Assembly (NCBI GenBank): GCA_037447655.1
Contig: JBBHKE010001059.1
Location: 30,001 to 94,000 of the forward strand
Origin: Zygnema cylindricum
Taxonomy: Eukaryota; Streptophyta; Zygnematophyceae; Zygnematales; Zygnemataceae
Length of the DNA stretch: 64,000 nucleotides
Reading direction: 5' to 3'
Below, one piece after another: positions 1 to 64,000 of the stretch. The position numbers and the translations under genes are program-made. Position 1 is the first letter of the stretch, and each line of letters begins with the position of its first letter. The notes below the pieces were generated by a model. The model worked only from the letters and a program-made list of their open reading frames with translations. It had not been told where the DNA came from and did no database searches.

Positions 1-310
1 AGTCAAAATGATTCACGAATTTGTGAATTTGCAATGTGATGTGAAGCAATGGGACGTAATGTAACGTAACATAACATACATGATGTAATGCGATAAAATG
101 CAATGCAATGTAGTATATAATGTTATCTGTAACGTAAATGTATTCTATTGTGTTATTTTAAACAATTTGATGTGGTGTGATGTGATGTGGTGGGATGGGA
201 TGGGATGGGATGGGATGTAACGTGACGTGTCGTGATATCCGTGACGTGACAAGACATGATGTGATGTGATGTGGTGTAACATGTGTAATGTAATCTATGT
301 AATCAGAATA
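1..310. repeat. Degenerate TGTGATG / GGGAT simple repeat
   Basis: The first 300 bases are built from short words such as TGTGATG, TGTAACG and repeated GGGAT. They look like a diverged minisatellite. By position this lies inside the last visible intron, or in the 3' flank, of the WDR26-like gene on the minus strand. I see no exon between 1 and 716. Confidence 0.6.
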
Positions 311-716
311 AATAGTTATAATGGGAAGAAAATGAGGATACATTAATTCGATTAGTACATGAAAAATGTACCACATTTTCCACACTTCACAACCAGGATG
401 CAACATCGATAAGTAATGGAAACATAAGGTAACATAAAAGAACATTTTGTACCGTAGCATATGAAAATATTAATAGCATAAAGCAATATATGTTTGGACC
501 AAGTTTAAACCAGTTCCAAACAACTCCCGGTATAAAGGTTGTTTTTTCTCATACGAGGCTGGGTCACACCAGAACCACTTCGATTCACAATTTTGGTACA
601 GATTGTTACTAACTTCTGTTGTTTCCAATTTTAGCCTTCCACCAAACTCAAAATTACAATGAGAAAAAAAAACAAAAAGCAAATCAAAATCAAAATCAAA
701 ATTTTGCATATCTCAC

Positions 717-3700
717 CTGTGAATCTTCACTCCCACTCAAAATAAAGCCTTGTTCGCTTCCTCCAAAGCAAGACCGTATAACAAACCGGCCCTGTACTTG
801 TCCTTCATATTTAAAAGCTGGAGAAGCAGGAGGTTTTTTGCTGTCGATTCCGTCCCATAAGTGAATAAACCCACTCGAAAGGTTCACAAGAAGACATCTT
901 CCATCACTTGACATCGCGAGAGACGTGATAGATTGAGATTCCGGTATTTGATGGGTTACCTTGTCCTCAAATCCATAAATACGAATCACCCTTTCGTTGC
1001 AAATGCTTACCTGCATATAATTATTATTAAGAAAAAAGAAGGAAGAAAAAAGGGGGGGAAGAAAGAAAGAAAGATGATAAGAATGTAGGGTCTAAAGTAG
1101 TGAATTGCATCAATGGCAATTCTCGATAAATAGCACAAGATTTTAAAAATGCCCTCGGTATGCGATATTTTACCATCTTCCTATCTTGTGCGATATTGGG
1201 TACGAGGATCTAAACATAGGTACAAAAACAAAGGTAAACTAACAGACATTTGATTACATGTGGATGCGGCTACTATTTCGTGCCAGCCAACCTTTTAACT
1301 CGGTTTCAGTCATAGTTCAAATGTGCAAAAACAATTGGAAACGCTCCACCTGGTAACCACATAAAGCATTTCCAATTGATTTCACACATTTGAACTATGG
1401 TTTCAGTATGTTGCAATGTGCATTATGAAAATACTTCATCAACTGTCGTTGTTTTCCCAGTTGCTTGAGATCTCGAACGTTGCTTCGCCACACTATTCAT
1501 CTAATTCTGGATTGTATAAAGCACAATACAACATCGGGATACGAAACATAGGCACATTATGAAACACATACCACATAGAATGGCAACATTTTTTCAAATT
1601 TTGATACAATGCAATACTCTAGTTTAGAGTCAGAAATAGGTTTTCAACTTAAAAACTGTCAGAAAAGATAAGGGTCAAAAAAATATGGTTTTGATGTCAA
1701 CCACCCTTGTGTCGCATTGTTAGTGATTAATTCACGTGGATGGATCAAAACATCAGTTTTTTGGCCTCCAATAACTAATGTTTGGCACAAAAATTCCCAA
1801 TTTGGTATGAAAGGACAGGAAATGTCTAATTTAGGACTTTGTGATTCACATGAAACAACCTCAAACAGTTATTGATTCTATGGTTTATTCTGGCAGAGGT
1901 TCCTACAGAAAGAGTGTCTCAGCAAGATCTGAGGGCAAATATCAAATATATTGACACGCTGTCCAATGGTTGATTCCCTATCGTGATGTAAACAGTCCAC
2001 GCTTTGGAAAGATAAATAATCCAAATGTATCACCGTCATTAGTCTAGACTAGCTTCACTGCCCATCGCAATTAGTGAACAGGAAATTATTAGTGTAAATG
2101 CGGAATTAAAATTTACAATACCAATTAGTGAGGGAGACGTGGCGATTTGTAATCCACTCCCTTAAAAAAGTGTTATTTTGCGGCCAATTGGTGTTACGAA
2201 CACTAATGGCGATGGGCAGTGTAGCATACCGCTTCTTGTTATTAGCATTAATGTTTTTTTCGGCCTTTAAACACAGTCTTCCCCGTGCACACTCATCGAA
2301 TTATTAATCTGACGGTTGCAATAAAAAGCAACAATTTATACCTTTCAATTGGCAATCTCCAAATGAAAATCAGATATGTGTGCACAGAGAAGGCGAAAAA
2401 AAAAAATTAACGCTAATGACAATGCACGGTGTAGTATGAGTGGGAAAGAAAATTAGTTCAGTCCAAACAAATTTTGGAAGCAAATCATGGGCCAACACGA
2501 ACAATTTTGGCATTTTAGAGCTCCTGATTACTGGTCCATACTATTTGCAATATAGACACCAGAATAATTACTGTGAAGCATCTCTGTACTGTAATATACA
2601 GCAGGGGAAAATAACTGTTTCCACATACGGACTTGACAGTCTATGCTGTACCTTATAGCTGTACTTTATTGTCGTAAATACATCAACTGTAAACATTTCA
2701 TCAACCTTCTGTTTTATCAAACACTCTCTCCAATAGATAATTGGATGATATCGAATATCAGACATACAGTAACAGACCAACATCCTGGAATATAACTCTA
2801 AAAGTCTTGCCATCGTTTTTCCGTATTTATTCAGTTCCAGAAAACTGACTTAGTTATCTAACTTACACACAAACACTTTCACCTCCCATTCTCCTTCCTC
2901 TTCGTCTATACTTTAACCGTCCTTGTTCTCATTTTCTTCCCTTCCTTTCTCCTTTCACTGACAATCTTCCCTTACTCATCCTTGACCTCTCATACTTTCC
3001 CTGACCACTAGTGTTGGGTATCGAAGACCTATTGCCGATATTCGATATATATCGAATTTTAGGTATCCGATAATCGATATATCGAATCCATGTACCTAGA
3101 AGCTAGATATCCGGATATTTATGCGATTTTTATTTTTTTCCGATTTATTTTTTCAAACCCCCCCCACCCGTGGCGTGCGCTCAGTGGGGGGGGGGGTCCG
3201 TACGATTTTCCGTACATGAACTGTATGGACACCGATTTTTTGCGATATATATCGCAATAATTTATGTTGGTCCCGGTACGATATATCGAGGAGTCTGCTC
3301 GATCGATATTCGATATATCGGATATCGAAATTATCGCGATATGAATTTACCCGATACCCAACACTACTGACCACAATACGAAAAACTAAACCTAAAATTC
3401 GGGGGTACATTTAAGGTACACTCGGCCTTAAAGGGAAACTGTAACGAATAGTAATTTTCAAGATTACAAACTCCAAAACACACATAACTTCAAAAGGTAA
3501 CTATGACTACAACTTGACTATTTCAATAGGTCAACGTCTTCCCGAGTCCATACCATATGTTTTCCATCGTCGCTAATGGCGAGGTCGTTAACCCGAGGCA
3601 TTTCGCTTCCTGACCAGCTTTCCAATTCGTTTCCGTCCACATCCCACATATACATACATTTGTCGAGTCCACCCGACACAAAACGTCGACCATCCGGAAA

Positions 3701-6699
3701 CCAGGCACAAGACGTGACATGCTGAAAAAGGACAAAACCACAAGTCATGGCCCATAGAGTTACTAAGATTACATCAGTTTGTAACTTACAGAAGAATTTA
3801 GAATTTACAGCAACCATCGAATCGTATGAACAAATTCGTACGTGGATGGTAATTCTTCTAGCTTATAAAAACTGTAAACAAGGGCAACTGTTGAATGATG
3901 TGAACAAATTCAGTCCCAGAGTCACATTTTTTGTTCATAGAATAAAGATAATTTGTACGATGACTCTAAAGTACAAACGAATCCCTGAATGCTACACTAC
4001 TGCCGTTAAGGAATATATAGGGTTCATTTAATGTTATTAACTCTAATTTAGGTCCGAAAGACATGGACAATTTTCAACTGCTTACCAAATTAGTGCTCAG
4101 AAAAAACTGTTGTTATTATCACCGCTATTTTAAGTTCAGGGGCCAAAAAAACCGGCACCGGATTCATGTCATTAACGCTAACAGCGATTCACGACGTTGC
4201 TTTCCATAAAAGTCCAGTTCCAAAAATCTATACTAAAAACAATAAAATGTAGCTCATTTGCTTAAACTTACAGCTGTATGTTTCACATACGTCCGTAGAC
4301 ATTGGCCTGTGTGTGTATTCCACAACTTTACAAGATTGTCATTTCCACAAGTTAAAAGGCGAGTATCATCTGGACTCCAAGCCACGAATGAAAGAGCATT
4401 TGTATGACCGACCAATCGATGCTTCACATGAGCAGTTTCGCCATCTCCAACCTGTCATGAAGAAAACAAATTAAAGCACATCGACCATGTCAAAAAGAAG
4501 AAAGAAAAGGAAGGGATAGACGCTGAGGATAATAGCCGATAAAACGAAAGAGAAAACTCAACGTGTCATGACAAACACATAGCGTTTATTTTGAATTTCT
4601 GTCAAACAAACAGACAAGAATTACTGCATGATGCAAGATACAAACCAAAATTCTAGTGCATTGTTTTATTAAAATACATAAACCGGCATTTCAGCATGTC
4701 ACAAAAACATACAAACAAGAACGTTTTTGACATTGTGATTGAAATACAAAAAAACAAGAATCTCCTTAAACTTGACATGAAATTAGTCAACGTAGAACAT
4801 CATCGAACTGGCCACAAAGATGAACAACAAAGAACCTTGAGGAATTCGCGATCAAAGGATCAATAAATGCCTACTCGATCCTGTAACCTACACATAGCAA
4901 TATTCGAAAATTTTGCAATCTCTTTAAAATCGGCTACTTGCAAAGAGGATGAAAAAAGCACTCTCCCTATATCAACTAATGGTTGCTAAAATCTATCGTC
5001 TCCAACTATGTGTTATTTTTTTCCCAGAAGGCTATATTTGATGTGAGGTAGAGGAATTTAGGGGTCCAAAAGGTTTCGTCGGGCTGTTAAAATCACAAAC
5101 ATGAGCTGTAAGCAGAATATATAGACCTTAACAGCACCTTTGTATTTGACTTATACAAAAACTATAATAACTGTAAAGATTCTAAGTCTGAGAGCGACAT
5201 ATCAGCAAAGAAAACTTATATAAATGCGGACAATTGAAAAGATTTCCTAGATGGGCCCTTAACAAAATGAAAGATTGAATCCTGAAAAAATATAAAAAAC
5301 AACATAAGAATCCTCAATACATGTGGACTGACCTTTCTCTTACCTTGTATTTTGTCTTTCATGGGCAATTTTGTAAGCCTAAATGAGATGTTGAGACGCG
5401 CCCATGGTGGACGAAAGCCATAAGGTAAGAATATGGATATGAAGAAGAAAAAAAGAAAAAGAAAAAGGAAACGGAAATGGAAAACTAAAAGCAAAAGCCA
5501 AAGAAAAAGAAAAAGGAAAAGAAAAAGAAAAATAGAAAGAGAAACAGGAAGAGAAACAGAAAGAGAGAGAGAGAAAGGAAAAGGTACCTCCCAGATAATG
5601 ACAGTCTGGTCCTTGGAAGCTGAGGCCAATCGAGTCCCGTCATGTGAAAAATGTAAAAACCAAACTTCATCAGTGTGGTCTTCCAAAACCTGCGAACCAA
5701 AAAAAAAAAGTTATGAAAAACAAAAAGAGATAAGAGTCAATCAAAAGATTCCTATGTCCCTGGTAGACAAACTTCACTAGGACAACAAAACTAGGGAGAA
5801 TATAAGTACTGAGTCCTCTTAACTTTGAACACTTGAAATCAAGAGTATTTAGAAAGAAGAGAGAGGCAGATAGGATGAGAAGGGACAGGGGAAAAGAGAG
5901 AAGATGGCTGAGATGAGCGGAAGAGACATGGAAAGAAAAGTAACTTTTCGTGGAGAGGACAATGGGTAACTTTGGAGTGGACCTATCATAAAGCCTGAGT
6001 AAAAGGAGAAAGGGGAAAGACAGGACAAGAAAAGAAATGGAGAAGGATGAGGGAGAGAGAGGAAATGAAGAGGATAAGGGAGAGGCAGAAAATGAAGAGG
6101 ATGGAGAGAGAGGGGGCATAGAGGAGTGTTTATGATAAAAGAAAAAAGAAAAAAAAACCCTTCCCCATCGCAAAGTTTACGACATTATGCAGAGTAAAAA
6201 ATGAGATTATGGTGACTTATCAAAAAAAAAAAAATCAGAAGAAAAAGGCAATGCAAGATAGATAACATACAATAATATAATAAAAAAGCTAAAGGGCATA
6301 AAGCACAACATTGAACAGAACCTGTTTAACTATTAAGGGAAAGACAGGACACGGAAGGAAATCAAGAAGGATAAGGGAGAGAGGAAAATGGAGAGGACAA
6401 GGGAAAGAGAGGATAGAGCTAAAAATAAAAAAAAGCTAAAAATAATAAAGCACACCATCGAATCGAACCTGCTTCACATAACACATTCAAAAACCCAACA
6501 ATTGATAGACATCTGAGGAAGCGAGAATCCGAGAGAGAAAGAGAAGAGACGGAGAAAAGGAAAGTGACTAGTCAAGAGAGGGAGAGAGGGAGAGAGAGAG
6601 GGAGAGAGAGAGAGCAAGAGAGAGAGAGAGGAGAGAGGGAAAGTGAGTGGGGAGGAGAACAGCGAGGGAGGGAGGGAGGGAGGGAGGGAGGGAGGGAGG

Positions 6700-6741
<42 letters not shown>

Positions 6742-7607
6742 ACCTGGGTTGTCTCTGAAGGAATCTGGTCCCGACCACAGCTGTGATCGAAAAAGAGAGA
6801 GAAAGCTTGATCAAGAGTGTTATGAAAGGAACATGCGTCTCTTTGAACCTGTAAAGCTTGTTCCACTAATCTTTCCAATCTTTTTTCCGGTATCATAATT
6901 GAAGGAGGTAACAAACTTTGTAAATCGACAAGTAGTCGATACCGGGAATCGCCTCCCGAGCCACTCCATTGTGACTTAGAGTACAAATCTTCTTTAGAGG
7001 TACACATAACCCAAGAGGCTAACAGGTGAAGTCTTTTAGTGTGGATTCCCAAAGGAGCCAAATGTAGTCTGAGAACGCTTAAGGCTTCTGCCATTTGAGA
7101 GGTTTCTAAAAGCTCCAAAAACTTCTGTTGGAGAATCAAAAAATTTGCATTTTTCATAACTTCTTCAGATGAAACCTGCATTAGGGTTAACAGATGGACA
7201 CATTTGTCCCATTTTCCTGTCAAAACTCCGTTGCGAAAATCAGTAACCGCCGAGGATTGTAAAGATATTTGAGATTCTTCTTCTAGTTTTTGAGCGGTAT
7301 TGGAGTATCCGAGAGAGTATAGAGCTTGAGTAATAAGTCTAACAAACTCTGTTTTTCTAATCTGATTATTGGATCCAATTCTTTCGGAATCAGAAGGGGG
7401 AGAGGGAGAGGAAGAAGAGTCTCCTCTCCCACCTGATTTTCCAGCCATGGCTGAGGCTCCTGGGACAGAATTGAGAAAAGAGGGAAAGGTGGAGAGAGAG
7501 GGAGAGGAGGGAGAGGAGAGAGAGGAAGTTTCTTCTTCTTCTGATGACTGGCAGGTAAGTTTTGGCCGCTTCAAGGCTGGAAAATCATCCTCCTCAGTGA
7601 CTCCCAT
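717..7607 (-). CDS. WDR26: WDR26-like LisH-CTLH-WD40 protein, 3' end beyond the window
   Basis: Homologue of plant WDR26, a WD40 subunit of the CTLH/GID-type E3 ubiquitin ligase assembly. Exons read by eye on the minus strand: 7607-6744, 5689-5588, 4451-4272, 3721-3554 and 1010-717. All are phase 0 with GT-AG borders, giving 288+34+60+56+98 codons. The ATG at 7607 gives MGVTEEDD, matching the MGV start usual in plants; the TTG two codons upstream is not used. Residues 83-115 ([19 protein letters not shown]) are the LisH motif. CTLH follows to about residue 180, then [14 protein letters not shown] repeats begin at exon 2 ([20 protein letters not shown]) and include [14 protein letters not shown] and FIIRSCFGG-like FVIRSCFGG. 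The exon at 717 ends at GSEDSQ, where the family continues with a last WD repeat. That exon is not in 1-716, so it must lie outside the window. Confidence 0.93.
1311..1399. mobile_element. 89-bp hAT-type MITE in the WDR26 intron
   Basis: Terminal inverted repeat CATAGTTCAAATGTG...CACATTTGAACTATG. It is flanked on both sides by the 8-bp direct repeat GTTTCAGT (1303-1310 and 1400-1407). An 8-bp target duplication is the signature of hAT transposases. The ends match the larger CATAGTTCAAAAGTAGG elements at 11.2, 50.8 and 51.3 kb. It is too small to encode anything. Confidence 0.85.
2226..2433. mobile_element. Diverged TA-target MITE (CACCGTGAATCG family)
   Basis: The left end has TTATTAGCATTAATG followed by a T-run and CGGCC. 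The right end has GGCG, an A-run, then TTAACGCTAATG and CACGGTGTA. This is a diverged copy of the short element at 9153-9365. It lies in the long intron between WDR26 exons 4 and 5. Confidence 0.55.
3009..3366. mobile_element. hAT-type MITE rich in ATCGATATATCG
   Basis: The ends are TAGTGTTGGGTATCG and CGATACCCAACACTA. An exact 8-bp target duplication CTGACCAC lies on both sides (3001-3008 and 3367-3374). The interior is nearly palindromic, made of GATATATCGAATATCG words plus a run of nine to ten C/G. This is a complete insertion within a WDR26 intron. Related ends recur at 53143, 53667, 54155 and 54619. Confidence 0.88.
5434..5582. repeat. A/G-rich microsatellite in WDR26 intron 2
   Basis: Plus-strand purine run of GAAAAAG and GAGA words. 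On the gene's sense strand it is a pyrimidine tract that starts immediately downstream of the exon 2 splice donor at 5588. Open frames through it are low-complexity Lys/Arg or Phe/Leu strings and are not genes. Confidence 0.8.
5850..6125. repeat. Interrupted GAGA/GGGAGA purine tract, WDR26 intron 1
   Basis: Loose repeats of GGGAGAGAGG and AGGATAAGG on the plus strand. On the transcribed strand of WDR26 this is CT-rich. A 167-codon open frame across it (6173-5670 minus) is Ser/Leu/Phe low complexity and a by-product of the tract. Confidence 0.7.
6528..6740. repeat. (GA)n and (GGGA)n microsatellite abutting a splice donor
   Basis: Contains GAGA runs, about ten consecutive GGGA/GGGAG units around 6664-6705, and a pure GA run ending at 6738. 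The WDR26 exon 1 donor GT lies at 6743-6742, so the transcript enters a (CT)n run within four bases of the splice site. The GGGA block has G-quadruplex potential on the template side. Confidence 0.88.
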
Positions 7608-7621
7608 GGACAATTGTACTT

Positions 7622-7792
7622 GAAGAGGAGAGAGAGGAGAGGTTCAAAGGAGAAAGAAAAACATTCTCATGGAAGAAGAGAGAAACTGATTTGACAGAAG
7701 GGAGAGAGAGAGGAAGATACGGAGGGAGAGAAAGAGGGAGTGAAAGCGGGAGAGGGAGAGGGAGGGAGAGAGGGAGGGAAAGAATTTGATAC
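7622..7792. repeat. GA/GGGA-rich 5' leader or promoter tract of WDR26
   Basis: Directly upstream of the WDR26 start codon. On the gene's sense strand it is an almost pure CT tract, as seen in plant 5' UTRs and pyrimidine-patch promoters. I see no clear TATA box at a useful distance in 7614-8285, and no other gene there. Confidence 0.55.
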
Positions 7793-8290
7793 GGTTGAGA
7801 AAAGGAGAAACTGTGAAAGATGGGAGAAAAATTCTCAGAAATAGCCATGGACAAAGAAAAGACAAATGAGAGACATGCAACTGATGAAAAAAAAATCAGA
7901 AAATAAAATAAATCACATAATGTGGTATAATATAAACAGTAATATGTGGAGACAAAAAGAATAGACTGAGAATCTGAGATTTATGGTTTTATAGGTCACA
8001 ATATTTACTAATGACCTTCATGGAAATACCATGAAAGTTTGACTTTCCATGGCACACTTTTTGCCAGTCCATGGTTAAAACAATAAAAAGGTTTAAATCT
8101 AGGAGCAAAACGTGCGGAATTTTCAGTGCGGAATCATAAAGCATGCGGAGCTTCCTGTATAGCGTATTTTCAATATAGTGCGGTTTTTGAAATAAAATAA
8201 CGCACGAAATTTCCAGTATCGGAATCTTTGAATTTCCACCGCGATGTGCGGAACTTCGGATTGTAACTTCTGCACATTTTGCTCTCACAG

Positions 8291-8528
8291 GTATGCATGC
8301 ATCGCTATTAGGGTTAATGTTTTTTTCGCCGCCTAAAATATCTTTTCTCCTTACACACTTGTCCGATTTTCAATTTGAGACCGCCGATTGGAATCTGAGA
8401 ATCTTAAATTTCAATTGCAACCGTCAGATCGACGTTCCGTCATGTGTGCACGGAGAAAATATGTTTTTAGTTGGCGAAAGAAACATTCACTACAGAGGAC
8501 TGTAATAGACTTATAGCGATACAGTGTA
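8291..8528. mobile_element. Diverged TA-target MITE
   Basis: Left end ATCGCTATTAGGGTTAATG, then TTTTTTTCGCC and CTTACACACTTGTC. Right end GTGTGCACGGAG, GGCGAAAGAAACATT and, further out, TTATAGCGATACAGTGTA. The layout matches the element at 9153-9365, but the right part is mutated or carries an extra insertion. Confidence 0.55.
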
Positions 8529-8629
8529 CCGCCCACCACAATTATTACTACCCCAAGTATCCGGGAGAAGACATCGACCGTCCGATTACATTTTGGTCTT
8601 CATCTGCGAAGCAATCGCTCCATCCGCCT

Positions 8630-8674
8630 CTGTATTGGTGAACCCACCTCGCGGAGGTGGGTTCACCAATACAG
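8630..8674. repeat. Perfect 21-bp inverted repeat, 3-nt loop
   Basis: Left arm 8630-8650 begins CTGTATTGGTGAACC. Right arm 8654-8674 is its exact reverse complement, with GCG between. There is no U-run after it and no coding context. This could be the ends of a very young foldback insertion, a recombination scar or a structured transcript. I could not assign it to a family. Confidence 0.85.
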
Positions 8675-8734
8675 AACCATTCAATTTGCTACACCTGGAC
8701 GATAGACACGTGCGTCGATGAAAAATAAGAAAAT

Positions 8735-9095
8735 TTCACACGTCCCCAAAGTCACGTGCTCTCGGACAAGTGATCGAAAATCTTTGCCAAAAAGAAATAC
8801 GGTTTTTTCTTGAAAGTCAGCAGAGTGAAGGAGATCTATGAGGTACATTGACGCGGTACACTTGCGAAGTACACGTACTGACGTACATAATACGCAAGTA
8901 CGGATTTCCATACGAAAATGGTCGGTTTCCAAATCTTTGAAGATTTTAGAGATTTGAACGCCAACTTACGTGGAGCCACTCATATCAGAACACGTATGTA
9001 AAAACTTATTTACAGACGATACGCGATGTAACTGAGGCCTCTGTAATACACATCTTTTTCTGTCCGTACTATTACAGAGACATCCTGATGTAACC
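8735..9095. repeat. Dispersed repeat R1 (copy 1)
   Basis: The segment containing GAAATACGGTTTTTTCTTG, CAGCAGAGTGAAGGAGATC and CTCATATCAGAACACGTATG recurs near 53325-53665 in direct orientation. Parts recur inverted near 53800-53990 and 54210-54445. No reading frame is conserved between copies. A transposon class was not identified. Confidence 0.75.
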
Positions 9096-9152
9096 ATACC
9101 CTTACCCTTAATAGATTCCAAGCGCAAAAGCCGACACCTTTACAGTACAGTA

Positions 9153-9365
9153 CACCGTGAATCGCTGTTAGCGTCAATGTTTTTTCGCCACTTAAAACAT
9201 CTTCTCCGTACACACTTGTCGGATTGTGGATCTGACGGTTGCGATTGAAAGGTAGTATTCTCAGCTTATGAATGGCGGCCTTTAATTGAAATCAGACAAG
9301 TGTGTACGGATAAAATATGTTTTTTGTGGCGAAAAAAACATTTACTCTAATAGCGATTCACGGTG
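9153..9365. mobile_element. Short TA-target MITE, 213 bp
   Basis: Inverted ends CACCGTGAATCGCTGTTAGC and ACTCTAATAGCGATTCACGG. Inside them are TTTTTTCGCC and GGCGAAAAAAACATT, then CCGTACACACTTGTC and GACAAGTGTGTACGG. A TA precedes the left end, and GTA follows the right end after one base. TA targets suggest Tc1/mariner-type mobilisation, but no transposase is present. Confidence 0.75.
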
Positions 9366-10184
9366 GTACTGTACTTTCCTCCAATGACACTTGTTAAATC
9401 TGAATGTCAGTGTGGTCCCAACATGTCTGACTACAACGCCAAATTCAGAAAAGGGAAAATTGAGTTGAGATGTTGCAAACAGACAAAACAAGACAGAACC
9501 CTAGTGCAAACTGTACTCACCGCGACAATTCAAGTTTCAACTTCGTTTCTATTCCTACCTTATGTTCCATACACACGTACTTTGTTACGGATGCGTACAC
9601 TAGGAGTACACTCGTAACCGGACATTGACAATTGTCGGTGCCCGTACGCAGTAACGGCATCAAGAACAAAAGAACAAAACGTCAAGATTAATGGTTTAAA
9701 AACACGTGGAGAATACCAGAGCCGTTAGATACTGATTGAATACATCGGGATTGTAACGTCATGGTACGTAAAAGCTACAGTATTTCACTTACGAATTATT
9801 AACAGTTTGATTTATATATCCGTTCACACAGAGATACATCGAAGAGTCTTGACGTTTCGTCTTTTTGTACTCCTTACAGTTAACTTTTGCGTACAAACGC
9901 CGACAATTTTTAACGTTCTGTTTTGAAGTTGTACACCGCTTGTACTTTTGGGTACTGTTGCGTACCAAACTACATGGAAAAGGTTCATAAGTTTGAGCTA
10001 GAAACAAATTATTAAAGGCGAAACAACTCAAATAGCGTCCAGCCGTCCACCTATATTCGTAATATTGTGCACACCATATTTGCAACAGCTGTCACTACAG
10101 TAACGTCAAATTTCGGTGTCAGTTTTCACGTCAGAAAATCTTTCGTCGGTTCTAAACTTCTAACATACAATCTTGCTGACGCTA
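9366..10184. other. No gene seen
   Basis: AT-rich DNA with repeated GTAC-containing words (ACGTAC, TGTACT). No splice-flanked coding exon, RNA gene or complete transposon was found. Open frames of 84-98 codons have no recognisable motif. Confidence 0.5.
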
Positions 10185-10721
10185 CACCGCGAATCGTAAC
10201 TAGCGTTATATACTCTAATTCCGTCACCCCTAATTTTGTCTCAATAACCATAAATAGAGTTCATAACTATAAATTATTCTTTACATTATTCAAGGTACTT
10301 TTGAATCAGCGTTAACAAGTCTAATATAGTGCCGTTCTAAATAGTGTGGCGTACTGACGGTGTCTGACCGTGCAAAAGGGTACTTTATTAACTAGAAAAG
10401 TACTTTAGTAATTAAAAAAATACAGAAAATGATTTAATACGGGCCATTATCATGTAACTGCGTTTTCACGAACAGCGTAGTGCAAACGACATAATGACGT
10501 GAAACTGTAAGTTTTGTCAATTCTGTACATATACTTAATTTACAGTAAAGATATTAAACGCGGATAATCATTACGGAAAGAAACCCAAAATAGAGTCATT
10601 AATAAATTAGAGTAATTTTATTTTTTAAAAGGGTTGATTACCCGAATTATAATTAATAAGTCTTTTTTTTTTTTCATTTTTTACTCTAATTATTTATTTA
10701 CTCTAATTACGATTCGCGGTG
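10185..10721. mobile_element. TA-target MITE, 537 bp
   Basis: Ends CACCGCGAATCGTAACTAGC and CTAATTACGATTCGCGGTG, flanked on each side by TA. The interior has AAATAGTGTGGCGTACTG and is otherwise AT-rich and non-coding. It shares interior words with the 12558-13171 element. Confidence 0.8.
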
Positions 10722-10933
10722 TAACAGATGAAGCTATATTAGGGTGGCGTCCCATCAGACGATAAGTGAGGTTGTTTACAGAAATCCGGACCTATTCGTA
10801 CAACGCCGTATCTCTTATTTTGTTTTCATGCGCGAACAACATTACAAAGAATCTTGCCAATATTCTCCAAAGGTCTGGGAGGTAACAATGACCGTTGGAT
10901 GTTTTTTCGCGAAGCATTCGCGTCGAAAGTTTC

Positions 10934-10976
10934 TGTAAATGGTGATGTATCTCGAGGAGGTCCATCACCATTTACA
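10934..10976. repeat. Perfect 14-bp hairpin
   Basis: TGTAAATGGTGATG (10934-10947) and its exact complement CATCACCATTTACA (10963-10976) surround a 15-nt loop. Isolated from other features. Confidence 0.75.
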
Positions 10977-11217
10977 AAAAAATTGAGCCGCGACACGCTT
11001 GATAACCACGGAAATGGAAATGTTTTGCACATGCTATATACATTCAAAAATCCAACCGAAATCACAAAAGTAATCTCGTAACGAACTTTCGTCGCGCTAT
11101 TTTTGTTACCGGCCCATCCGTCACACTATTTGTGGAAGCGCTAAAAAAATGAGCTGGCATCTGACAAGCGTTTGCAAAGATTTGTGTAGTACGATGCCCT
11201 GGTCCGCACGTACAATG

Positions 11218-11673
11218 CATAGTTCAAAAGTAGGTGACCGTACGCCCATGCAATATGCCTATTGTATGCAAAACATACAATATGGCCTTAAGACCCATAT
11301 TGTATTGGCCGCAAAATGAAATAAAATAGTAACAGGGTTGGGTTGCACATGGATCGATAGAGAAATAAACGTCATGCCTAAATTTGAAAAAAAAACGGAC
11401 AAAAATATATTTTTCTGTGAGTTTTGAGCGACTTTTTATTTAAATCGTCAGATTTGGACGATCGGACGGTCTTAGATGAAAGTAACGATCTAAGAAGATC
11501 ACATGAAAAGCCCATAACACAACTTACGATAGGACTATCGTCAAATTCGAACGATCAGACGGTCGCTGATGAAAGTAGCGATCTAAGAAGATCACATGGA
11601 AAGCCTGTAACACAACTTACGCTAAAGGCGGCCTACAAAAGGCCTACCAAAAAACGCCTACTTTTGAACTATG
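11218..11673. mobile_element. hAT-type MITE, CATAGTTCAAAAGTAGG family
   Basis: Ends CATAGTTCAAAAGTAGG and CTACTTTTGAACTATG, with the ATGCCTATTGTATGCAAAAC block near the left end as in the 50750 and 51335 copies. It carries an internal tandem duplication of about 110 bp: ATCTAAGAAGATCACATG occurs twice. The flanking 8-mers do not match (GTACAATG and GGCTCAAC), so the target duplication has decayed or the copy is recombinant. Confidence 0.8.
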
Positions 11674-11998
11674 GGCTCAACGACAAGTGCATGTCGTTTA
11701 CGGTAGATTGCATGGTCCCAGTTTTATTAGAAAATGACGTCAACGTCGTGGAAAGAATCATTTAGTGGATAGGATAGGCAAAGATTCTATTACGTTGCGG
11801 TTCCATCAGTCGTTTCTGTAATCGTACGGCCAACTTTACGGGTCGGCTTAACGGAGTCGATGTTCCATCACGTAGAGCTTGTAAACCACGTGTTCTAAAT
11901 TGAGTGGCACCACGTAAGCTACGATCCGATATTGAATATCCTTCAAAATTTTCGCACCGACAAATTTCACTTCAAATCTTCACTTGCGTAACCATGTA

Positions 11999-12550
11999 TA
12001 CCGTCAATCGCTATTAGAGTAAAGGAAAAAATAGCGTAAATAAAAAATGAGTGTTATTAACACTAATCGGGATTTTTTATTTTTTATAAAAAAAATATAT
12101 ATACTAATCAACCCCTAACTGTAATTTGGGTTGTCCTGAATAATAAATACCCGCCCTTTCAATGTCTACAATAATATGTGTATTCAAACAAAATCTGACA
12201 ATTCGAACGCCGTCGCGCTGTTCACACGGTCGACGGACGAACATATGAGAACGTGATTTTTGTCGACGAGTTTGCATCTCTTTCTTCCAGTGCACATTCA
12301 CATGTGTGCGCAATAATGTCAAGTATCTTTTTGTGCCTTTGTAATTCAAAAGTACCATTTCGTACGAAAATGTCCTTTCCATACGCCACACTATTTCCAT
12401 CGCAGTGTACTTCCATTATTAACGCTAATTGAAAAAAAACCCTAATTAGAATAATAGAAAAAATAGAATTATGGATTGTATTTCGGGTTTTTTTTGTTTG
12501 AAAAAAGGGCACCGAATTGGCGTTATATACTCTAATAGCGATTGACGGTG
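11999..12550. mobile_element. TA-target MITE, about 550 bp
   Basis: Left end TATACCGTCAATCGCTATTAG, right end CTAATAGCGATTGACGGTG followed by TA. The interior is non-coding. It ends only seven bases from the start of the next element, with TA at 12551-12552 and again at 12556-12557. Confidence 0.75.
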
Positions 12551-12557
12551 TACTGTA

Positions 12558-13171
12558 CACCGCGAATCGAAATTAGAGTAAATTACTCTAATTCGGTCGC
12601 TCGAAATTTCGACTCTTTGATATCAAATAGAGTAAACGATTCTAATTTTTTCATTGTTCTAATTTAGGTAAGTTAAATTAGCGTAAAAAATTGTTATATA
12701 AGTTTGTTTTAAATAGTGTGGAGTACGGACGACGTTCGACCGTGCAAAATTGTACTTTTAAAGTAAAAAGATACAAATTATGATTTAATAGAATCGCACT
12801 CGCATGTGAAATCGCACTAAACGAAAAATCAATCACATCGAAAAAAAGTCGTTCGCATAACTCTCGTCCGTCGACAGCATCGTCGTCAGTGTGAATATTA
12901 ACTGACATTCAGCGCGACAAATAATACTAATGTCATAATGACGTCAAAACTATACGGACTGACAGATTTTGTACGTCTGCTTAATTTAGTGTTTATAATT
13001 TCAGCGCGGATAATTATCGCCGACATAACCCAATATAGAGTACTTGAAAAATTTAGAGTAAACTTCCTCTGTGAAAAAGTTTTATCACATAAACTAGAGT
13101 TCATTACTCTAATTGTTTTTTTTTGCTTTTTTACTCTAATTTTTTCATTACTCTAATTACGATTCGCGGTG
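12558..13171. mobile_element. TA-target MITE, 614 bp
   Basis: Exact terminal match CACCGCGAATCG...CGATTCGCGGTG, with TA on both sides (12556-12557 and 13172-13173). ATTAGAGTAA/CTCTAATT words continue inward. No transposase frame. Confidence 0.85.
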
Positions 13172-13380
13172 TACCTTCGTAACCAAGTCATTATACGACA
13201 GTGTTTCTGTAATTTTTGCATACGCCAGCTAATTTTTTAGGGTTCCTGTTTTCGAACATGACGAAAATCCTTTTTCCGAAATAGTGTGACGAAAGAGCGT
13301 TGCCAAAAATACAATACCGCAATGAAGGGTTGTTTCAACTTTCAAGATTATTTTTTTTATTTTCAGTTGCATTTTGAAAG

Positions 13381-13600
13381 GTACACCGTGAATCGTTATT
13401 AGCCTTATGTACTCTATATCGGCACCCCAAAATTTTGACATTAATACCCGAAATACAATGAATGAATCTAATTTATCTTTGACATTAATTACGGTTCTTG
13501 TAAATTAACGTCAATGGTTTTACTGTACTTGTTTCATGCATAGTGTGGTGTACGGAATGTGTTGTTCGTACAATACTGTACTTCATTACCGATAATCGTA
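13381..13600. mobile_element. TA-target MITE, left end only
   Basis: Starts TACACCGTGAATCGTTATTAG and contains the GTGTGGTGTACGGAATG block also found inside the 10185 and 39 kb elements. I could not find the matching right end, so this copy is truncated or the right end is too diverged. Confidence 0.5.
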
Positions 13601-14400
13601 CGGAAATTGTAGTGAACTTATGTCGGTTGCATACAAAACTGCCCTTAGATAAACGTGGAGTTAGTTTGTAAAAACATGCGTTCACATACATTCAGACGTT
13701 CGTTTTTGTGTGTGACAATAAGAACAAAAAACATGTGCACATGCGAAGAACTGCGTATGTGTAAGCGTACTGTCGCAAACTTACACATGTTGTACAGTCG
13801 CGGAAAGTTAAGTCTATTACGTTTTCGTTTTAACTTTATTTGAGTTCCTTCGAAATTATTAGAGTATATATTTACACTATTACAGTGTCAACCGGAAATA
13901 TAACAGTAATACCAGACTTGTAAACGAAAAAGACGCTTATTAGAGTTAAATTTGACCCTAAAATGGGTAATGTTTCACAAAACGTCACCAAATTAGAGTC
14001 ATGATGTGTAAATTTTACAGTTAAGTTACAAAATTTAGGATTGAAAAAACGCCGCGCCTTGAAAACCTGAAAAGATAACAAACAAACGGCAAATGCGGAC
14101 AGAACACAAAAAATAGATTTTTTGTTCTGACTATTCCCATCCACATCCTCGTCTCCTGGTGGGTGACATTTGATTCTCGCGGAGCCATGTTCACACAACG
14201 TCGCCATTTTTTGGGCAAGATGCGGATCGCTGTCCCGCCGCCTCACGTAGTCTTGCGACCTTCAATACGCCATACCTTATTATTAAGGTTTACAGCAGTA
14301 TTAGGGTTGACAATAACATGGCGAAATAACAAGGAATCGCGCATCATTATCGTCGGTACATCTTTTAGGGTTTACGAAGAAAACCATGGGTAAGTGATCG
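13601..14400. other. No gene seen
   Basis: Mixed-composition DNA with no exon that I can support. Frames of 60-120 codons here overlap on both strands and show no motif. A CT-rich run at 14412-14450 forms the end of the adjacent gag frame. Confidence 0.45.
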
Positions 14401-14403
14401 ACT

Positions 14404-15930
14404 CTATCCGTTTTTCATCCCTCTCTCTCCCTCTCTCCCTCTCTCTCTCATGGAATTCTTTCCGCTATCACTTACTATTTTTATTCCCAATAAATATTTC
14501 TCCTCCCCTAAACCTTTCATTAAATATTCCCCTTCTCCCCTATCTTTTAAAACTCCTATATTTACTTCTCCCCTTTCTTCGAAAGTCGTTGAAGTCTCCT
14601 TTTTCGACCAGTTTTCTGTTTCCAAAATATCTATTAAATTTTCCTCATTATTTTTATTTTTCCCTTTTTCAATTATAGATTCTAGATCTGACTTTCTATA
14701 CACCTTGACATCCACATCCTGTCTAACTCCATTAAGTACCTCCTTTCCTTTTACTTCCCTTATACCTCCAAAAGCACACTGTTGCTTTCGTGGAATTTCT
14801 GTGTACTTTTCTCTCTTCCCCATTCTACCAATGTGGAGAAGCTCTAAGATTTCTTTATCCTCTTTCTGCTCTTCCCTTTCTTCCTCCTCATCCACATTCC
14901 AGCTTCTAAGTTCTTCCAAACAAGGGCATTCCTCCATATAATGACCCGGTTCCCTACAAAAGAAGCAAACACCCTTTTTCAAAGCTCCCATTTCTTTTCC
15001 TCTCCCTCTCTTTCCACCAAAGTTCCGATAAGGTTTACCTTCGTCTTTCTTCCTCTCATCACGCTTCCGCTCGTTACCGCCGTTCCTCTCATCACGCCTG
15101 CGCCAATCACCACCAGCTGTAAATACAGTTACCCTCTCACTTCCCTTACGAAGCTCCAAAGTTCTTTCCCTCACAAGAATTATCCCCATGGTAAAGCTCC
15201 AAGTCCATGAGGAGCCATCCATTGCCTGCATACAATAAATGATGTTTTCGTACTCATTTGGGAGTTTCATGAGTAGTGTATTGATCTTTCTCTCCTCAGA
15301 TTCTATATACCCCGCACTAGCAAGCTCAACATATAACGTAGCAATATCATTGCAAAACTCTATCATGTTACGACCTTTATAAACATAGGCCTCTATTTCC
15401 TGTTTTACTAACTGCTGCCTCTGAATAGTCTCACTCTTATAAATCTGCCTTAGTGTTTCCCATATTTCTGAAGCCTTGGTAAGACTTAAAAGAGTGATAG
15501 CTATGGACTTAGACACATATCTAAGTATAAGATGTTTTGCTATAGTGTTTTTACACTCCCAAATTTTACTATAATTTTCTTCAGCTTTACTGATAACCCC
15601 TCTAAGTGAAGATGTGTTGGAGAGCATAGCTCCCCTCACCATAAGTGTCCCTTTATCCTTCTCCCATATTTCCCCATCCACGAAAAGGTTTTTCCCTTCA
15701 CCTTTTGATTCATCTGAACTCCGGTTTATATTCTGGGCAGCCTTAGATGATTCTCCATATTAACCTCCTCCAAAGCCAGGTGGCGGACATCTCACTTGTC
15801 CCGAATCAATTCCCCATAAGTGCTTCTCCAAAAGCAATCCCTCCATAATAAACTCCAAATAAGTGAAGTCTGTTCCATCGAACATAGGCACCCTAGATGG
15901 TGGGCCCATAACCTGAAATTCTATGGGCTC
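14404..15930 (-). pseudogene. gag: Copia family 1 gag (copy V), pol missing
   Basis: Starts MEPIEFQVMGPPSRVPMFDG at 15930, runs to GGG, meets one in-frame TAA (15760-15762), then is open for 425 codons from 15681. It contains a UBN2-type capsid (IWECKNTIAKHLILRYVS, IYKSETIQRQQLVKQEI) and a CCHC zinc knuckle CFFCREPGHYMEEC near 14940. After CAFGGIRE, where copy Z goes on to the protease DSGA motif, V continues into an acidic/basic tail with no protease. It stops in a simple repeat at 14404. Integrase and reverse transcriptase are absent. Its 5' LTR is 17010-16193. The long uninterrupted frame contrasts with the other decayed copies; it could be a recent truncation or a retained gag. Confidence 0.8.
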
Positions 15931-16192
15931 CATTGCCCACAGAATTCGCAGATCCAAAAGAAGCTAATCTAGATAGTGCCGACTCCAAGTTGATATAAAC
16001 CTATATAAATGATCCCTTGACAATAAGAACCCCAATACACCTTCACCCCTGTGAAGAGAAGACCTTCTGTGTGCTCAGTTCCACCACAGAATGCAAAGCT
16101 TGAATATGTGTTTTGGACAATATTCCCCACTTTGACTTTCCCACTGAATAAGTGCCACCCCGGCACGCAAAGACTTTGACCGACTACACCCC

Positions 16193-17010
16193 TGTGTAGC
16201 TTGGACTCCCTTGAGTCCGGAGCAAAAATAATCACTGAATTTGCTCACCCGAGCCTTAAGTTATGGCTGGTCAAAGATGACCTTTATAGTTACAAGCTCT
16301 CTTAGAGAGAGGTACCAAAATATCACTAAGTCTTAGTCTGCCTACTCATGACTACCTACTACTAAACCCTAGTCCAATAGGAACACTATATAGTACAAGA
16401 AGGTACGATGGGCGATGTACTTATTGTACGGCCATTGTACGACATGGTCTACAAGGTGACATGTGCCAAATCGGGAGCCATGGTTCCTCCTCCCATCTTC
16501 TCCGGTGTCAAATAATGTGGCGCCACGTGGCACCGCGTGACGCTATCCCCAAAGGCCGCCGAAAACTTATTGCGGGTGGCGGCTGTAATGGTGGCCGTCC
16601 GATCAATTGTATTTATACGGCTTCGATTCGCTTCCATGTATCAATTGATTAATGCGCGTTTTCGTTAGTCTGCTGCGAATTAGTCCTTTGAATCAATAGG
16701 TAAATATGCGTAAAACGTGTCACGTGTATCGTTTCGATAGTAACTTAATGGATAAGGCGTAGGTCTATTTAGTGGCCTGCAGACCCCGGTTCAAATCCGG
16801 CCGACGGCATTATTTTGCTAAAACTAGTAAAATACTTTCTAATTCATTCTGCCTCCTTCTAAATGATGCGGCAACCATGGCGTGCCTTTGGTCCTCTCTT
16901 TCTCTCTCTTTACATTCTAACTAAAATATAGAAGTGAACTATTAGTCACCTCTTTTCAACACTCTATTTATTTTTCCAATACAGACCTAGAAAATACATA
17001 AATTTCAACA
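16193..17010 (-). repeat. Family 1 LTR (5' LTR of V)
   Basis: In element orientation it begins TGTTGAAATTTATGTATTTT at 17010 and ends ...AGCTACACA at 16193, just before GGGGTG. TG...CA ends, about 818 bp. It contains a G-box CCACGTGG (16523-16530) and, antisense to gag, the tRNA-like block at 16736-16809. An untranslated leader separates it from gag. Confidence 0.75.
16736..16809 (+). other. tRNA-like module in LTR of V (A and B boxes)
   Basis: CTTAATGGATAAGG resembles a tRNA D-arm/A-box. GGTTCAAATCC is a canonical T-loop/B-box inside a CCGG/CCGG stem. AGGTC/GGCCT can pair as an anticodon stem around an eight-base loop. The acceptor stem does not pair, so this is a tRNA-derived relic or internal Pol III promoter, not a working tRNA gene. 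It lies on the strand opposite to gag. Confidence 0.6.
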
Positions 17011-17340
17011 CGGATTGACCGTCAAATCTAAAATCAAAGGTACGTAGCCTGTACAAAACTGTACTTCAAATGTACAATTTCTGAGAACTACGTGCGCGCA
17101 GCAAAAATCGTCTTTGCGATTAGCAATTCCCTATATTTTATTTCCAAAAACGCAAAGGTAATAACATAAAAAAACAAAGCATGCTTGTCACTTAAAAGAA
17201 TTCACGACCAACAAAGGTAAAAGACCAAGATCCTAAAGGATTAAAAACACAACAAAAGCGGTTAGAAGCCTAAATGAAAATAAATAAAGCAAGTACAACA
17301 AAACTAAATTGTTTAAAGATTACCAACAACCCTAGACACT

Positions 17341-17455
17341 GAAGCCCCGTACCACGCCCAACTAAATATCAAGACGACGCCCAACTAAAATCAAGACCAC
17401 GCCCAACTAAATATCAGAACCACGCCCAACTAAATATCAGAACCACGAGTATCGT
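17341..17455. repeat. Short tandem array, about 24-bp unit x4
   Basis: Four copies of CACGCCCAACTAAATATCAG with small indels, separated by AACCA or AAGAC. The surrounding 17011-17780 holds no other recognisable feature. Confidence 0.85.
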
Positions 17456-17782
17456 CTATATCGTCGGGTGGCGCGGGGGTAAATCTCGTAGTCCTCAGCC
17501 ATCAGTAACCACCGTGCACTATTGCATAATGGCTAAAGCTTGGGAAAGTTGCTGAAGCTTGGGAACGTTGAAGGGCGACACATAATGGCCGAAGCTTGGG
17601 AACATTGAATGGGCAACACAGATGCGTTGGCGATAGAAAGCCGACATGATAGATGGAGAAGGGCTGCAAGGCTCTCTAACTTCGAAAGATCGTCGAGCAC
17701 AATCGCAATAAAAATTGTCGAAAGACAAGTCTAAGGTCCCAAACTTCTCGAAAGCAAATGATGTGAAACTATTAGCTAGGTC

Positions 17783-18330
17783 TCGCTGTGCTTAATCACA
17801 TTCTTTGAAAGCCGTTGCATCGTGAGCCGCAACCTCAATATGTAATGCTGCGCGCGAGGATACATGGGATCCTACAAGATCTGTGAGGAATATGCCCCCC
17901 AATGTTCTCGCCGCGCCATAAAGGAAAAGACGATCCATACGAGGAGCCCATGTACCCCTAAATTGAGTATGTGGTGCTAAGATGTGCGACACCTCACGCT
18001 TCACTGTGTACCCTGCTTCAAAACCCACGGTGGCAATTCCATCCCATACCATGTCGTGTGTTGTTGATCGCTTTCCACTTTGTGAGAAACGTAGCAAATG
18101 TACCCATTGTTCGTCAATAGGTTGCCCACAAATGCAACGGGGTTGGCCTAAAAAGGAAGGGGGCAACTAGCCAAGCCATAAGCAAAGCGCAACAAAAAAT
18201 TGAGAAGAAGATAAACGGAGTGAAGTGAAAATTGGTGTAGCAATAAGCCAAGATCCGGCCCCAGAGCCGATGCTCTTAGAGCTTGCAAGTGAGCCAGAGC
18301 AAACAAAGGGGCTCCTAAAGGGTCACAATT
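17783..18330 (-). pseudogene. Possible C-terminal Cys/His and endonuclease-like relic of a non-LTR element
   Basis: Frame 18166-17792 reads CICGQPIDEQWVHLLRFSQSG, then THDMVWDGIATVGFEAGYTV, KREVSHILAPH and DRLFLYGAARTLGGIFLTDL. The order (Cys-x-Cys, ID-x(3)-HLL, THD, RE..H, then a D...D block) resembles the C-terminal Cys/His motif followed by a restriction-like endonuclease in R2-type non-LTR retrotransposons. I recognise the pattern, not a specific family. The reverse transcriptase is missing, and a frameshift separates upstream residues near 18166-18330. Confidence 0.4.
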
Positions 18331-18394
18331 AGGAGGCAACATTATGTTGAAGGTCATGGGCATAATGACTGGGCTGCGATTCACTTCCACTTTC

Positions 18395-18998
18395 TGTCAC
18401 ACTTGCACCAGTTGGGATTTTCGTCCCTGGAGGAGCCGGTGGAGCATTAGGGCTAATAGGAGCACTTGCAAGAGTTGAGCCATTGTTAGACATGTTAGCA
18501 AAAGCAAACCCAAAGAGGAATACCTATCTGACTAGATCAATACTGTAAGATATGTAACTACAAATGAAAGAGGTCTTTCAACCAGACAAACATATACTAC
18601 AAGCAAATCAAAGACAATCGAACACAAAACACCTTAAACTGCAGTTAGTGCTCTCATTTCCTTAACTGTGTGTAGAATGTACATTCTGTATCAAACTAAT
18701 TGTTCCTAATTGAACTAAATATTAAAAAGATCTAGAAAACATCTAAAACGTAGGTATAGGGCTCACCTGAAAATCTACTGACAAAAATCTAAGTACTTGG
18801 AACAGAATTGTCTAGTAACAATATTTACACCCTAAAAATCCGGGAGATATGTTTCACGTCTACATTGATAGGCAGCCGTACACACTAATTTATTCAAAGA
18901 TAACACCAAATATAGCTAATATTGAATAGTTGGTTGTCCAAAATTTTTTAAGTCATAGACTCTAATTTCTAAGACTTACTAAAGCTTACTTTTCAATA
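18395..18998 (-). repeat. 3' LTR of W, distinct from its 5' LTR
   Basis: It follows a polypurine tract TTAAGGGGG on the minus strand. It begins TATTGAAAAG (TG start mutated) and plausibly ends GTGTGACA. Near its end it holds an ATG (18499) opening MSNNGSTLASAPISPNAPP, a Copia gag-like N-terminus. It does not resemble the family 1 LTR at the other end of W, so W is chimeric. The right-hand limit is tentative. Confidence 0.5.
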
Positions 18999-19014
18999 AC
19001 CCCCTTAAGCTTTA

Positions 19015-20590
19015 GAAGACTTACTCACTTTGACCACATGCTTTTTTGCAGTACTCCAACTTAGGAGCTGGAAGTGCTTTTGTCAACATGTTTGCAATCA
19101 TTTTCTCATTAGGGAAATAGCAAAGTTTGACCAGTCTTGCAAATACCTTTCTCGTACCAAATGTAGCGGAATGTCCACATGCTTACTCTTAAAATGGTGA
19201 CTAGGGTTTGCAACCACAGAATTGGCTGCCAGATTGTCGCACCACATTACTTGTGTCCCGTGTTGTGTAAAACCCAATTCTTTAAGAAATGCGTTAATCC
19301 AAAACAGTTCTTTTAATGTTGCGGTCGCACCCATGTATTCAACTTCCATCGTAGATTGAGCGGTGACTTTTTGAAGTTGACTACTCCAATAACAAGTTCC
19401 ACTTCCAATTTGAATGACATACCCAGTTGTAGACTTTACACTATACACATCACCATAGCTAGCATCACTCCAAGTGTTAATGTCAACCTTTTCCCCTCCC
19501 AAAGTAAGCCAAAGATTTCTTGTCCCAACAAGATATCTTAAGACCCTTTTTGGTGCCTCCCAGTCTCTCTTTTGTGGATTTTGCAGACTTTTGCTCAATA
19601 TACCAACATGTGCAGCTATGTCAGGCCTAGTACAATTCATGAAGTAAATGAGACTTCTAACTACTTGTCTAAAGGGTACTTGAGACATAAATTTTTGTTC
19701 TTCTGTCATGACTTCCCTATCTATCAAGACTCCAAACTCATGGTCTATTTCTTCAAGTTTCTGCCTAAACTCGATAGGAGTTGCACCTATCGATTCTTTC
19801 CGAGTTAGCGTAATTATTTTCTTTTCTATTTCTCTTTCAACTTGTATTCGAAGGATATATTTTGCCTCACGCAAATCCTTCATTTCAAATTGTGAATTAA
19901 GTGTATGTTTTACTCTAGCAATTCCTTATTTGTTCCGACTAATTAGCAGCAGATCATCAACACACACAACAATGAATATCACCTCATCAGGATTATCACC
20001 ACATATATAATATACTGAATGATTAGAGCTAACTCTAGGAAATCCTAATCCTGTCAAGAACTCATCTAACTTTCAATTCCATTGCTTGGAGGCCTGTTTT
20101 AGGCCACACAAAGATTTTAAAAGTGTGCACACAAGCTTTTCCTTTCCTACTTCCTCATGCCTCTTTGGCTGCTTCAAATAAATGACCTCGTGTAAATCAC
20201 CATGCAAAAAAGGAGTCTTGACATCCATTTGGTGAATGTCAAAATCATATATTGCAGCTAATGTCAGTAAGATGCAGACAGATGGAAACCTTACAACTAG
20301 TGAGAAAGCTTCTTCATAGTCTATCCCCTCCTATAAATTAAATCCCTTAGGAACCAAACGAGCCTTTTATGTGTCAATGGTATTATCTGGGTTCAATTTT
20401 AATTTAAACACCAATTTACTCCCAATAGCCTTTCTTCCTAGAGGAAGTTCACCAGATCCCACGTTTGGGCCTCTATGTTGGATGAAACTCTGAGACCTCC
20501 ATAAGTCCTCAGAGAGGACAGCTTCCAAAAAGCCTCTAGGATAACCCTGACCCCTTTGTGTTTCAGCAAGAACAATTGCCACCCTGGCAG
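19015..20590 (-). pseudogene. pol: Copia copy W, fused leader-RT-RNase H
   Basis: The family 1 leader and gag start (AETQRGQGYPRGFLEA on the minus strand near 20560) run straight into the start of reverse transcriptase (KAIGSKLVFKLKLNPDNTID). Gag, protease and integrase are deleted. RT continues in broken frames (DVKTPFLHGDL, VCVDDLLL). From 19883, RNase H is open: LIYFMNCTRPDIAAHVGILS, STMEVEYMGATATLKELFW, VMWCDNLAANSVVANPSHHF, MLTKALPAPKLEYC. An internal deletion joins two Copia lineages here. Confidence 0.8.
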
Positions 20591-21239
20591 ACAATAACTC
20601 TAACCACCTTCACCCCTGTAAAGGCAAGACTCCCCTCAGTCGATAGCAAAAAAAATCTCTGAATTTGCTCCTCGAGCAGTAAGTTATAGTGGGTCAAAAT
20701 TGACCTGTTGTACAGAAGCTCTGTGGGAGAGAGGATCCTATCTCCTAATTTTTCTAAGTCCTTTCTCTCTCACAGACTCTATCTACTAATGTACGGAGCC
20801 AATCATATTCCACTTTCGTACAAAAAAGTACAGCTGCCGATGTACTTTTTGAACGGATATTGTACGACATGGCCTAAATGTTGACACATGTCATATCCGG
20901 AATTGGTGCCGTAATCTCCGGAGATACCACGATCCAATGTAACTTCGCCACGTGTCATCCGATGTGGCGATGACCACAAACCGCCGAAATTCTCTTGCGC
21001 GATCTCGGCGTTCATTCAGACTGTCCGATTAAATTTACATTTAATCGTAGCCGTAATAAATAACTGCGCGGTATTCGTTTCGCTAAAGAAACAAATGCGC
21101 GGTATTCGTTTTTTTATCCGTACCACAATGTGTACTTTACATTACTGATTCTATGTATCCCGTAAATAGTATCAGTTAAATGAATTATCCTACTTGTTAA
21201 TGTATAAGTAAAAATCAAACAATATAGTACGTCACACTA

Positions 21240-21323
21240 GCGAAAGACTTAACGGTTAAGGCTACTGGCTACCGGCAGCTTGCCGTCTGGAAGGTACCGG
21301 GATCAAATCCTATGGCCGCCACA
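21240..21323 (+). other. tRNA-like module in LTR of W
   Basis: GACTTAACGGTTAAGGC corresponds to an A-box. GGGATCAAATCC contains the B-box consensus GWTCRANNC. CGGCAGCTTGCCG can form a short extra stem. The orientation is opposite to the element, as in the other three LTRs. Confidence 0.55.
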
Positions 21324-21769
21324 TATCTTTTTAGGAAATAAGCCCCTAACTAATATATATTTCCCGTAAACCTCTAGATAGCCTAGGTAGACAACTCTAG
21401 CTCCCTCTCAAAACTCTCACTGACTGCTCTCCAAATGCCCTTTATATATAATCAATCCCCGAATAAAGGATTTTTCTATACACCGCCGGTATCCTAAACT
21501 AGGGCCATGGAAGGTCTGCCGTTCGACGGCCATCGGTCATCGGAATTGGCAATTCAGAAAGCGATCACACTGCATGATATAACAAACTAAAAATGAATAT
21601 GTAATTGTTCATCCTATTAAGTAAATTGACTATGATAAATGCCCTATGTATCTTAGTCATTACATTTCATGTGTAACACCATGCCTATTTTTTTGCTTAT
21701 GGCGCGTAAACAAAGAAATCGCTTTGCTTATGGCGCGTCAATAAATAATGCCGATGCTAATTTACATTT

Positions 21770-21779
21770 NNNNNNNNNN
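21770..21779. other. Assembly gap (10 N)
   Basis: Ten Ns inside the insertion within the W LTR. The real distance is unknown. Confidence 0.99.
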
Positions 21780-22060
21780 ATGGAATTCGTGTTGGTGCTG
21801 TTAGTAGGTAGTAAAGTAATAGGGGTTTGACTTACGGAATATGATGGGGTTCAAAAAAGTAAAGGGAGTTGGATAGTTTTATGTGTACGGGGTTAGCGAA
21901 TACGGTTTAGTAGTTGAAACCCTGTGTTTGTATCATTCGTAAGAAGTAAAGTAATGAGTTCAATTCGCATTTGTAAGGAACCGATAGGAATAGACGGCAT
22001 TTGCTGACTTACTCTATTTATTTTTCCAATACAGACTTAGAAAGTATATAAATTTCAACA

Positions 22061-24332
22061 GTTTGATACCTTCACTAGAAAGGGAGTATTTATAGCTATG
22101 TATGGGGATGAAGTTTACTTCACGGCAGATAAGGATAGCCAAGGAATGTTTACGCTTAACTTGAGTAATGAAATGAAGAATGCTTACTATGTTTGTGTCC
22201 CAAAGTTGATGATTTGGCATAAGCGATTGGGGCATGTGTATTTTGATAGGTTGAGGGAAATGAAAAAACTTGGGGTAGTATAAGGCATTCAGTTTGGGGA
22301 TAATGAAATGATGGATGATTGTCGTGGTTGTGCTTAAGGTAAGGCTCACAAATTTCCCTTTCCTAAAGACGGCACATATATAGGTGAAAAAGTACTAGAT
22401 CTGGTCCACACAGATATTTGGGGACCTGCAAAAGTACCTTCAGTTGGAGGAAAAAGGTTTATGATACCGATGACTGGTCTAGATACTCTAAAAGTCTACT
22501 TCCTAAAAACAAAGTCTAAAACATCAACTTACTTCAAAGAATATAAAGCCTGGAGTGAGAAGTTGCATGGAACACCCATTAAGAGAATAATGAGTGATAA
22601 TGGGGGGAAATATACCTTTCACCAATTTGAGAAATACTTGAGAGATGAGGGAGTTAAGCACCAGAATACCGTACCATATAACTTGGAACAAAATGGGGTA
22701 GCAAAGAGGTTGAGTCAAACACTAAGAGATAGTGCATGCAGTATGTTGGCCGATAAGAAAATAGGAAAGAGATTTTGGGCATAGGCCATGAACTGTGCCA
22801 ACTACATTAAGAATAGAGTCCTTACCTCAACTGTAAAGGGAATGACACCTTATGAGAGATGGGCTGGAAGGAAACCAGATATCTCTCACCTTAAAGTATT
22901 TGGTAGCCAAGTTTACAATCTTGACACGAATAGGAAAAATTGGAAACTAGATGCTAAGGGGAAACCTGGATACTTTGTAGGATATGATGAGGATGTCAAA
23001 GGATATAGAGTCTATGACTTAGCAAAGAGAGATATAATTCTGGTCAATCACCTAATTGTCATTCATGAAGGGAAGTCATTTGACACCTTTAAACATACCA
23101 AGAAGATAAGAATCAAATTTGAGTCTGAAGGTGAGGAGGACTCCGTCCTTCCTAAAAGCGACATGAGTGAAACAGGGATGGCAAATTCAGAGGAGATTGA
23201 AGAAACAGATGATCCACCGAAAACCTCACATATTCCTATGGACTTCTAGGAGAAAGGCAAGGAGGAACCGGAACCGACTTCCATGGATAGGGGAGCCGAT
23301 GAGACAGTAAGGAGAAATCAAAGACTTCCCTCTATCCTAGCTTCGGAGTTTGGGAAAGGGAGAAGGAGCTACAAACGGACTCAGTAAAAACATGCCGCTC
23401 ACAAGGTTACTAAGCTATCTCACCCATATGAGCCTCAGTCATACTCGGAGGCAGTAAACAGTCTGGAGAAAGATAGATAGATAAGAGCCATAAATGATAA
23501 GATGGCCACTATCATGTAAGCAAATACTTTAAAACTAGCGGACTATCCTTCAGACATAAGATCGATTGGCTGTAAATGGGTGTTTAAACTATAATTGAAC
23601 CTAGATAATACCATTGAGAGATATAAGGCTCGATTGGTAGCAAAGAGGCTCACCCAAAAAGAGGGCATCACCCAAAAATAGGGGATTGGCTATGAGGAGA
23701 CTTTTGCTCCAGTTGTTCGATTCCCATCAGTAAGGATTTTCCTCAGTCTGCCAACAGCGGAAGACTTGGAAATACACCAAAAGGATATTAAGACTGCCTT
23801 TCTTAATGGTGAGTTAGAGGAAGAAATTTTCATCAGGCAACCAGAGGGATTTGTGGAGGATGGAGAAGAGAGCAGAGTCTGCAGGCTCATAAAGTCCTTT
23901 TGTAGACAAAAACATGCTCCCTAACAGTGGAATAAGAAACTAGATGAGCTTCCCATTCTATCTATATGTTTGAAGATGAGAATGGTGTCATTTTTATTGC
24001 AATTTATGTGGATGATCTGTTTGTGTTGAGTAAATCTTTGGAAAAAATCAATAAGTTAAACAAAGATCTAAGAAGCAGATTTGATATGAAGGATTTAGGG
24101 GAGGTAAGATATATTTTGGGAATCCAAATGGAGAGAGATAGGGGGAAGAGGAATATCAGACTAACTCAGAAAGTTACAATAGGTTATATGCTGGAGAAAT
24201 TCGAGATAGAAAAGGCAAACAATTGTACCACTCCTATGGACTTGAAAAAAGTAAGAGATGGCAGTGTAGAAGGAGGAGTGATAATCTTAGATGATTAGAT
24301 GAGTCTAGTGGAGAGAGAGTTTATGAAGTCTA
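22061..24332 (+). pseudogene. pol: Copia copy X, family 1: integrase to RT, 5' truncated
   Basis: Starts inside the pre-integrase region (YFTADKDSQGMFTLNLSN; MIWHKRLGHVYFDRLREMKK). It continues through integrase (DLVHTDIWGPAKVPSVGGKR, IMSDNGGKYT) and the linker to RT (YEETFAPVVRFPSV, DIKTAFLNGELEEEIF, FIAIYVDDLFVLSKSL). At least six stops or frameshifts break it, for example after LGVV, RFWA and PMDF. The frame stops at EFMK because element Y inserted there; it resumes at 35658. It is strongly similar to Z on the opposite strand, so the pair forms an inverted repeat about 4 kb apart. Confidence 0.88.
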
Positions 24333-25372
24333 TGTTGAGATTTGAAATCTTTAGTTTAGTAAATATAGTAGACCAAAAAGACATAGAATTTTTTCTAAGT
24401 ATTTGTATGTAATACTTACCTTTATTAGTGTTATAATAGAAAAAGTACATTAGTGTGTTTTTTACCTCTACAGATTTCACAAAATGGCGTCGAAACGCGT
24501 CACGCAGGAGACGTTTGGAATCGCCGGATCATACGGACAGAATCTGATCCGGATACCTCGGAAAAATATATGGTACGACGATTTTTGGAGTCATACGGAT
24601 ATCTTGGAAATCTATGGTACCGAACATTTCTATAATCGTTAAATGGAAACGTTCGGATATTTCAGAAATGAGTTGTACAATACGATTTATGATCATTGAT
24701 TTCGAGAGGCGTCGACGGACGCGATTCACTTGGGACCACAAGCATGATTCATGTGGAATCGCAAGTGATGAGGCGAGATTTACGTGGGACCACAAGTGAC
24801 TTTAGCGACTATCGTGACTAAGCATCTGGAACATTTTGTACCGTTTGACTCCTGAAAATATTTGAATAACAGTGTTTTGTAGTTTAGTGTATTAAAAGAT
24901 AGTGTTTCATTAATTTGGTTTTGGAAAATACTAATTAGGATTTTGGAGGTAATCTAGGTACAGTAAAGTACAAGCTGGATACTTTGTCGTTAGTCAAGAT
25001 AGTTTAGGTAGTACGATCACCCAAAATAGTGTGACCAGTAGATACTCACTACGAGTATGTATTTTAGGACTTAGCCAATTTTGTGTCATCAAGTTTTGGG
25101 AATATGATTTTCTAAGGGCAGTTTTTGGGAAACTTCTAAACATCATATCTTATGGTTTACTAAGTCATATGGGCTGCAATTTTGGGAATTGTCATTTTAC
25201 TGTATTTTGTATCATTTCGGCAAATTTGAAGCATATTCAATTTTTTAGTCATATTTTATGTCAGTTCAAAGTTGTTTGTTGAGTTGGTACTTTGATAGTT
25301 TTTGTTGTTTTTCATGTCTACTTCCACTACTACTGCTGGTCCTCCTCCTGCAACGGTGTTTGAAGAACAATA
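24333..25372 (+). repeat. Family 2 5' LTR of element Y
   Basis: Starts TGTTGAGATTTGAAATC and ends AGAACAATA (CAACA with one change). Preceded by target-site copy GTCTA (24328-24332). About 1040 bp; the other copies are 34542-35657 and 36872-37986. It includes an ATG at 25314 that opens the gag frame. Confidence 0.88.
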
Positions 25373-27470
25373 GGTCATGGGCCTTTTGTCAAGAATTCCT
25401 ATCTTCAATGGCCAAAATTATGCGTACTGGGCGGCGATGGTTGAATCGTTGTTTGAAACTTTTGACTTATTCGGGGTCTTGGATGGCTCCCTTGATGAAA
25501 CAAATCCAACTTGGGCGAAAAAGAATTCAATGGCATGGAACAATCTAATTTTTTGAAATTCAAAAAAATTGGTCATGTCTCGACCGAAAATGAAGAAGGC
25601 GGGCAAGATTTGGACATCGCTAAAATCCGCTTTTGAGAAAACGAATGTTCAAGAGGAGCTCTTGGTGGCTCGAAAAAATCAGGGATACAAATACTTGGGG
25701 GGAACTATGGTCGGGTATTGTGACAATTTCTGTGCACTCATTGATGCTCATTCTTCTGCTGGTGGGTCATTTCCTGAGTTATAACAGACAGCTTTGCTTA
25801 TTAGAGTTCTCCCTAGTAGCATGAAGGGTGTGTCTGTTCAATTAAAGAGTCATGATAAAGATAGCTGGTCATTTTAGTTATCGTATAATCTTATATTGGA
25901 GGAAGAAACTTATACTAAACTCCTTGAAGGAGAAAAAAAAGTCGAAACATTTGCCACAAATTTTGACAAAAGAAATCAGATCAATCAGAATGGGAGTCAG
26001 TTCAACCAGAATCAAAATCAGATTAATCATTTTAATCAGAGGCAGAATATGCCATCTACTACTACTTAATTTTATTGTTTTGAGAAGGGTCATGGATGCA
26101 GGTACTGTCCTAAACTGAAGAAGGCTAATGTGACAGGGTTATACAAGCCAGGTTGGCAACAAAGCGAGTATCACATAGGTTTTTTTGGAAATCCTTCTCG
26201 TGGACAAGCTCTTTTCTCAAATTCTGCCACTGATGCAGATGAGTCTCTAAGCTTCAATGATCAAGAGGAGGCGGATTTATTTTCTATGGCGGCTTCTATG
26301 GAGGGTCCAAAGGATGCAGGATGGATCATGGACACGGGAGCGTCCGCCCATATGTGTTGGAACAACAAGGCTTTTACAAATCTGCAACAAACATCTCCAA
26401 AGAGTATCTACTATGCCTGTGGCATGAGTGTTCAAACCTCAGCTCAAGGTGATGTATCTTTGATGGTAGATGTGGGGGGGAAGTTGGTAGAGAAAACCCT
26501 TCACAATGTTTTGTATGTTCTAGATTTTAAAAATTATTTTTTTCTACATCATTAGTGGAGATCAAAGGCTTTGAAGTTGTTCTGAAAGGAGGGAGACAGG
26601 TTGTTAGCAAAAAAAGGAAAGTAGTAGTAACACGCACTAAGGATGCTAGCAAAATGTACTGGATGAACATGGCTGAATATAAAGAAAATGATGTTCAATA
26701 CTCCAGTGTTTAATCTGACAATGAGTTGTGGCATAAAAAATTAGGACATATGAATTATGATAGTCTTAAAAAAATGGTGAATTCAAGAAAAGTTGAGGGA
26801 GTTTCTCTCAGCTCTCATCCTATAAAATCATGTGATGGTTGTTCACTTGGCAAGATTCACAAATTTCCATTTTCACAGGAAACAGACCACAGATCAGAGA
26901 AAGTTATGTTGCTTATACACAATGATGTTTTCGGTCTTTCACAAGTGGCTTCAGCTGGAGGTGCCCAGTATATGGTTACATTCACATATGACTACTCGAG
27001 GTACACTAAAATCTACTTCATGCAACATAAGAGTGAAGTGTTCACTCACTTCAAACACTACAAAGCATGGGCGGAAAAGCTTGGCGTTGAGATCGGACAA
27101 TGGGGGAGATTACACAACAAGGGAATTCGAGGAGTTTCTCCTTCAAGAATGTATTAGTCACAATCTTACTGTTCAGTATACACCGGAACATTATGGTGTT
27201 TACTGAAAGATTAAATAGGACAGTGACAGTGACAGAGAGTGCTCGGTCCATGCTTGCAGATAAAGAGCTAGATTTCAAATTTTGGGCTGAAGCACTTAAC
27301 TATGTTGTTTATATTAAAAACAAAATTGCTTTTAGATGTGTTAGCACTACACCTTATGAGCTTTGGATAGGAGAGAAACCTGATGCTAGTCACTTTAAAA
27401 TCTTTGGCAGAAAGTGTTTTATTCTAGATACTTCACAAGATAGATGGAAAATGGAGGCTAATATTTTAAC
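25314..27470 (+). pseudogene. gag-pol: Copia family 2 element Y, gag to integrase
   Basis: Gag begins MSTSTTTAGPPPATV inside the LTR and continues VMGLLSRIPIFNGQNYAYWA after one stop. Capsid, then an Asn/Gln-rich linker with a damaged zinc knuckle (FYCFEKGHGCRYC). Protease follows: WIMDTGASAHMC near 26330. Integrase has LWHKKLGHMNY...CDGCSLGK, then HNDVFGL and SDNGGDYT; the expected Glu region reads EHYGVY and is mutated. It ends near 27470 at CFILDTSQDRWKMEA, where Z begins in the opposite orientation. About eight frame breaks. RT and RNase H of the same element resume at 32984. Confidence 0.85.
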
Positions 27471-27479
27471 TTGTGAGAA

Positions 27480-30400
27480 GGTACCGTTTTGTCATCATAT
27501 CAGCCACCATGTCCTCATCTGATTTATATACAAGATTCACAATTTTATTTTGAACTTTTTTCTCTCACAAAACTCAATCTTATGTCCATATGCTTAGCTT
27601 TGAAATGATGATTTGTGTTAGCTGCAATTGCGATGGCAGTTTGGTTATCACAAAACACTTCATGCACCCCTTTCTTCATATACCCCTGTTCTTGCAATAA
27701 GAACTTGACCCACATTAACTCTTTCACAACAGAACATGAGGCCATGTACTCAGCCTCCACAGTAGACTGAGCAACCACCTTTTGTTGCTTATTGCTCCAA
27801 CAGCAAGCACCTTCCCCCACATACAACACATACCCAGAAGTGCATCTCCTCATAGGTGCGTCCCTATAAATAGCATCACTCCAAGTAGTGATGTCAGTGT
27901 GCTCCCCTCCCAAATGCAACCATAACTCTTTGGTTCCCAATAGATATCTCATGACTCTCTTAGCTGCCTCCCAATCTCTCTTACTAGGATCATTAAGACT
28001 CCTACTGAGTACTCCAACTGGTGCCGCTATATCGAGCCTAGTACAGTTCACAAAATAGATCAAACTTCCTACGACCTATCTATAAGGGATAAACTTCATT
28101 AACTCTCTCTCCTCTAGACTCATCTAATCATCTAAGATCATCACTCCTCCTTCTACACTCCCATCACTTACTTTTTTCAAGTCCATGGGAGTGGTACAAC
28201 TGTTAGCATTTTCCATGTGGAATTTCTCAAGCATATTACCTATTGCTTCTTTCTGAGTAAGTCTGATAATCTTGTTCCCTCTATCTCTCTCCATTTGGAT
28301 CCCCAAAATATATTTTGCCTCCCCTAAATCCTTCATATCAAATCTGCCCCTAAGATCTTTCTTTAGCCCATTGATATTATCTAAAGACTTACTTAACACA
28401 AGCAGATCATCCACATAAATTGCAATAAAAATGACACCATTCTCATCTTCAAACATATAGATAGAATGGTCAGAGCTGATCCGGATGTATCCCAGACGGT
28501 GAGAAACTCATCTTATTTCTTATTCCACTATCGGGGAGCCTGTTTCATTCCATATAAGAACTTTATGTGCCTGAAGACTTTGCTCTCTTCTCCTTCTTCC
28601 ACGCATCCCTCTTGTTGCCTCATGAAAATTTCTTCCTCTAACTCACCATTAAGAAAAGCAGTCTTAATTTCCATTTGGTGTATTTCTATGTCTTCCGCTG
28701 CTGGGAGACTGAGGAGAATCCTTACTGATGAGAACCGAACAACTGGAACAAAAGTCTCCTCGTAGTCAATCCCCTCCTTTAGGGTGAACCCTTTCGCTAT
28801 CTATCGAGCCTTATATCTCTCAATGGTATATTTTGGGTTCAGTTTTAGTTTAAATACCTATTTACACCCAATACGTTTTTCTATCTGGAGGACAATCCGC
28901 TAGTTCCCAAGTATTTGCTTCCATGATAGAGGCCATCTCATCATTTATGGCTCTAATCTATCTTTCTTTCTCTACACTATTCAGTGCCTCTTGGTAAGAC
29001 TGAGGCTCATCTAGGTGAGATAGCTTAGCTACCTGATTAGTGGCCTGTTTTTCCTATATCATTTTGATGCTCCTTCTCCCACCCTCAAACTCTGAAGCTG
29101 GAATGGATGGAAGTCTTAGATTTCTCCTTACTGTCTCATTGGCTCCCCTGTCCATAGAAGGCGGTTCTGGTCCAACGTCTTCTATCTCCTCGAAGTCCAT
29201 AGGAGTTTATGAGGTTTCCAATGAGTCTCTTATATCTCGGATCTCCACTGAATCTGCAATCACGTTTTCACTCATGTCCCTTTCAAGAACGACCGAGTTC
29301 TCCTCACTTTCGGAGTCAAACCTGATTCTTATCTTTTTTATATATTTGAAAGGTTCAAATGACTTCCCTTCATCCATGACAACTAGGTGTTTGACCAAAA
29401 TGATATCTTTCTTTTCTAAGTCATAGACTCTATATCCCTTAACATTCTCATCATATCCCACAATGTATCCAGGTTTTCCCTTAGTATCTAATTTCCAGTT
29501 TTTCCTATCAGTGTCAAGACTGTAAACTTGGCTACCGATACTTTAAGGTGTGAGATATCGGTTTTCCTTCCAACCCATGACTCATAAGATGTCACTCCCT
29601 TTACAGCTGAGACAAGGACTCTATTCTTAATGTAGCTGGCACAGTTCTTTGCTTTTGCCCAAAATCTCTTTCCTTTTTTCTTGTCGGCCAACATACTACA
29701 TGCACTATCTCCTAGTGTTCGATTCAACCTCTCAGCTACCTCATTTTGTTCCTGGTTATATGGTGCAGTTTTCAGGTGTTGCACTTCCTCATCTCTCAGA
29801 TATTCCTCAAACTGGTTAGAGGTATATAGCCCCCCATTTTCACTCATTATCCTCTTAATGGGGGTTTCATGCAACTTCTCACTCCAGGCTTTATATTTTT
29901 TGAAGTAAGTTGATGCTTCAGACTTTGTTTTTAGAAAGTAGACTTTAGATTATCTAGACCAATCATCGGTTATTGCCATCATAAACCTCTTTCCTCCAAC
30001 CGAAGGTACTTTTGCAGGTCCCCAAATATCTGTGTGGACCAAATCTAATACTTTCTCACCATTATATGTGGCGGCTTTGGGAAAGGGAAGTGTGTGAGCC
30101 TTACCTTGAGCACACCCACTACAATCATCCATCATTTCATTATCCTCAAACTGAATGCCTTCTACTACCCCAAGCTTTTTCATTTCCCTCAACCTATCAA
30201 AATGCACATGTCCGAACCGCTTATGCCAAATCATCAACTTAGGAACACCAACATAGTAAGCATTCTTCTTATCATTACTCAGGTTAAGCCTAAACATTCC
30301 TTGGCTACCATTATCTGCCATAAAGTAAACTTTTTCTCCATACATAGTTGTAAATATTCTATTTTTAGTGAAGGTTTCAAACTCTTTGTTATCTAACACA

Positions 30401-31730
30401 TACGTAGAGACAAGATTTTTACTTAGCTGAGGAATGTAGAGTACATCTGAGAATGTAAGTATAGAAGTCTTTCCCTCCACTAAGACTTTTACATCTACTG
30501 ATCCCACTAGATATGTAGTAACCACTCTCTCATTCCCATACTCTATCTCTACAGTAAGGATCTTTCTTAGCTTAATGAAGAGTTCCTTATTACGACACAT
30601 ATGCAAAGATGCACCTGAGTCAATGATTTATCCTTCTTGTGGAGCTTCCCGAATTGCTCCAAGGGCACACTTCTGTCTCGAAGGGACCTCCTTCTCCTCC
30701 AAACTCTCGTCAAGAAGAAGCTCTCCATCCTCCTCAGAACACTCATCCTCGATTTCTCCTGTCACTTTTGTAACCACAAGGGCCTTTTACTTCCCTCCGG
30801 AAGAACCCCCTCCACGGTTCTCTTGGAGCCTCATCTCCGACAGCTTGACACAATATGTGATGAAGTGTCCTGGCTTTTTGCAAAGATGATAATGACCCTT
30901 TGGAGGCCTCGATCCTCCAGAATGATCTCTTTCCCCATTATATGGTTTTTTCGGGTCCTTCCCCATCGGTCCCCTCCTGTTGCTAGAGCTTGATTGCTCT
31001 TTCCTCCTCTCCTAATCTCTATTGTGATTTCCTGCACAAGGATCATCCTGACCACTTTGTTCCATTTCCATAAAATATCAAGCATTTCATGTACTCGGTA
31101 CACTATGTTCTCGTACTCATCTGGTAACTACATGATAAGGGTGTAAACTTTCAATTTCATTGTACCTGTCCACCCGGCACTTTCCATCTCCATATACAAA
31201 CAAGAAAGATCATTACACTAATCTAACATCTTTCCTCCTATGTAAGTGTAACTCACTAGCTTTTGCTCAGTCAACTGGAGCTCTTGAATAGTTCCAACTC
31301 TACAAATCTCCACCAAACTCACCCACAACTTCTCGGCCATATAAATGTGAAGATTATGGGTGGCCAAAGCTTGAGTTAGGTGCCTCAGAATGAAGGTCTT
31401 AGCAACCATGTTTTCATCCTCCCACATTTGAGTATGGTTCTCCGCGGTCTTCACAGTCGCCGCTCCCGGTGTCATGGCAATAGGAGTGAGGGGTGTCTCC
31501 TTCCCTTTCCCCTTTTCGGTCACACTGTTGTCCCCATCATCTGCCTCCTCCGTTGAGGCAGTCGTTGCTGCAGGAAACCTTACTCCTTCAAATCCTGGTG
31601 GAGTTCCTAATGGTGGACGTTTCACTTGTCCACTGACGATACCCTTGTATTAATTTCGCACAAAGCTCCCATCATCATGGCTTCCCAATAGATGAACCCA
31701 GATCCATTGAAGGTGAACACCCATAACCTG
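27480..31730 (-). pseudogene. gag-pol: Copia family 1 element Z, gag-protease-integrase-RT-RNase H
   Basis: The most complete Copia body here, read right to left. Gag from about 31730 (TFILRHLTQALATHNLHIYM), zinc knuckle CKKPGHFI near 30890, protease IIDSGASLHMC near 30610 after a stop in place of the usual Trp. Integrase: KLMIWHKRFGHVHFDRLREM, DLVHTDIWGPAK, IMSENGGLYT. RT: AIYVDDLLVLSKSL near 28400. RNase H: MIYFVNCTRLDIAAPVGVLS, VFCDNQTAIAIAANTNHHFK, then DMVADMMTK at about 27485. There the element stops without polypurine tract or 3' LTR. Stops and frameshifts occur roughly every 400-700 bp. Confidence 0.88.
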
Positions 31731-31852
31731 GAATTATGTGTCCTACATTAGACCACAGAATACTGGAAGCCTCTAGATAATATTTAACTAACCCACTTCA
31801 ATCCACAACCATTGCTGTCAAGGAAGGCAAAATGAGTGTTTGACAACAACCC

Positions 31853-32125
31853 TGTGCGGTCTGGACTCCTCTGAGTCCACATCAAAAAGAATCACTGAAA
31901 ACGGCCAACCAGCGGATAAATTATAAGGTGGCAGAGATGCCAAGTTTATACAAACTCTCAAAGGGAGAGAGGTCACTACCTACCAAAATTCCCTAAGTCC
32001 TAAACCCCTCTCACAACCCCTATCTACTGACGTACGAACCAATCAAACGACTATAGTGTACAAAAAAGGTACAACGACTGATGTACTTTCTGTAAGGCCT
32101 CTGTACGGCAAGGCCATTGAGTGGA
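31853..32125 (-). repeat. Family 1 LTR, 3' part (LTR of Z)
   Basis: Ends ...GACCGCACA at 31853 (minus strand), just before the Z leader. It is interrupted at 32125 by a plus-strand LTR fragment. Confidence 0.65.
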
Positions 32126-32253
32126 TGTTGTAGAAATTAATGGTTTTTAAGTATTTTCTAGGTCTGAATAGAAATAAAGAAGCCGAGGCAGTCTACCTCT
32201 AACTTCTCTCTCCAACTCTCAAACTTGTCGCAGTCACTGAGAAATTGGAGAGG
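32126..32253 (+). repeat. Family 1 LTR, first 128 bp, plus orientation
   Basis: TGTTGTAGAAATTAATGG, AATAAAGAAGCCGAGGCAG and GTCACTGAGAAATTGGAGAG match 40345-40472 almost base for base. Only the LTR start is present, wedged between two minus-strand LTR parts. Confidence 0.85.
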
Positions 32254-32983
32254 TAACGTACGGCAGCAATCACTTTACTGTACCGTACAGATAAGTACAG
32301 GTGCCGGTGTACTTTCTGTACGACAATCGTACGATATGGCTGAAATGTCGACACATGTCATATATCTATTTGTTCCCGTAATCTCCGGTGGCGCCGCAAT
32401 CCAATGTTGACGTGCCACGTGTCATCCTATGTGGCGATGACCGTAAACCGCCAAAAGTACATATCCCGTGATCGCGGCGCCTATCGTGGCCGTCCGATCA
32501 AATCCGGCTACATTTCTAGCCGTTGAAAATAGACGCACGGTATTTGTTTCGCGGTCGAACCAAATGCGCGGTATCCGTTTCAAAAAAGAAATCCGTACTC
32601 CATACTATCTATAATTGTATCTATGCAATACGTATGTATTTCGAGTTAAATGAACTAGTCTACGTGTAACTATTTAAATATTTATCAAACCCCATACGTC
32701 GTAACACTAGCTCTAGTCTAAACGGCTAAAGTCACCGGCTAAGGGCAGATTGACGGACGGTAGGTACCAGGATCAGTTCGTGGATCCGTCAAGTACCTTT
32801 TGGTATGTCTTACTAATTTACCCCCTGTCTTATCTAGAGAGCATAGGCAGCCATGGCTCTAGCTCCCTATCCAGCCTTCAGTGACTGCAACAAGTGTGGG
32901 GGCTTGGAGAGGGGAGTTAGAGACAGACTGCCTCTGCCTTTTTCTATCCTATTACACACCTAGAAAATACACAAATATCAACA
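32254..32983 (-). repeat. Family 1 LTR, 5' part, minus orientation
   Basis: Begins TGTTGATATTTGTGTATTTT at 32983, adjoining element Y. It includes the G-box GCCACGTGTCA (32414-32424) and a tRNA-like block. Its left 100 bases repeat sequence already present at 32025-32125, so the two minus pieces come from overlapping LTR copies rather than one LTR split cleanly. Confidence 0.75.
32711..32792 (+). other. tRNA-like module in LTR fragment at 32 kb
   Basis: TCTAAACGGCTAAAG aligns with the A-box of the other copies. GGATCAGTTCG is a mutated B-box, followed by TGGATCC. Most decayed of the four copies. Confidence 0.45.
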
Positions 32984-34536
32984 AAATCACTGGATCAATG
33001 CGGCAAACGATGAAGTGAAGTCTATTATGGAGGCACAAAGATGGGAGCTGCTGGATCTTCCTCCGGTAAAAAAGGCCATCGGCAACAAATGGGTGTTTAA
33101 GGTGAAGTTGAACCCGGACAACACCATTGAAAGGTATAAGGCCAGACTACTGGCCAAAGGGTATAATCGAAAAGAAGGTATTGATTTTGAAGGATCCTTC
33201 TCTCTTGTTGTTAGATTTCCTACTGTCAAAATTTTGCTAAGTCTAGCGGCTATAGAGAATATGGAAATACAGCAAATGGATGTTAAAACTGCTTTCTTAC
33301 ATTGAGTTAGAAGACACCATTTGCATGAAACAACCATATATGTATGTAGAAAAAGGAAAGGAGGAATTGGTGTGTAAACTAATGAAATATTTGTATGGGC
33401 TGAAACAAGCCCCCAAACAGTAGAATTTGAAGTTAGATGAGTTTTTGACTGGGCTAGGTTTTAAAAGAAATAGCTCAGATCATTCTTTATATGTTCTACA
33501 AGGGGAGGATGGGGTAATTTACATTGCGGTATATGTGGATGATTTATTTTTAATAAGTAAGTAAATGGATGAAATAAACCGTATTAAAACGGCTTTAAGG
33601 TCCACGTTTGAGATGAAGGACCTCGGTGAGGCCAAAGTATATTTTAGGTATACAGGTAGAAAGAGATAGAAACAAAAGGTTGATTGTGCTGACTCAGAAA
33701 AAAAAAAATAGGTAACATGTTGGAAAGATTTGAAATGATTATGTGAATGGATCCGTAACTCCCATAGAATTCAGGTAGAAATTCGAAGGAATTGATACAG
33801 ATTCAGGTATAATGGTTGGTGGGAGTCTATAGACAGGGGAGAAAGAGTTTATGGCTTCAAAGCCATATAGACAGGTAGTCGAAATTCTTTTATATTTTAT
33901 AAATTGTACGAGACACGATATTACAGCAGCTGTGGGAGTATTGAGTAGAAGTCTGCAAAATCCTAAAAGGGCAGACTTTGAAGCAACGAAAAGGGTGTTG
34001 AGATATCTTGCAGGTACTCGAATCTCAAGCTTGTACTCGGAGAAGGAGAGGTGAAAATACAGATGTGGAGCGATGTTAGCCATAGGGACATATCAAGCCA
34101 AAAATCTATAATTGGTTTTGTGCTTAAGATTGGAGATAGAACTTGCTGCTAGAGTAGCAAATTACAAAAGGTTACAGCTCAATCCACAATGGAGTCTAAA
34201 TATATGGCAGCAATTTCGGCCCTCAAGGAGCTCTTATGGGTCAAGTATATTCTACAAGAACTTTGGAACATGGAAACAGGTCCTCAGTCTATCTGGTGTG
34301 ACAACCAGGCAGCCATTGCCATTGCCTCTAACCCTAGCCATCATTTTCAAAGCAAACACATGGATGTTATATTTCACTTTGTCAGGGAAAAAGTACTTGC
34401 AAAAGTCATTAAGTTTTGTTATTTACCGGATAAAAGGATGGTGGCTGACATGTTAACAAAAACCATTCCTGCTCCTAAGTTGCATTTTTGTAGAGAAGCT
34501 GTTGAACTAAGTCAGTACCTGAGTCTAATGATTTAG
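32984..34536 (+). pseudogene. pol: Element Y continued: RT and RNase H
   Basis: Resumes HWINAANDEVKSIMEAQRWE, then GNKWVFKVKLNPDNTIERYK, EIQQMDVKTAFLH, YGLKQAPKQ, and AVYVDDLFL at 33525-33550. Frames are broken about every 300 bp. RNase H: ILLYFINCTRHDITAAVGVL, STMESKYMAAISALKELLW, SIWCDNQAAIAIASNPSHHF, DMLTKTIPAPKLHFCREAVE. It ends LSLMI-stop, followed by a purine tract TTAGGGGAG directly before the 3' LTR. The linker between integrase and RT is missing where Z inserted. Confidence 0.88.
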
Positions 34537-34541
34537 GGGAG

Positions 34542-35657
34542 TGTTGAGATTTGAAATCTTTAGTTTAGTAAATAGAGTAGACCAAAAAGACTTAGAATAT
34601 TTTCTAAGTATTTTTATGTAATACTTACCTTTATTAGTGTTACAGTAGAAAAAGTACATTAGAGTGTTTTGTACCTTTGCAATTTTTATAGAGTGGCGTC
34701 GACACACGTTACGCAGGAGACGTTTGGAATCGTCGGATCAGACGGACAGAATCTGATCCGGATACCTCGGAAAATATATAGTACCGCGATTTTTGAAGTC
34801 ATACGGAAATCTTGGAAATCTATGGTACGGAAGATTTCTATGATCGTTAAATGGAAACGTCCGGATATTTTGGAATCGAGTTGTACGATACAGTTTATGA
34901 TCATTGATTTCAAGAGGCGTCGACGGACGCAATTCACTTGGTACCACAAGCATGATTCATGTGGGGCCGCAAGTGACGAGGCATGATTTACGTGGGACCA
35001 CAAGTGACGAGGCGTGATTCACGTGGGACCACAAATGACGAAACACTCAAGTGCTTCAAACTACACTACGACAGTCGGCTGGACTTTAGCGACTTCCGTG
35101 ACTTAGCACCTGGAAAATTTTGTACGGTTCGACTTCTGAAAACATTTGAATAACAGTGGTTTGTAGTTTAGAGTATTAAAAAATAGTATTTCATTAATTT
35201 GGTTTCTGAAAAATAATAATTAGGTTTTTAGAGGTACTCTAGGTAAAGTAAAGTACAGGCTGGATACTTTGTCGTTAGTCAAGATAGTATCCGTGGTACG
35301 GTCAACCGAATTAGTGTGACCAGTAGATACTCACTGCGAGTATATAGTTTAGGACTTAGCTAATTTTGTATCATCAAGTTTTGGGAATATGATTTTCTAA
35401 TGGCAGTTTTTCAGAAACTTCCAAACATCATATCTTATGGTTTACAAGGTCATTTGGGCTACAATTTTAAAAATTGTCATTTTATTGTATTGTGTATCAC
35501 TGCAGCAAATTAGAAGCATATTGGCTTTATGAGTAATATTTTGCGTCAGCTCAAAGTTGGTTGTTGAGTACCTACTTTGAGAGTTTCTGTTGTTTTTCAT
35601 GTCTACTTCCAACACTACTGCTGGTCCTCTTCCAACAACGGTGGCCCTAGAACAACA
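34542..35657 (+). repeat. Family 2 3' LTR of element Y
   Basis: TGTTGAGATTTGAAATC...AGAACAACA, 1116 bp, after the polypurine tract. Followed by ATCTA, matching GTCTA before the 5' LTR at four of five bases. This is the target duplication expected for Copia. It also ends in the MSTSNTTAG-coding segment. Confidence 0.92.
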
Positions 35658-36035
35658 ATCTATTCCTTATACACAGGTTGTAGGAAGTTTGATTCGCGTT
35701 ATGAACTGTACAAGGCCGGACATAGCGGCAGCAGTAGGAGTCTTACCGATCATATGAAGAAAGATAGGGAGGAAGCCAAGAGAGTCATAAGATATCTGGT
35801 AGGAGCCAGAGAGTTATGGTTACATTTGGGAGGGGAGCACATTAATATCACCACTTGGAGTGATGGAGCTATGGGGATGCACCTATGAGAAGAAGCACTT
35901 CTGGATATGTGTAGTTTGTGGGGGAAGGTGCTTGTTATTTGAGTAAAAAACAACAAAAGGTGGCTGCTCAGTCTACTATGGATGCTGAATAAATGGCCTC
36001 TTGTTCTGCTGTGAAAGAATTAATGTGGGTCAAAT
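35658..36035 (+). pseudogene. pol: Copia copy X continued: RNase H fragment
   Basis: With one target copy removed, the frame at 24332 (EFMKS) reads straight on into IPYTQVVGSLIRVMNCTRPD, then REEAKRVIRYLVGARELWLH, LGGEHINITTWSD, QSTMDAE and VKELMWVK. It breaks off near 36035 into unrelated sequence. Confidence 0.85.
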
Positions 36036-36828
36036 CTGTTGTTATGACACAATTACTGGCACTGAAGATGAAGAAGATGCAGCAGTAGTCATCGTAGAAC
36101 AAATCAAGAGAGGAAGCTTCCACAAATACCGATGGCTGAACAGAAACTTTGACAGACTATAACTTTCAGAAAAACGCTCTAAACGTCCTGAAAATTTGCC
36201 ACAATGTAGCTAACATACAAAGGAACACACACACAAAATTTCAATCAATTACGCTAACAAATCTGTGAGATATGTAGAAATGAAATTACATAAAACTGAG
36301 TGTACAGTTTTCATATCATTTGTTCCTAAAAATCAAATTCACTAAGTCCTACTTTTATACACCGAAACTACACTAAGCTATACGGAGGCATTCCAGCCGT
36401 ACATCTAACATTCTATCACAAATATTTACACCGAAGTAAAGACAACGTAAAGNNNNNNNNNNAGTATGTTGAATAAAGGCTTTATAGGTCTGCAAAGGTA
36501 AATTACTAGTAACTTTGCAAGGCATGGTAAATGAAGATTCTATAGGTATACTGAGGTTTTTGGCGGCATGGTATATAAAAGGCTTCAAATGCCTAGTCTA
36601 AGGCAGGCAGACTAGACCGTTAAGGTTAACAGACGACGCACTGCGCACAGCTGTGGTGAGACATTATGGATGTCTCCATGTTATGTGAGATAACATGAAA
36701 AGGATGACATTGTGATTATTTCCATTCATAATATATGTTGATGAATCTTTGATAAGATTTAGAAAAACCAGATGAAATAAATGACTTGATTTCTAAAGTT
36801 TAGAGTTGTGAGGGGATTTAGAGAGAAG
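36036..36828. other. Unassigned sequence with 10-N gap
   Basis: AT-rich, no recognisable domain on either strand. Ns at 36453-36462. Confidence 0.6.
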
Positions 36829-37986
36829 CTGTTGGACTAAGTGAGTAACTGGGTCTAAAGATTTAGGGGAGTGTTGAGATTTGAAATCTTTAGTTCAGTA
36901 AATAAAGTAGACCAAAAAGATTTAGAATAGTTTCTAAGTAGTTGTATATAATACTTACCTTTATTAGTGTTACAGTAGGAAAAGTACAATAGAGTGTATT
37001 GTACCTCTGTAGGTATTACAGAGTGGTGTCGACACGCGTCACGCAGCAGACAATTGGAATTGCCAGATCAGACGGACGGAATCTGATCCGTAAACTTCGG
37101 AAAATATATGGTACGGCGGTTTTTGGAGTCATATGGATATCTTAGAAGTAAATGGTACGGAACGTTTCAATGATCATTAAATGGAAACGTCTGGATATTT
37201 CGGAAATAAGTTGTATGATACGATTTATGATCATTGATTTTGAGAGACGTCGACAGACGCGATTCACTTGGGATTAAAAACATGATTCACGTGGGACCAC
37301 AAGTGACGAGGCGTGATTTGCGTGGGACTAGAAGTGACGAGGCGTGATTCACGTGGGACCATAAGTGACGAAGCACTCAGGTGTTTCGTACTACACTACG
37401 ACAATCGGTTGGACTTTAGCGATTACCGTAACTAAGCACCTGGAACATTTTGTACGGTTCGTCATCTGAAAATATTTGAATAATAATGTTTTGTAGTTTA
37501 GTGTATTAAAAATTAGTGTTTCATTAATTAGGTTTTTAGAAAATAATAATTAGGTTTTTGGAGGTACTCTAGGTACAGTAAAGTACAGGCTGGATACTTT
37601 GTCGTTTGTCAAGTTAATTCTGTAGTACGGTCACCCGAATTAGTGTGACCAGTAGATACTCACTGTGAGTATATATTTTAGGACTTAGCCAATTTTGTAT
37701 TACCCAGTATTGGGAATGTGATTTTCTAAGGGTAATTTTTGGGAAACTTCTAAACATTATATCTTATGGTTTACTTGGTCATTTGGGCTGCAATTTTGGA
37801 AATTGTTATTTTACTGTGTTATTTATCATTATGGCAAATTTGAGGCATATTGGCTTCCTGAGTCATATTTTGTGTCAGTTCAAAGTTGGCTCTTGAGTAG
37901 GTACTTTGATAGTTTCTGTTGTTTTTCATGTCTACTTCCACTATTACTGCTGGTCCTCCTCCTGCAACGGTGGTTTTAGAACAACA
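36829..37986 (+). repeat. Family 2 LTR with a remnant of its upstream internal end
   Basis: About 40 bp of pol end (REAVGLSE-like) and polypurine tract TTAGGGGAG precede an LTR at 36872-37986 that starts TGTTGAGATTTG and ends AGAACAACA. It is therefore a 3' LTR whose element body is deleted. To its right is CTTCAAAGG, unrelated to the flank of Y. Confidence 0.88.
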
Positions 37987-38075
37987 CTTCAAAGGTACAT
38001 TTTTTCACAAAATGACGTAAGTGACCTATGCGCAACTAAAACAGTCACTTTCATGATCAATTCCCTTACATAAAT
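37987..38075. mobile_element. Right end fragment of the long-TIR element
   Basis: AAATGACGTAAGTGAC, GCGCAACTAAAACAGTCAC and CATGATCAATTCCCTTA match the right ends at 52299 and 60291. The rest of this copy is not adjacent. Confidence 0.75.
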
Positions 38076-38266
38076 ATTGATCCCGTACTATAAGAGTGAC
38101 TTCCTGATGTAACCACACTCCAATTTGGTAAAAATAGTGTGCTTGTTCACAACACTGTTTTTCCCGATTCGTTACAGTTTAGTTAGCGGAACACTTGGGT
38201 TGTTAACCTCCATAGGCGCGACAAAATTTCATCGGTTGATTATGCTTTTTCGCTTATCGAACGTAT

Positions 38267-38937
38267 ACCGTGAATCGTTATTAGGGTTTATAACGTTGTT
38301 TCAATGCCCCCAAATTTTAACCCTCGAACTTAAAATAGAATTAATAACTAGAATTGTTTTTTTACGTTATTGTAGGTATTTCACTTTTCAATCAGCGTTA
38401 TAACTCTAATTTTGGCACTTTTAAATAATGTAATGTACGAAATGTTTTTGTCCCCACTAAAATTGCTCAATATTTCGTACTGATGTACAAAATAAGTGTT
38501 AGATAAAGGCGTCAACACGCAAAATCGAGTGCGTCGCCAAGGAAAAGCACATTCAGTTTTGATTCCTTGAGATAAAGACACGGATAAATCTTGCGAACTT
38601 GTTCTCACATGTTCAACGTCGGATATGTGAACACAGGTTATACTGGCGTCGACACGCGAAATCGAGTGCGTCGCCAAGGAAAAGCGCACACAGTTTTGAT
38701 TCCTTGTGATAAAAACACGGAAAAATCTTGCGAACTTGTTCTCACATGTTCAACGTCGGATATGTGAACACAGGTAATACTGGCTACACCATGGGAAAAG
38801 GCTACCTAAATTAGCGTTAGTGAATAAATTAAAGTAATTTCTTTTTGGGAGAAGGGACTTGAACCCAATTGAGTGTTAATAACACTATTTTTTTTTGTAC
38901 AGTAATTATTTCTTAACGTTAATAGCAATTCACAGTG
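38267..38937. mobile_element. TA-target MITE containing a 137-bp tandem duplication
   Basis: Left end TACCGTGAATCGTTATTAG, right end AACGTTAATAGCAATTCACA then GTGTA. Its interior carries two 137-bp direct repeats. The reading frames are not conserved. Confidence 0.65.
38508..38781. repeat. Tandem duplication, 2 x 137 bp
   Basis: Units start at 38508 and 38645. Both contain AATCGAGTGCGTCGCCAAGG and TGTTCAACGTCGGATATGTG, with about ten differences between them. Confidence 0.92.
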
Positions 38938-38948
38938 TAATGTATAGT

Positions 38949-39355
38949 ATACCGTGAATTGCTATTAGCGTTCATGACTCTCATTGGGGTACCCCGTTTT
39001 TTTTGGCAAATTCCCAAATAGAATCAATCATTCTAAATGTTTTTGAACGTTTTTTGAGGTACCCCACCTAATAGGGTTCATAACTGTAATACAATGTCCT
39101 TCTAAATAGTGTGGTGTACGGACTGTCAAATCCGTATTATTTTGTAATTTTTCAAGTAAAAAAGTACAGAAATATATATTTACGCTAACGCGCGCGCATG
39201 TAAATGTGCTATGGGAAAAATAACGTGGATGTCACAAAAACGCGATGGCGTACGGTTTGAACAATTTGGTACCAGACATATTTTAGTGTGAAGATATAAT
39301 GTGCCGACAATTATTACAAAGTAGTTTAAAAATTAGAGTTAATGATAAATTAGAA
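38949..39355. mobile_element. TA-target MITE, right end unclear
   Basis: Begins TATACCGTGAATTGCTATTAG immediately after the preceding element. It contains AAATAGTGTGGTGTACGGAC as in the 10 and 12 kb copies. The right boundary near 39355 is a guess. Confidence 0.45.
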
Positions 39356-39361
39356 TAAACA

Positions 39362-39670
39362 TTGGGAATTGCTAATGGCAGAGACGATTTTTTCTTCGCG
39401 CAGGTAGTTGTCAGAAATTCTACATTTGAAGTACATTTTCGTACAAGCTACATACCTTTAAGTTTAGATTTCACGGTCAATCCGTCAAACAACTTTGACT
39501 GGCGAAATTTTGTAACGACGGCTAAGAAAGTGTCCTGGTTGCAAACATTGAGAGTCATAAAAAAAAAAACAATTCACACAGCCGGCGCAAGTTTATTGTA
39601 ACAGAACTGTAGCAGCCAAATATATATAAAAATGGTTGCGCGTAGGTAGTTTCTCACTTCACGTGACTCC
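39362..39670. mobile_element. Left arm of a diverged long-TIR element
   Basis: GGGAATTGCTAATGGCAG, ACGGTCAATCCGTCAAACAA, AATTCACACAGCCGG and CACTTCACGTGACTCCCAC follow the order of the 50404-50740 arm, with much divergence. Confidence 0.65.
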
Positions 39671-39693
39671 CACACACCGACATTTGATTTAGT

Positions 39694-39908
39694 CACTTAG
39701 CCGCAAAGATATAATCTAATCGCAAACCGTTATAAATTATAGGACGACGTACGACATCTATAAACTCGCAGGAAACCAAATTAACTTCATACAAAATCAA
39801 CTTTTGATTTTGTATAAAGTCAATCTCGTTTCGTGCGTGTTTATAGATGTCGTACGTCATCCTATAATTTATAACGGTTGGCGATTAGATTATATTTTTG
39901 CGACTAAA
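39694..39908. repeat. Long hairpin, about 100-bp arms
   Basis: The arms fold around 39803 (ACAAAATCA/TGATTTTGT). Inner and outer pairs include AGATGTCGTACGTC/GACGTACGACATCT and TAATTTATAACGGTT. Only a few bulges. It may be the centre of the surrounding TIR element. Such a transcript would be a Dicer substrate, but expression is unknown. Confidence 0.85.
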
Positions 39909-40344
39909 GGTATGTCCCCATGTACTTGTAACTTAGCGAACTTACTTTGTATTTTAGCGCGGATCCGTCGGACCCGGTTTTCAAGTGTCCCTGTGTCTGT
40001 AAGGACGAAATCGCAACTTACGCTTATGACGATTGTATACGTCGACAATACCTGTGACGGTTGTCAACATCTACAATCTGTGGTCGCACGATATTTTTTG
40101 GAACTGCTTTGTGACGTCGCATGTCTTACCGTGACATTGTAGACGTACCGCATTCCAGCCTTGCAGTTTCACGGTTGAAGAAGATGCGCTTTGCCCTTCG
40201 CGTCTCCTGTCCGCTCGAGGTGAAATGGCATCAGAATTTGAAGACCCCTGCAAATAAAAAATCTGTACAGGACGAAAACGGACAAAATCAAACAAACTGT
40301 GTACTTTTTTTCGTCTTATTATAACGCAAACGGACAGAACATAG
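39909..40344. other. No gene seen
   Basis: Moderate-GC sequence between a hairpin and LTR B. Two overlapping frames (67 and 74 codons, opposite strands) lack any motif. Confidence 0.5.
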
Positions 40345-41258
40345 TGTAGAAATTAATGGTTTTAAAGTATAAACTAGGTTTGAATAGAAATAAAGAAGCC
40401 GAGGTAGTCTACCTCTAACTTCTCTCTCCAAACTCTCAAACTTGTCGCAGTCACTGAGAAATTGGAGAGGAAGCTAGAGCCATGGCTACCTAGGCTATCC
40501 TGAGGTTTACGGGAAAATTATATTAGATAGGGAATTATTAACTAAAAGGTATGTGCCAGCCACAGGATTTGATCGTGGTACCTGCCGGCCGACAGACAGT
40601 AGATAACCGGTAGCCTTAGCCGTTAAGTCTAGAAGCAGTCTTACGTATTATATAGTACGATAATTAATTAAACATTAATTCGTAGGATAAATCATCTAAC
40701 TATAATTGTTAACGGGACACATAGATCTGGTAGTATAAAAGTACGAATTGCGGTACGGATAAGAAATCAATACCGCGCATTGATTTCTTAAGCGAAACAA
40801 ATACCGCGCAGGTATTTATTACGGCTACGATCAAATGCGAGATTAATCGGACGGCCGGAATTAGCGCCGAGATCGCAGAAGAAGAATTCGGCGGTTTGTG
40901 GGCATCGCCACATCGGATGACACGTGGCGATGTTACATTGGAGCGCATATCTCCGAGGATTAAAGGAGCGAATCCAGACATACCACGTGTGGACATTTTG
41001 GCAATGTCGTACAATGTCTGTACATAAAGTACACCAGCAGCTATACTTTTGCGTACGGAACTGTATTCTAATTGGTTCCGCACCTCAGTAGATAGAGTGT
41101 GTGAGAGAGATAGGACTTAGAAAAACTAGGAGATAAGACCCTCTCTCCCAGAGAGCTTCTGTAAAAAAGGTCAACTTTGACCCTACATAACTTACTGCTC
41201 AGGTGAGCAAATTCAGAGATTCTTTTAGCTATTGACTCAGGGGAGTCTTGCCTTCACA
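40345..41258 (+). repeat. Family 1 LTR (5' LTR of B)
   Basis: Starts TGTAGAAATTAATGG and ends GCCTTCACA, about 914 bp. Contains the ABRE/G-box GACACGTGGC (40918-40927). The tRNA-like block is on the minus strand. Followed by a leader with CTGAAACACAAAGGGGTTAG shared with W. Confidence 0.8.
40552..40633 (-). other. tRNA-like module in LTR of B
   Basis: Minus strand: GACTTAACGGCTAAGGCTAC (A-box) and ACGATCAAATCC (B-box GATCAAATC), then TGTGGCTGGCAC. Closest in sequence to the W copy. Again antisense to its own gag. Confidence 0.55.
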
Positions 41259-41372
41259 GAGTAACAGGTGGTCAGAGTTTTTGTCTCCCACGGTGGCAGT
41301 TGTTTTTGCTGAAACACAAAGGGGTTAGGATTATCCTAGAGGCTTCTTGGAAGCTGTCCACTCTGAGGACTT

Positions 41373-41790
41373 ATGGAGGTCTCAGAGTTTCAGGATATGG
41401 GCCCACCCTCTAGGGTACCAATATTTAATGGAACTGGCTTCATATACTGGGAAAGTATGATGATAGGAGCTCTATGCGAAAAAAGGTTTTGGGGGATAGT
41501 GAGTAGACGATTGGGGCGTCCATCAGGTCTTGGAATTCCTCCAGGTTTGGAGGAACCAGATTCACCATGAAAGAGGATCCACCTTCAACGGAGGAAACAA
41601 AAGAAGGAGAGGTGGTGGACAAAGGAAAGGAGAAGGAGACGACCACACCAATAGCAACTGGTTCGACATTCATGTCACCTTTTCCGAGGAATGAGGAGAA
41701 TGATACTGAAACCTGGGACTTCAACAATATGGCGGCAAAGCACTTCATCCTACGCCATCTCACTCAAGGACTTGCATGTCCCCATTTACA
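41373..41790 (+). pseudogene. gag: Copia family 1 gag N-terminus (copy B)
   Basis: MEVSEFQDMGPPSRVPIFNG, then YWESMMIGALCEKRFWGIVS; a frameshift; STEETKEGEVVDKGKEKETT and NMAAKHFILRHLTQGLACPH. It matches V and Z gag, then stops at about 41790 against the gag-protease element on the opposite strand. No body or 3' LTR. Confidence 0.8.
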
Positions 41791-41879
41791 GGTTGTCGAG
41801 CTTGCCAGAGAAACACAAAGGAAGGGCCCGCTGCCCGGAATGGCCGGTCTCGGCGTCCTGCAAAGAACCCACCAATGCT

Positions 41880-44800
41880 AATGCTTCCCATAGTAATGAT
41901 TATGCCCACTGCTGACCCCATCCCTCTAAATAGGCATGCATGCACAGGTAGGGAATAGGGATGAGTGCATGGGAAGGCGAAAAGATCTCCCCTCCCCCTT
42001 ACTTTCCCCATTAAGCCAAGGAAAGGGGTTGGGTTCTCGGTAATCGGGTTGGTGCCCCAATTTCCCCGGTTCCATAAATCCAAAGTAACCACAACTTTGG
42101 TTCCTTCGGGATTTCCTGGGTCGCGAACCGTACATTGCTCCTTCCAAACACTCATACTCATATTCACGCGGGTCCAAGTTGCCATTCCCAACAGAATTTC
42201 AAACTGATTCCCTTCTACCACTAAGAAAGGAAGTCCAAGTTTCACCTTTTGTCCCGCATCATCTGAGAATTCAATGTCCATGGCTTTGATGATTCCATGG
42301 ACTGGCTGATTGCCGCTGCTGACTGTGCTCAAGCAGATGTTACTCGGGCAGATCTGGGGTCTGTGTTCTTCCGGCATTTTCTGCAATGCAGAAGTAGTAA
42401 TGAGGTTCGGAAGTGCTCCGGTATCAACCAGAGCGTCCTGATACCCACCGTACCGTTCAGTTTGAAATTCCCGGTCCGGTTTAGAATGAGTGCCACGGAC
42501 AAAGTTTTGTAGTCTCTATCCGCCATAGGGGTCTTAGGATCTGAAGAGAAGTATACCGCCGTGGGTGGTGTCACCCTGTCGACTTTGTCTTTTCCAGAAT
42601 GGATTTTTTCTCCCAGGGCCTGAATGAGGATCTCTTTGGGCAGATTATGGGAGGAAGCAAGGGTCTTGACGTGGGTCAAGGCATAAGGCATCAAATGTCG
42701 GACCAGCATAACAGCAGGCTTGGAGGAATGGAGCGGAGCTTTTGGGGAGGATGTCGGCGAATTTTGTTCCTGATCCGGTTCTATCTCTTCGTTGCCATCA
42801 GTTTCAGAACCGGAATCTGGTACGGGTGGTGTTTTTGGTGCATCCTCGTCCGGGCGTTCGGCCATAAACCGCTCAAACCAATCCTGTGTACTTTTTTTGT
42901 CTTCTTCCAATGATTTCTTCTCCTGCTGTAGTTTCTCGCTCTTGTAATTTTCGAAACCGGGAGGAAGTTTAGGCTTAGGAGGAAGAGGAGGGGGTTGAGT
43001 GGGCTTGATCCCAAGTCCTATGTCAGTGTTCAGAATGACGGCCCTGGGCGTGAAAGACAAAGGCCCGGTGGCCTTCCGGTTGTGGTCCTTTTGGCCCATT
43101 TTCCTCTTGTCTCTCCTTTGATCCGAGGTTGAAGAGCGAAGTTGTCTACGACCATCTCCCACTCCTACATTCCACGCTCCGTGAAGTAAACTGCTAGCAT
43201 GGTGGGCATTTGGAGGTTCCAAATCCCAACCCATCATATCATCTTCGTTAGCACCCGGTGTGTTTTGAAGCTCAAGCTCCGCTAGCTTTTGTAGTAAATC
43301 TTGTTTTTGTCTTTGGAGTCGTTGCGCTGCCGTAAGAGGAGCAGGCCGGTAAGTCGACCCCAAACGAAGGGCAGCCAATTCTGCAGCCATGGCAGCCATC
43401 TGCTGACTCTGCTGTTGGATTATTATCTCCGGTGTAAGTCTTGCGGGAGCAGTCGTTAATGGTTCTGGCGTCACTGGTGTAGGCAGCCCTAGGCGCTCCC
43501 AAGGATAAAGGAGTTGTAAGGGAAGAGAGTTAACGGCAGTCTCTCCTCCTCCCGTGAACAGAGCGAATTGCATCATTTCCTTCGGTATCCCGTTCTTCCG
43601 GAAACATTGTCCCTCCTTGTGCCCCATAAAACCACAAGCCTCGCATTTGTGACCCTCAGTGGTATACTTGCTCTGAATCTCGTTGGAGATCTGAGCATCG
43701 TCAAACTTAGGCAGTTTGATTTGCCGCAGTTCGGACTGGGACATTTTCGAAGTTTCGCTCCGGGGAGTGGGTCGGTAATTGTTCTTTGTGACCGGTGTCC
43801 TCTCCCCCCCCCCTGCTTTGAGCCTTTCTTCATACTGCTTCTGGCTCCTTTCTTAACGCTCTACCTCCCATTCTTTCAACTTGAGGGCTAGCTCCGGTTT
43901 GAGTTTCCTGCTGCAGTGTTTCCATCCATGTCCAGGTTGTTGACAATTTAGGCAATTGTACAGAATCACCCGATCGTCGGCCCCCATTACAGGTTCTTGC
44001 CCGCTGTCCACAACTTGCTTCCCTTTAAGCTTCCGCAAAGCTTGGAGTTCCGCTTGTTCTTCCCCACTTAAGGAAGTTTCCCCGGCGAATCCTGCAAAAT
44101 TCGCTCTTGCCTTGCCGGTCACGGCTTTTTCCCTCGCCTCACTGTGAACGAAGTGGTCGTATAACTTCATGGCCACCAGGGATATGTCCTTGGCCGAGGG
44201 ATTTATGTCCTGGATGGCTTGTCTTGCAATCCAGTTATCCAAGGCAGTCTGCCCTGTCGGTCCGAAGGAATTACGGACAGCAATGAAATACTTCGTAGCC
44301 ATCGCAGGAAGATCAATGGTTGACAGCTTAGTTTTCTGGCACAGGCTGGATAGACGGTTGAAAAGAGTCTGGGGTGTCTCGCTCTTTAAGCATCGGAATT
44401 CCGTGAATTCCTTGATGGCCGATTCGTTCCTCTCAGTGTAGAGGAGTCGCCAGATATTCAGAAGGGTGGTGCAAGGAGTAGGATTTGCCACCATGCGTGT
44501 TGCGGCCCGAGCTGCCTGAATAGCTTGCAGCTTGTTAACATAGGCTCTTCCTTGGGCCTGTAGCTTCATATCATCGGTGAATGTGGCTGTCACGGGGTGG
44601 CCGCCGCTGCCGCCAAGTCAGCCTCAGCTTGTAGAACGGCCGCATCAAGAGTGGGATCAGAGATCTTGATGCTAAGGGGGCATCAAAAGAGGATGACGCT
44701 CCTTATAGTCTGCCAACGCCCCTCCAGAGAGGTAGTTGACCATCATGGGAAAGAGAGTCGTCTCGAAGTCATCCGACACTGCTCCTCCCCTGTACTTATT

Positions 44801-47151
44801 GATTTCCGATTGGGTGAAAGATTTCCACAACAACTCGAAATCTGAGAAAGCGATCCCTGAACTGTCCCCTGTAAATATTCGAATATCCCCCATTTCTTTC
44901 TCTTCTTCCGCGGATTGGGTGAACTGAGAAAAGGAAAGGCCGGTGGGACTAACGAACTGTGCCGGTGAAGTAACCCCTTGGTCCTCTTCTTCGGGACCGG
45001 AACCGCCTTCTCCTCCGGTAGGAGATGCTGCTCTGCGAGTCGCGGATACTCCTCCCGCAGAGGAAGTACCAACCCCTGAAAGAATGGCTGGAGGAAGGGT
45101 ATTCCTCACGGGAAGAATTCCTGGCCCCCGGTGAGCAGAGGGTATCCGCGTCTGAAGACTTGTCCCTCCTGATGTAGTGGCAGGAGGGGCCCACTCCCCT
45201 TCGTTTACTCCTCTATATCCACGGGAATACCTTTCGTCCTGAAGAACTGTCCCCTCTGAAGGGATGTGGATCCGAGGTCTGTTCAAAGGTTGATCTCCGG
45301 GCAGAGATGGCGAGGAAGACGACGAAGGCCAGTTCTGAGGAGAAGGAGTTCGTCTTCGGAAAAGAGTCTGTTTCCGAGGTCGTCTTCGGGAGGTTTTAGG
45401 AGGAGGAGTTCCGGAGCTGGAGGATGGGGAACGCTTGTGAGGAGGAGAGTAGACGTCTGGCCTGTAGGGTAAATTCAGCGGACCTGGGGACCCACGGTCG
45501 GCTCCAGTAAGGGAAACGGAAGGAGATGGAGAGGAGAGGGGATTGTCCCGGGGTTCTGCTGCCGGAGCTTAGGAGTGGGAGGTAGGAGGATGAGGAGGGA
45601 AAGGAGGAGGATCAGGGGACAGTCTGGGTGGAGGAGAAGGAGGTGTAGACGGTCTCAAGGGGATGTGAATTCTTTCGTCCGGTCGTAACTCCACTAAGGC
45701 CTCAACAGCTGCAGAAACCTCCACCGAAACAAAAGTAGGCTCTTCCCGTGGAGCCGCTGCGAGTTCAGACGGTAAATCTGCACCCAAACCCTTAATATTA
45801 GGTCTTGTGTCTATCCCCTCTTCCCGATGAAGAGGAGATTCCTGACCAATCTCCGAGGGAGGAGCCTGGGGTTGAGCTCCGGACGGGGGTTCCACTACTG
45901 GTGTGGGAGGGATCCGCCCACTGAGGATCCCACTGGACCTCCGCCGAGCTTCTCGGATGAGATTCAATTCCTGCTCCCACAACTTTCTTCGTTCTTCCTC
46001 CAAAGCTTCCCAATCTACTGTGACTGGTCCAGTACCCGCCGTAGCCGAGCCCTAAGATTTCAAAATTTCCACTAGTTCCTTAGCCCTTTCCACTACTCTG
46101 GTCAGATCAGCTATCTCTGCCCCTAGAATTTCTGGATCTGTAGGCCTGGCTCGAAACAATCCCTCGGACAAATCTTTTGGTTCGGTTTCTGGAACCTCTG
46201 GGTCAGTGGGTTCGGATCGCCAGAACCCTCTGTCAGGGCGGACACGGTGTGCCGGAGGAGTAGATCTCTCGGTGGAGACAGGCACTGACGTTGGGGAAGG
46301 TTCTTCCTTGGGAATAGGTGCGAATCTACCCTTGCTATCCCTGTGGTCAAACTTCGTCCCCCTCACTGGCTCTGGAACCCCTCTATCGCTGCCACCTGCT
46401 CTCCTACGAGACCTAGAAGATGGGCGCCCCCGGGACGGTCGGCTTGCTGCAGTGTCTTGGGAAGAAGATGGAAGAGGGCGAGAAGGAGGAGCCCTCCTGG
46501 GCCGTTCCCTTGGATTGGGAGGAACCACTCTCTCAAGAGCTACTTAGAATCTCCACCACCCCTCCCACTGGTTTAACCACCCGAGGTCGATCCGACCGAG
46601 ACACTCTTTGCACCAACTCCTGCTTAACCTTCAGTTCATAAAGATCATGAAGAGCAAGGAGTTCCTTTCGACCAGGGCGACTGGGATCCGTCAAAACCGC
46701 AGGATCAATCTGAATTTCGGCCCTGGGAATCTTTGATCTGGTGTGAAGCCAGACCTCCGGAAGGGGACCCAAAAGGGGCTCCCGCTGAGCTTGCCTCTTT
46801 AGCCTAGCCCGGGGTAACACTCGGTTTCTTTCTTGAGCCTGTGCTCTAGACTCCTTTCTTTCCTCGGCAAAGGTTCTGGAGGCCTCCGCCAAGGAGGGAA
46901 AATGTTCAGGAGTGAGGCTGGGAGGAGATGGGGGCGCAGTTTGTGGTTCAGGTGGTTTTGGAGGAGCCTCATCCCTAACAGGCTCAGGCATCATCCCCTG
47001 GAGAAACTGCTCTATGTTGGCAGGCGAGGTGAAGGGAACGAATTCTTCGGAAACCTATGACTCTTCTTCTGATACCACCGCTTCTTGATTCGCCCGTTCT
47101 TCTGGCCTGGCACCGGAGAGATTCTTATCTTGAGCTTCACCTCCCCCCATG
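41880..47151 (-). pseudogene. gag-pro: Long gag-protease polyprotein of an unclassified LTR retroelement
   Basis: Read right to left from ATG 47151 (MGGGEAQDKNLSGARPEE). A very long Pro/Ser/Arg-rich, coiled N-terminal region. Then capsid-like DFELLWKSFTQSEINKY, LSGGALADYKERHP and TLFNRLSSLCQKTKLSTID. Zinc knuckle 1 is CLNCQQPGHGWKHC (near 43935) and zinc knuckle 2 CEACGFMGHKEGQC (near 43650). Retropepsin DALVDTGALPNLITT lies near 42430, with GLPFLVVEGNQFEILLGMATW downstream. No integrase, RT or RNase H follows; copy B adjoins instead. In-frame stops after EEES, EILKS and TSHS, plus frameshifts near 46530, 44600, a C-run at 43807 and a -1 shift at 42440. Roughly 1700 codons, unusually long for gag-pro. 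Lineage (Gypsy-like or other) is not settled. Confidence 0.75.
47066..47077 (-). other. Possible primer-binding site
   Basis: TGGTATCAGAAG on the minus strand matches ten of twelve bases of the common plant PBS TGGTATCAGAGC (initiator Met tRNA). If real, the LTR ends about here, and the true gag start is the later MMPEPVRDEA rather than 47151. It also reads as coding (VVSEEE), so chance is possible. Confidence 0.4.
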
Positions 47152-48505
47152 ACGACGAAGTTCGCGAAAGAAGAATAAACGAAAGAAAACAAAACTCGCT
47201 TCCGCCAAGAGAGCTTCTAAAGTCAAAAGCTCCTATCCCCTCTAATCCAAAGTAGACAGGGTTGGGCTTTTCAGTACTGTACTTATCCCACAGGAAGTCT
47301 ATAGCATTCGTTCCCTCAAAACCCATTGTTTCGATGCCAGGAAATTGCAGTTTTACTCCGGGAGGTCCCCGCCAAAGCAAAAGAGACTACAAGTGAAGAC
47401 ACAAATGCACTACCACGTGGACATATAAAAATAAATAGGAATGGTTGTTTCAGATTTAACAATATCACCTTGACCACAGAAATAAAATGTAAGATGGAAG
47501 ATATAAAAGATGGCGAAGCAAGCTTAACATACCCCGGCAATTTACGATGACAATGTGAGAAAGGCGAAATCTCTCCTGATGACAGTGTGAATAGGTATAG
47601 TACTCCTTCAACCCTCGGTGTCCGCAACCCAGAACCGACTAGACTCTTCTCGGTTTCAAGCAGCGAAAAATCCAAAAATCACCCAAAGGGACAGCAGTGC
47701 CAACCACCAGCCCGAACTATGATTCCCAAAATGGACAAATCCCAAAACAGAGATGGCAATAGAGTCAAACAACACAAAGATTTTCCAAAAGAAGGGTTGT
47801 TGGAATTTCTGAGGGTTTTCACAGGAGACAGTACTGAAAAGCAACCTGTCTCTTTTGGCCCCAAGTGCTTTATAAAGCAAAAGCTTGTCCAGTTCAGGTC
47901 CAAAAGTCAAACCTAAGCTATTAGCCAATGAGCCGCCAGCAACGGCAATCAAACTGACATAAGTCAAAATAATGTGTACTACGCTTGGAACAAAAAAGTT
48001 GGACCTCTGACTACGGCTAGATCCGCGGCCGGAAGTTATTATTTGTTCCATAGTTTTTAAGACAAAGTACTAAAAGGACACGGAAGTGCCAAACTTTGAC
48101 TTAATGTAATAAATTAACCACTGGTCAGCTGAATCTGAACTGAATTGCTACAGACAGCTAATAGCAAAATCTAGATTACAGTCCGGAAGTCTTCATGGCC
48201 ATCCACAATGTACCTTCCATTAGGGCTGGTGGAAGCTAGTACTATGTGACGGAACTGCGATCTTTCAGACGGTAGAACTTTGTCGTCCAGCCTCCGTTAG
48301 GCACGAAACAAAGTGCGTCTTGTTCAGTAGAGGAAATACTTCAATCCTTCCGGCAGATTACGCTGGCTTATCTGAAATCTGAGAATAGTACGGGTCGGAA
48401 GTGTACGGAAATCCTCGGTAATATAGAAGTGTGCCTGAAAAGCACTCGAGCTTGACAAATCTCTAATGTTGTCGAAGTTAATGTTTTTTGTATTGTATTT
48501 CACAA
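47085..48505 (-). repeat. Candidate 5' LTR of the gag-protease element
   Basis: Bounded on the right by TGTGAAATACAATAC (minus strand, from 48505) and on the left by the possible PBS. No second copy is in the window, so the limits are inferred only. Confidence 0.3.
47656..48051 (-). CDS. Unrecognised 131-aa hydrophobic frame
   Basis: ATG start, MEQIITSGRGSSRSQRSN, then three strongly hydrophobic segments (VPSVVHIILTYVSLIAVAGG, FWKIFVLFDSIAISVLGF, GWWLALLSLWVIFGFF). I recognise no family. It lies in the presumed LTR or leader upstream of the gag-protease frame. It could be a small membrane protein carried by the element, an exon of a captured gene or a chance frame. Confidence 0.25.
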   Translation of the reverse strand: MEQIITSGRGSSRSQRSNFFVPSVVHIILTYVSLIAVAGGSLANSLGLTFGPELDKLLLYKALGAKRDRLLFSTVSCENPQKFQQPFFWKIFVLFDSIAISVLGFVHFGNHSSGWWLALLSLWVIFGFFAA

Positions 48506-48589
48506 AATGTTCATTTTAATTAGTATTCACAAAATAAATTATATAATATTTGCTGCCCTATGTGTTTTCATCATTAAATTGGATATCAT

Positions 48590-48622
48590 ATACACACACA
48601 CACATACACACACACACACTTA
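48590..48622. repeat. (CA)n microsatellite
   Basis: ACACACACACATACACACAC run with one T interruption. Confidence 0.9.
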
Positions 48623-48663
48623 TTCTTTATGTATATGATTTTATTTCATTATTTTTATCAACC

Positions 48664-49585
48664 ATTACGTTATGCTAAAAAAAATTAGTTAATGTATTTT
48701 GGTTTATATAACAAACTATGACTCAACACAAACCAAATATAGTTTATTTATCATCGTCGATTAAAAATGTAGTCGTTGTGTTTATCAAATTTAATAGATT
48801 TGAAACATTGTAAGATAGAAAAATGATATTATCAATCGTCGGGGTAAAATTTGCTATGTTTTTCGTTTTTTGATATTACAAAACGAAACAAAATCAACGA
48901 CTAAGAGCTCTCATCCGTTATTTGGTTTTTTTTTGTATAAATGTCTTTTGTCGAATATCTAATCGGATATTTTTTTTTTGTATTGTCAATTACGTTAGAT
49001 CAAAAAGTTTTAGTTAGTGTATTTGGTGTATACAACAAACTATCACGTAACACAAACAAGATACAATTTCTCTATTATGGTTGATAAAAAATGAAGTTGT
49101 TTTTTTGTCAAATTTAATAGGTTTCAAACATTGTAAGATACAAAACTCATAACATCGATCGTCGGAGTAAAATTTATACAATTTTTCCTTTTATGATATT
49201 ATGAGAGAAAATAAAAACAACGGCTAAATATTATATTCGTTTATTTGTTTTTTTTTTATAAATGCCTTTGTCATATACTTAATCGGATACAATTACGTTA
49301 GATCAAAAAGGTTTAGTCAATGTTTTTGTTTTATGTATAAAAAAGCAAAACTTAACACAAACCAAATAGGTCGATTAAAAATGTAGTCGTCGTGTTCGTC
49401 AATCTTAATAGGTTTGAGACATTGTAAAATAGCAAACACGATAGCATCAATTGTGGGGGTAAAATTTGTTCTAGCTTTCGTTTTGTGATATTATAAAACA
49501 AAATAAATTCAATGACTAACTATTCTCATTTTTTATTTGGTTTTTTTTTGTTATAAATGTCGTTTGTCCAAGATCTCAACGGATA
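48664..49585. repeat. AT-rich tandem repeat, three units of about 300-325 bp
   Basis: Units start at 48664, 48990 and 49291 with ATTACGTTAGATCAAAAAG. Each contains AACACAAACCAAATA, ATGTAGTCGT, TTTAATAGGTTTGAAACATT and TTTGGTTTTTTTT. Divergence is about 15-20 percent by eye. It resembles a satellite fragment. Confidence 0.85.
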
Positions 49586-49898
49586 GCCAATGTATATATT
49601 TCTATATTTGTGATGTATTATATATAAATGTTGTATTATATTACGATTAATGCATTAGTATTCCGTAATTATAAAAATATATTAATTGAGCAGCATTAAG
49701 AATATATTGGCGACCAAAAAATTAATTAATTAAAACAGCCTTATGGCCGCTAACGACCACCCGATCAGCCAGCAACAAATTGAGTGATTAACTACTCTAT
49801 TTTGAGTGGCAGAGTATCGAGGAGATCGACGACATAGGCGTAATGGTAACGTAGCGGCCATAGGGAGCACGTGTTAATATTTATTTTATTTTTTTGGG

Positions 49899-50327
49899 AT
49901 GCCTTCGTGCGTTGGTTTTTATTATTTTCTGTTTTACTTGCGGCGTTGGTTATTATTAATTTTTTTTTTACTTGAGCTTAAACATCGCCCGCTGCCAAAG
50001 CGTCTATTTATCCATTTGCGTCATCCCGCGAGACGTCGTACGCCGCAAGCTAAGACAGGTATACTTGGCCTGGTGACATCTTCACGGGCCAATTCGAAAT
50101 GTGTCGAACCGGCATCCGCGGGAGTCTCCGGGAGGTTATCCTACGGCCGGCGTTACTCTCCTCGACACTCCGCGAGTCTCCTCGTTTCGACCTGTACCGG
50201 CTGTCTACTCTCCGCGCGAAGCAGTATACCTATGTGTATTTGTACAGGGCATGCACCGTGTCCTGTTTACAATGGTGTCCGTACATACGCACAGACGTAC
50301 GGACAGACTGACCTACTTAAACCCTGA
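49899..50327 (+). CDS. Unrecognised 142-aa frame, doubtful
   Basis: ATG start, hydrophobic N-terminus (FYYFLFYLRRWLLLIFFLLE), then an Arg/Ser/Cys-rich remainder. The base composition (GC-rich from 49980 to 50340) differs from the AT-rich neighbours. Two other frames are open over the same stretch, so coding is unproven. No homology recognised. Confidence 0.2.
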   Translation: MPSCVGFYYFLFYLRRWLLLIFFLLELKHRPLPKRLFIHLRHPARRRTPQAKTGILGLVTSSRANSKCVEPASAGVSGRLSYGRRYSPRHSASLLVSTCTGCLLSARSSIPMCICTGHAPCPVYNGVRTYAQTYGQTDLLKP

Positions 50328-50749
50328 ACCGACAGGCGACCTTTTTTGGGTTGTCCTTCCGTCGAGCATTTTCCTGGAGTACAACTGGCCCATCATTTTA
50401 CTTAGGGAATTGATCATGGCAGCGACTGTCTTGGTTGCGCACAGGCGCTTACGTCACTTTGTCAAAAAATGTACGTTTGAAGTACACATTGGCACAAGTA
50501 AAGTACCGTTGAGTCTAAATTTGACGGTCAATCGGTTGGACAGTTTTGACTTTCAAAATGTTGTTTCAACCGCTTAAACTTTTGCTGCGCTTGCGGACGT
50601 CGACCGTCATAATAAAATTAGCAATTCACACGGCTGGTGAATGTTTACGGTAACAAAACTGCGGCAACCACATGTAAATAAAAGTGTTGCAGACAGTCAC
50701 TTTTTGTCGTTACATGAGCTCCACGGTGAGAGCAGCGTTGGATATTAAC

Positions 50750-51255
50750 CATAGTTCAAAAGTAGGTGAAAGTAGGCCCATACAATATGCCTGTTGTATG
50801 TAAAACCTACAATATGACCTTAAGACCCATATTGTATTGGTCGCAAAATGAAAAAAAATAGTAACAGGGTTGAGTTGCACATCGATCGATAGAGAATTAA
50901 ACGTCATGTCTAAATCTTGAAAAACATTCGGACAAAAAAAATAAAATCTATGAGTTTTGAGGTATTTTTTATTTAAACCGTCAGATTTGAACGATCGGAC
51001 GGTCGTTGATCAAAGTAGCGATGTAAGAAGATCACATGAAAAGCCCATAACACAACTCGTCCTACGTTGTGTCAATTCGCTGAAATTTCGTCCAGCGGCG
51101 TGCGCTGTACTATGATCATACGTCAGATTCGTACGCTCGTACAAAAGTGTGCACAAGCGCACACCCATACAGCATGCCTACTCTACGCGATTTTTGTACC
51201 AAGTTTTGTGCGCCTACCAAAGGCCTACCATAAAAACGCCTACTTTTGAACTATG
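50750..51255. mobile_element. hAT-type MITE inside long-TIR element 1
   Basis: CATAGTTCAAAAGTAGG...CTACTTTTGAACTATG, flanked by ATATTAAC and ATACTAAC (seven of eight identical). It shares interior blocks with the 11218 copy. Confidence 0.88.
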
Positions 51256-51334
51256 ATACTAACTTAGCCGCAAAATTGAAATTTAGTCGTCTAAGCGTTA
51301 CATTGAACTTAGACGCAAATTGAAACAAAACCTC

Positions 51335-51631
51335 CATAGTTCAAAAGTAGGTGAAAGTAGGCCCATACAATATGCCTATTGTATGCAAAACATACAATAT
51401 GACCTTAAGACCCATATTGTATTCGGACCTATTCGGACCAGTTATAACATTCGGACCAAAAATTGGACCAATTAAAACATTCAGACCAAAAATATTTATT
51501 TACACCGTGAGATTCCGACGATCGGACTTCAAAGTAGCGATCTAAAGAGATCACATGAAAAGCCCATAACACAACTTACGCTAAAGTCGTCGACCAAAGG
51601 CCTACCATAAAACGCCTACTTTTAAACTATG
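51335..51631. mobile_element. Second hAT-type MITE inside long-TIR element 1
   Basis: CATAGTTCAAAAGTAGG...CTACTTTTAAACTATG, 297 bp, flanked by AAAACCTC and GAAACCTC (seven of eight identical). An internal deletion relative to the 506-bp copy. Confidence 0.88.
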
Positions 51632-52315
51632 GAAACCTCGTTAAGATGAAGTACTCTAAGTCTTGTAGGGAAATATTAAAACGCACGAAACGATACAAGC
51701 TTTGTACACTATAATAAAACGAACCGGCGTAAAAATATCAATTGAAATTAAATGAAAAAAATGCGCGTCGTCACGCGCGACGAAATCGAGCCACACTATC
51801 TACGAATCAACATTCTTACATTGACAGCAAAATTTCGTTTCGTGCGTTTCATATTTCCGTACAAACCTTACAGTAATGTATTTCAGTTAGTTTAAAGAGG
51901 TTTCGTTTCAATTTGCGTCTAAGTTCAATGTAACGCTTACACGATTCAATATCAATTTTGCGGGTAAGTGCTCTCACCATGGAGCTCACGTAAAGACAAA
52001 AAGTGATTGTCTGCTACACTTTTATTTACATGTGGTTGCCGCAATTTTGTTACCTTAAACGTTCGCCGGCCGTGTGAATTGCTAATTTTATTATGACGGT
52101 CGACGTCTGCAAGCGCGGCAAAATTTTAACCGGTTGAAACAATATTTTGAAAGTCAAAGTTGTCCAACCGATTGACCGTCAAATTTGTACTAACGGTACT
52201 TTATCTGTACCATTATGTATGTTAAACGTACAATTTTTGACAAAGTGACGTAAATGACTGTGCGCAACCAAAACAGTCACTGTCATGATCAATTCCCTAT
52301 ATATATATTTATATA

Positions 52316-52510
52316 TATGTATCGAGCCGATGTCGCGGTCATCGATAATTCATAAAAGTGCACACTGTTGAAGAGGATACCGAAAATCCACACTAATAAA
52401 TGTGCCGAAATTGGAACATTACTGCACCATGTGGAACCTGCCAGTAGGCCACGATTTCCTCAAGGACTAGCTGGCACTGCCAGTAGTATAGTACTCTTCT
52501 CAAAAGACAA
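52316..52510. repeat. Direct duplication, copy 1 (partner 54645-54850)
   Basis: ATCGAGCCGATGTCGCGGTC, ATCCACACTAATAA, TGCACCATGTGGAACCTGCC and GATTTCCTCAAGGACTAGC recur in the same order and orientation at 54645. The second copy lies upstream of the LysM-like gene, so this may be a promoter or leader segment. Confidence 0.88.
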
Positions 52511-52771
52511 AGTATAGTAAAGAAAAACAGACCAGTACGGCAACACCGAAATAATAAAAAAAAAAGCAAAACTAAAACCAAACGGAATTTAGAAAAACAT
52601 CTCAAAATAAACCAATAAATAAGCAAACACGAACAAAAAAAGAAAAAATAACGAACCAAGCCAACTCTGATGCATCAGAAAAAACCCTCTTAACCTTTAG
52701 GTCCCCAAATCGAAACCGATACTAACCTATTACTATTGAAAATCCGTCCTACAAGGAGACCAAAAACGTAC

Positions 52772-52868
52772 CGTCTGGAAATGATGCGAAATCTTTGTCG
52801 TTTCCCATGACCAGTGCCACTTGGCACGCCAGAATCAGCATCGTTGCCATCACCATGGTGGTCGCCAT
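52772..52868 (-). pseudogene. Inverted copy of exon 1 of the LysM-like gene
   Basis: MATTMVMATMLILACQVALV then MGNDKDFASFPD, followed by splice donor GTACG at the same phase as the gene at 55174. Only a few base changes (for example H to Q in the signal peptide). I found no exon 2 on the minus strand to its left, so this is a partial inverted duplication. The reading frame and donor are intact, which suggests a recent event. Confidence 0.88.
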
Positions 52869-52946
52869 CACTGCTTCCTAGCCGCGTCGCACGAATATAC
52901 CAAGATTTACTAAATTAAAGATTTTACAAATACAATTGATCTTACG

Positions 52947-53108
52947 AAAAGAATTAGGTTTTCCACAAAGTCCTGCGCCACTTTTCGATCGCCGCGCGCC
53001 TTGCTTCTCCTCGATGCGCTTTTGTGCTTTCTCAGCTTCTCTCTTTCTACACTGCTCGAAAAAACCGTACGAGATGAAAGGACCGATAATAAACTCAGAG
53101 CTCACTAA
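52947..53108 (-). other. Possible exon with a charged helix, unrecognised
   Basis: Open frame with EFIIGPFISYGFFEQCRKRE and AEKAQKRIEEKQ, ending at a plausible donor TC-GTAAGA. It has no ATG start. It lies just upstream, on the same strand, of the inverted exon copy. It could be a captured exon or chance. Confidence 0.2.
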
Positions 53109-53142
53109 CAAGTAATTATGGCAGCAGAAGCATTTAGATTAG

Positions 53143-53290
53143 TAGTGTTGGGTATCGAGGACCGTTTGCCAGTATTCGATATATATCGAATTTCAGGTAC
53201 CCGATAATCGATATATCGCTTTGATATATCGAATTTCAAATCATCGCGATATATCGGCGATATAACGTATCGTCAATTTATCGAAGCTAA
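53143..53290. mobile_element. hAT-like ATCGATATATCG repeat, partial
   Basis: Starts TAGTGTTGGGTATCGAGGAC as in the 3009 element, then GATATATATCGAATTTCAGG. The matching right end is not adjacent. It ends in an A-run. Confidence 0.7.
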
Positions 53291-53324
53291 AAAAAAAAAA
53301 AAAAAATCCCACAGGTTTTCAAAT

Positions 53325-53665
53325 TCTCGTGACTTCGGACAAAGTGACTGTAAAATCTTTGCTGGAAAGAAATACGGTTTTTTCCTGAAAGTCAGCAGAG
53401 TGAAGGAGAGTGAAGGAGATCTCTGAGGTACATTGACGAGGTACACTTGTGAAGTACACGTACGTCATACGCAGGTACGATTTTTTCCAGACGAAAAAGG
53501 TATGTTTCCAGATATTCGATTATTTTTGAGATTTGTAAGTCAGCTTACGTGGAACCACTCATATCAGAACACGTATGTAAAACTTTTTGACAAAAGATAC
53601 GCGATGTACCCGAGGCCTCTGTAATACATAAATTTTGTTGTCCGTACTATTACCGAGACATCTTC
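53325..53665. repeat. Dispersed repeat R1 (copy 2)
   Basis: Direct copy of 8735-9095, including GAAATACGGTTTTTTCCTG and CTCATATCAGAACACGTATG, with a short internal tandem AGTGAAGGAG. Confidence 0.8.
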
Positions 53666-53666
53666 G

Positions 53667-54155
53667 TAGTGTTGGGTATCGGGTAGTTTCATATCGCGAT
53701 AATTTCGATATTCGATATATCGAATATCGATCGAGCAGATTCCTCGATATATCGTACCGGGACCAACATAAATTATCGCGATAAAATCGTCAAAGATTTG
53801 AGAACCGACCATTTTCGTATGGAAATCCGTACTTGCATATTACGTACGTGTCTTCGCAAGTGTACCGCGTCAACGTACCTCAAAGATCTCCTTCGCTCTG
53901 CTGACTTTCAGGAAAAAACCGTATGTCTTTTCGTCAAAGATTTTACGGTCATCTTGTCCGAAGGCTCGTGACTTTGGAGACTTGTGAAAATTTTCATTTT
54001 TTTTTTTTAAATGCCTCGATATATTGACGATGCGATATATTGACGATATATCGTCTAAATATCGCGATATTTCGATAATCGATATATCGATTATCGGGTA
54101 CCTAAAATTCGGTACATATTGAATATCGGCAATTGGTCCTCGATACCCAACACTA
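53667..54155. mobile_element. hAT-like element containing an inverted piece of R1
   Basis: Ends TAGTGTTGGGTATCG and CGATACCCAACACTA. Between the ATCGATAT-rich flanks lies inverted R1 sequence (GTACTTGCATATTACGTACG, CTGCTGACTTTCAGG). The 8-mers outside do not match, so the two ends may belong to different insertions. Confidence 0.6.
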
Positions 54156-54209
54156 TCGGTTACATCCCGTATCGTGTGCAAATAAGTTTTTAGGTACGTG
54201 TTCTGATTT

Positions 54210-54445
54210 GAGTGCTCCACGTATGCTGACGATCAAATCTCAAAATCGTCAAAGATTTGGAAACCGATCATTTTTGTCTAGAAATCCGTACTTGCGAATT
54301 TCGTACATGTACTTCGCAAGTGTACTGCGTCAATGTACCTCAGAGATCTCCATCACTCTGCTGACTTTCAGGAAAAAACCGCATTTCTTTTTGGCAAAGA
54401 TTTTACGGTCACCTTGTCCGAAGGCACGTGACTTTGGAGACTTGC
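54210..54445. repeat. Dispersed repeat R1 (inverted, copy 4)
   Basis: CTGCTGACTTTCAGGAAAAA and TTGTCCGAAGGCACGTGAC repeat the 53880-53980 sequence and are inverted relative to 8735. Confidence 0.75.
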
Positions 54446-54479
54446 GAAAACTTTCTTTATTTTTTTTAATGCTTCGATA

Positions 54480-54620
54480 TATTGTCGATACGATATATTG
54501 GCGATATACCGCGATATTTTTATTTTCGATATATCGAAGCGATATATCGATTATTGGTACCTGAAATTCGATATATATCGAATATCGGAAAATGGTCCTC
54601 GATAATACCCAATACTAATA
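54480..54620. mobile_element. hAT-like repeat end
   Basis: GATATATTGTCGATAC...CGATAATACCCAATACTA is a diverged right terminus of the 3009-type element. Confidence 0.6.
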
Positions 54621-54644
54621 ATTTGTAGATTTTAAAAAAATATA

Positions 54645-54850
54645 TATATATCGAGCCGATGTGGCGGTCGTCGGTCAGTCAAGAAAGGTGCACACCGGGG
54701 AAGAGGTTACCGAATATCCACACTAATAACTGTTCCGGAACTGAACATACCTGCACCATGTGGAGCCTGCCAGTAGGCCGCGATTTCCTCAAGGACTAGC
54801 CGGCACTGCCAGTTGGCAAAGTACTTTTCATAAAAGACAAAGGACCGTAC
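54645..54850. repeat. Direct duplication, copy 2, upstream of the LysM-like gene
   Basis: Partner of 52316-52510. It is preceded by an ATATATATAT run and ATCGAGCCGATGTGG. It could supply the promoter or 5' leader about 400 bp before the start codon. Confidence 0.85.
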
Positions 54851-55173
54851 GGACAAACCGACCAGTACGGCAACACCGTCGCGCATCTTTGGAAATCTGC
54901 GTACGGACAAAATAGTCGAAAACGAATCTAGTGCGAATTCTGCATAAATAAGCGTCAAAGTGGTCGAGATTGCTACAGTTTTCCTCCGCTCAGAGTTCCT
55001 CCGCCTCATAGAAGAAAAAGCAAAAGAAGGGAAGGCGTTGGAAGAAGAAAAGGTCATCGATCAGAAAAACTGATCTTGCCAGGATTTGTGGAAAAAAAAA
55101 GTAATATTATTATTTTTATTTATTGTTAGCCGTAAATCCTAGTATATCCGTGCGACGCGGCGAGGAAGCAGCG

Positions 55174-56173
55174 ATGGCGACCACCATGGTGATGGCGACG
55201 ATGCTGATTTTGGCGTGCCACGTGGCACTGGTCATGGGAAACGACAAAGACTTTGCATCATTTCCAGATGGTACGTTTTATCCCTTCTTTTAGGGAGGAT
55301 TTCTTTCTCTGGGTTTTCGTTTGGTTTTATCTTCGTATTTGTTCTTTCTCCATTTTGTTTCCTTTTCTCACAACTTTTTTTTCGTTTCTTGTTTTTTTTT
55401 TTAATTTTTTTTTGGGTTTTCGTTTTTTATCCACCTTTTTGCCAATTCCCAAATGTTAGCAAATTTCTCCTTTTTCTGCGCTTTCAGCCCATTTGTTTAT
55501 TTTTCTGCGTTTTCTCAATTTCACATCTTTTTGCAGATTTCCATTTTTGCACAATTTCGTAGTTTTATCTCAACTTTTCCCATTTTTCCGTTTTCACATT
55601 CGCCCATCTTTCACAAATTCACAATTCCCCTCACCGTTGTTATTGTCTACGTTAATTGATGTGGAGTTTGTTTTTTGTTTGTACGGCGTTTTTTCTCAGA
55701 TAGCTTAATTAATTTGTGAATTCCATTAAGAAACATAAATTGGGTATTCCACCTGTTAGGGTGATGCACAATCTTGACCTGATATTTTTTTACACTAAAA
55801 ATATGAAACCTTTGATTATTAAGGCCGGACAAATAATTTTTTTCATGCCCACCATTAATTCACTTTAACTTGATTTTTTTCCCCTTGATTCATTTTTCAT
55901 GCAGCTACTTTAGGGACAAAGGAGTATGTTGGCGTGAACCCTGCGGCCACTTTACCAAGTTGCAAAGGAATACAAGTCACATTGGCTGTCAAGGATACCT
56001 GCAATACTTTGCTTTTGAAATACTTCAAAGATGATCCTAAAACCAAAATAAAACCGGCCTCCTTTTTAACCTTGAATAAGTTCACATGTACCACGTCTGC
56101 ACTGAACGCTCTTCGTGCCAAGGCCAAAAAAAATCGAACAATTCCCAAAATTTGTACTCCAAAACTAAGATGA
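55174..56173 (+). CDS. Small secreted LysM-like protein, two exons
   Basis: Exon 1 55174-55270 and exon 2 55905-56173, joined through donor GTACGT and acceptor TTTTTCATGCAG, give 121 residues. Residues 1-21 (MATTMVMATMLILACHVALV) are a signal peptide, cleaved near VMG-ND. The mature part has four cysteines: LPSCKG, KDTCNTLLLKYF, FTCTTS and IPKICTP. The pattern Cys...V..DTC..L...Y....F..LN...C......IP..C is that of short plant LysM proteins, which bind GlcNAc polymers at the cell surface or apoplast. The basic stretch RAKAKKNRTIPK replaces the usual loop. LysM identity is by motif only; a different Cys-rich apoplastic family is possible. The intron is T-rich, and AATAAA lies at 56288. Confidence 0.65.
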
Positions 56174-56287
56174 GATCCAAACGTGTTTCGCACCTTAATT
56201 TTCAAAGCTTGGTCCTTAGTAGGTTCTCTGTAATTATCAAGGCACTTACGATTTTGTGAAAGTTGATATTTTATCTACTGCTAGTAA

Positions 56288-56293
56288 AATAAA
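56288..56293 (+). terminator. Candidate polyadenylation signal
   Basis: AATAAA, 115 bases after the stop codon of the LysM-like gene. Confidence 0.45.
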
Positions 56294-56828
56294 AGGTGTA
56301 GAACAATTCTAAGAATTTCATGATAGTTTTTAATGCTTTCAGTAATTTTCCTCAAAATGTTGTATGTGCTAATGCTTGATTTCTAGGTATTTTCTCTGCC
56401 CTCATCAATGGTTTCGAAAGTCTGTTGTGGTAATACCATTGTGTGAAGCCAATACCATTATAGTATGCCATTTCATTGGGATGATGTATTTCTTTTGTGG
56501 CTGTGTATTTGCGTCCTTCCCAATATGAGATGAAATCACAAATGGTTAACTGTTTTTTGTTCATGGAAACTCTTGCAAAATGCTGACGAGATGTAAACAA
56601 TATGTGTATCCACAGTTGCATATCCAGAAGCAAGTTTTGACGTTCTAGAAGTATTATACTTTATTGTTTTTAAAATTAAGTTTGCGTGCCCGCATATTTT
56701 GTGTACTAAATCAATACTTATAGTGTGGTCTAGAATGGATTTACGGAATAGGGTATCTCACGGGTACACGAGCGGCAGATAGTTAGCTGCATATGAATGT
56801 GGTATCTCAGGGGTGCACGAAACCAAGT

Positions 56829-57780
56829 CTTCGGGGGAGTATTGTTTTAGAAGACTTAGAGTCTTGTACACAGTTTTTTGTGTAGCAATAAATACGCTAC
56901 TGAGTGTACTTAAATTACGGAAGTATTCGGTCGACGAAGGTTCATGTGATTTGGTACGGACTTGGAGGATCGCGAAGCGCTCCGGAACGACGCAATCTTA
57001 TACTAAGGGTGTCGCAACATTAAATGCGACGGTACGAAGCTTCGAGAAGTGCACGGCGGATTGTTTTGTCGAAAAGATCCGATATACTAGATTCCTTTTG
57101 GTCGGCAGCAATTCCTTTTGGTCGGCAGCAATACCAGTTTCAGTTATGCGGCGTGAAGATGATCGACAAGTTGTCTCAACGGGCTGTTTACGACAAAGAT
57201 TGCACCGTACGGGTTAGTGAATCAAGACACTTTGTAGGCGCTCTCGGAATTGCACTCGGAATACCTCAAGTCATTACATGATCCATACATATTTAACCGG
57301 ACGTTTTTGGACATACAACAAATTAGGGTTGACCTTGAGTAGTGCGTGGAATCAACTTAATTAGCTTTTAGCATAAGGACAATCACCGTAGGGGCGCCAA
57401 TTAGACTTAGTGGGTAGACATGCGCATTTATTTCTTTTGTTGTTTTGTCAGTTGTAGGTGGCTCACAATTGTATATAGTCTTGAGAGCCTTGTAGGAATA
57501 AAGATCAATGCTTGCTTGAAAAGTAGGGACCGAAGATGTAGTACTTCAAAGTTGTCAAGTGTAGGGAACTTAGATAAGGGACATGGTCGATATTATATCT
57601 TTGTTGCTTTGAGATAATATAAGGGTTTTTCAGAGATATCATGTGTCTTGATGTTGTTAAGTGCTTTGTGTATTTTGTTCGTGTGTCGTGTATTGTTTTA
57701 TGTATGTGACCTCTTTTTGTTTAAATCGTAAGGTATAGTTCATGATGTGTCACAAGGTAAATAAAAGGGAGGATGTCAGT
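56829..57780 (+). repeat. Possible solo or 3' LTR of another retroelement
   Basis: Purine tract GGGGGAG is followed by TATTGTTTTAGAAGACTTAG, an LTR-like start with TG mutated. The body contains GTTTCAGTTATGCGG and an exact tandem of ATTCCTTTTGGTCGGCAGCA (57091-57131). The 3' limit is uncertain, and no other copy is in the window. The 134-codon frame inside has no motif. Confidence 0.4.
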
Positions 57781-58549
57781 CACATATGATTGCTCATTAG
57801 ACTATATTACTCATCGCTGGGGATGCAATAGTTTTGGGTGTTTTCCGCGGTCTATTTTAGACCAAAGGACAATATACTTGACTATTTTGTAAAACAATTT
57901 GGAAATTTTTTCTTATGTATTGATGATCAATGGTGTTTTAAAAAAACATTTTGCATTTGAGAACCCAATCAGCGACCATTCCTCCATCTATCCGAAAGTA
58001 TCGATAAAGAATAGCTAAAAGATGAAAAAAAATGAAGGTGTGGTTTCGACCTGTTAAGCATTGACGCATTGTAAATCCACGAGCAAGTCTCGACCTGAGA
58101 GTTGTACGAAGGAAACAAAATTTGTTGTTCACGTATCATATATTCCTAATTATACGATAGCTTTTAAGCCGCCTTTAAATTGTAAATATTCAACTCAGTA
58201 CAACAATGTGCAGGACTCTATATCAAATTGTATGATTTATTGCAAAATGTACAAATGTTGTTGAGGTAAATTATATACATGTGTATTGTAAGAAATTATT
58301 AAAGGTCTTGAATCATGACTTTATTGTATGTATTTCTAAGTAATTTTTTTTCACAATGATTTCTTAAGAAAAACCACAAAAGAATCCACTGGGAAGGCGT
58401 CCAGATACCTGTAAGACATTTTTACCTCTAACCCCTCACCGCCATTCTATGCCCTAATCTGAATTTCATTCCAAAAAACCTAACATAAAAAATGTTTTCA
58501 TTTCCAGATAGATGAAACTTTCAAATGCCCCCACTTATTTCTTTTTTTT
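57781..58549. other. No gene seen
   Basis: AT-rich sequence. Short frames only. TTTTCATTTCCAG at 58497-58507 could be a splice acceptor for the candidate exon to the right. Confidence 0.4.
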
Positions 58550-58822
58550 CATTTGAAACAAACTATTCTAAGCAGTTACTTTCATAAAAGAAAAAATTCT
58601 CCCTCGAGCAAGATTGTGGAATGTCCACTTCCCCACCACTTTCCCCTTTTCCCTTTTCCCTCTCCCTTTCTTTCTCCTTCTCTATCGGAGGAGCATCCCC
58701 CTCCCCTCCCCCGTCCCCTCCCCTCCCCTACTTCTAAATCTTCTATTGATCCCAAGACCCGTACAACCAAACGACTGAAACGTGGAAGGAAGAGACTTTG
58801 GGACTTCAAATTCTATACACAG
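58550..58822 (+). CDS. Candidate exon of an unidentified basic, Pro/Ser-rich protein
   Basis: Open frame with KQTILSSYFHKRKNSPSSK, a Pro-rich middle (HFPLFPFPSPFLSP) and a basic end KRLKRGRKRLWDFKFYTQ, finishing at a good donor CAG-GTAAAC (58823). QTILSSYF fits the PCNA-interacting (PIP-box) consensus Q-x-x-L-x-x-Y-F. There is no ATG in this frame, so it is an internal exon, or starts elsewhere, or is not coding. An alternative acceptor within the T-rich stretch (near 58570) would remove the PIP-box. No downstream exon recognised. Confidence 0.35.
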
Positions 58823-59304
58823 GTAAACAAACAAAAAAAAAGGCAAACAAAAAAATCGTTTTTAAAAGCCCATAATAACAACAAAAGAAAAAACAATATA
58901 GGTTGACTTTTCCTTAGAGACATCACAATCTGACTATAGGAGTTTCTCCCTCCCTTTAGCATTCGTCGCCAATATCTGATTGTAATGTGTGCACGACATT
59001 GTGAATCACTATTAGTGTGGAGAAATAATTTGTGTGAGGATTTTCTTTAGCGTTGGTAATTTTGTTTTAGGTCCAAATGACCTGGACGATTGTGGGTTGC
59101 AAATAGGATTACGGTTAAGATAAAAAAAAATAAAAAAATGAATTAACGTTATTTTTTGTTTAGAGGCCAAAATCTACCGTGATTGAAGTACATCGGCCAT
59201 CGTTATTACTTTTAATAACGCTAATTGGGTCGTGACGTTTTCCAGTTAGAAATCAGGACTACAATCTGCCACGATAACTCGTACTAAATTAGTATTATTT
59301 ATTC

Positions 59305-60291
59305 TAGGGAATTGTTCATGGCATTGACTATTTTGGTTGCGCACAGTCACTTACGTCACCTTGTCAAAGATTGTACGTTTTAAGTACACATTGGTACAAA
59401 TAAAGGGGTACCCCAATTAGCGTCATGTACGCTAATAGCGATTCGCGGTGTAGTGGAACAACCTTGACTTTCAAAATATTGTTACAATCGGATAAAATTT
59501 TGCCGCGCTTTTTAGGGTCGACCGTCATAATAAAATCAATAATTCACACGGCCGTTCAGGGTTTACAATAACAAAACTGCGGCAACCACATTTAAAAAAA
59601 AGTGTTGCGCACAGTCACTTTCTCACTTTACGTGAGCTCCACTGTGAGAGCACGTGTTGGCTTTTAACTTAGCCGCAAAATTGAAATTTAATCGCGAATC
59701 GTTATATTGAATTTATACGCGAATTGAAGAACAACGCGAAATGAAACCTCTCAAAACTAAATTAGTAAAAGTTTTGTACGAATAAATTAAATTGCACGAA
59801 ACGAATTAAACTTTGTACATTACAATAAAAAGGACCGGCGTAAAAATATCAATGAAACTAAATGAAAAATGCGCGTCGTCACGCACGACCAAAGCAGGCC
59901 ACGCATTTTACGATTGGCGATTAAATTTCAATTTTGTGGCTAAGTTAAAAGCCAAATTGTGCTCTCATAGTGGAGCTCACGTAAAGAGAGAAAGTGACCG
60001 TGCGCAACACTTTTATTTACATGTGGTTGCCGCAGTTTTGTTACCGTAAACCTTCGCGGGCCGTGTGAATTGTTGATTTTTTTATGACGGCCGACTTTCG
60101 AAAGCCCGACAAAATCTTAACCAGTTGTTATAATATTTTGAAAGTCCGAGCTGTTCAATTGATTGACTGTCAAATTTAAACTCAACGGTGCTTTACTTGT
60201 ACCAATGTGTACTTAAAACGTACAATCGTTGACAAGGTGACGTAAGTGACTGTGCGCAACCAAAATAGTCACTGCCATGATCAATTCCCTA
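59305..60291. mobile_element. Long-TIR element 2 (without the hAT MITEs)
   Basis: TAGGGAATTGTTCATGGCAT at the left and CATGATCAATTCCCTA at the right. Arms of about 330 bp match 50403-52299, and TA lies at both ends. The middle (TTTTAACTTAGCCGC, GAAATGAAACCTCTCAAAAC) preserves the uninterrupted sites of the two MITEs. A CACCGYGAATCG-type end (GCTAATAGCGATTCGCGGTG) has inserted in the left arm near 59453. Confidence 0.88.
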
Positions 60292-60880
60292 ATTATAATT
60301 TCGCATTAACACTAAGAATCCTCAACGCTAATCGATGCCGTGTTATTAACGCTAATAGCGATTTACGGCGTACGATATTCTATGAATATTCATTCTATGT
60401 GCACATAGTTCAGTGTCTTCCTTCGTGCCAAAGGTTTTTGGAAAAAGAAAACGCTTGGCGGTATCCAATAGAAAATTGGACAAGTGTGGGTGGGATAAGG
60501 AGAAAAGATATTTGAAGAGTCAAAAAAACCGTTGAAAGTGTTGTGTATCGGTAAATTTTCTTCCGCTAGAACTGTGATTTTTAATATTATTGGTTATCGA
60601 GCGGGCAAGGAAGCCCAATATATTACGTGGTAAGAAGTAAATTGTTATCAACGATATATTTGTATATATGTCGTATTATTATACACGAAGAACTAAATAC
60701 TATATAGTATAATTTTGTACAAAGTGTATACTACAATGCACACTATACTCCGCAACGCGAAAATTGCAAGGTTCAGTACAATATGTCATGTCACGTATCA
60801 CAATTCGGTCCGCACTCTACAGTCCGGACAAACGCGTTGTTCACGTACGATAAAGTCGCACTTTACAGGACCATAAGTCA
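60292..60880. other. MITE end and unassigned sequence
   Basis: GCTAATAGCGATTTACGGCG at 60350-60371 is another end of the TA-target family. The rest shows no gene. Confidence 0.5.
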
Positions 60881-61300
60881 GAGGTCGCAAACGGTCAACC
60901 GCACGGTGACCGACCGTTAACCGACCGCCCGCGTTGGATCCGGAACGGATTCGGTTACCAAATTTGGGGGGCCAAGCGGATTCGGGGGGTTGATTCACAG
61001 AAAAAAAAAAAATCGGTTACGGTCGGGTAAGCAAAAAACGAAAAAAAATGGAAGTTTTGCACTGTCCATACAATCCAACATTATTGTACTTTTTACTCTT
61101 GTTATCGTGGAAGGTATACGGGAGATGTACCACTAATTTTGTACTTATTCGGTTACGGGCGGGTACGGGTAGTCGAGAGAAATCGAGTTTCAGTTTACTT
61201 TTATTTTCTGAAACGCGTTTCGGGTAATGGTTAACAATTTAGGAGCGTGACATAACCCGGTCGGGCGTCGGGTACTCAGATTTTGAAAAAAATAAACGGT
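60881..61300. repeat. Degenerate CGGTTACGG / CGGGTACGGG repeats
   Basis: Words CGGTTACGGTCGGGT, CGGTTACGGGCGGGTACGGG and CCGGTCGGGCGTCGGGTAC are scattered over 400 bp. Probably a diverged TIR element or SINE-like repeat; ends not defined. Confidence 0.4.
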
Positions 61301-61822
61301 CGGTTTCGGTTATCTAAAATTTTGACTTTTGCGAGATCTGCCATAAGTACACTATCGAATAAAAAAAAGTACATTATCGATTATCGGCAAAGAGGTTACC
61401 GATTCAAAACACGTGCGGCAGCTTTTCCCTGGTTCGACGGACGGTTGGAGATCTGCCGCCGCCTATTCCGGACGAAAGTAGTTCTCTCAGGCGATGCTTT
61501 CGTACTTCTCCAATGTGTACCTTATGTACTTTCCGCAATTTCGGGGAGAAAGGTTGGCCATACTTTGCCACCATTGGTCCGACGCCCGCATGACTCGAGA
61601 CCTGTAACTGACCCATCGGACGGTCTGGATTGACTCTTTGAGATCCGTGGTTGATCACCGAAGTACCGGCGTTTTCATCCGTACGGAGCTGCTGTTTCGG
61701 ACTTTCTTGGGATTCCGCTACTATCCAATAGCGTGCTGTTGTTATGTACGGACTATGCGGACAAGTTAACGATGTGTACGGCAAGTCTAAGTTTAAAACT
61801 CAAACGTCGAAGTCTCACCACC

Positions 61823-61925
61823 TGCAGACGTCCTCTCTCCTCTCTTCCCTCCTCTCTCTCTCTATCCCCTCTCTCTTTATTTCCCCTCTCTCTCTCTCTC
61901 GCTCCTTCCCTCTCCCTCTGTTCCT
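61823..61925. repeat. CT-rich tract
   Basis: CTCTCTC and CCCTCTC runs on the plus strand, 550 bp before the 62478 start codon. This is the same sense orientation as the CT tract upstream of WDR26. Confidence 0.75.
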
Positions 61926-62127
61926 CTTTCACAAGCTGTTTATTTTTCCGTAACGGCGTCCCTCTACAAGTTTTGAATCTATAATTTATTTTTTGCATCG
62001 CAGGTTTCTTGTCTCTTCCTGCCGCGTAACAAAAAACGGACTTTTTAGTTCGCATTTTTATCGAAACTTAACTGACTGCTGAAACTTGACGGTCCGGCGG
62101 TGAAGGTTAGGCGAAACGGTGCGTGCA

Positions 62128-62345
62128 CTCTTTTCCGCGCTCGCACTTTTCAGTTCGTACACTTTTCAGCTGCGCCACTCGTGAGCTCGCGCGCTACAGT
62201 ATTTATTTCGCACTTTTCAGTTTTGCACATTTCACAGCTCGCACTTTTCCATTCGCACTATTACTCTTTCTTTCCGTACATGTCCGTTTTGCGCACTCTT
62301 CAGCTCGCACTCTATCCACTTCGCACTTTTCAGTTCGCACTATTC
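62128..62345 (+). promoter_or_regulatory. Array of TCGCACTTTTCAGTT repeats upstream of a gene
   Basis: At least five imperfect copies of TTCGCACTTTTCAGTT between 62140 and 62340. The shorter TCGCAC and CTCGCACT also recur. Irregular spacing of about 20-45 bp. It lies 130-350 bp before the ATG of the next exon. It could be a promoter element cluster or a 5' UTR repeat. Confidence 0.45.
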
Positions 62346-62477
62346 TTGAAACTTAACCGCCGGAATTTGGCATTCCAGCCGTTAGGGTTAAGGGAAGATG
62401 ACGGTGCACTCCTCCGAACCTCCGCTCTCTCGCCCTAATTTCTCCCCCCTTTGTCCGCACTAAAAACCGCACTAATA

Positions 62478-62730
62478 ATGCCGTCCAAATCCGCCATATT
62501 CGTTCCCTCCGCCAATCACCGACAGCGTCGCAACAAAACTTTTTTGTCCGTATCTGCCTCCTCCGTTAGGGCAGTTTTTGTCGCGACGCTGTTTTTTTTC
62601 TTCGGCATCATCGCCTCCCATTGGCTGCCCGCGCTCCAGCCTTCTTGGCCGGAGGAGAGTCTCCCGCGGAAAGTACTTTCGGAAGATGCGACAAAGGCTC
62701 CGGATTTTACGGACTGTAAAACTGAAAAAG
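62478..62730 (+). CDS. First exon of a probable type II membrane protein, 3' part beyond window
   Basis: ATG at 62478 gives MPSKSAIFVPSANHRQRRNK, a short basic cytosolic tail. One hydrophobic span follows (AVFVATLFFFFGIIASHWLP), then a lumenal stem (EESLPRKVLSEDATKAPDF, TDCKTEK). The exon ends after 84 codons plus one base at donor GTGCGT (62731). The layout (basic tail, single anchor, Pro/Ser stem) is typical of Golgi or ER enzymes such as glycosyltransferases, but no catalytic part is visible and I do not recognise the family. The remainder would lie past 64000; nothing coding is seen in 62731-64000. The GC and CpG content is higher than in neighbouring DNA. Confidence 0.55.
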
Positions 62731-63015
62731 GTGCGTTATATGCTTCTTTCCGTACCATTCCGTACCGTTGTCCTTTTTCTGTTAAAAATCTTGCCGATTT
62801 TAATCATAATGGTCTTGTTTTTCTAAAAATATACATATTAAACTAATATAATGTAATATGTGTTTTTTGTATGTACTACTTTTTATTTTGTAAAATAAAA
62901 TATATCGTATTTTTAAATATTTTTTCACAAAGGGTGTTGGAGAGTAAAAACGGAACCTCGTGCGTTTCCATGATTCGCTGTTTCAGTTTAAATCTTGAAT
63001 TTTAATTTTTTGACG

Positions 63016-63017
<2 letters not shown>

Positions 63018-63049
<32 letters not shown>

Positions 63050-63100
63050 ATTGAATTTCATTTTTTTTTGTTTTTTTTTTTTTTTTTTTTTTTTTTTCTT
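63018..63100. repeat. Poly-T tracts
   Basis: Two long T-runs separated by a short spacer. Probably in the first intron of the 62478 gene. Confidence 0.9.
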
Positions 63101-63334
63101 TTTCCAATTTTGTGTCTTAAAAAACACCGAGATAAAGAAAAAATTACATTTCAAGCCTCACTTAAACTGTGCAATTTTTATTTATTCGTCGTCGTTGTTG
63201 TTTTTTTTAATTATAATTTTATTTTATTTTTTTTGTTACCAAAAATATTTATAAATGAATAAATTTATTAAAAAAAAAAAGGCTTTGATTATAAAAATTT
63301 GTCCCAATTTTTTTTCATTATTAATGATCGCCAG

Positions 63335-63545
63335 AGTCCACACTAAATCGTGTTTTACATTTTTGAATAAAAAAAAAAAAAAAAAAAATGTTTCTTCTTA
63401 AAGTAGAGCATTCTATCCACACTAAATCATGTTTTCTTTTTTGAGAGTAAAAAAAAAAATGGGTCACCAAAATTAAAGCAACGGAATCTACACTAAATGG
63501 TGTATTATAAAAAGAAAAAAATTAAATAAATAAAATAAGTAAATA
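63335..63545. repeat. Three imperfect repeats of about 75 bp
   Basis: CCACACTAAATCGTGTTTT, CCACACTAAATCATGTTTT and CTACACTAAATGGTGTATT are each followed by an A-run. Spacing is about 72-77 bp. Confidence 0.75.
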
Positions 63546-63639
63546 ATAAAAACAGGAAAAAAATAAACGAGTCCCAAAATTAGAGTGGTTAAAATTTGTG
63601 GAAACTAAAAAATTGTCTCAAAAATTTCCTCTGGAGGTG

Positions 63640-63912
63640 GGGGTGGAGGGACATTGGGAGGGAGGGAGGAAGAGGGGGGGGGGGGGGGGGAAGGGAGAGA
63701 GGGGAGAGGGGTGTGCTTTTGGGGTATGGGAAGGGGAGAGGGAGCGGGAGAGAAAGGTAGTGGCAGAATTGGCACTAGAAGGAAGAGAGGAGGGAGGGAG
63801 GGGGGGGGGTGAGGGGGGGAGAAGGGAGGAAAAGGTGGGGAAGGGGCAGAAAGGGGGGAGAAGGGAGGGAGACGGGGGGAGAAGGGGGGGGGAGGGCGAG
63901 GAGGGGAACTAG
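63640..63912. repeat. G-rich polypurine tract with long G-runs
   Basis: GGGAGGGAGGGAGG, a run of about 17 G near 63677, then GGGGGGAGAAGGG units. High G-quadruplex potential on the plus strand. The 104-codon Gly/Arg/Glu frame across it is not credible as a gene. Confidence 0.88.
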
Positions 63913-64000
63913 AAAACAGATATTGTGGAGTATTAAACAGAGATAGATTCGACTGGAGAGAGAACTAAAAGAAATTCTCGACAGAGGGAATTTTGGGAAT

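Follow-up and report, generated by a model that had tools for sequence, protein, structure and literature searches.

The Copia family and its LTRs

The window (the whole 64-kb stretch of DNA analysed), which looks like DNA of a green alga or a plant relative, holds one family of Copia-type LTR retrotransposons with four diverged 5′ LTRs, A to D. Copia gag/pol adjoins each LTR, as assigned by a Pfam gag match at A and by homology and translation at B, C and D. LTR A (16193..17010, minus strand, 818 bp; TGTTGAAAT...GCTACA in the gag sense) is the 5′ LTR of a minus-strand element whose gag ORF (14404..15759, minus strand) matches Pfam Retrotran_gag_2 at 55.7 bits against a cutoff of 27. LTR B (20614..~21460, minus strand) has an undefined outer end, with homology to D stopping at 21427. 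Its element carries a Copia RT/RNase H reading frame (19098..19925, minus strand), which is recognised from the translation read by eye and has no Pfam match at 0.001. The region from gag to integrase is missing from this element and the leader is joined to pol near 20480, where homology to D ends at 20483 and pol homology at 20476/20482. LTR C (~31850..32982, minus strand) is rearranged and contains an inverted LTR piece at 32129-32253; the part before 32254 is left out of all counts, which use only 32254-32982. The gag fragment of this element (31218..31649, minus strand) has no Pfam match and is identified by homology between the gag regions of A and C (15134-15446 and 30997-31309) together with its translation. 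LTR D (40343..41258, plus strand, 916 bp) is the 5′ LTR of a plus-strand element, followed by a leader and gag start (41259..41881, plus strand) with a translation like the start of the gag region of A. B and D are closely related copies. The elements are incomplete, no full-length 3′ LTR partner being found in the 64 kb; the sole partner-like match in the window is one of 50 bases to the outer end of LTR A, at 22011-22060. An exact 12-base primer binding site for tRNA-iMet is likewise absent from the window.

tRNA-like modules in U3

Each LTR carries a tRNA-like module in U3; in A, C and D it sits at the same place, the distance to the U3 end being 191-211 bp. Module A (16734..16809, plus strand) has the A box CTTAATGGATAAGGC at 16744-16758, the B box GTTCAAATC at 16789-16797 and a T-run at 16813-16816. 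In module B (21240..21325, plus strand) the A box CTTAACGGTTAAGGC occupies 21248-21262, the B box GATCAAATC 21301-21309 and the T-run 21328-21332. Module D (40552..40635, minus strand) has the A box CTTAACGGCTAAGGC at 40627-40613, the same B box, GATCAAATC, at 40574-40566 and a T-run at 40547-40544. The preliminary description placed both boxes in all four LTRs, and this is correct for A, B and D, where A box, B box and T4 terminator follow in that order. Module C (32712..32794, plus strand; T-run 32798-32801) is degenerate: its boxes, CTAAACGGCTAAAGT at 32718-32732 and GATCAGTTC at 32771-32779, both depart from the motifs given there.

All four modules run antisense to the Copia coding region next to them. 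The partner was described as always being gag; in B it is pol, because gag is missing from that element. A TTTT (in runs of T4-T5) stands 3-6 bases past the end of every module. The 16 bases that follow the module contain it in 4/4 LTRs, against a background of 4-8% of positions, a count nearer to two observations than four because B, C and D share descent. In D a TATATAA motif precedes the A box by 21-27 bases in the direction of the module; the motif is partial in B, and no TATA-like motif is seen upstream in A or C. It is not used as evidence.

Box patterns compared with shuffled DNA

The boxes were originally picked by eye, and the A box is imperfect relative to the canonical A/B promoter consensus that was used in the enrichment count. 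Single motifs are not above chance (32 matches where 27.1 are expected, and 11 where 11.8 are). Nor is there enrichment of the canonical consensus when both boxes are required at their spacing (23 against a mean of 21.9; 6 against 6.6 when TTTT is added), and in B and D it matches out of register with the hand alignment. When A is simply aligned locally with B, C and D, the scores are not significant, being reached by 77, 332 and 117 of 500 shuffles, respectively.

A two-box pattern built from B and D only matches LTR A at 22 of 24 positions, a value reached by none of 1000 shuffles (maximum 19), and C at 18/24, reached by 11/1000. Scores of at least 18 occur only in the four LTR modules. A 40-base pattern that includes the neighbours of the boxes is found in C (0/1000 shuffles) and not in A (252/1000 shuffles as good); A thus has the boxes in common with the others, but not the bases around them. 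When box-like pairs are slid without selection along B and D, no place in the U3 half other than the module matches A as well as the module does (2/353 and 1/422 positions). The same slide fails for C, where 127/353 and 125/422 positions do as well. A scan for a D arm plus a T arm, with criteria set after seeing the copies, yields three matches in 64 kb, which are modules A, B and D, all with TTTT; shuffled sequences give a mean of 0.23 (0.055 with TTTT) and none of 200 reaches three. It is therefore most improbable that the resemblance is due to chance, as the equal frequency of consensus-level A/B/T patterns in shuffled DNA and the choice of boxes by eye might suggest, given the match of the B/D two-box pattern in A, the slide along U3 and the arm scan.

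Conservation of the boxes

Box columns for the conservation counts were chosen post hoc. In A, B and D, 22 of 26 box columns are invariant, compared with 43/112 in the flanks (p 1.7e-5) and 7/29 in the stretch between the boxes. The contrast persists when C is added (16/26 in the boxes, 30/106 in the flanks; p 0.0019) and is lost when A is removed and B, C and D are compared (18/26 against 361/635 in the rest; p 0.15). These counts address the refuting condition of the preliminary description, boxes no more conserved than the surrounding LTR. Elsewhere in the LTR there are 15-column stretches that are equally or more invariant (11/15 against 10/15). By hand numbering, the three copies A, B and D vary within D-arm positions 11-25 at 16 and 20 alone, and within T-arm positions 53-62 at 54 alone. 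tRNAs are free at the first two, and at 54 the B box GWTCRANNC permits A or T. Position 10, which is G10 in canonical tRNAs, is A in all three modules.

tRNA structure and further copies

The Rfam tRNA model RF00005 aligns end to end (model 1-71) with module A at 16734-16808, scoring 14.5 bits, below the cutoff of 29 (E 1.4 in a 151-base search). It has no match in B or D, and whole-window searches, the only ones covering C, return none. ARAGORN at its default setting finds no tRNA in the window or in A. At a relaxed 85% threshold it calls module A with the same limits as in the Rfam alignment, as one of 9 calls in the window (3-8 in five shuffles); B and D appear among 226 window calls in relaxed searches (191-232 in shuffles). 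Allowing long introns gives only noise, and the modules fold no better than shuffles (z -0.48 to -0.82). The T stem of A is the best of the four, with 4/4 pairs. Anticodon-stem pairing, also described for A, is not conserved; the anticodon and acceptor arms are gone and C is degenerate. As for compensatory changes in the stems, there is one T-stem pair among four sequences, with a non-significant covariation score reached by 124 of 500 shuffles, though pairing is strongest in the named register. A functional tRNA gene is rejected, the cloverleaf being neither conserved nor supported at the Rfam cutoff or the ARAGORN default; without a conserved cloverleaf the module is not a tRNA and is best regarded as a promoter-type unit or relic that probably derives from one. 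Copying from the element's own tRNA primer is also rejected, since the longest exact complement to the first 45 leader bases is 5-7 bases in all four cases and the module is sited in U3 and not next to U5.

An exact search for the two-box pattern in genome_contigs gives five matches. One (L003) lies inside a tRNA-Arg(TCT) within a tRNA cluster, and the D-arm 15-mer and T-arm 11-mer of this tRNA are those of module A. The other four have no ARAGORN tRNA in 8 kb. In viral_contigs there is no match to the two-box pattern and no confirmed match to the gag of A or the pol frame of B. A protein search with the gag of A gives nothing at 0.001. A 33-base T-arm model, which matches its four source sequences by construction, detects no fifth copy in the window (next best E 2.5).

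Origin and possible role of the module

The D and T arms, the tRNA-like spacing and the shared T-run point to a Pol III promoter module of the SINE or tRNA-pseudogene type, which the preliminary description had proposed and which is still the best reading; from these features we infer a tRNA origin. On balance it is probable that a type 2 Pol III promoter unit derived from a tRNA entered the U3 of an ancestral Copia LTR, pointing against the element, and that the promoter parts were kept. The source would most simply be the head of a SINE or a tRNA pseudogene. Descendant LTRs would have retained what a promoter needs, namely the D arm with the A box, the T arm with the B box and a terminator T-run, and lost the acceptor and anticodon arms; C, one of the four, would also have lost good boxes.

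It is unlikely, though credible, that the two conserved blocks belong to the U3 promoter as Pol II regulatory sites and resemble A and B boxes by accident. Promoter sites would be expected to form conserved blocks in U3, there are other short LTR stretches with equal or better conservation, plain tRNA structure is weak, and modules B, C and D contain AACGG, within a core AACGGYYA that resembles the MYB/MSA mitotic element. However, A has AATGG, so that the MYB core is broken while the tRNA pattern is kept, and this same copy has the best T stem; the well-placed T-run in all four modules and the tRNA-like spacing would also be unexplained. Conservation by descent alone, of a tRNA or SINE piece that entered the ancestral LTR and is now functionless, is quite improbable. 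The degraded boxes of C, the missing arms and the incomplete elements without a full 3′ LTR partner in the window are consistent with such a dead relic, but in A, B and D the boxes are much less variable than the sequence flanking and separating them, which is not what neutral decay would give.

If the acquired Pol III unit is active, its product would be a short U3 RNA, some 80-95 nt in length, that stops at the T-run; alternatively, the unit may serve only as a binding site for TFIIIC next to the Pol II promoter. The module cannot make the genomic RNA of the element because it points the wrong way. Antisense transcripts against gag, as once suggested, are geometrically unlikely: the module sits in U3, reads toward the outer (U3) end of the LTR and has the T-run 3-6 bases past its own 3′ end. 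A transcript from the 5′ LTR would leave the element, and one from a 3′ LTR, of which the window holds no full-length example, must cross pol first. That a functional Pol III gene is maintained in antisense in the U3 of a coding Copia family, as a source of short RNA or a TFIIIC landing site, is a tentative and rather doubtful proposal. If true, the unit would regulate the element's own Pol II promoter or mark its site, and an LTR Pol III unit would serve a purpose other than element RNA. For tRNA annotators the modules are a caution that LTR families can seed tRNA-like matches.

Comparison with known systems

tRNA-derived SINEs keep the A and B boxes and lose the arms. The LTR module resembles them in both respects and differs in that it moves as part of an LTR; by eye, no SINE body, tail or target duplication is recognised around it.

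The Cassandra TRIM has a Pol III promoter in its LTR (PMC10853983, PMC10886601), as is predicted from sequence for the present family. As these accounts describe it, Cassandra differs in being non-autonomous and in using a 5S rRNA promoter, transcription from the 5′ to the 3′ LTR making the element RNA.

The closest parallel is Helenus (TRIMp3; Kojima 2024, PMC10886601), which removes the suggestion that a tRNA-type module in an LTR is a case unlike those known. Helenus LTRs are described there as containing a tRNA-like sequence in which the A and B boxes are conserved and the tRNA structure mostly is not, an origin by SINE insertion is proposed, and hosts are reported among fungi and animals, with Selaginella as the single plant. 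Modules A, B and D, with C degenerate, share the tRNA-like sequence with both boxes. According to the same paper, Helenus elements are non-coding and 311-1263 bp in their entirety, whereas LTRs A and D alone measure 818 and 916 bp and the family here bears gag/pol, with Retrotran_gag_2 beside A. Helenus shows that a tRNA-type promoter can reside in the LTRs of very small elements without coding capacity, presumably making their RNA; the promoter is taken to produce the template RNA, and from this proposed role a sense orientation follows, in contrast to the antisense orientation of 4/4 modules here. Neither "antisense" nor "opposite" appears as a word in the main text of PMC10886601, and for the antisense case any statement on absence from print is confined to the open-licence literature searched. 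In Kojima's argument the autonomous partner is expected to rely on Pol II and to have little LTR sequence in common with TRIMp3 (PMC10886601). A module facing the other way in a gag/pol-bearing Copia is not usable for element RNA as in Helenus, so if the modules are kept by selection another role, such as regulation, insulation or targeting, is needed. Coding elements could in that case be a reservoir giving rise to Helenus-like TRIMs. The idea of a tRNA-like LTR module is therefore not new (Kojima 2024, PMC10886601); what differs here is its presence in a gag/pol-bearing Copia family, in long LTRs and in antisense orientation.

Copia Elements of the Window

The window DNA is rich in transposable elements and resembles nuclear DNA of the plant lineage. 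An ORF on the minus strand (6474-7643) encodes a WDR26 homologue (Pfam LisH_WDR26); among the best 120 of its 336 matches the top one is a transcriptome protein (61% identical), followed by a Mesen1 record (56%), a label we take to denote Mesotaenium, with bryophyte and seed-plant matches ranking lower. The source is likely a streptophyte alga. Self-comparison of the window delimits four diverged LTRs of one Copia family: A (16193-17010), B (from 20614) and C (about 31850-32982) on the minus strand and D (40343-41258) on the plus strand. B and D are 80% similar, C in its longest alignable stretch is 66-69% similar to both, and parts of A resemble the other three (59-67%). Each of the four adjoins a leader and Copia coding sequence, in the arrangement of a 5′ LTR. 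The coding region is gag next to A (Pfam Retrotran_gag_2, 55.7 bits), gag-like frames next to C and D, and pol next to B, whose element lacks gag to integrase and has its leader fused straight to pol at 20476-20483. The leaders of A, B and D share GGTYARAGT (TGGTCAGAGT in D), which differs from the usual tRNA-iMet primer site. LTR C holds an inverted 125-base piece of an LTR outer end (32129-32253, 94% like D). Self-comparison found no full 3′ LTR partner in the window; 50 bases at 22011-22060, some 230 bases past a run of ten Ns, match the outer end of A at 94% and may be a remnant of another LTR, for example a 3′ partner.

Other features include a 211-base inverted repeat (39697-39907, 89%), which resembles a MITE or a foldback element and is matched below cutoff by several microRNA-precursor models. 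A second hairpin-forming inverted repeat (1311-1399) is MIR7696-like, also below cutoff. On the minus strand, 42329-44617 contains two long frames that show CCHC-like motifs and match no Pfam family, and more long frames on this strand extend to 47054; gag of another retroelement may lie here.

Conservation of the A and B Boxes

Each LTR carries a module of A box and B box antisense to the element's genes (A, 16734-16809; B, 21240-21325; C, 32712-32794, all plus strand; D, 40552-40635, minus strand). The exact motifs lie where the preliminary description placed them in A, B and D; neither occurs in C, whose boxes are degenerate. The paired motif exceeds chance, unlike either box alone, which is as frequent in the window as chance predicts. 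A pattern derived from B and D only scores 22/24 in A, a value reached by none of 1000 shuffles (maximum 19), and 18/24 in C (matched by 11 of 1000); outside the four modules it scores at least 18 nowhere in the window. A longer pattern including the neighbours of the boxes is absent from A (252 of 1000 shuffles equal it), so A has the boxes in common but not their surroundings. Plain local alignment of A with B, C and D gives no significant score. A canonical A/B consensus with spacing is not enriched in the window either by itself (23 matches against a mean of 21.9 in 20 shuffles) or with a T-run (6 against 6.6).

To take the choice of motif out of the test, a pair of slices of 15 and 10 bases was moved along B and D. 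Within the U3 half, a score of 22 against A is reached at 2/353 and 1/422 positions, all of them the module itself; along the entire LTR it is reached at 5/784 and 8/853, and those outside the module belong to other conserved parts of the LTR. In the comparison with C the module does not stand out (127/353 and 125/422 positions do no worse). The boxes were expected to be better conserved than their flanks, which holds among A, B and D, where 22 of 26 box columns are invariant against 43 of 112 flanking columns and 7 of 29 in the interval that separates the boxes. The figures with C added are 16/26 and 30/106. Among B, C and D without A the difference is not significant (18/26 against 361/635 elsewhere, p 0.15).

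tRNA Character of the Modules

With numbering by hand, A, B and D agree at every D-arm position from 11 to 25 except 16 and 20, and at every T-arm position from 53 to 62 except 54. A scan of the 64 kb by criteria chosen after viewing the copies (a D stem of 3 bp whose loop fits A-R-GG-A; a T arm whose loop fits GWTCRANNC and whose stem forms at least 3 of 4 pairs) returns three combinations, the modules of A, B and D, each with TTTT close behind. Shuffled sequences average 0.23 without the T-run and 0.055 with it, and none of 200 reaches three. TTTT starts 3 bases after the module in A and 6 in B, C and D; it lies within 16 bases of the module end in all four LTRs, where the background is 4-8% of positions. 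Among prokaryotes the exact box pair is rare: a genome collection yields five matches, one of them in a tRNA-Arg(TCT) that has the same D-arm 15-mer and T-arm 11-mer as A.

Several results weigh against this tRNA character. The Rfam tRNA model gives A 14.5 bits (E 1.4), below its cutoff of 29, and yields no match in B or D. ARAGORN at default settings finds no tRNA in the window or in module A. At an 85% threshold A is among 9 window calls (3-8 in five shuffles), and at 70% B and D are among 226 (191-232 in shuffles). The module RNAs fold no better than shuffled sequences, and covariation in the T stem comes down to a single pair, which is not significant.

Possible Function

The module reads from the LTR interior toward the U3 end, which lies 201 bp (A), 191 bp (C) or 211 bp (D) past the module, and the T-run follows within 3-6 bases; any product would thus be confined to U3, likely as an RNA of ~80-95 nt. 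A TFIIIC site or a short-RNA source beside the Pol II promoter is a plausible role. The main rival is that conserved Pol II sites mimic A and B boxes; AACGG, a MYB core, occurs in three modules (B, C and D) and is absent from that of A. The module is possibly a relic, and decay is visible in copy C. Antisense control of gag, as first proposed, is unlikely given the T-run and an orientation that points out of the element in a 5′ LTR and in a 3′ LTR faces pol, which must be crossed before gag; nor can the element's genomic RNA start at the module.

Comparison with Known LTR Elements

Cassandra carries a 5S promoter (PMC10853983), and a word search for tRNA in the main text of a TRIM survey gave no hit (PMC4717578). 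The closer case, described by Kojima 2024 (PMC10886601), is Helenus, short non-coding LTR elements of fungi, animals and Selaginella whose LTRs contain a tRNA-like sequence, probably through SINE insertion. Their A and B boxes are kept, whereas predicted structures mostly give no support for a working tRNA. Kojima adds that 'not a few' Repbase LTRs look like part of a tRNA, and argues that coding partners should retain Pol II promoters and have little LTR in common with Helenus-type elements. The Copia module would work as the promoter relic of Helenus does. tRNA-like LTR sequence is already known; the present case differs from Helenus in belonging to a long, gag/pol-bearing family and in the antisense orientation of its module.
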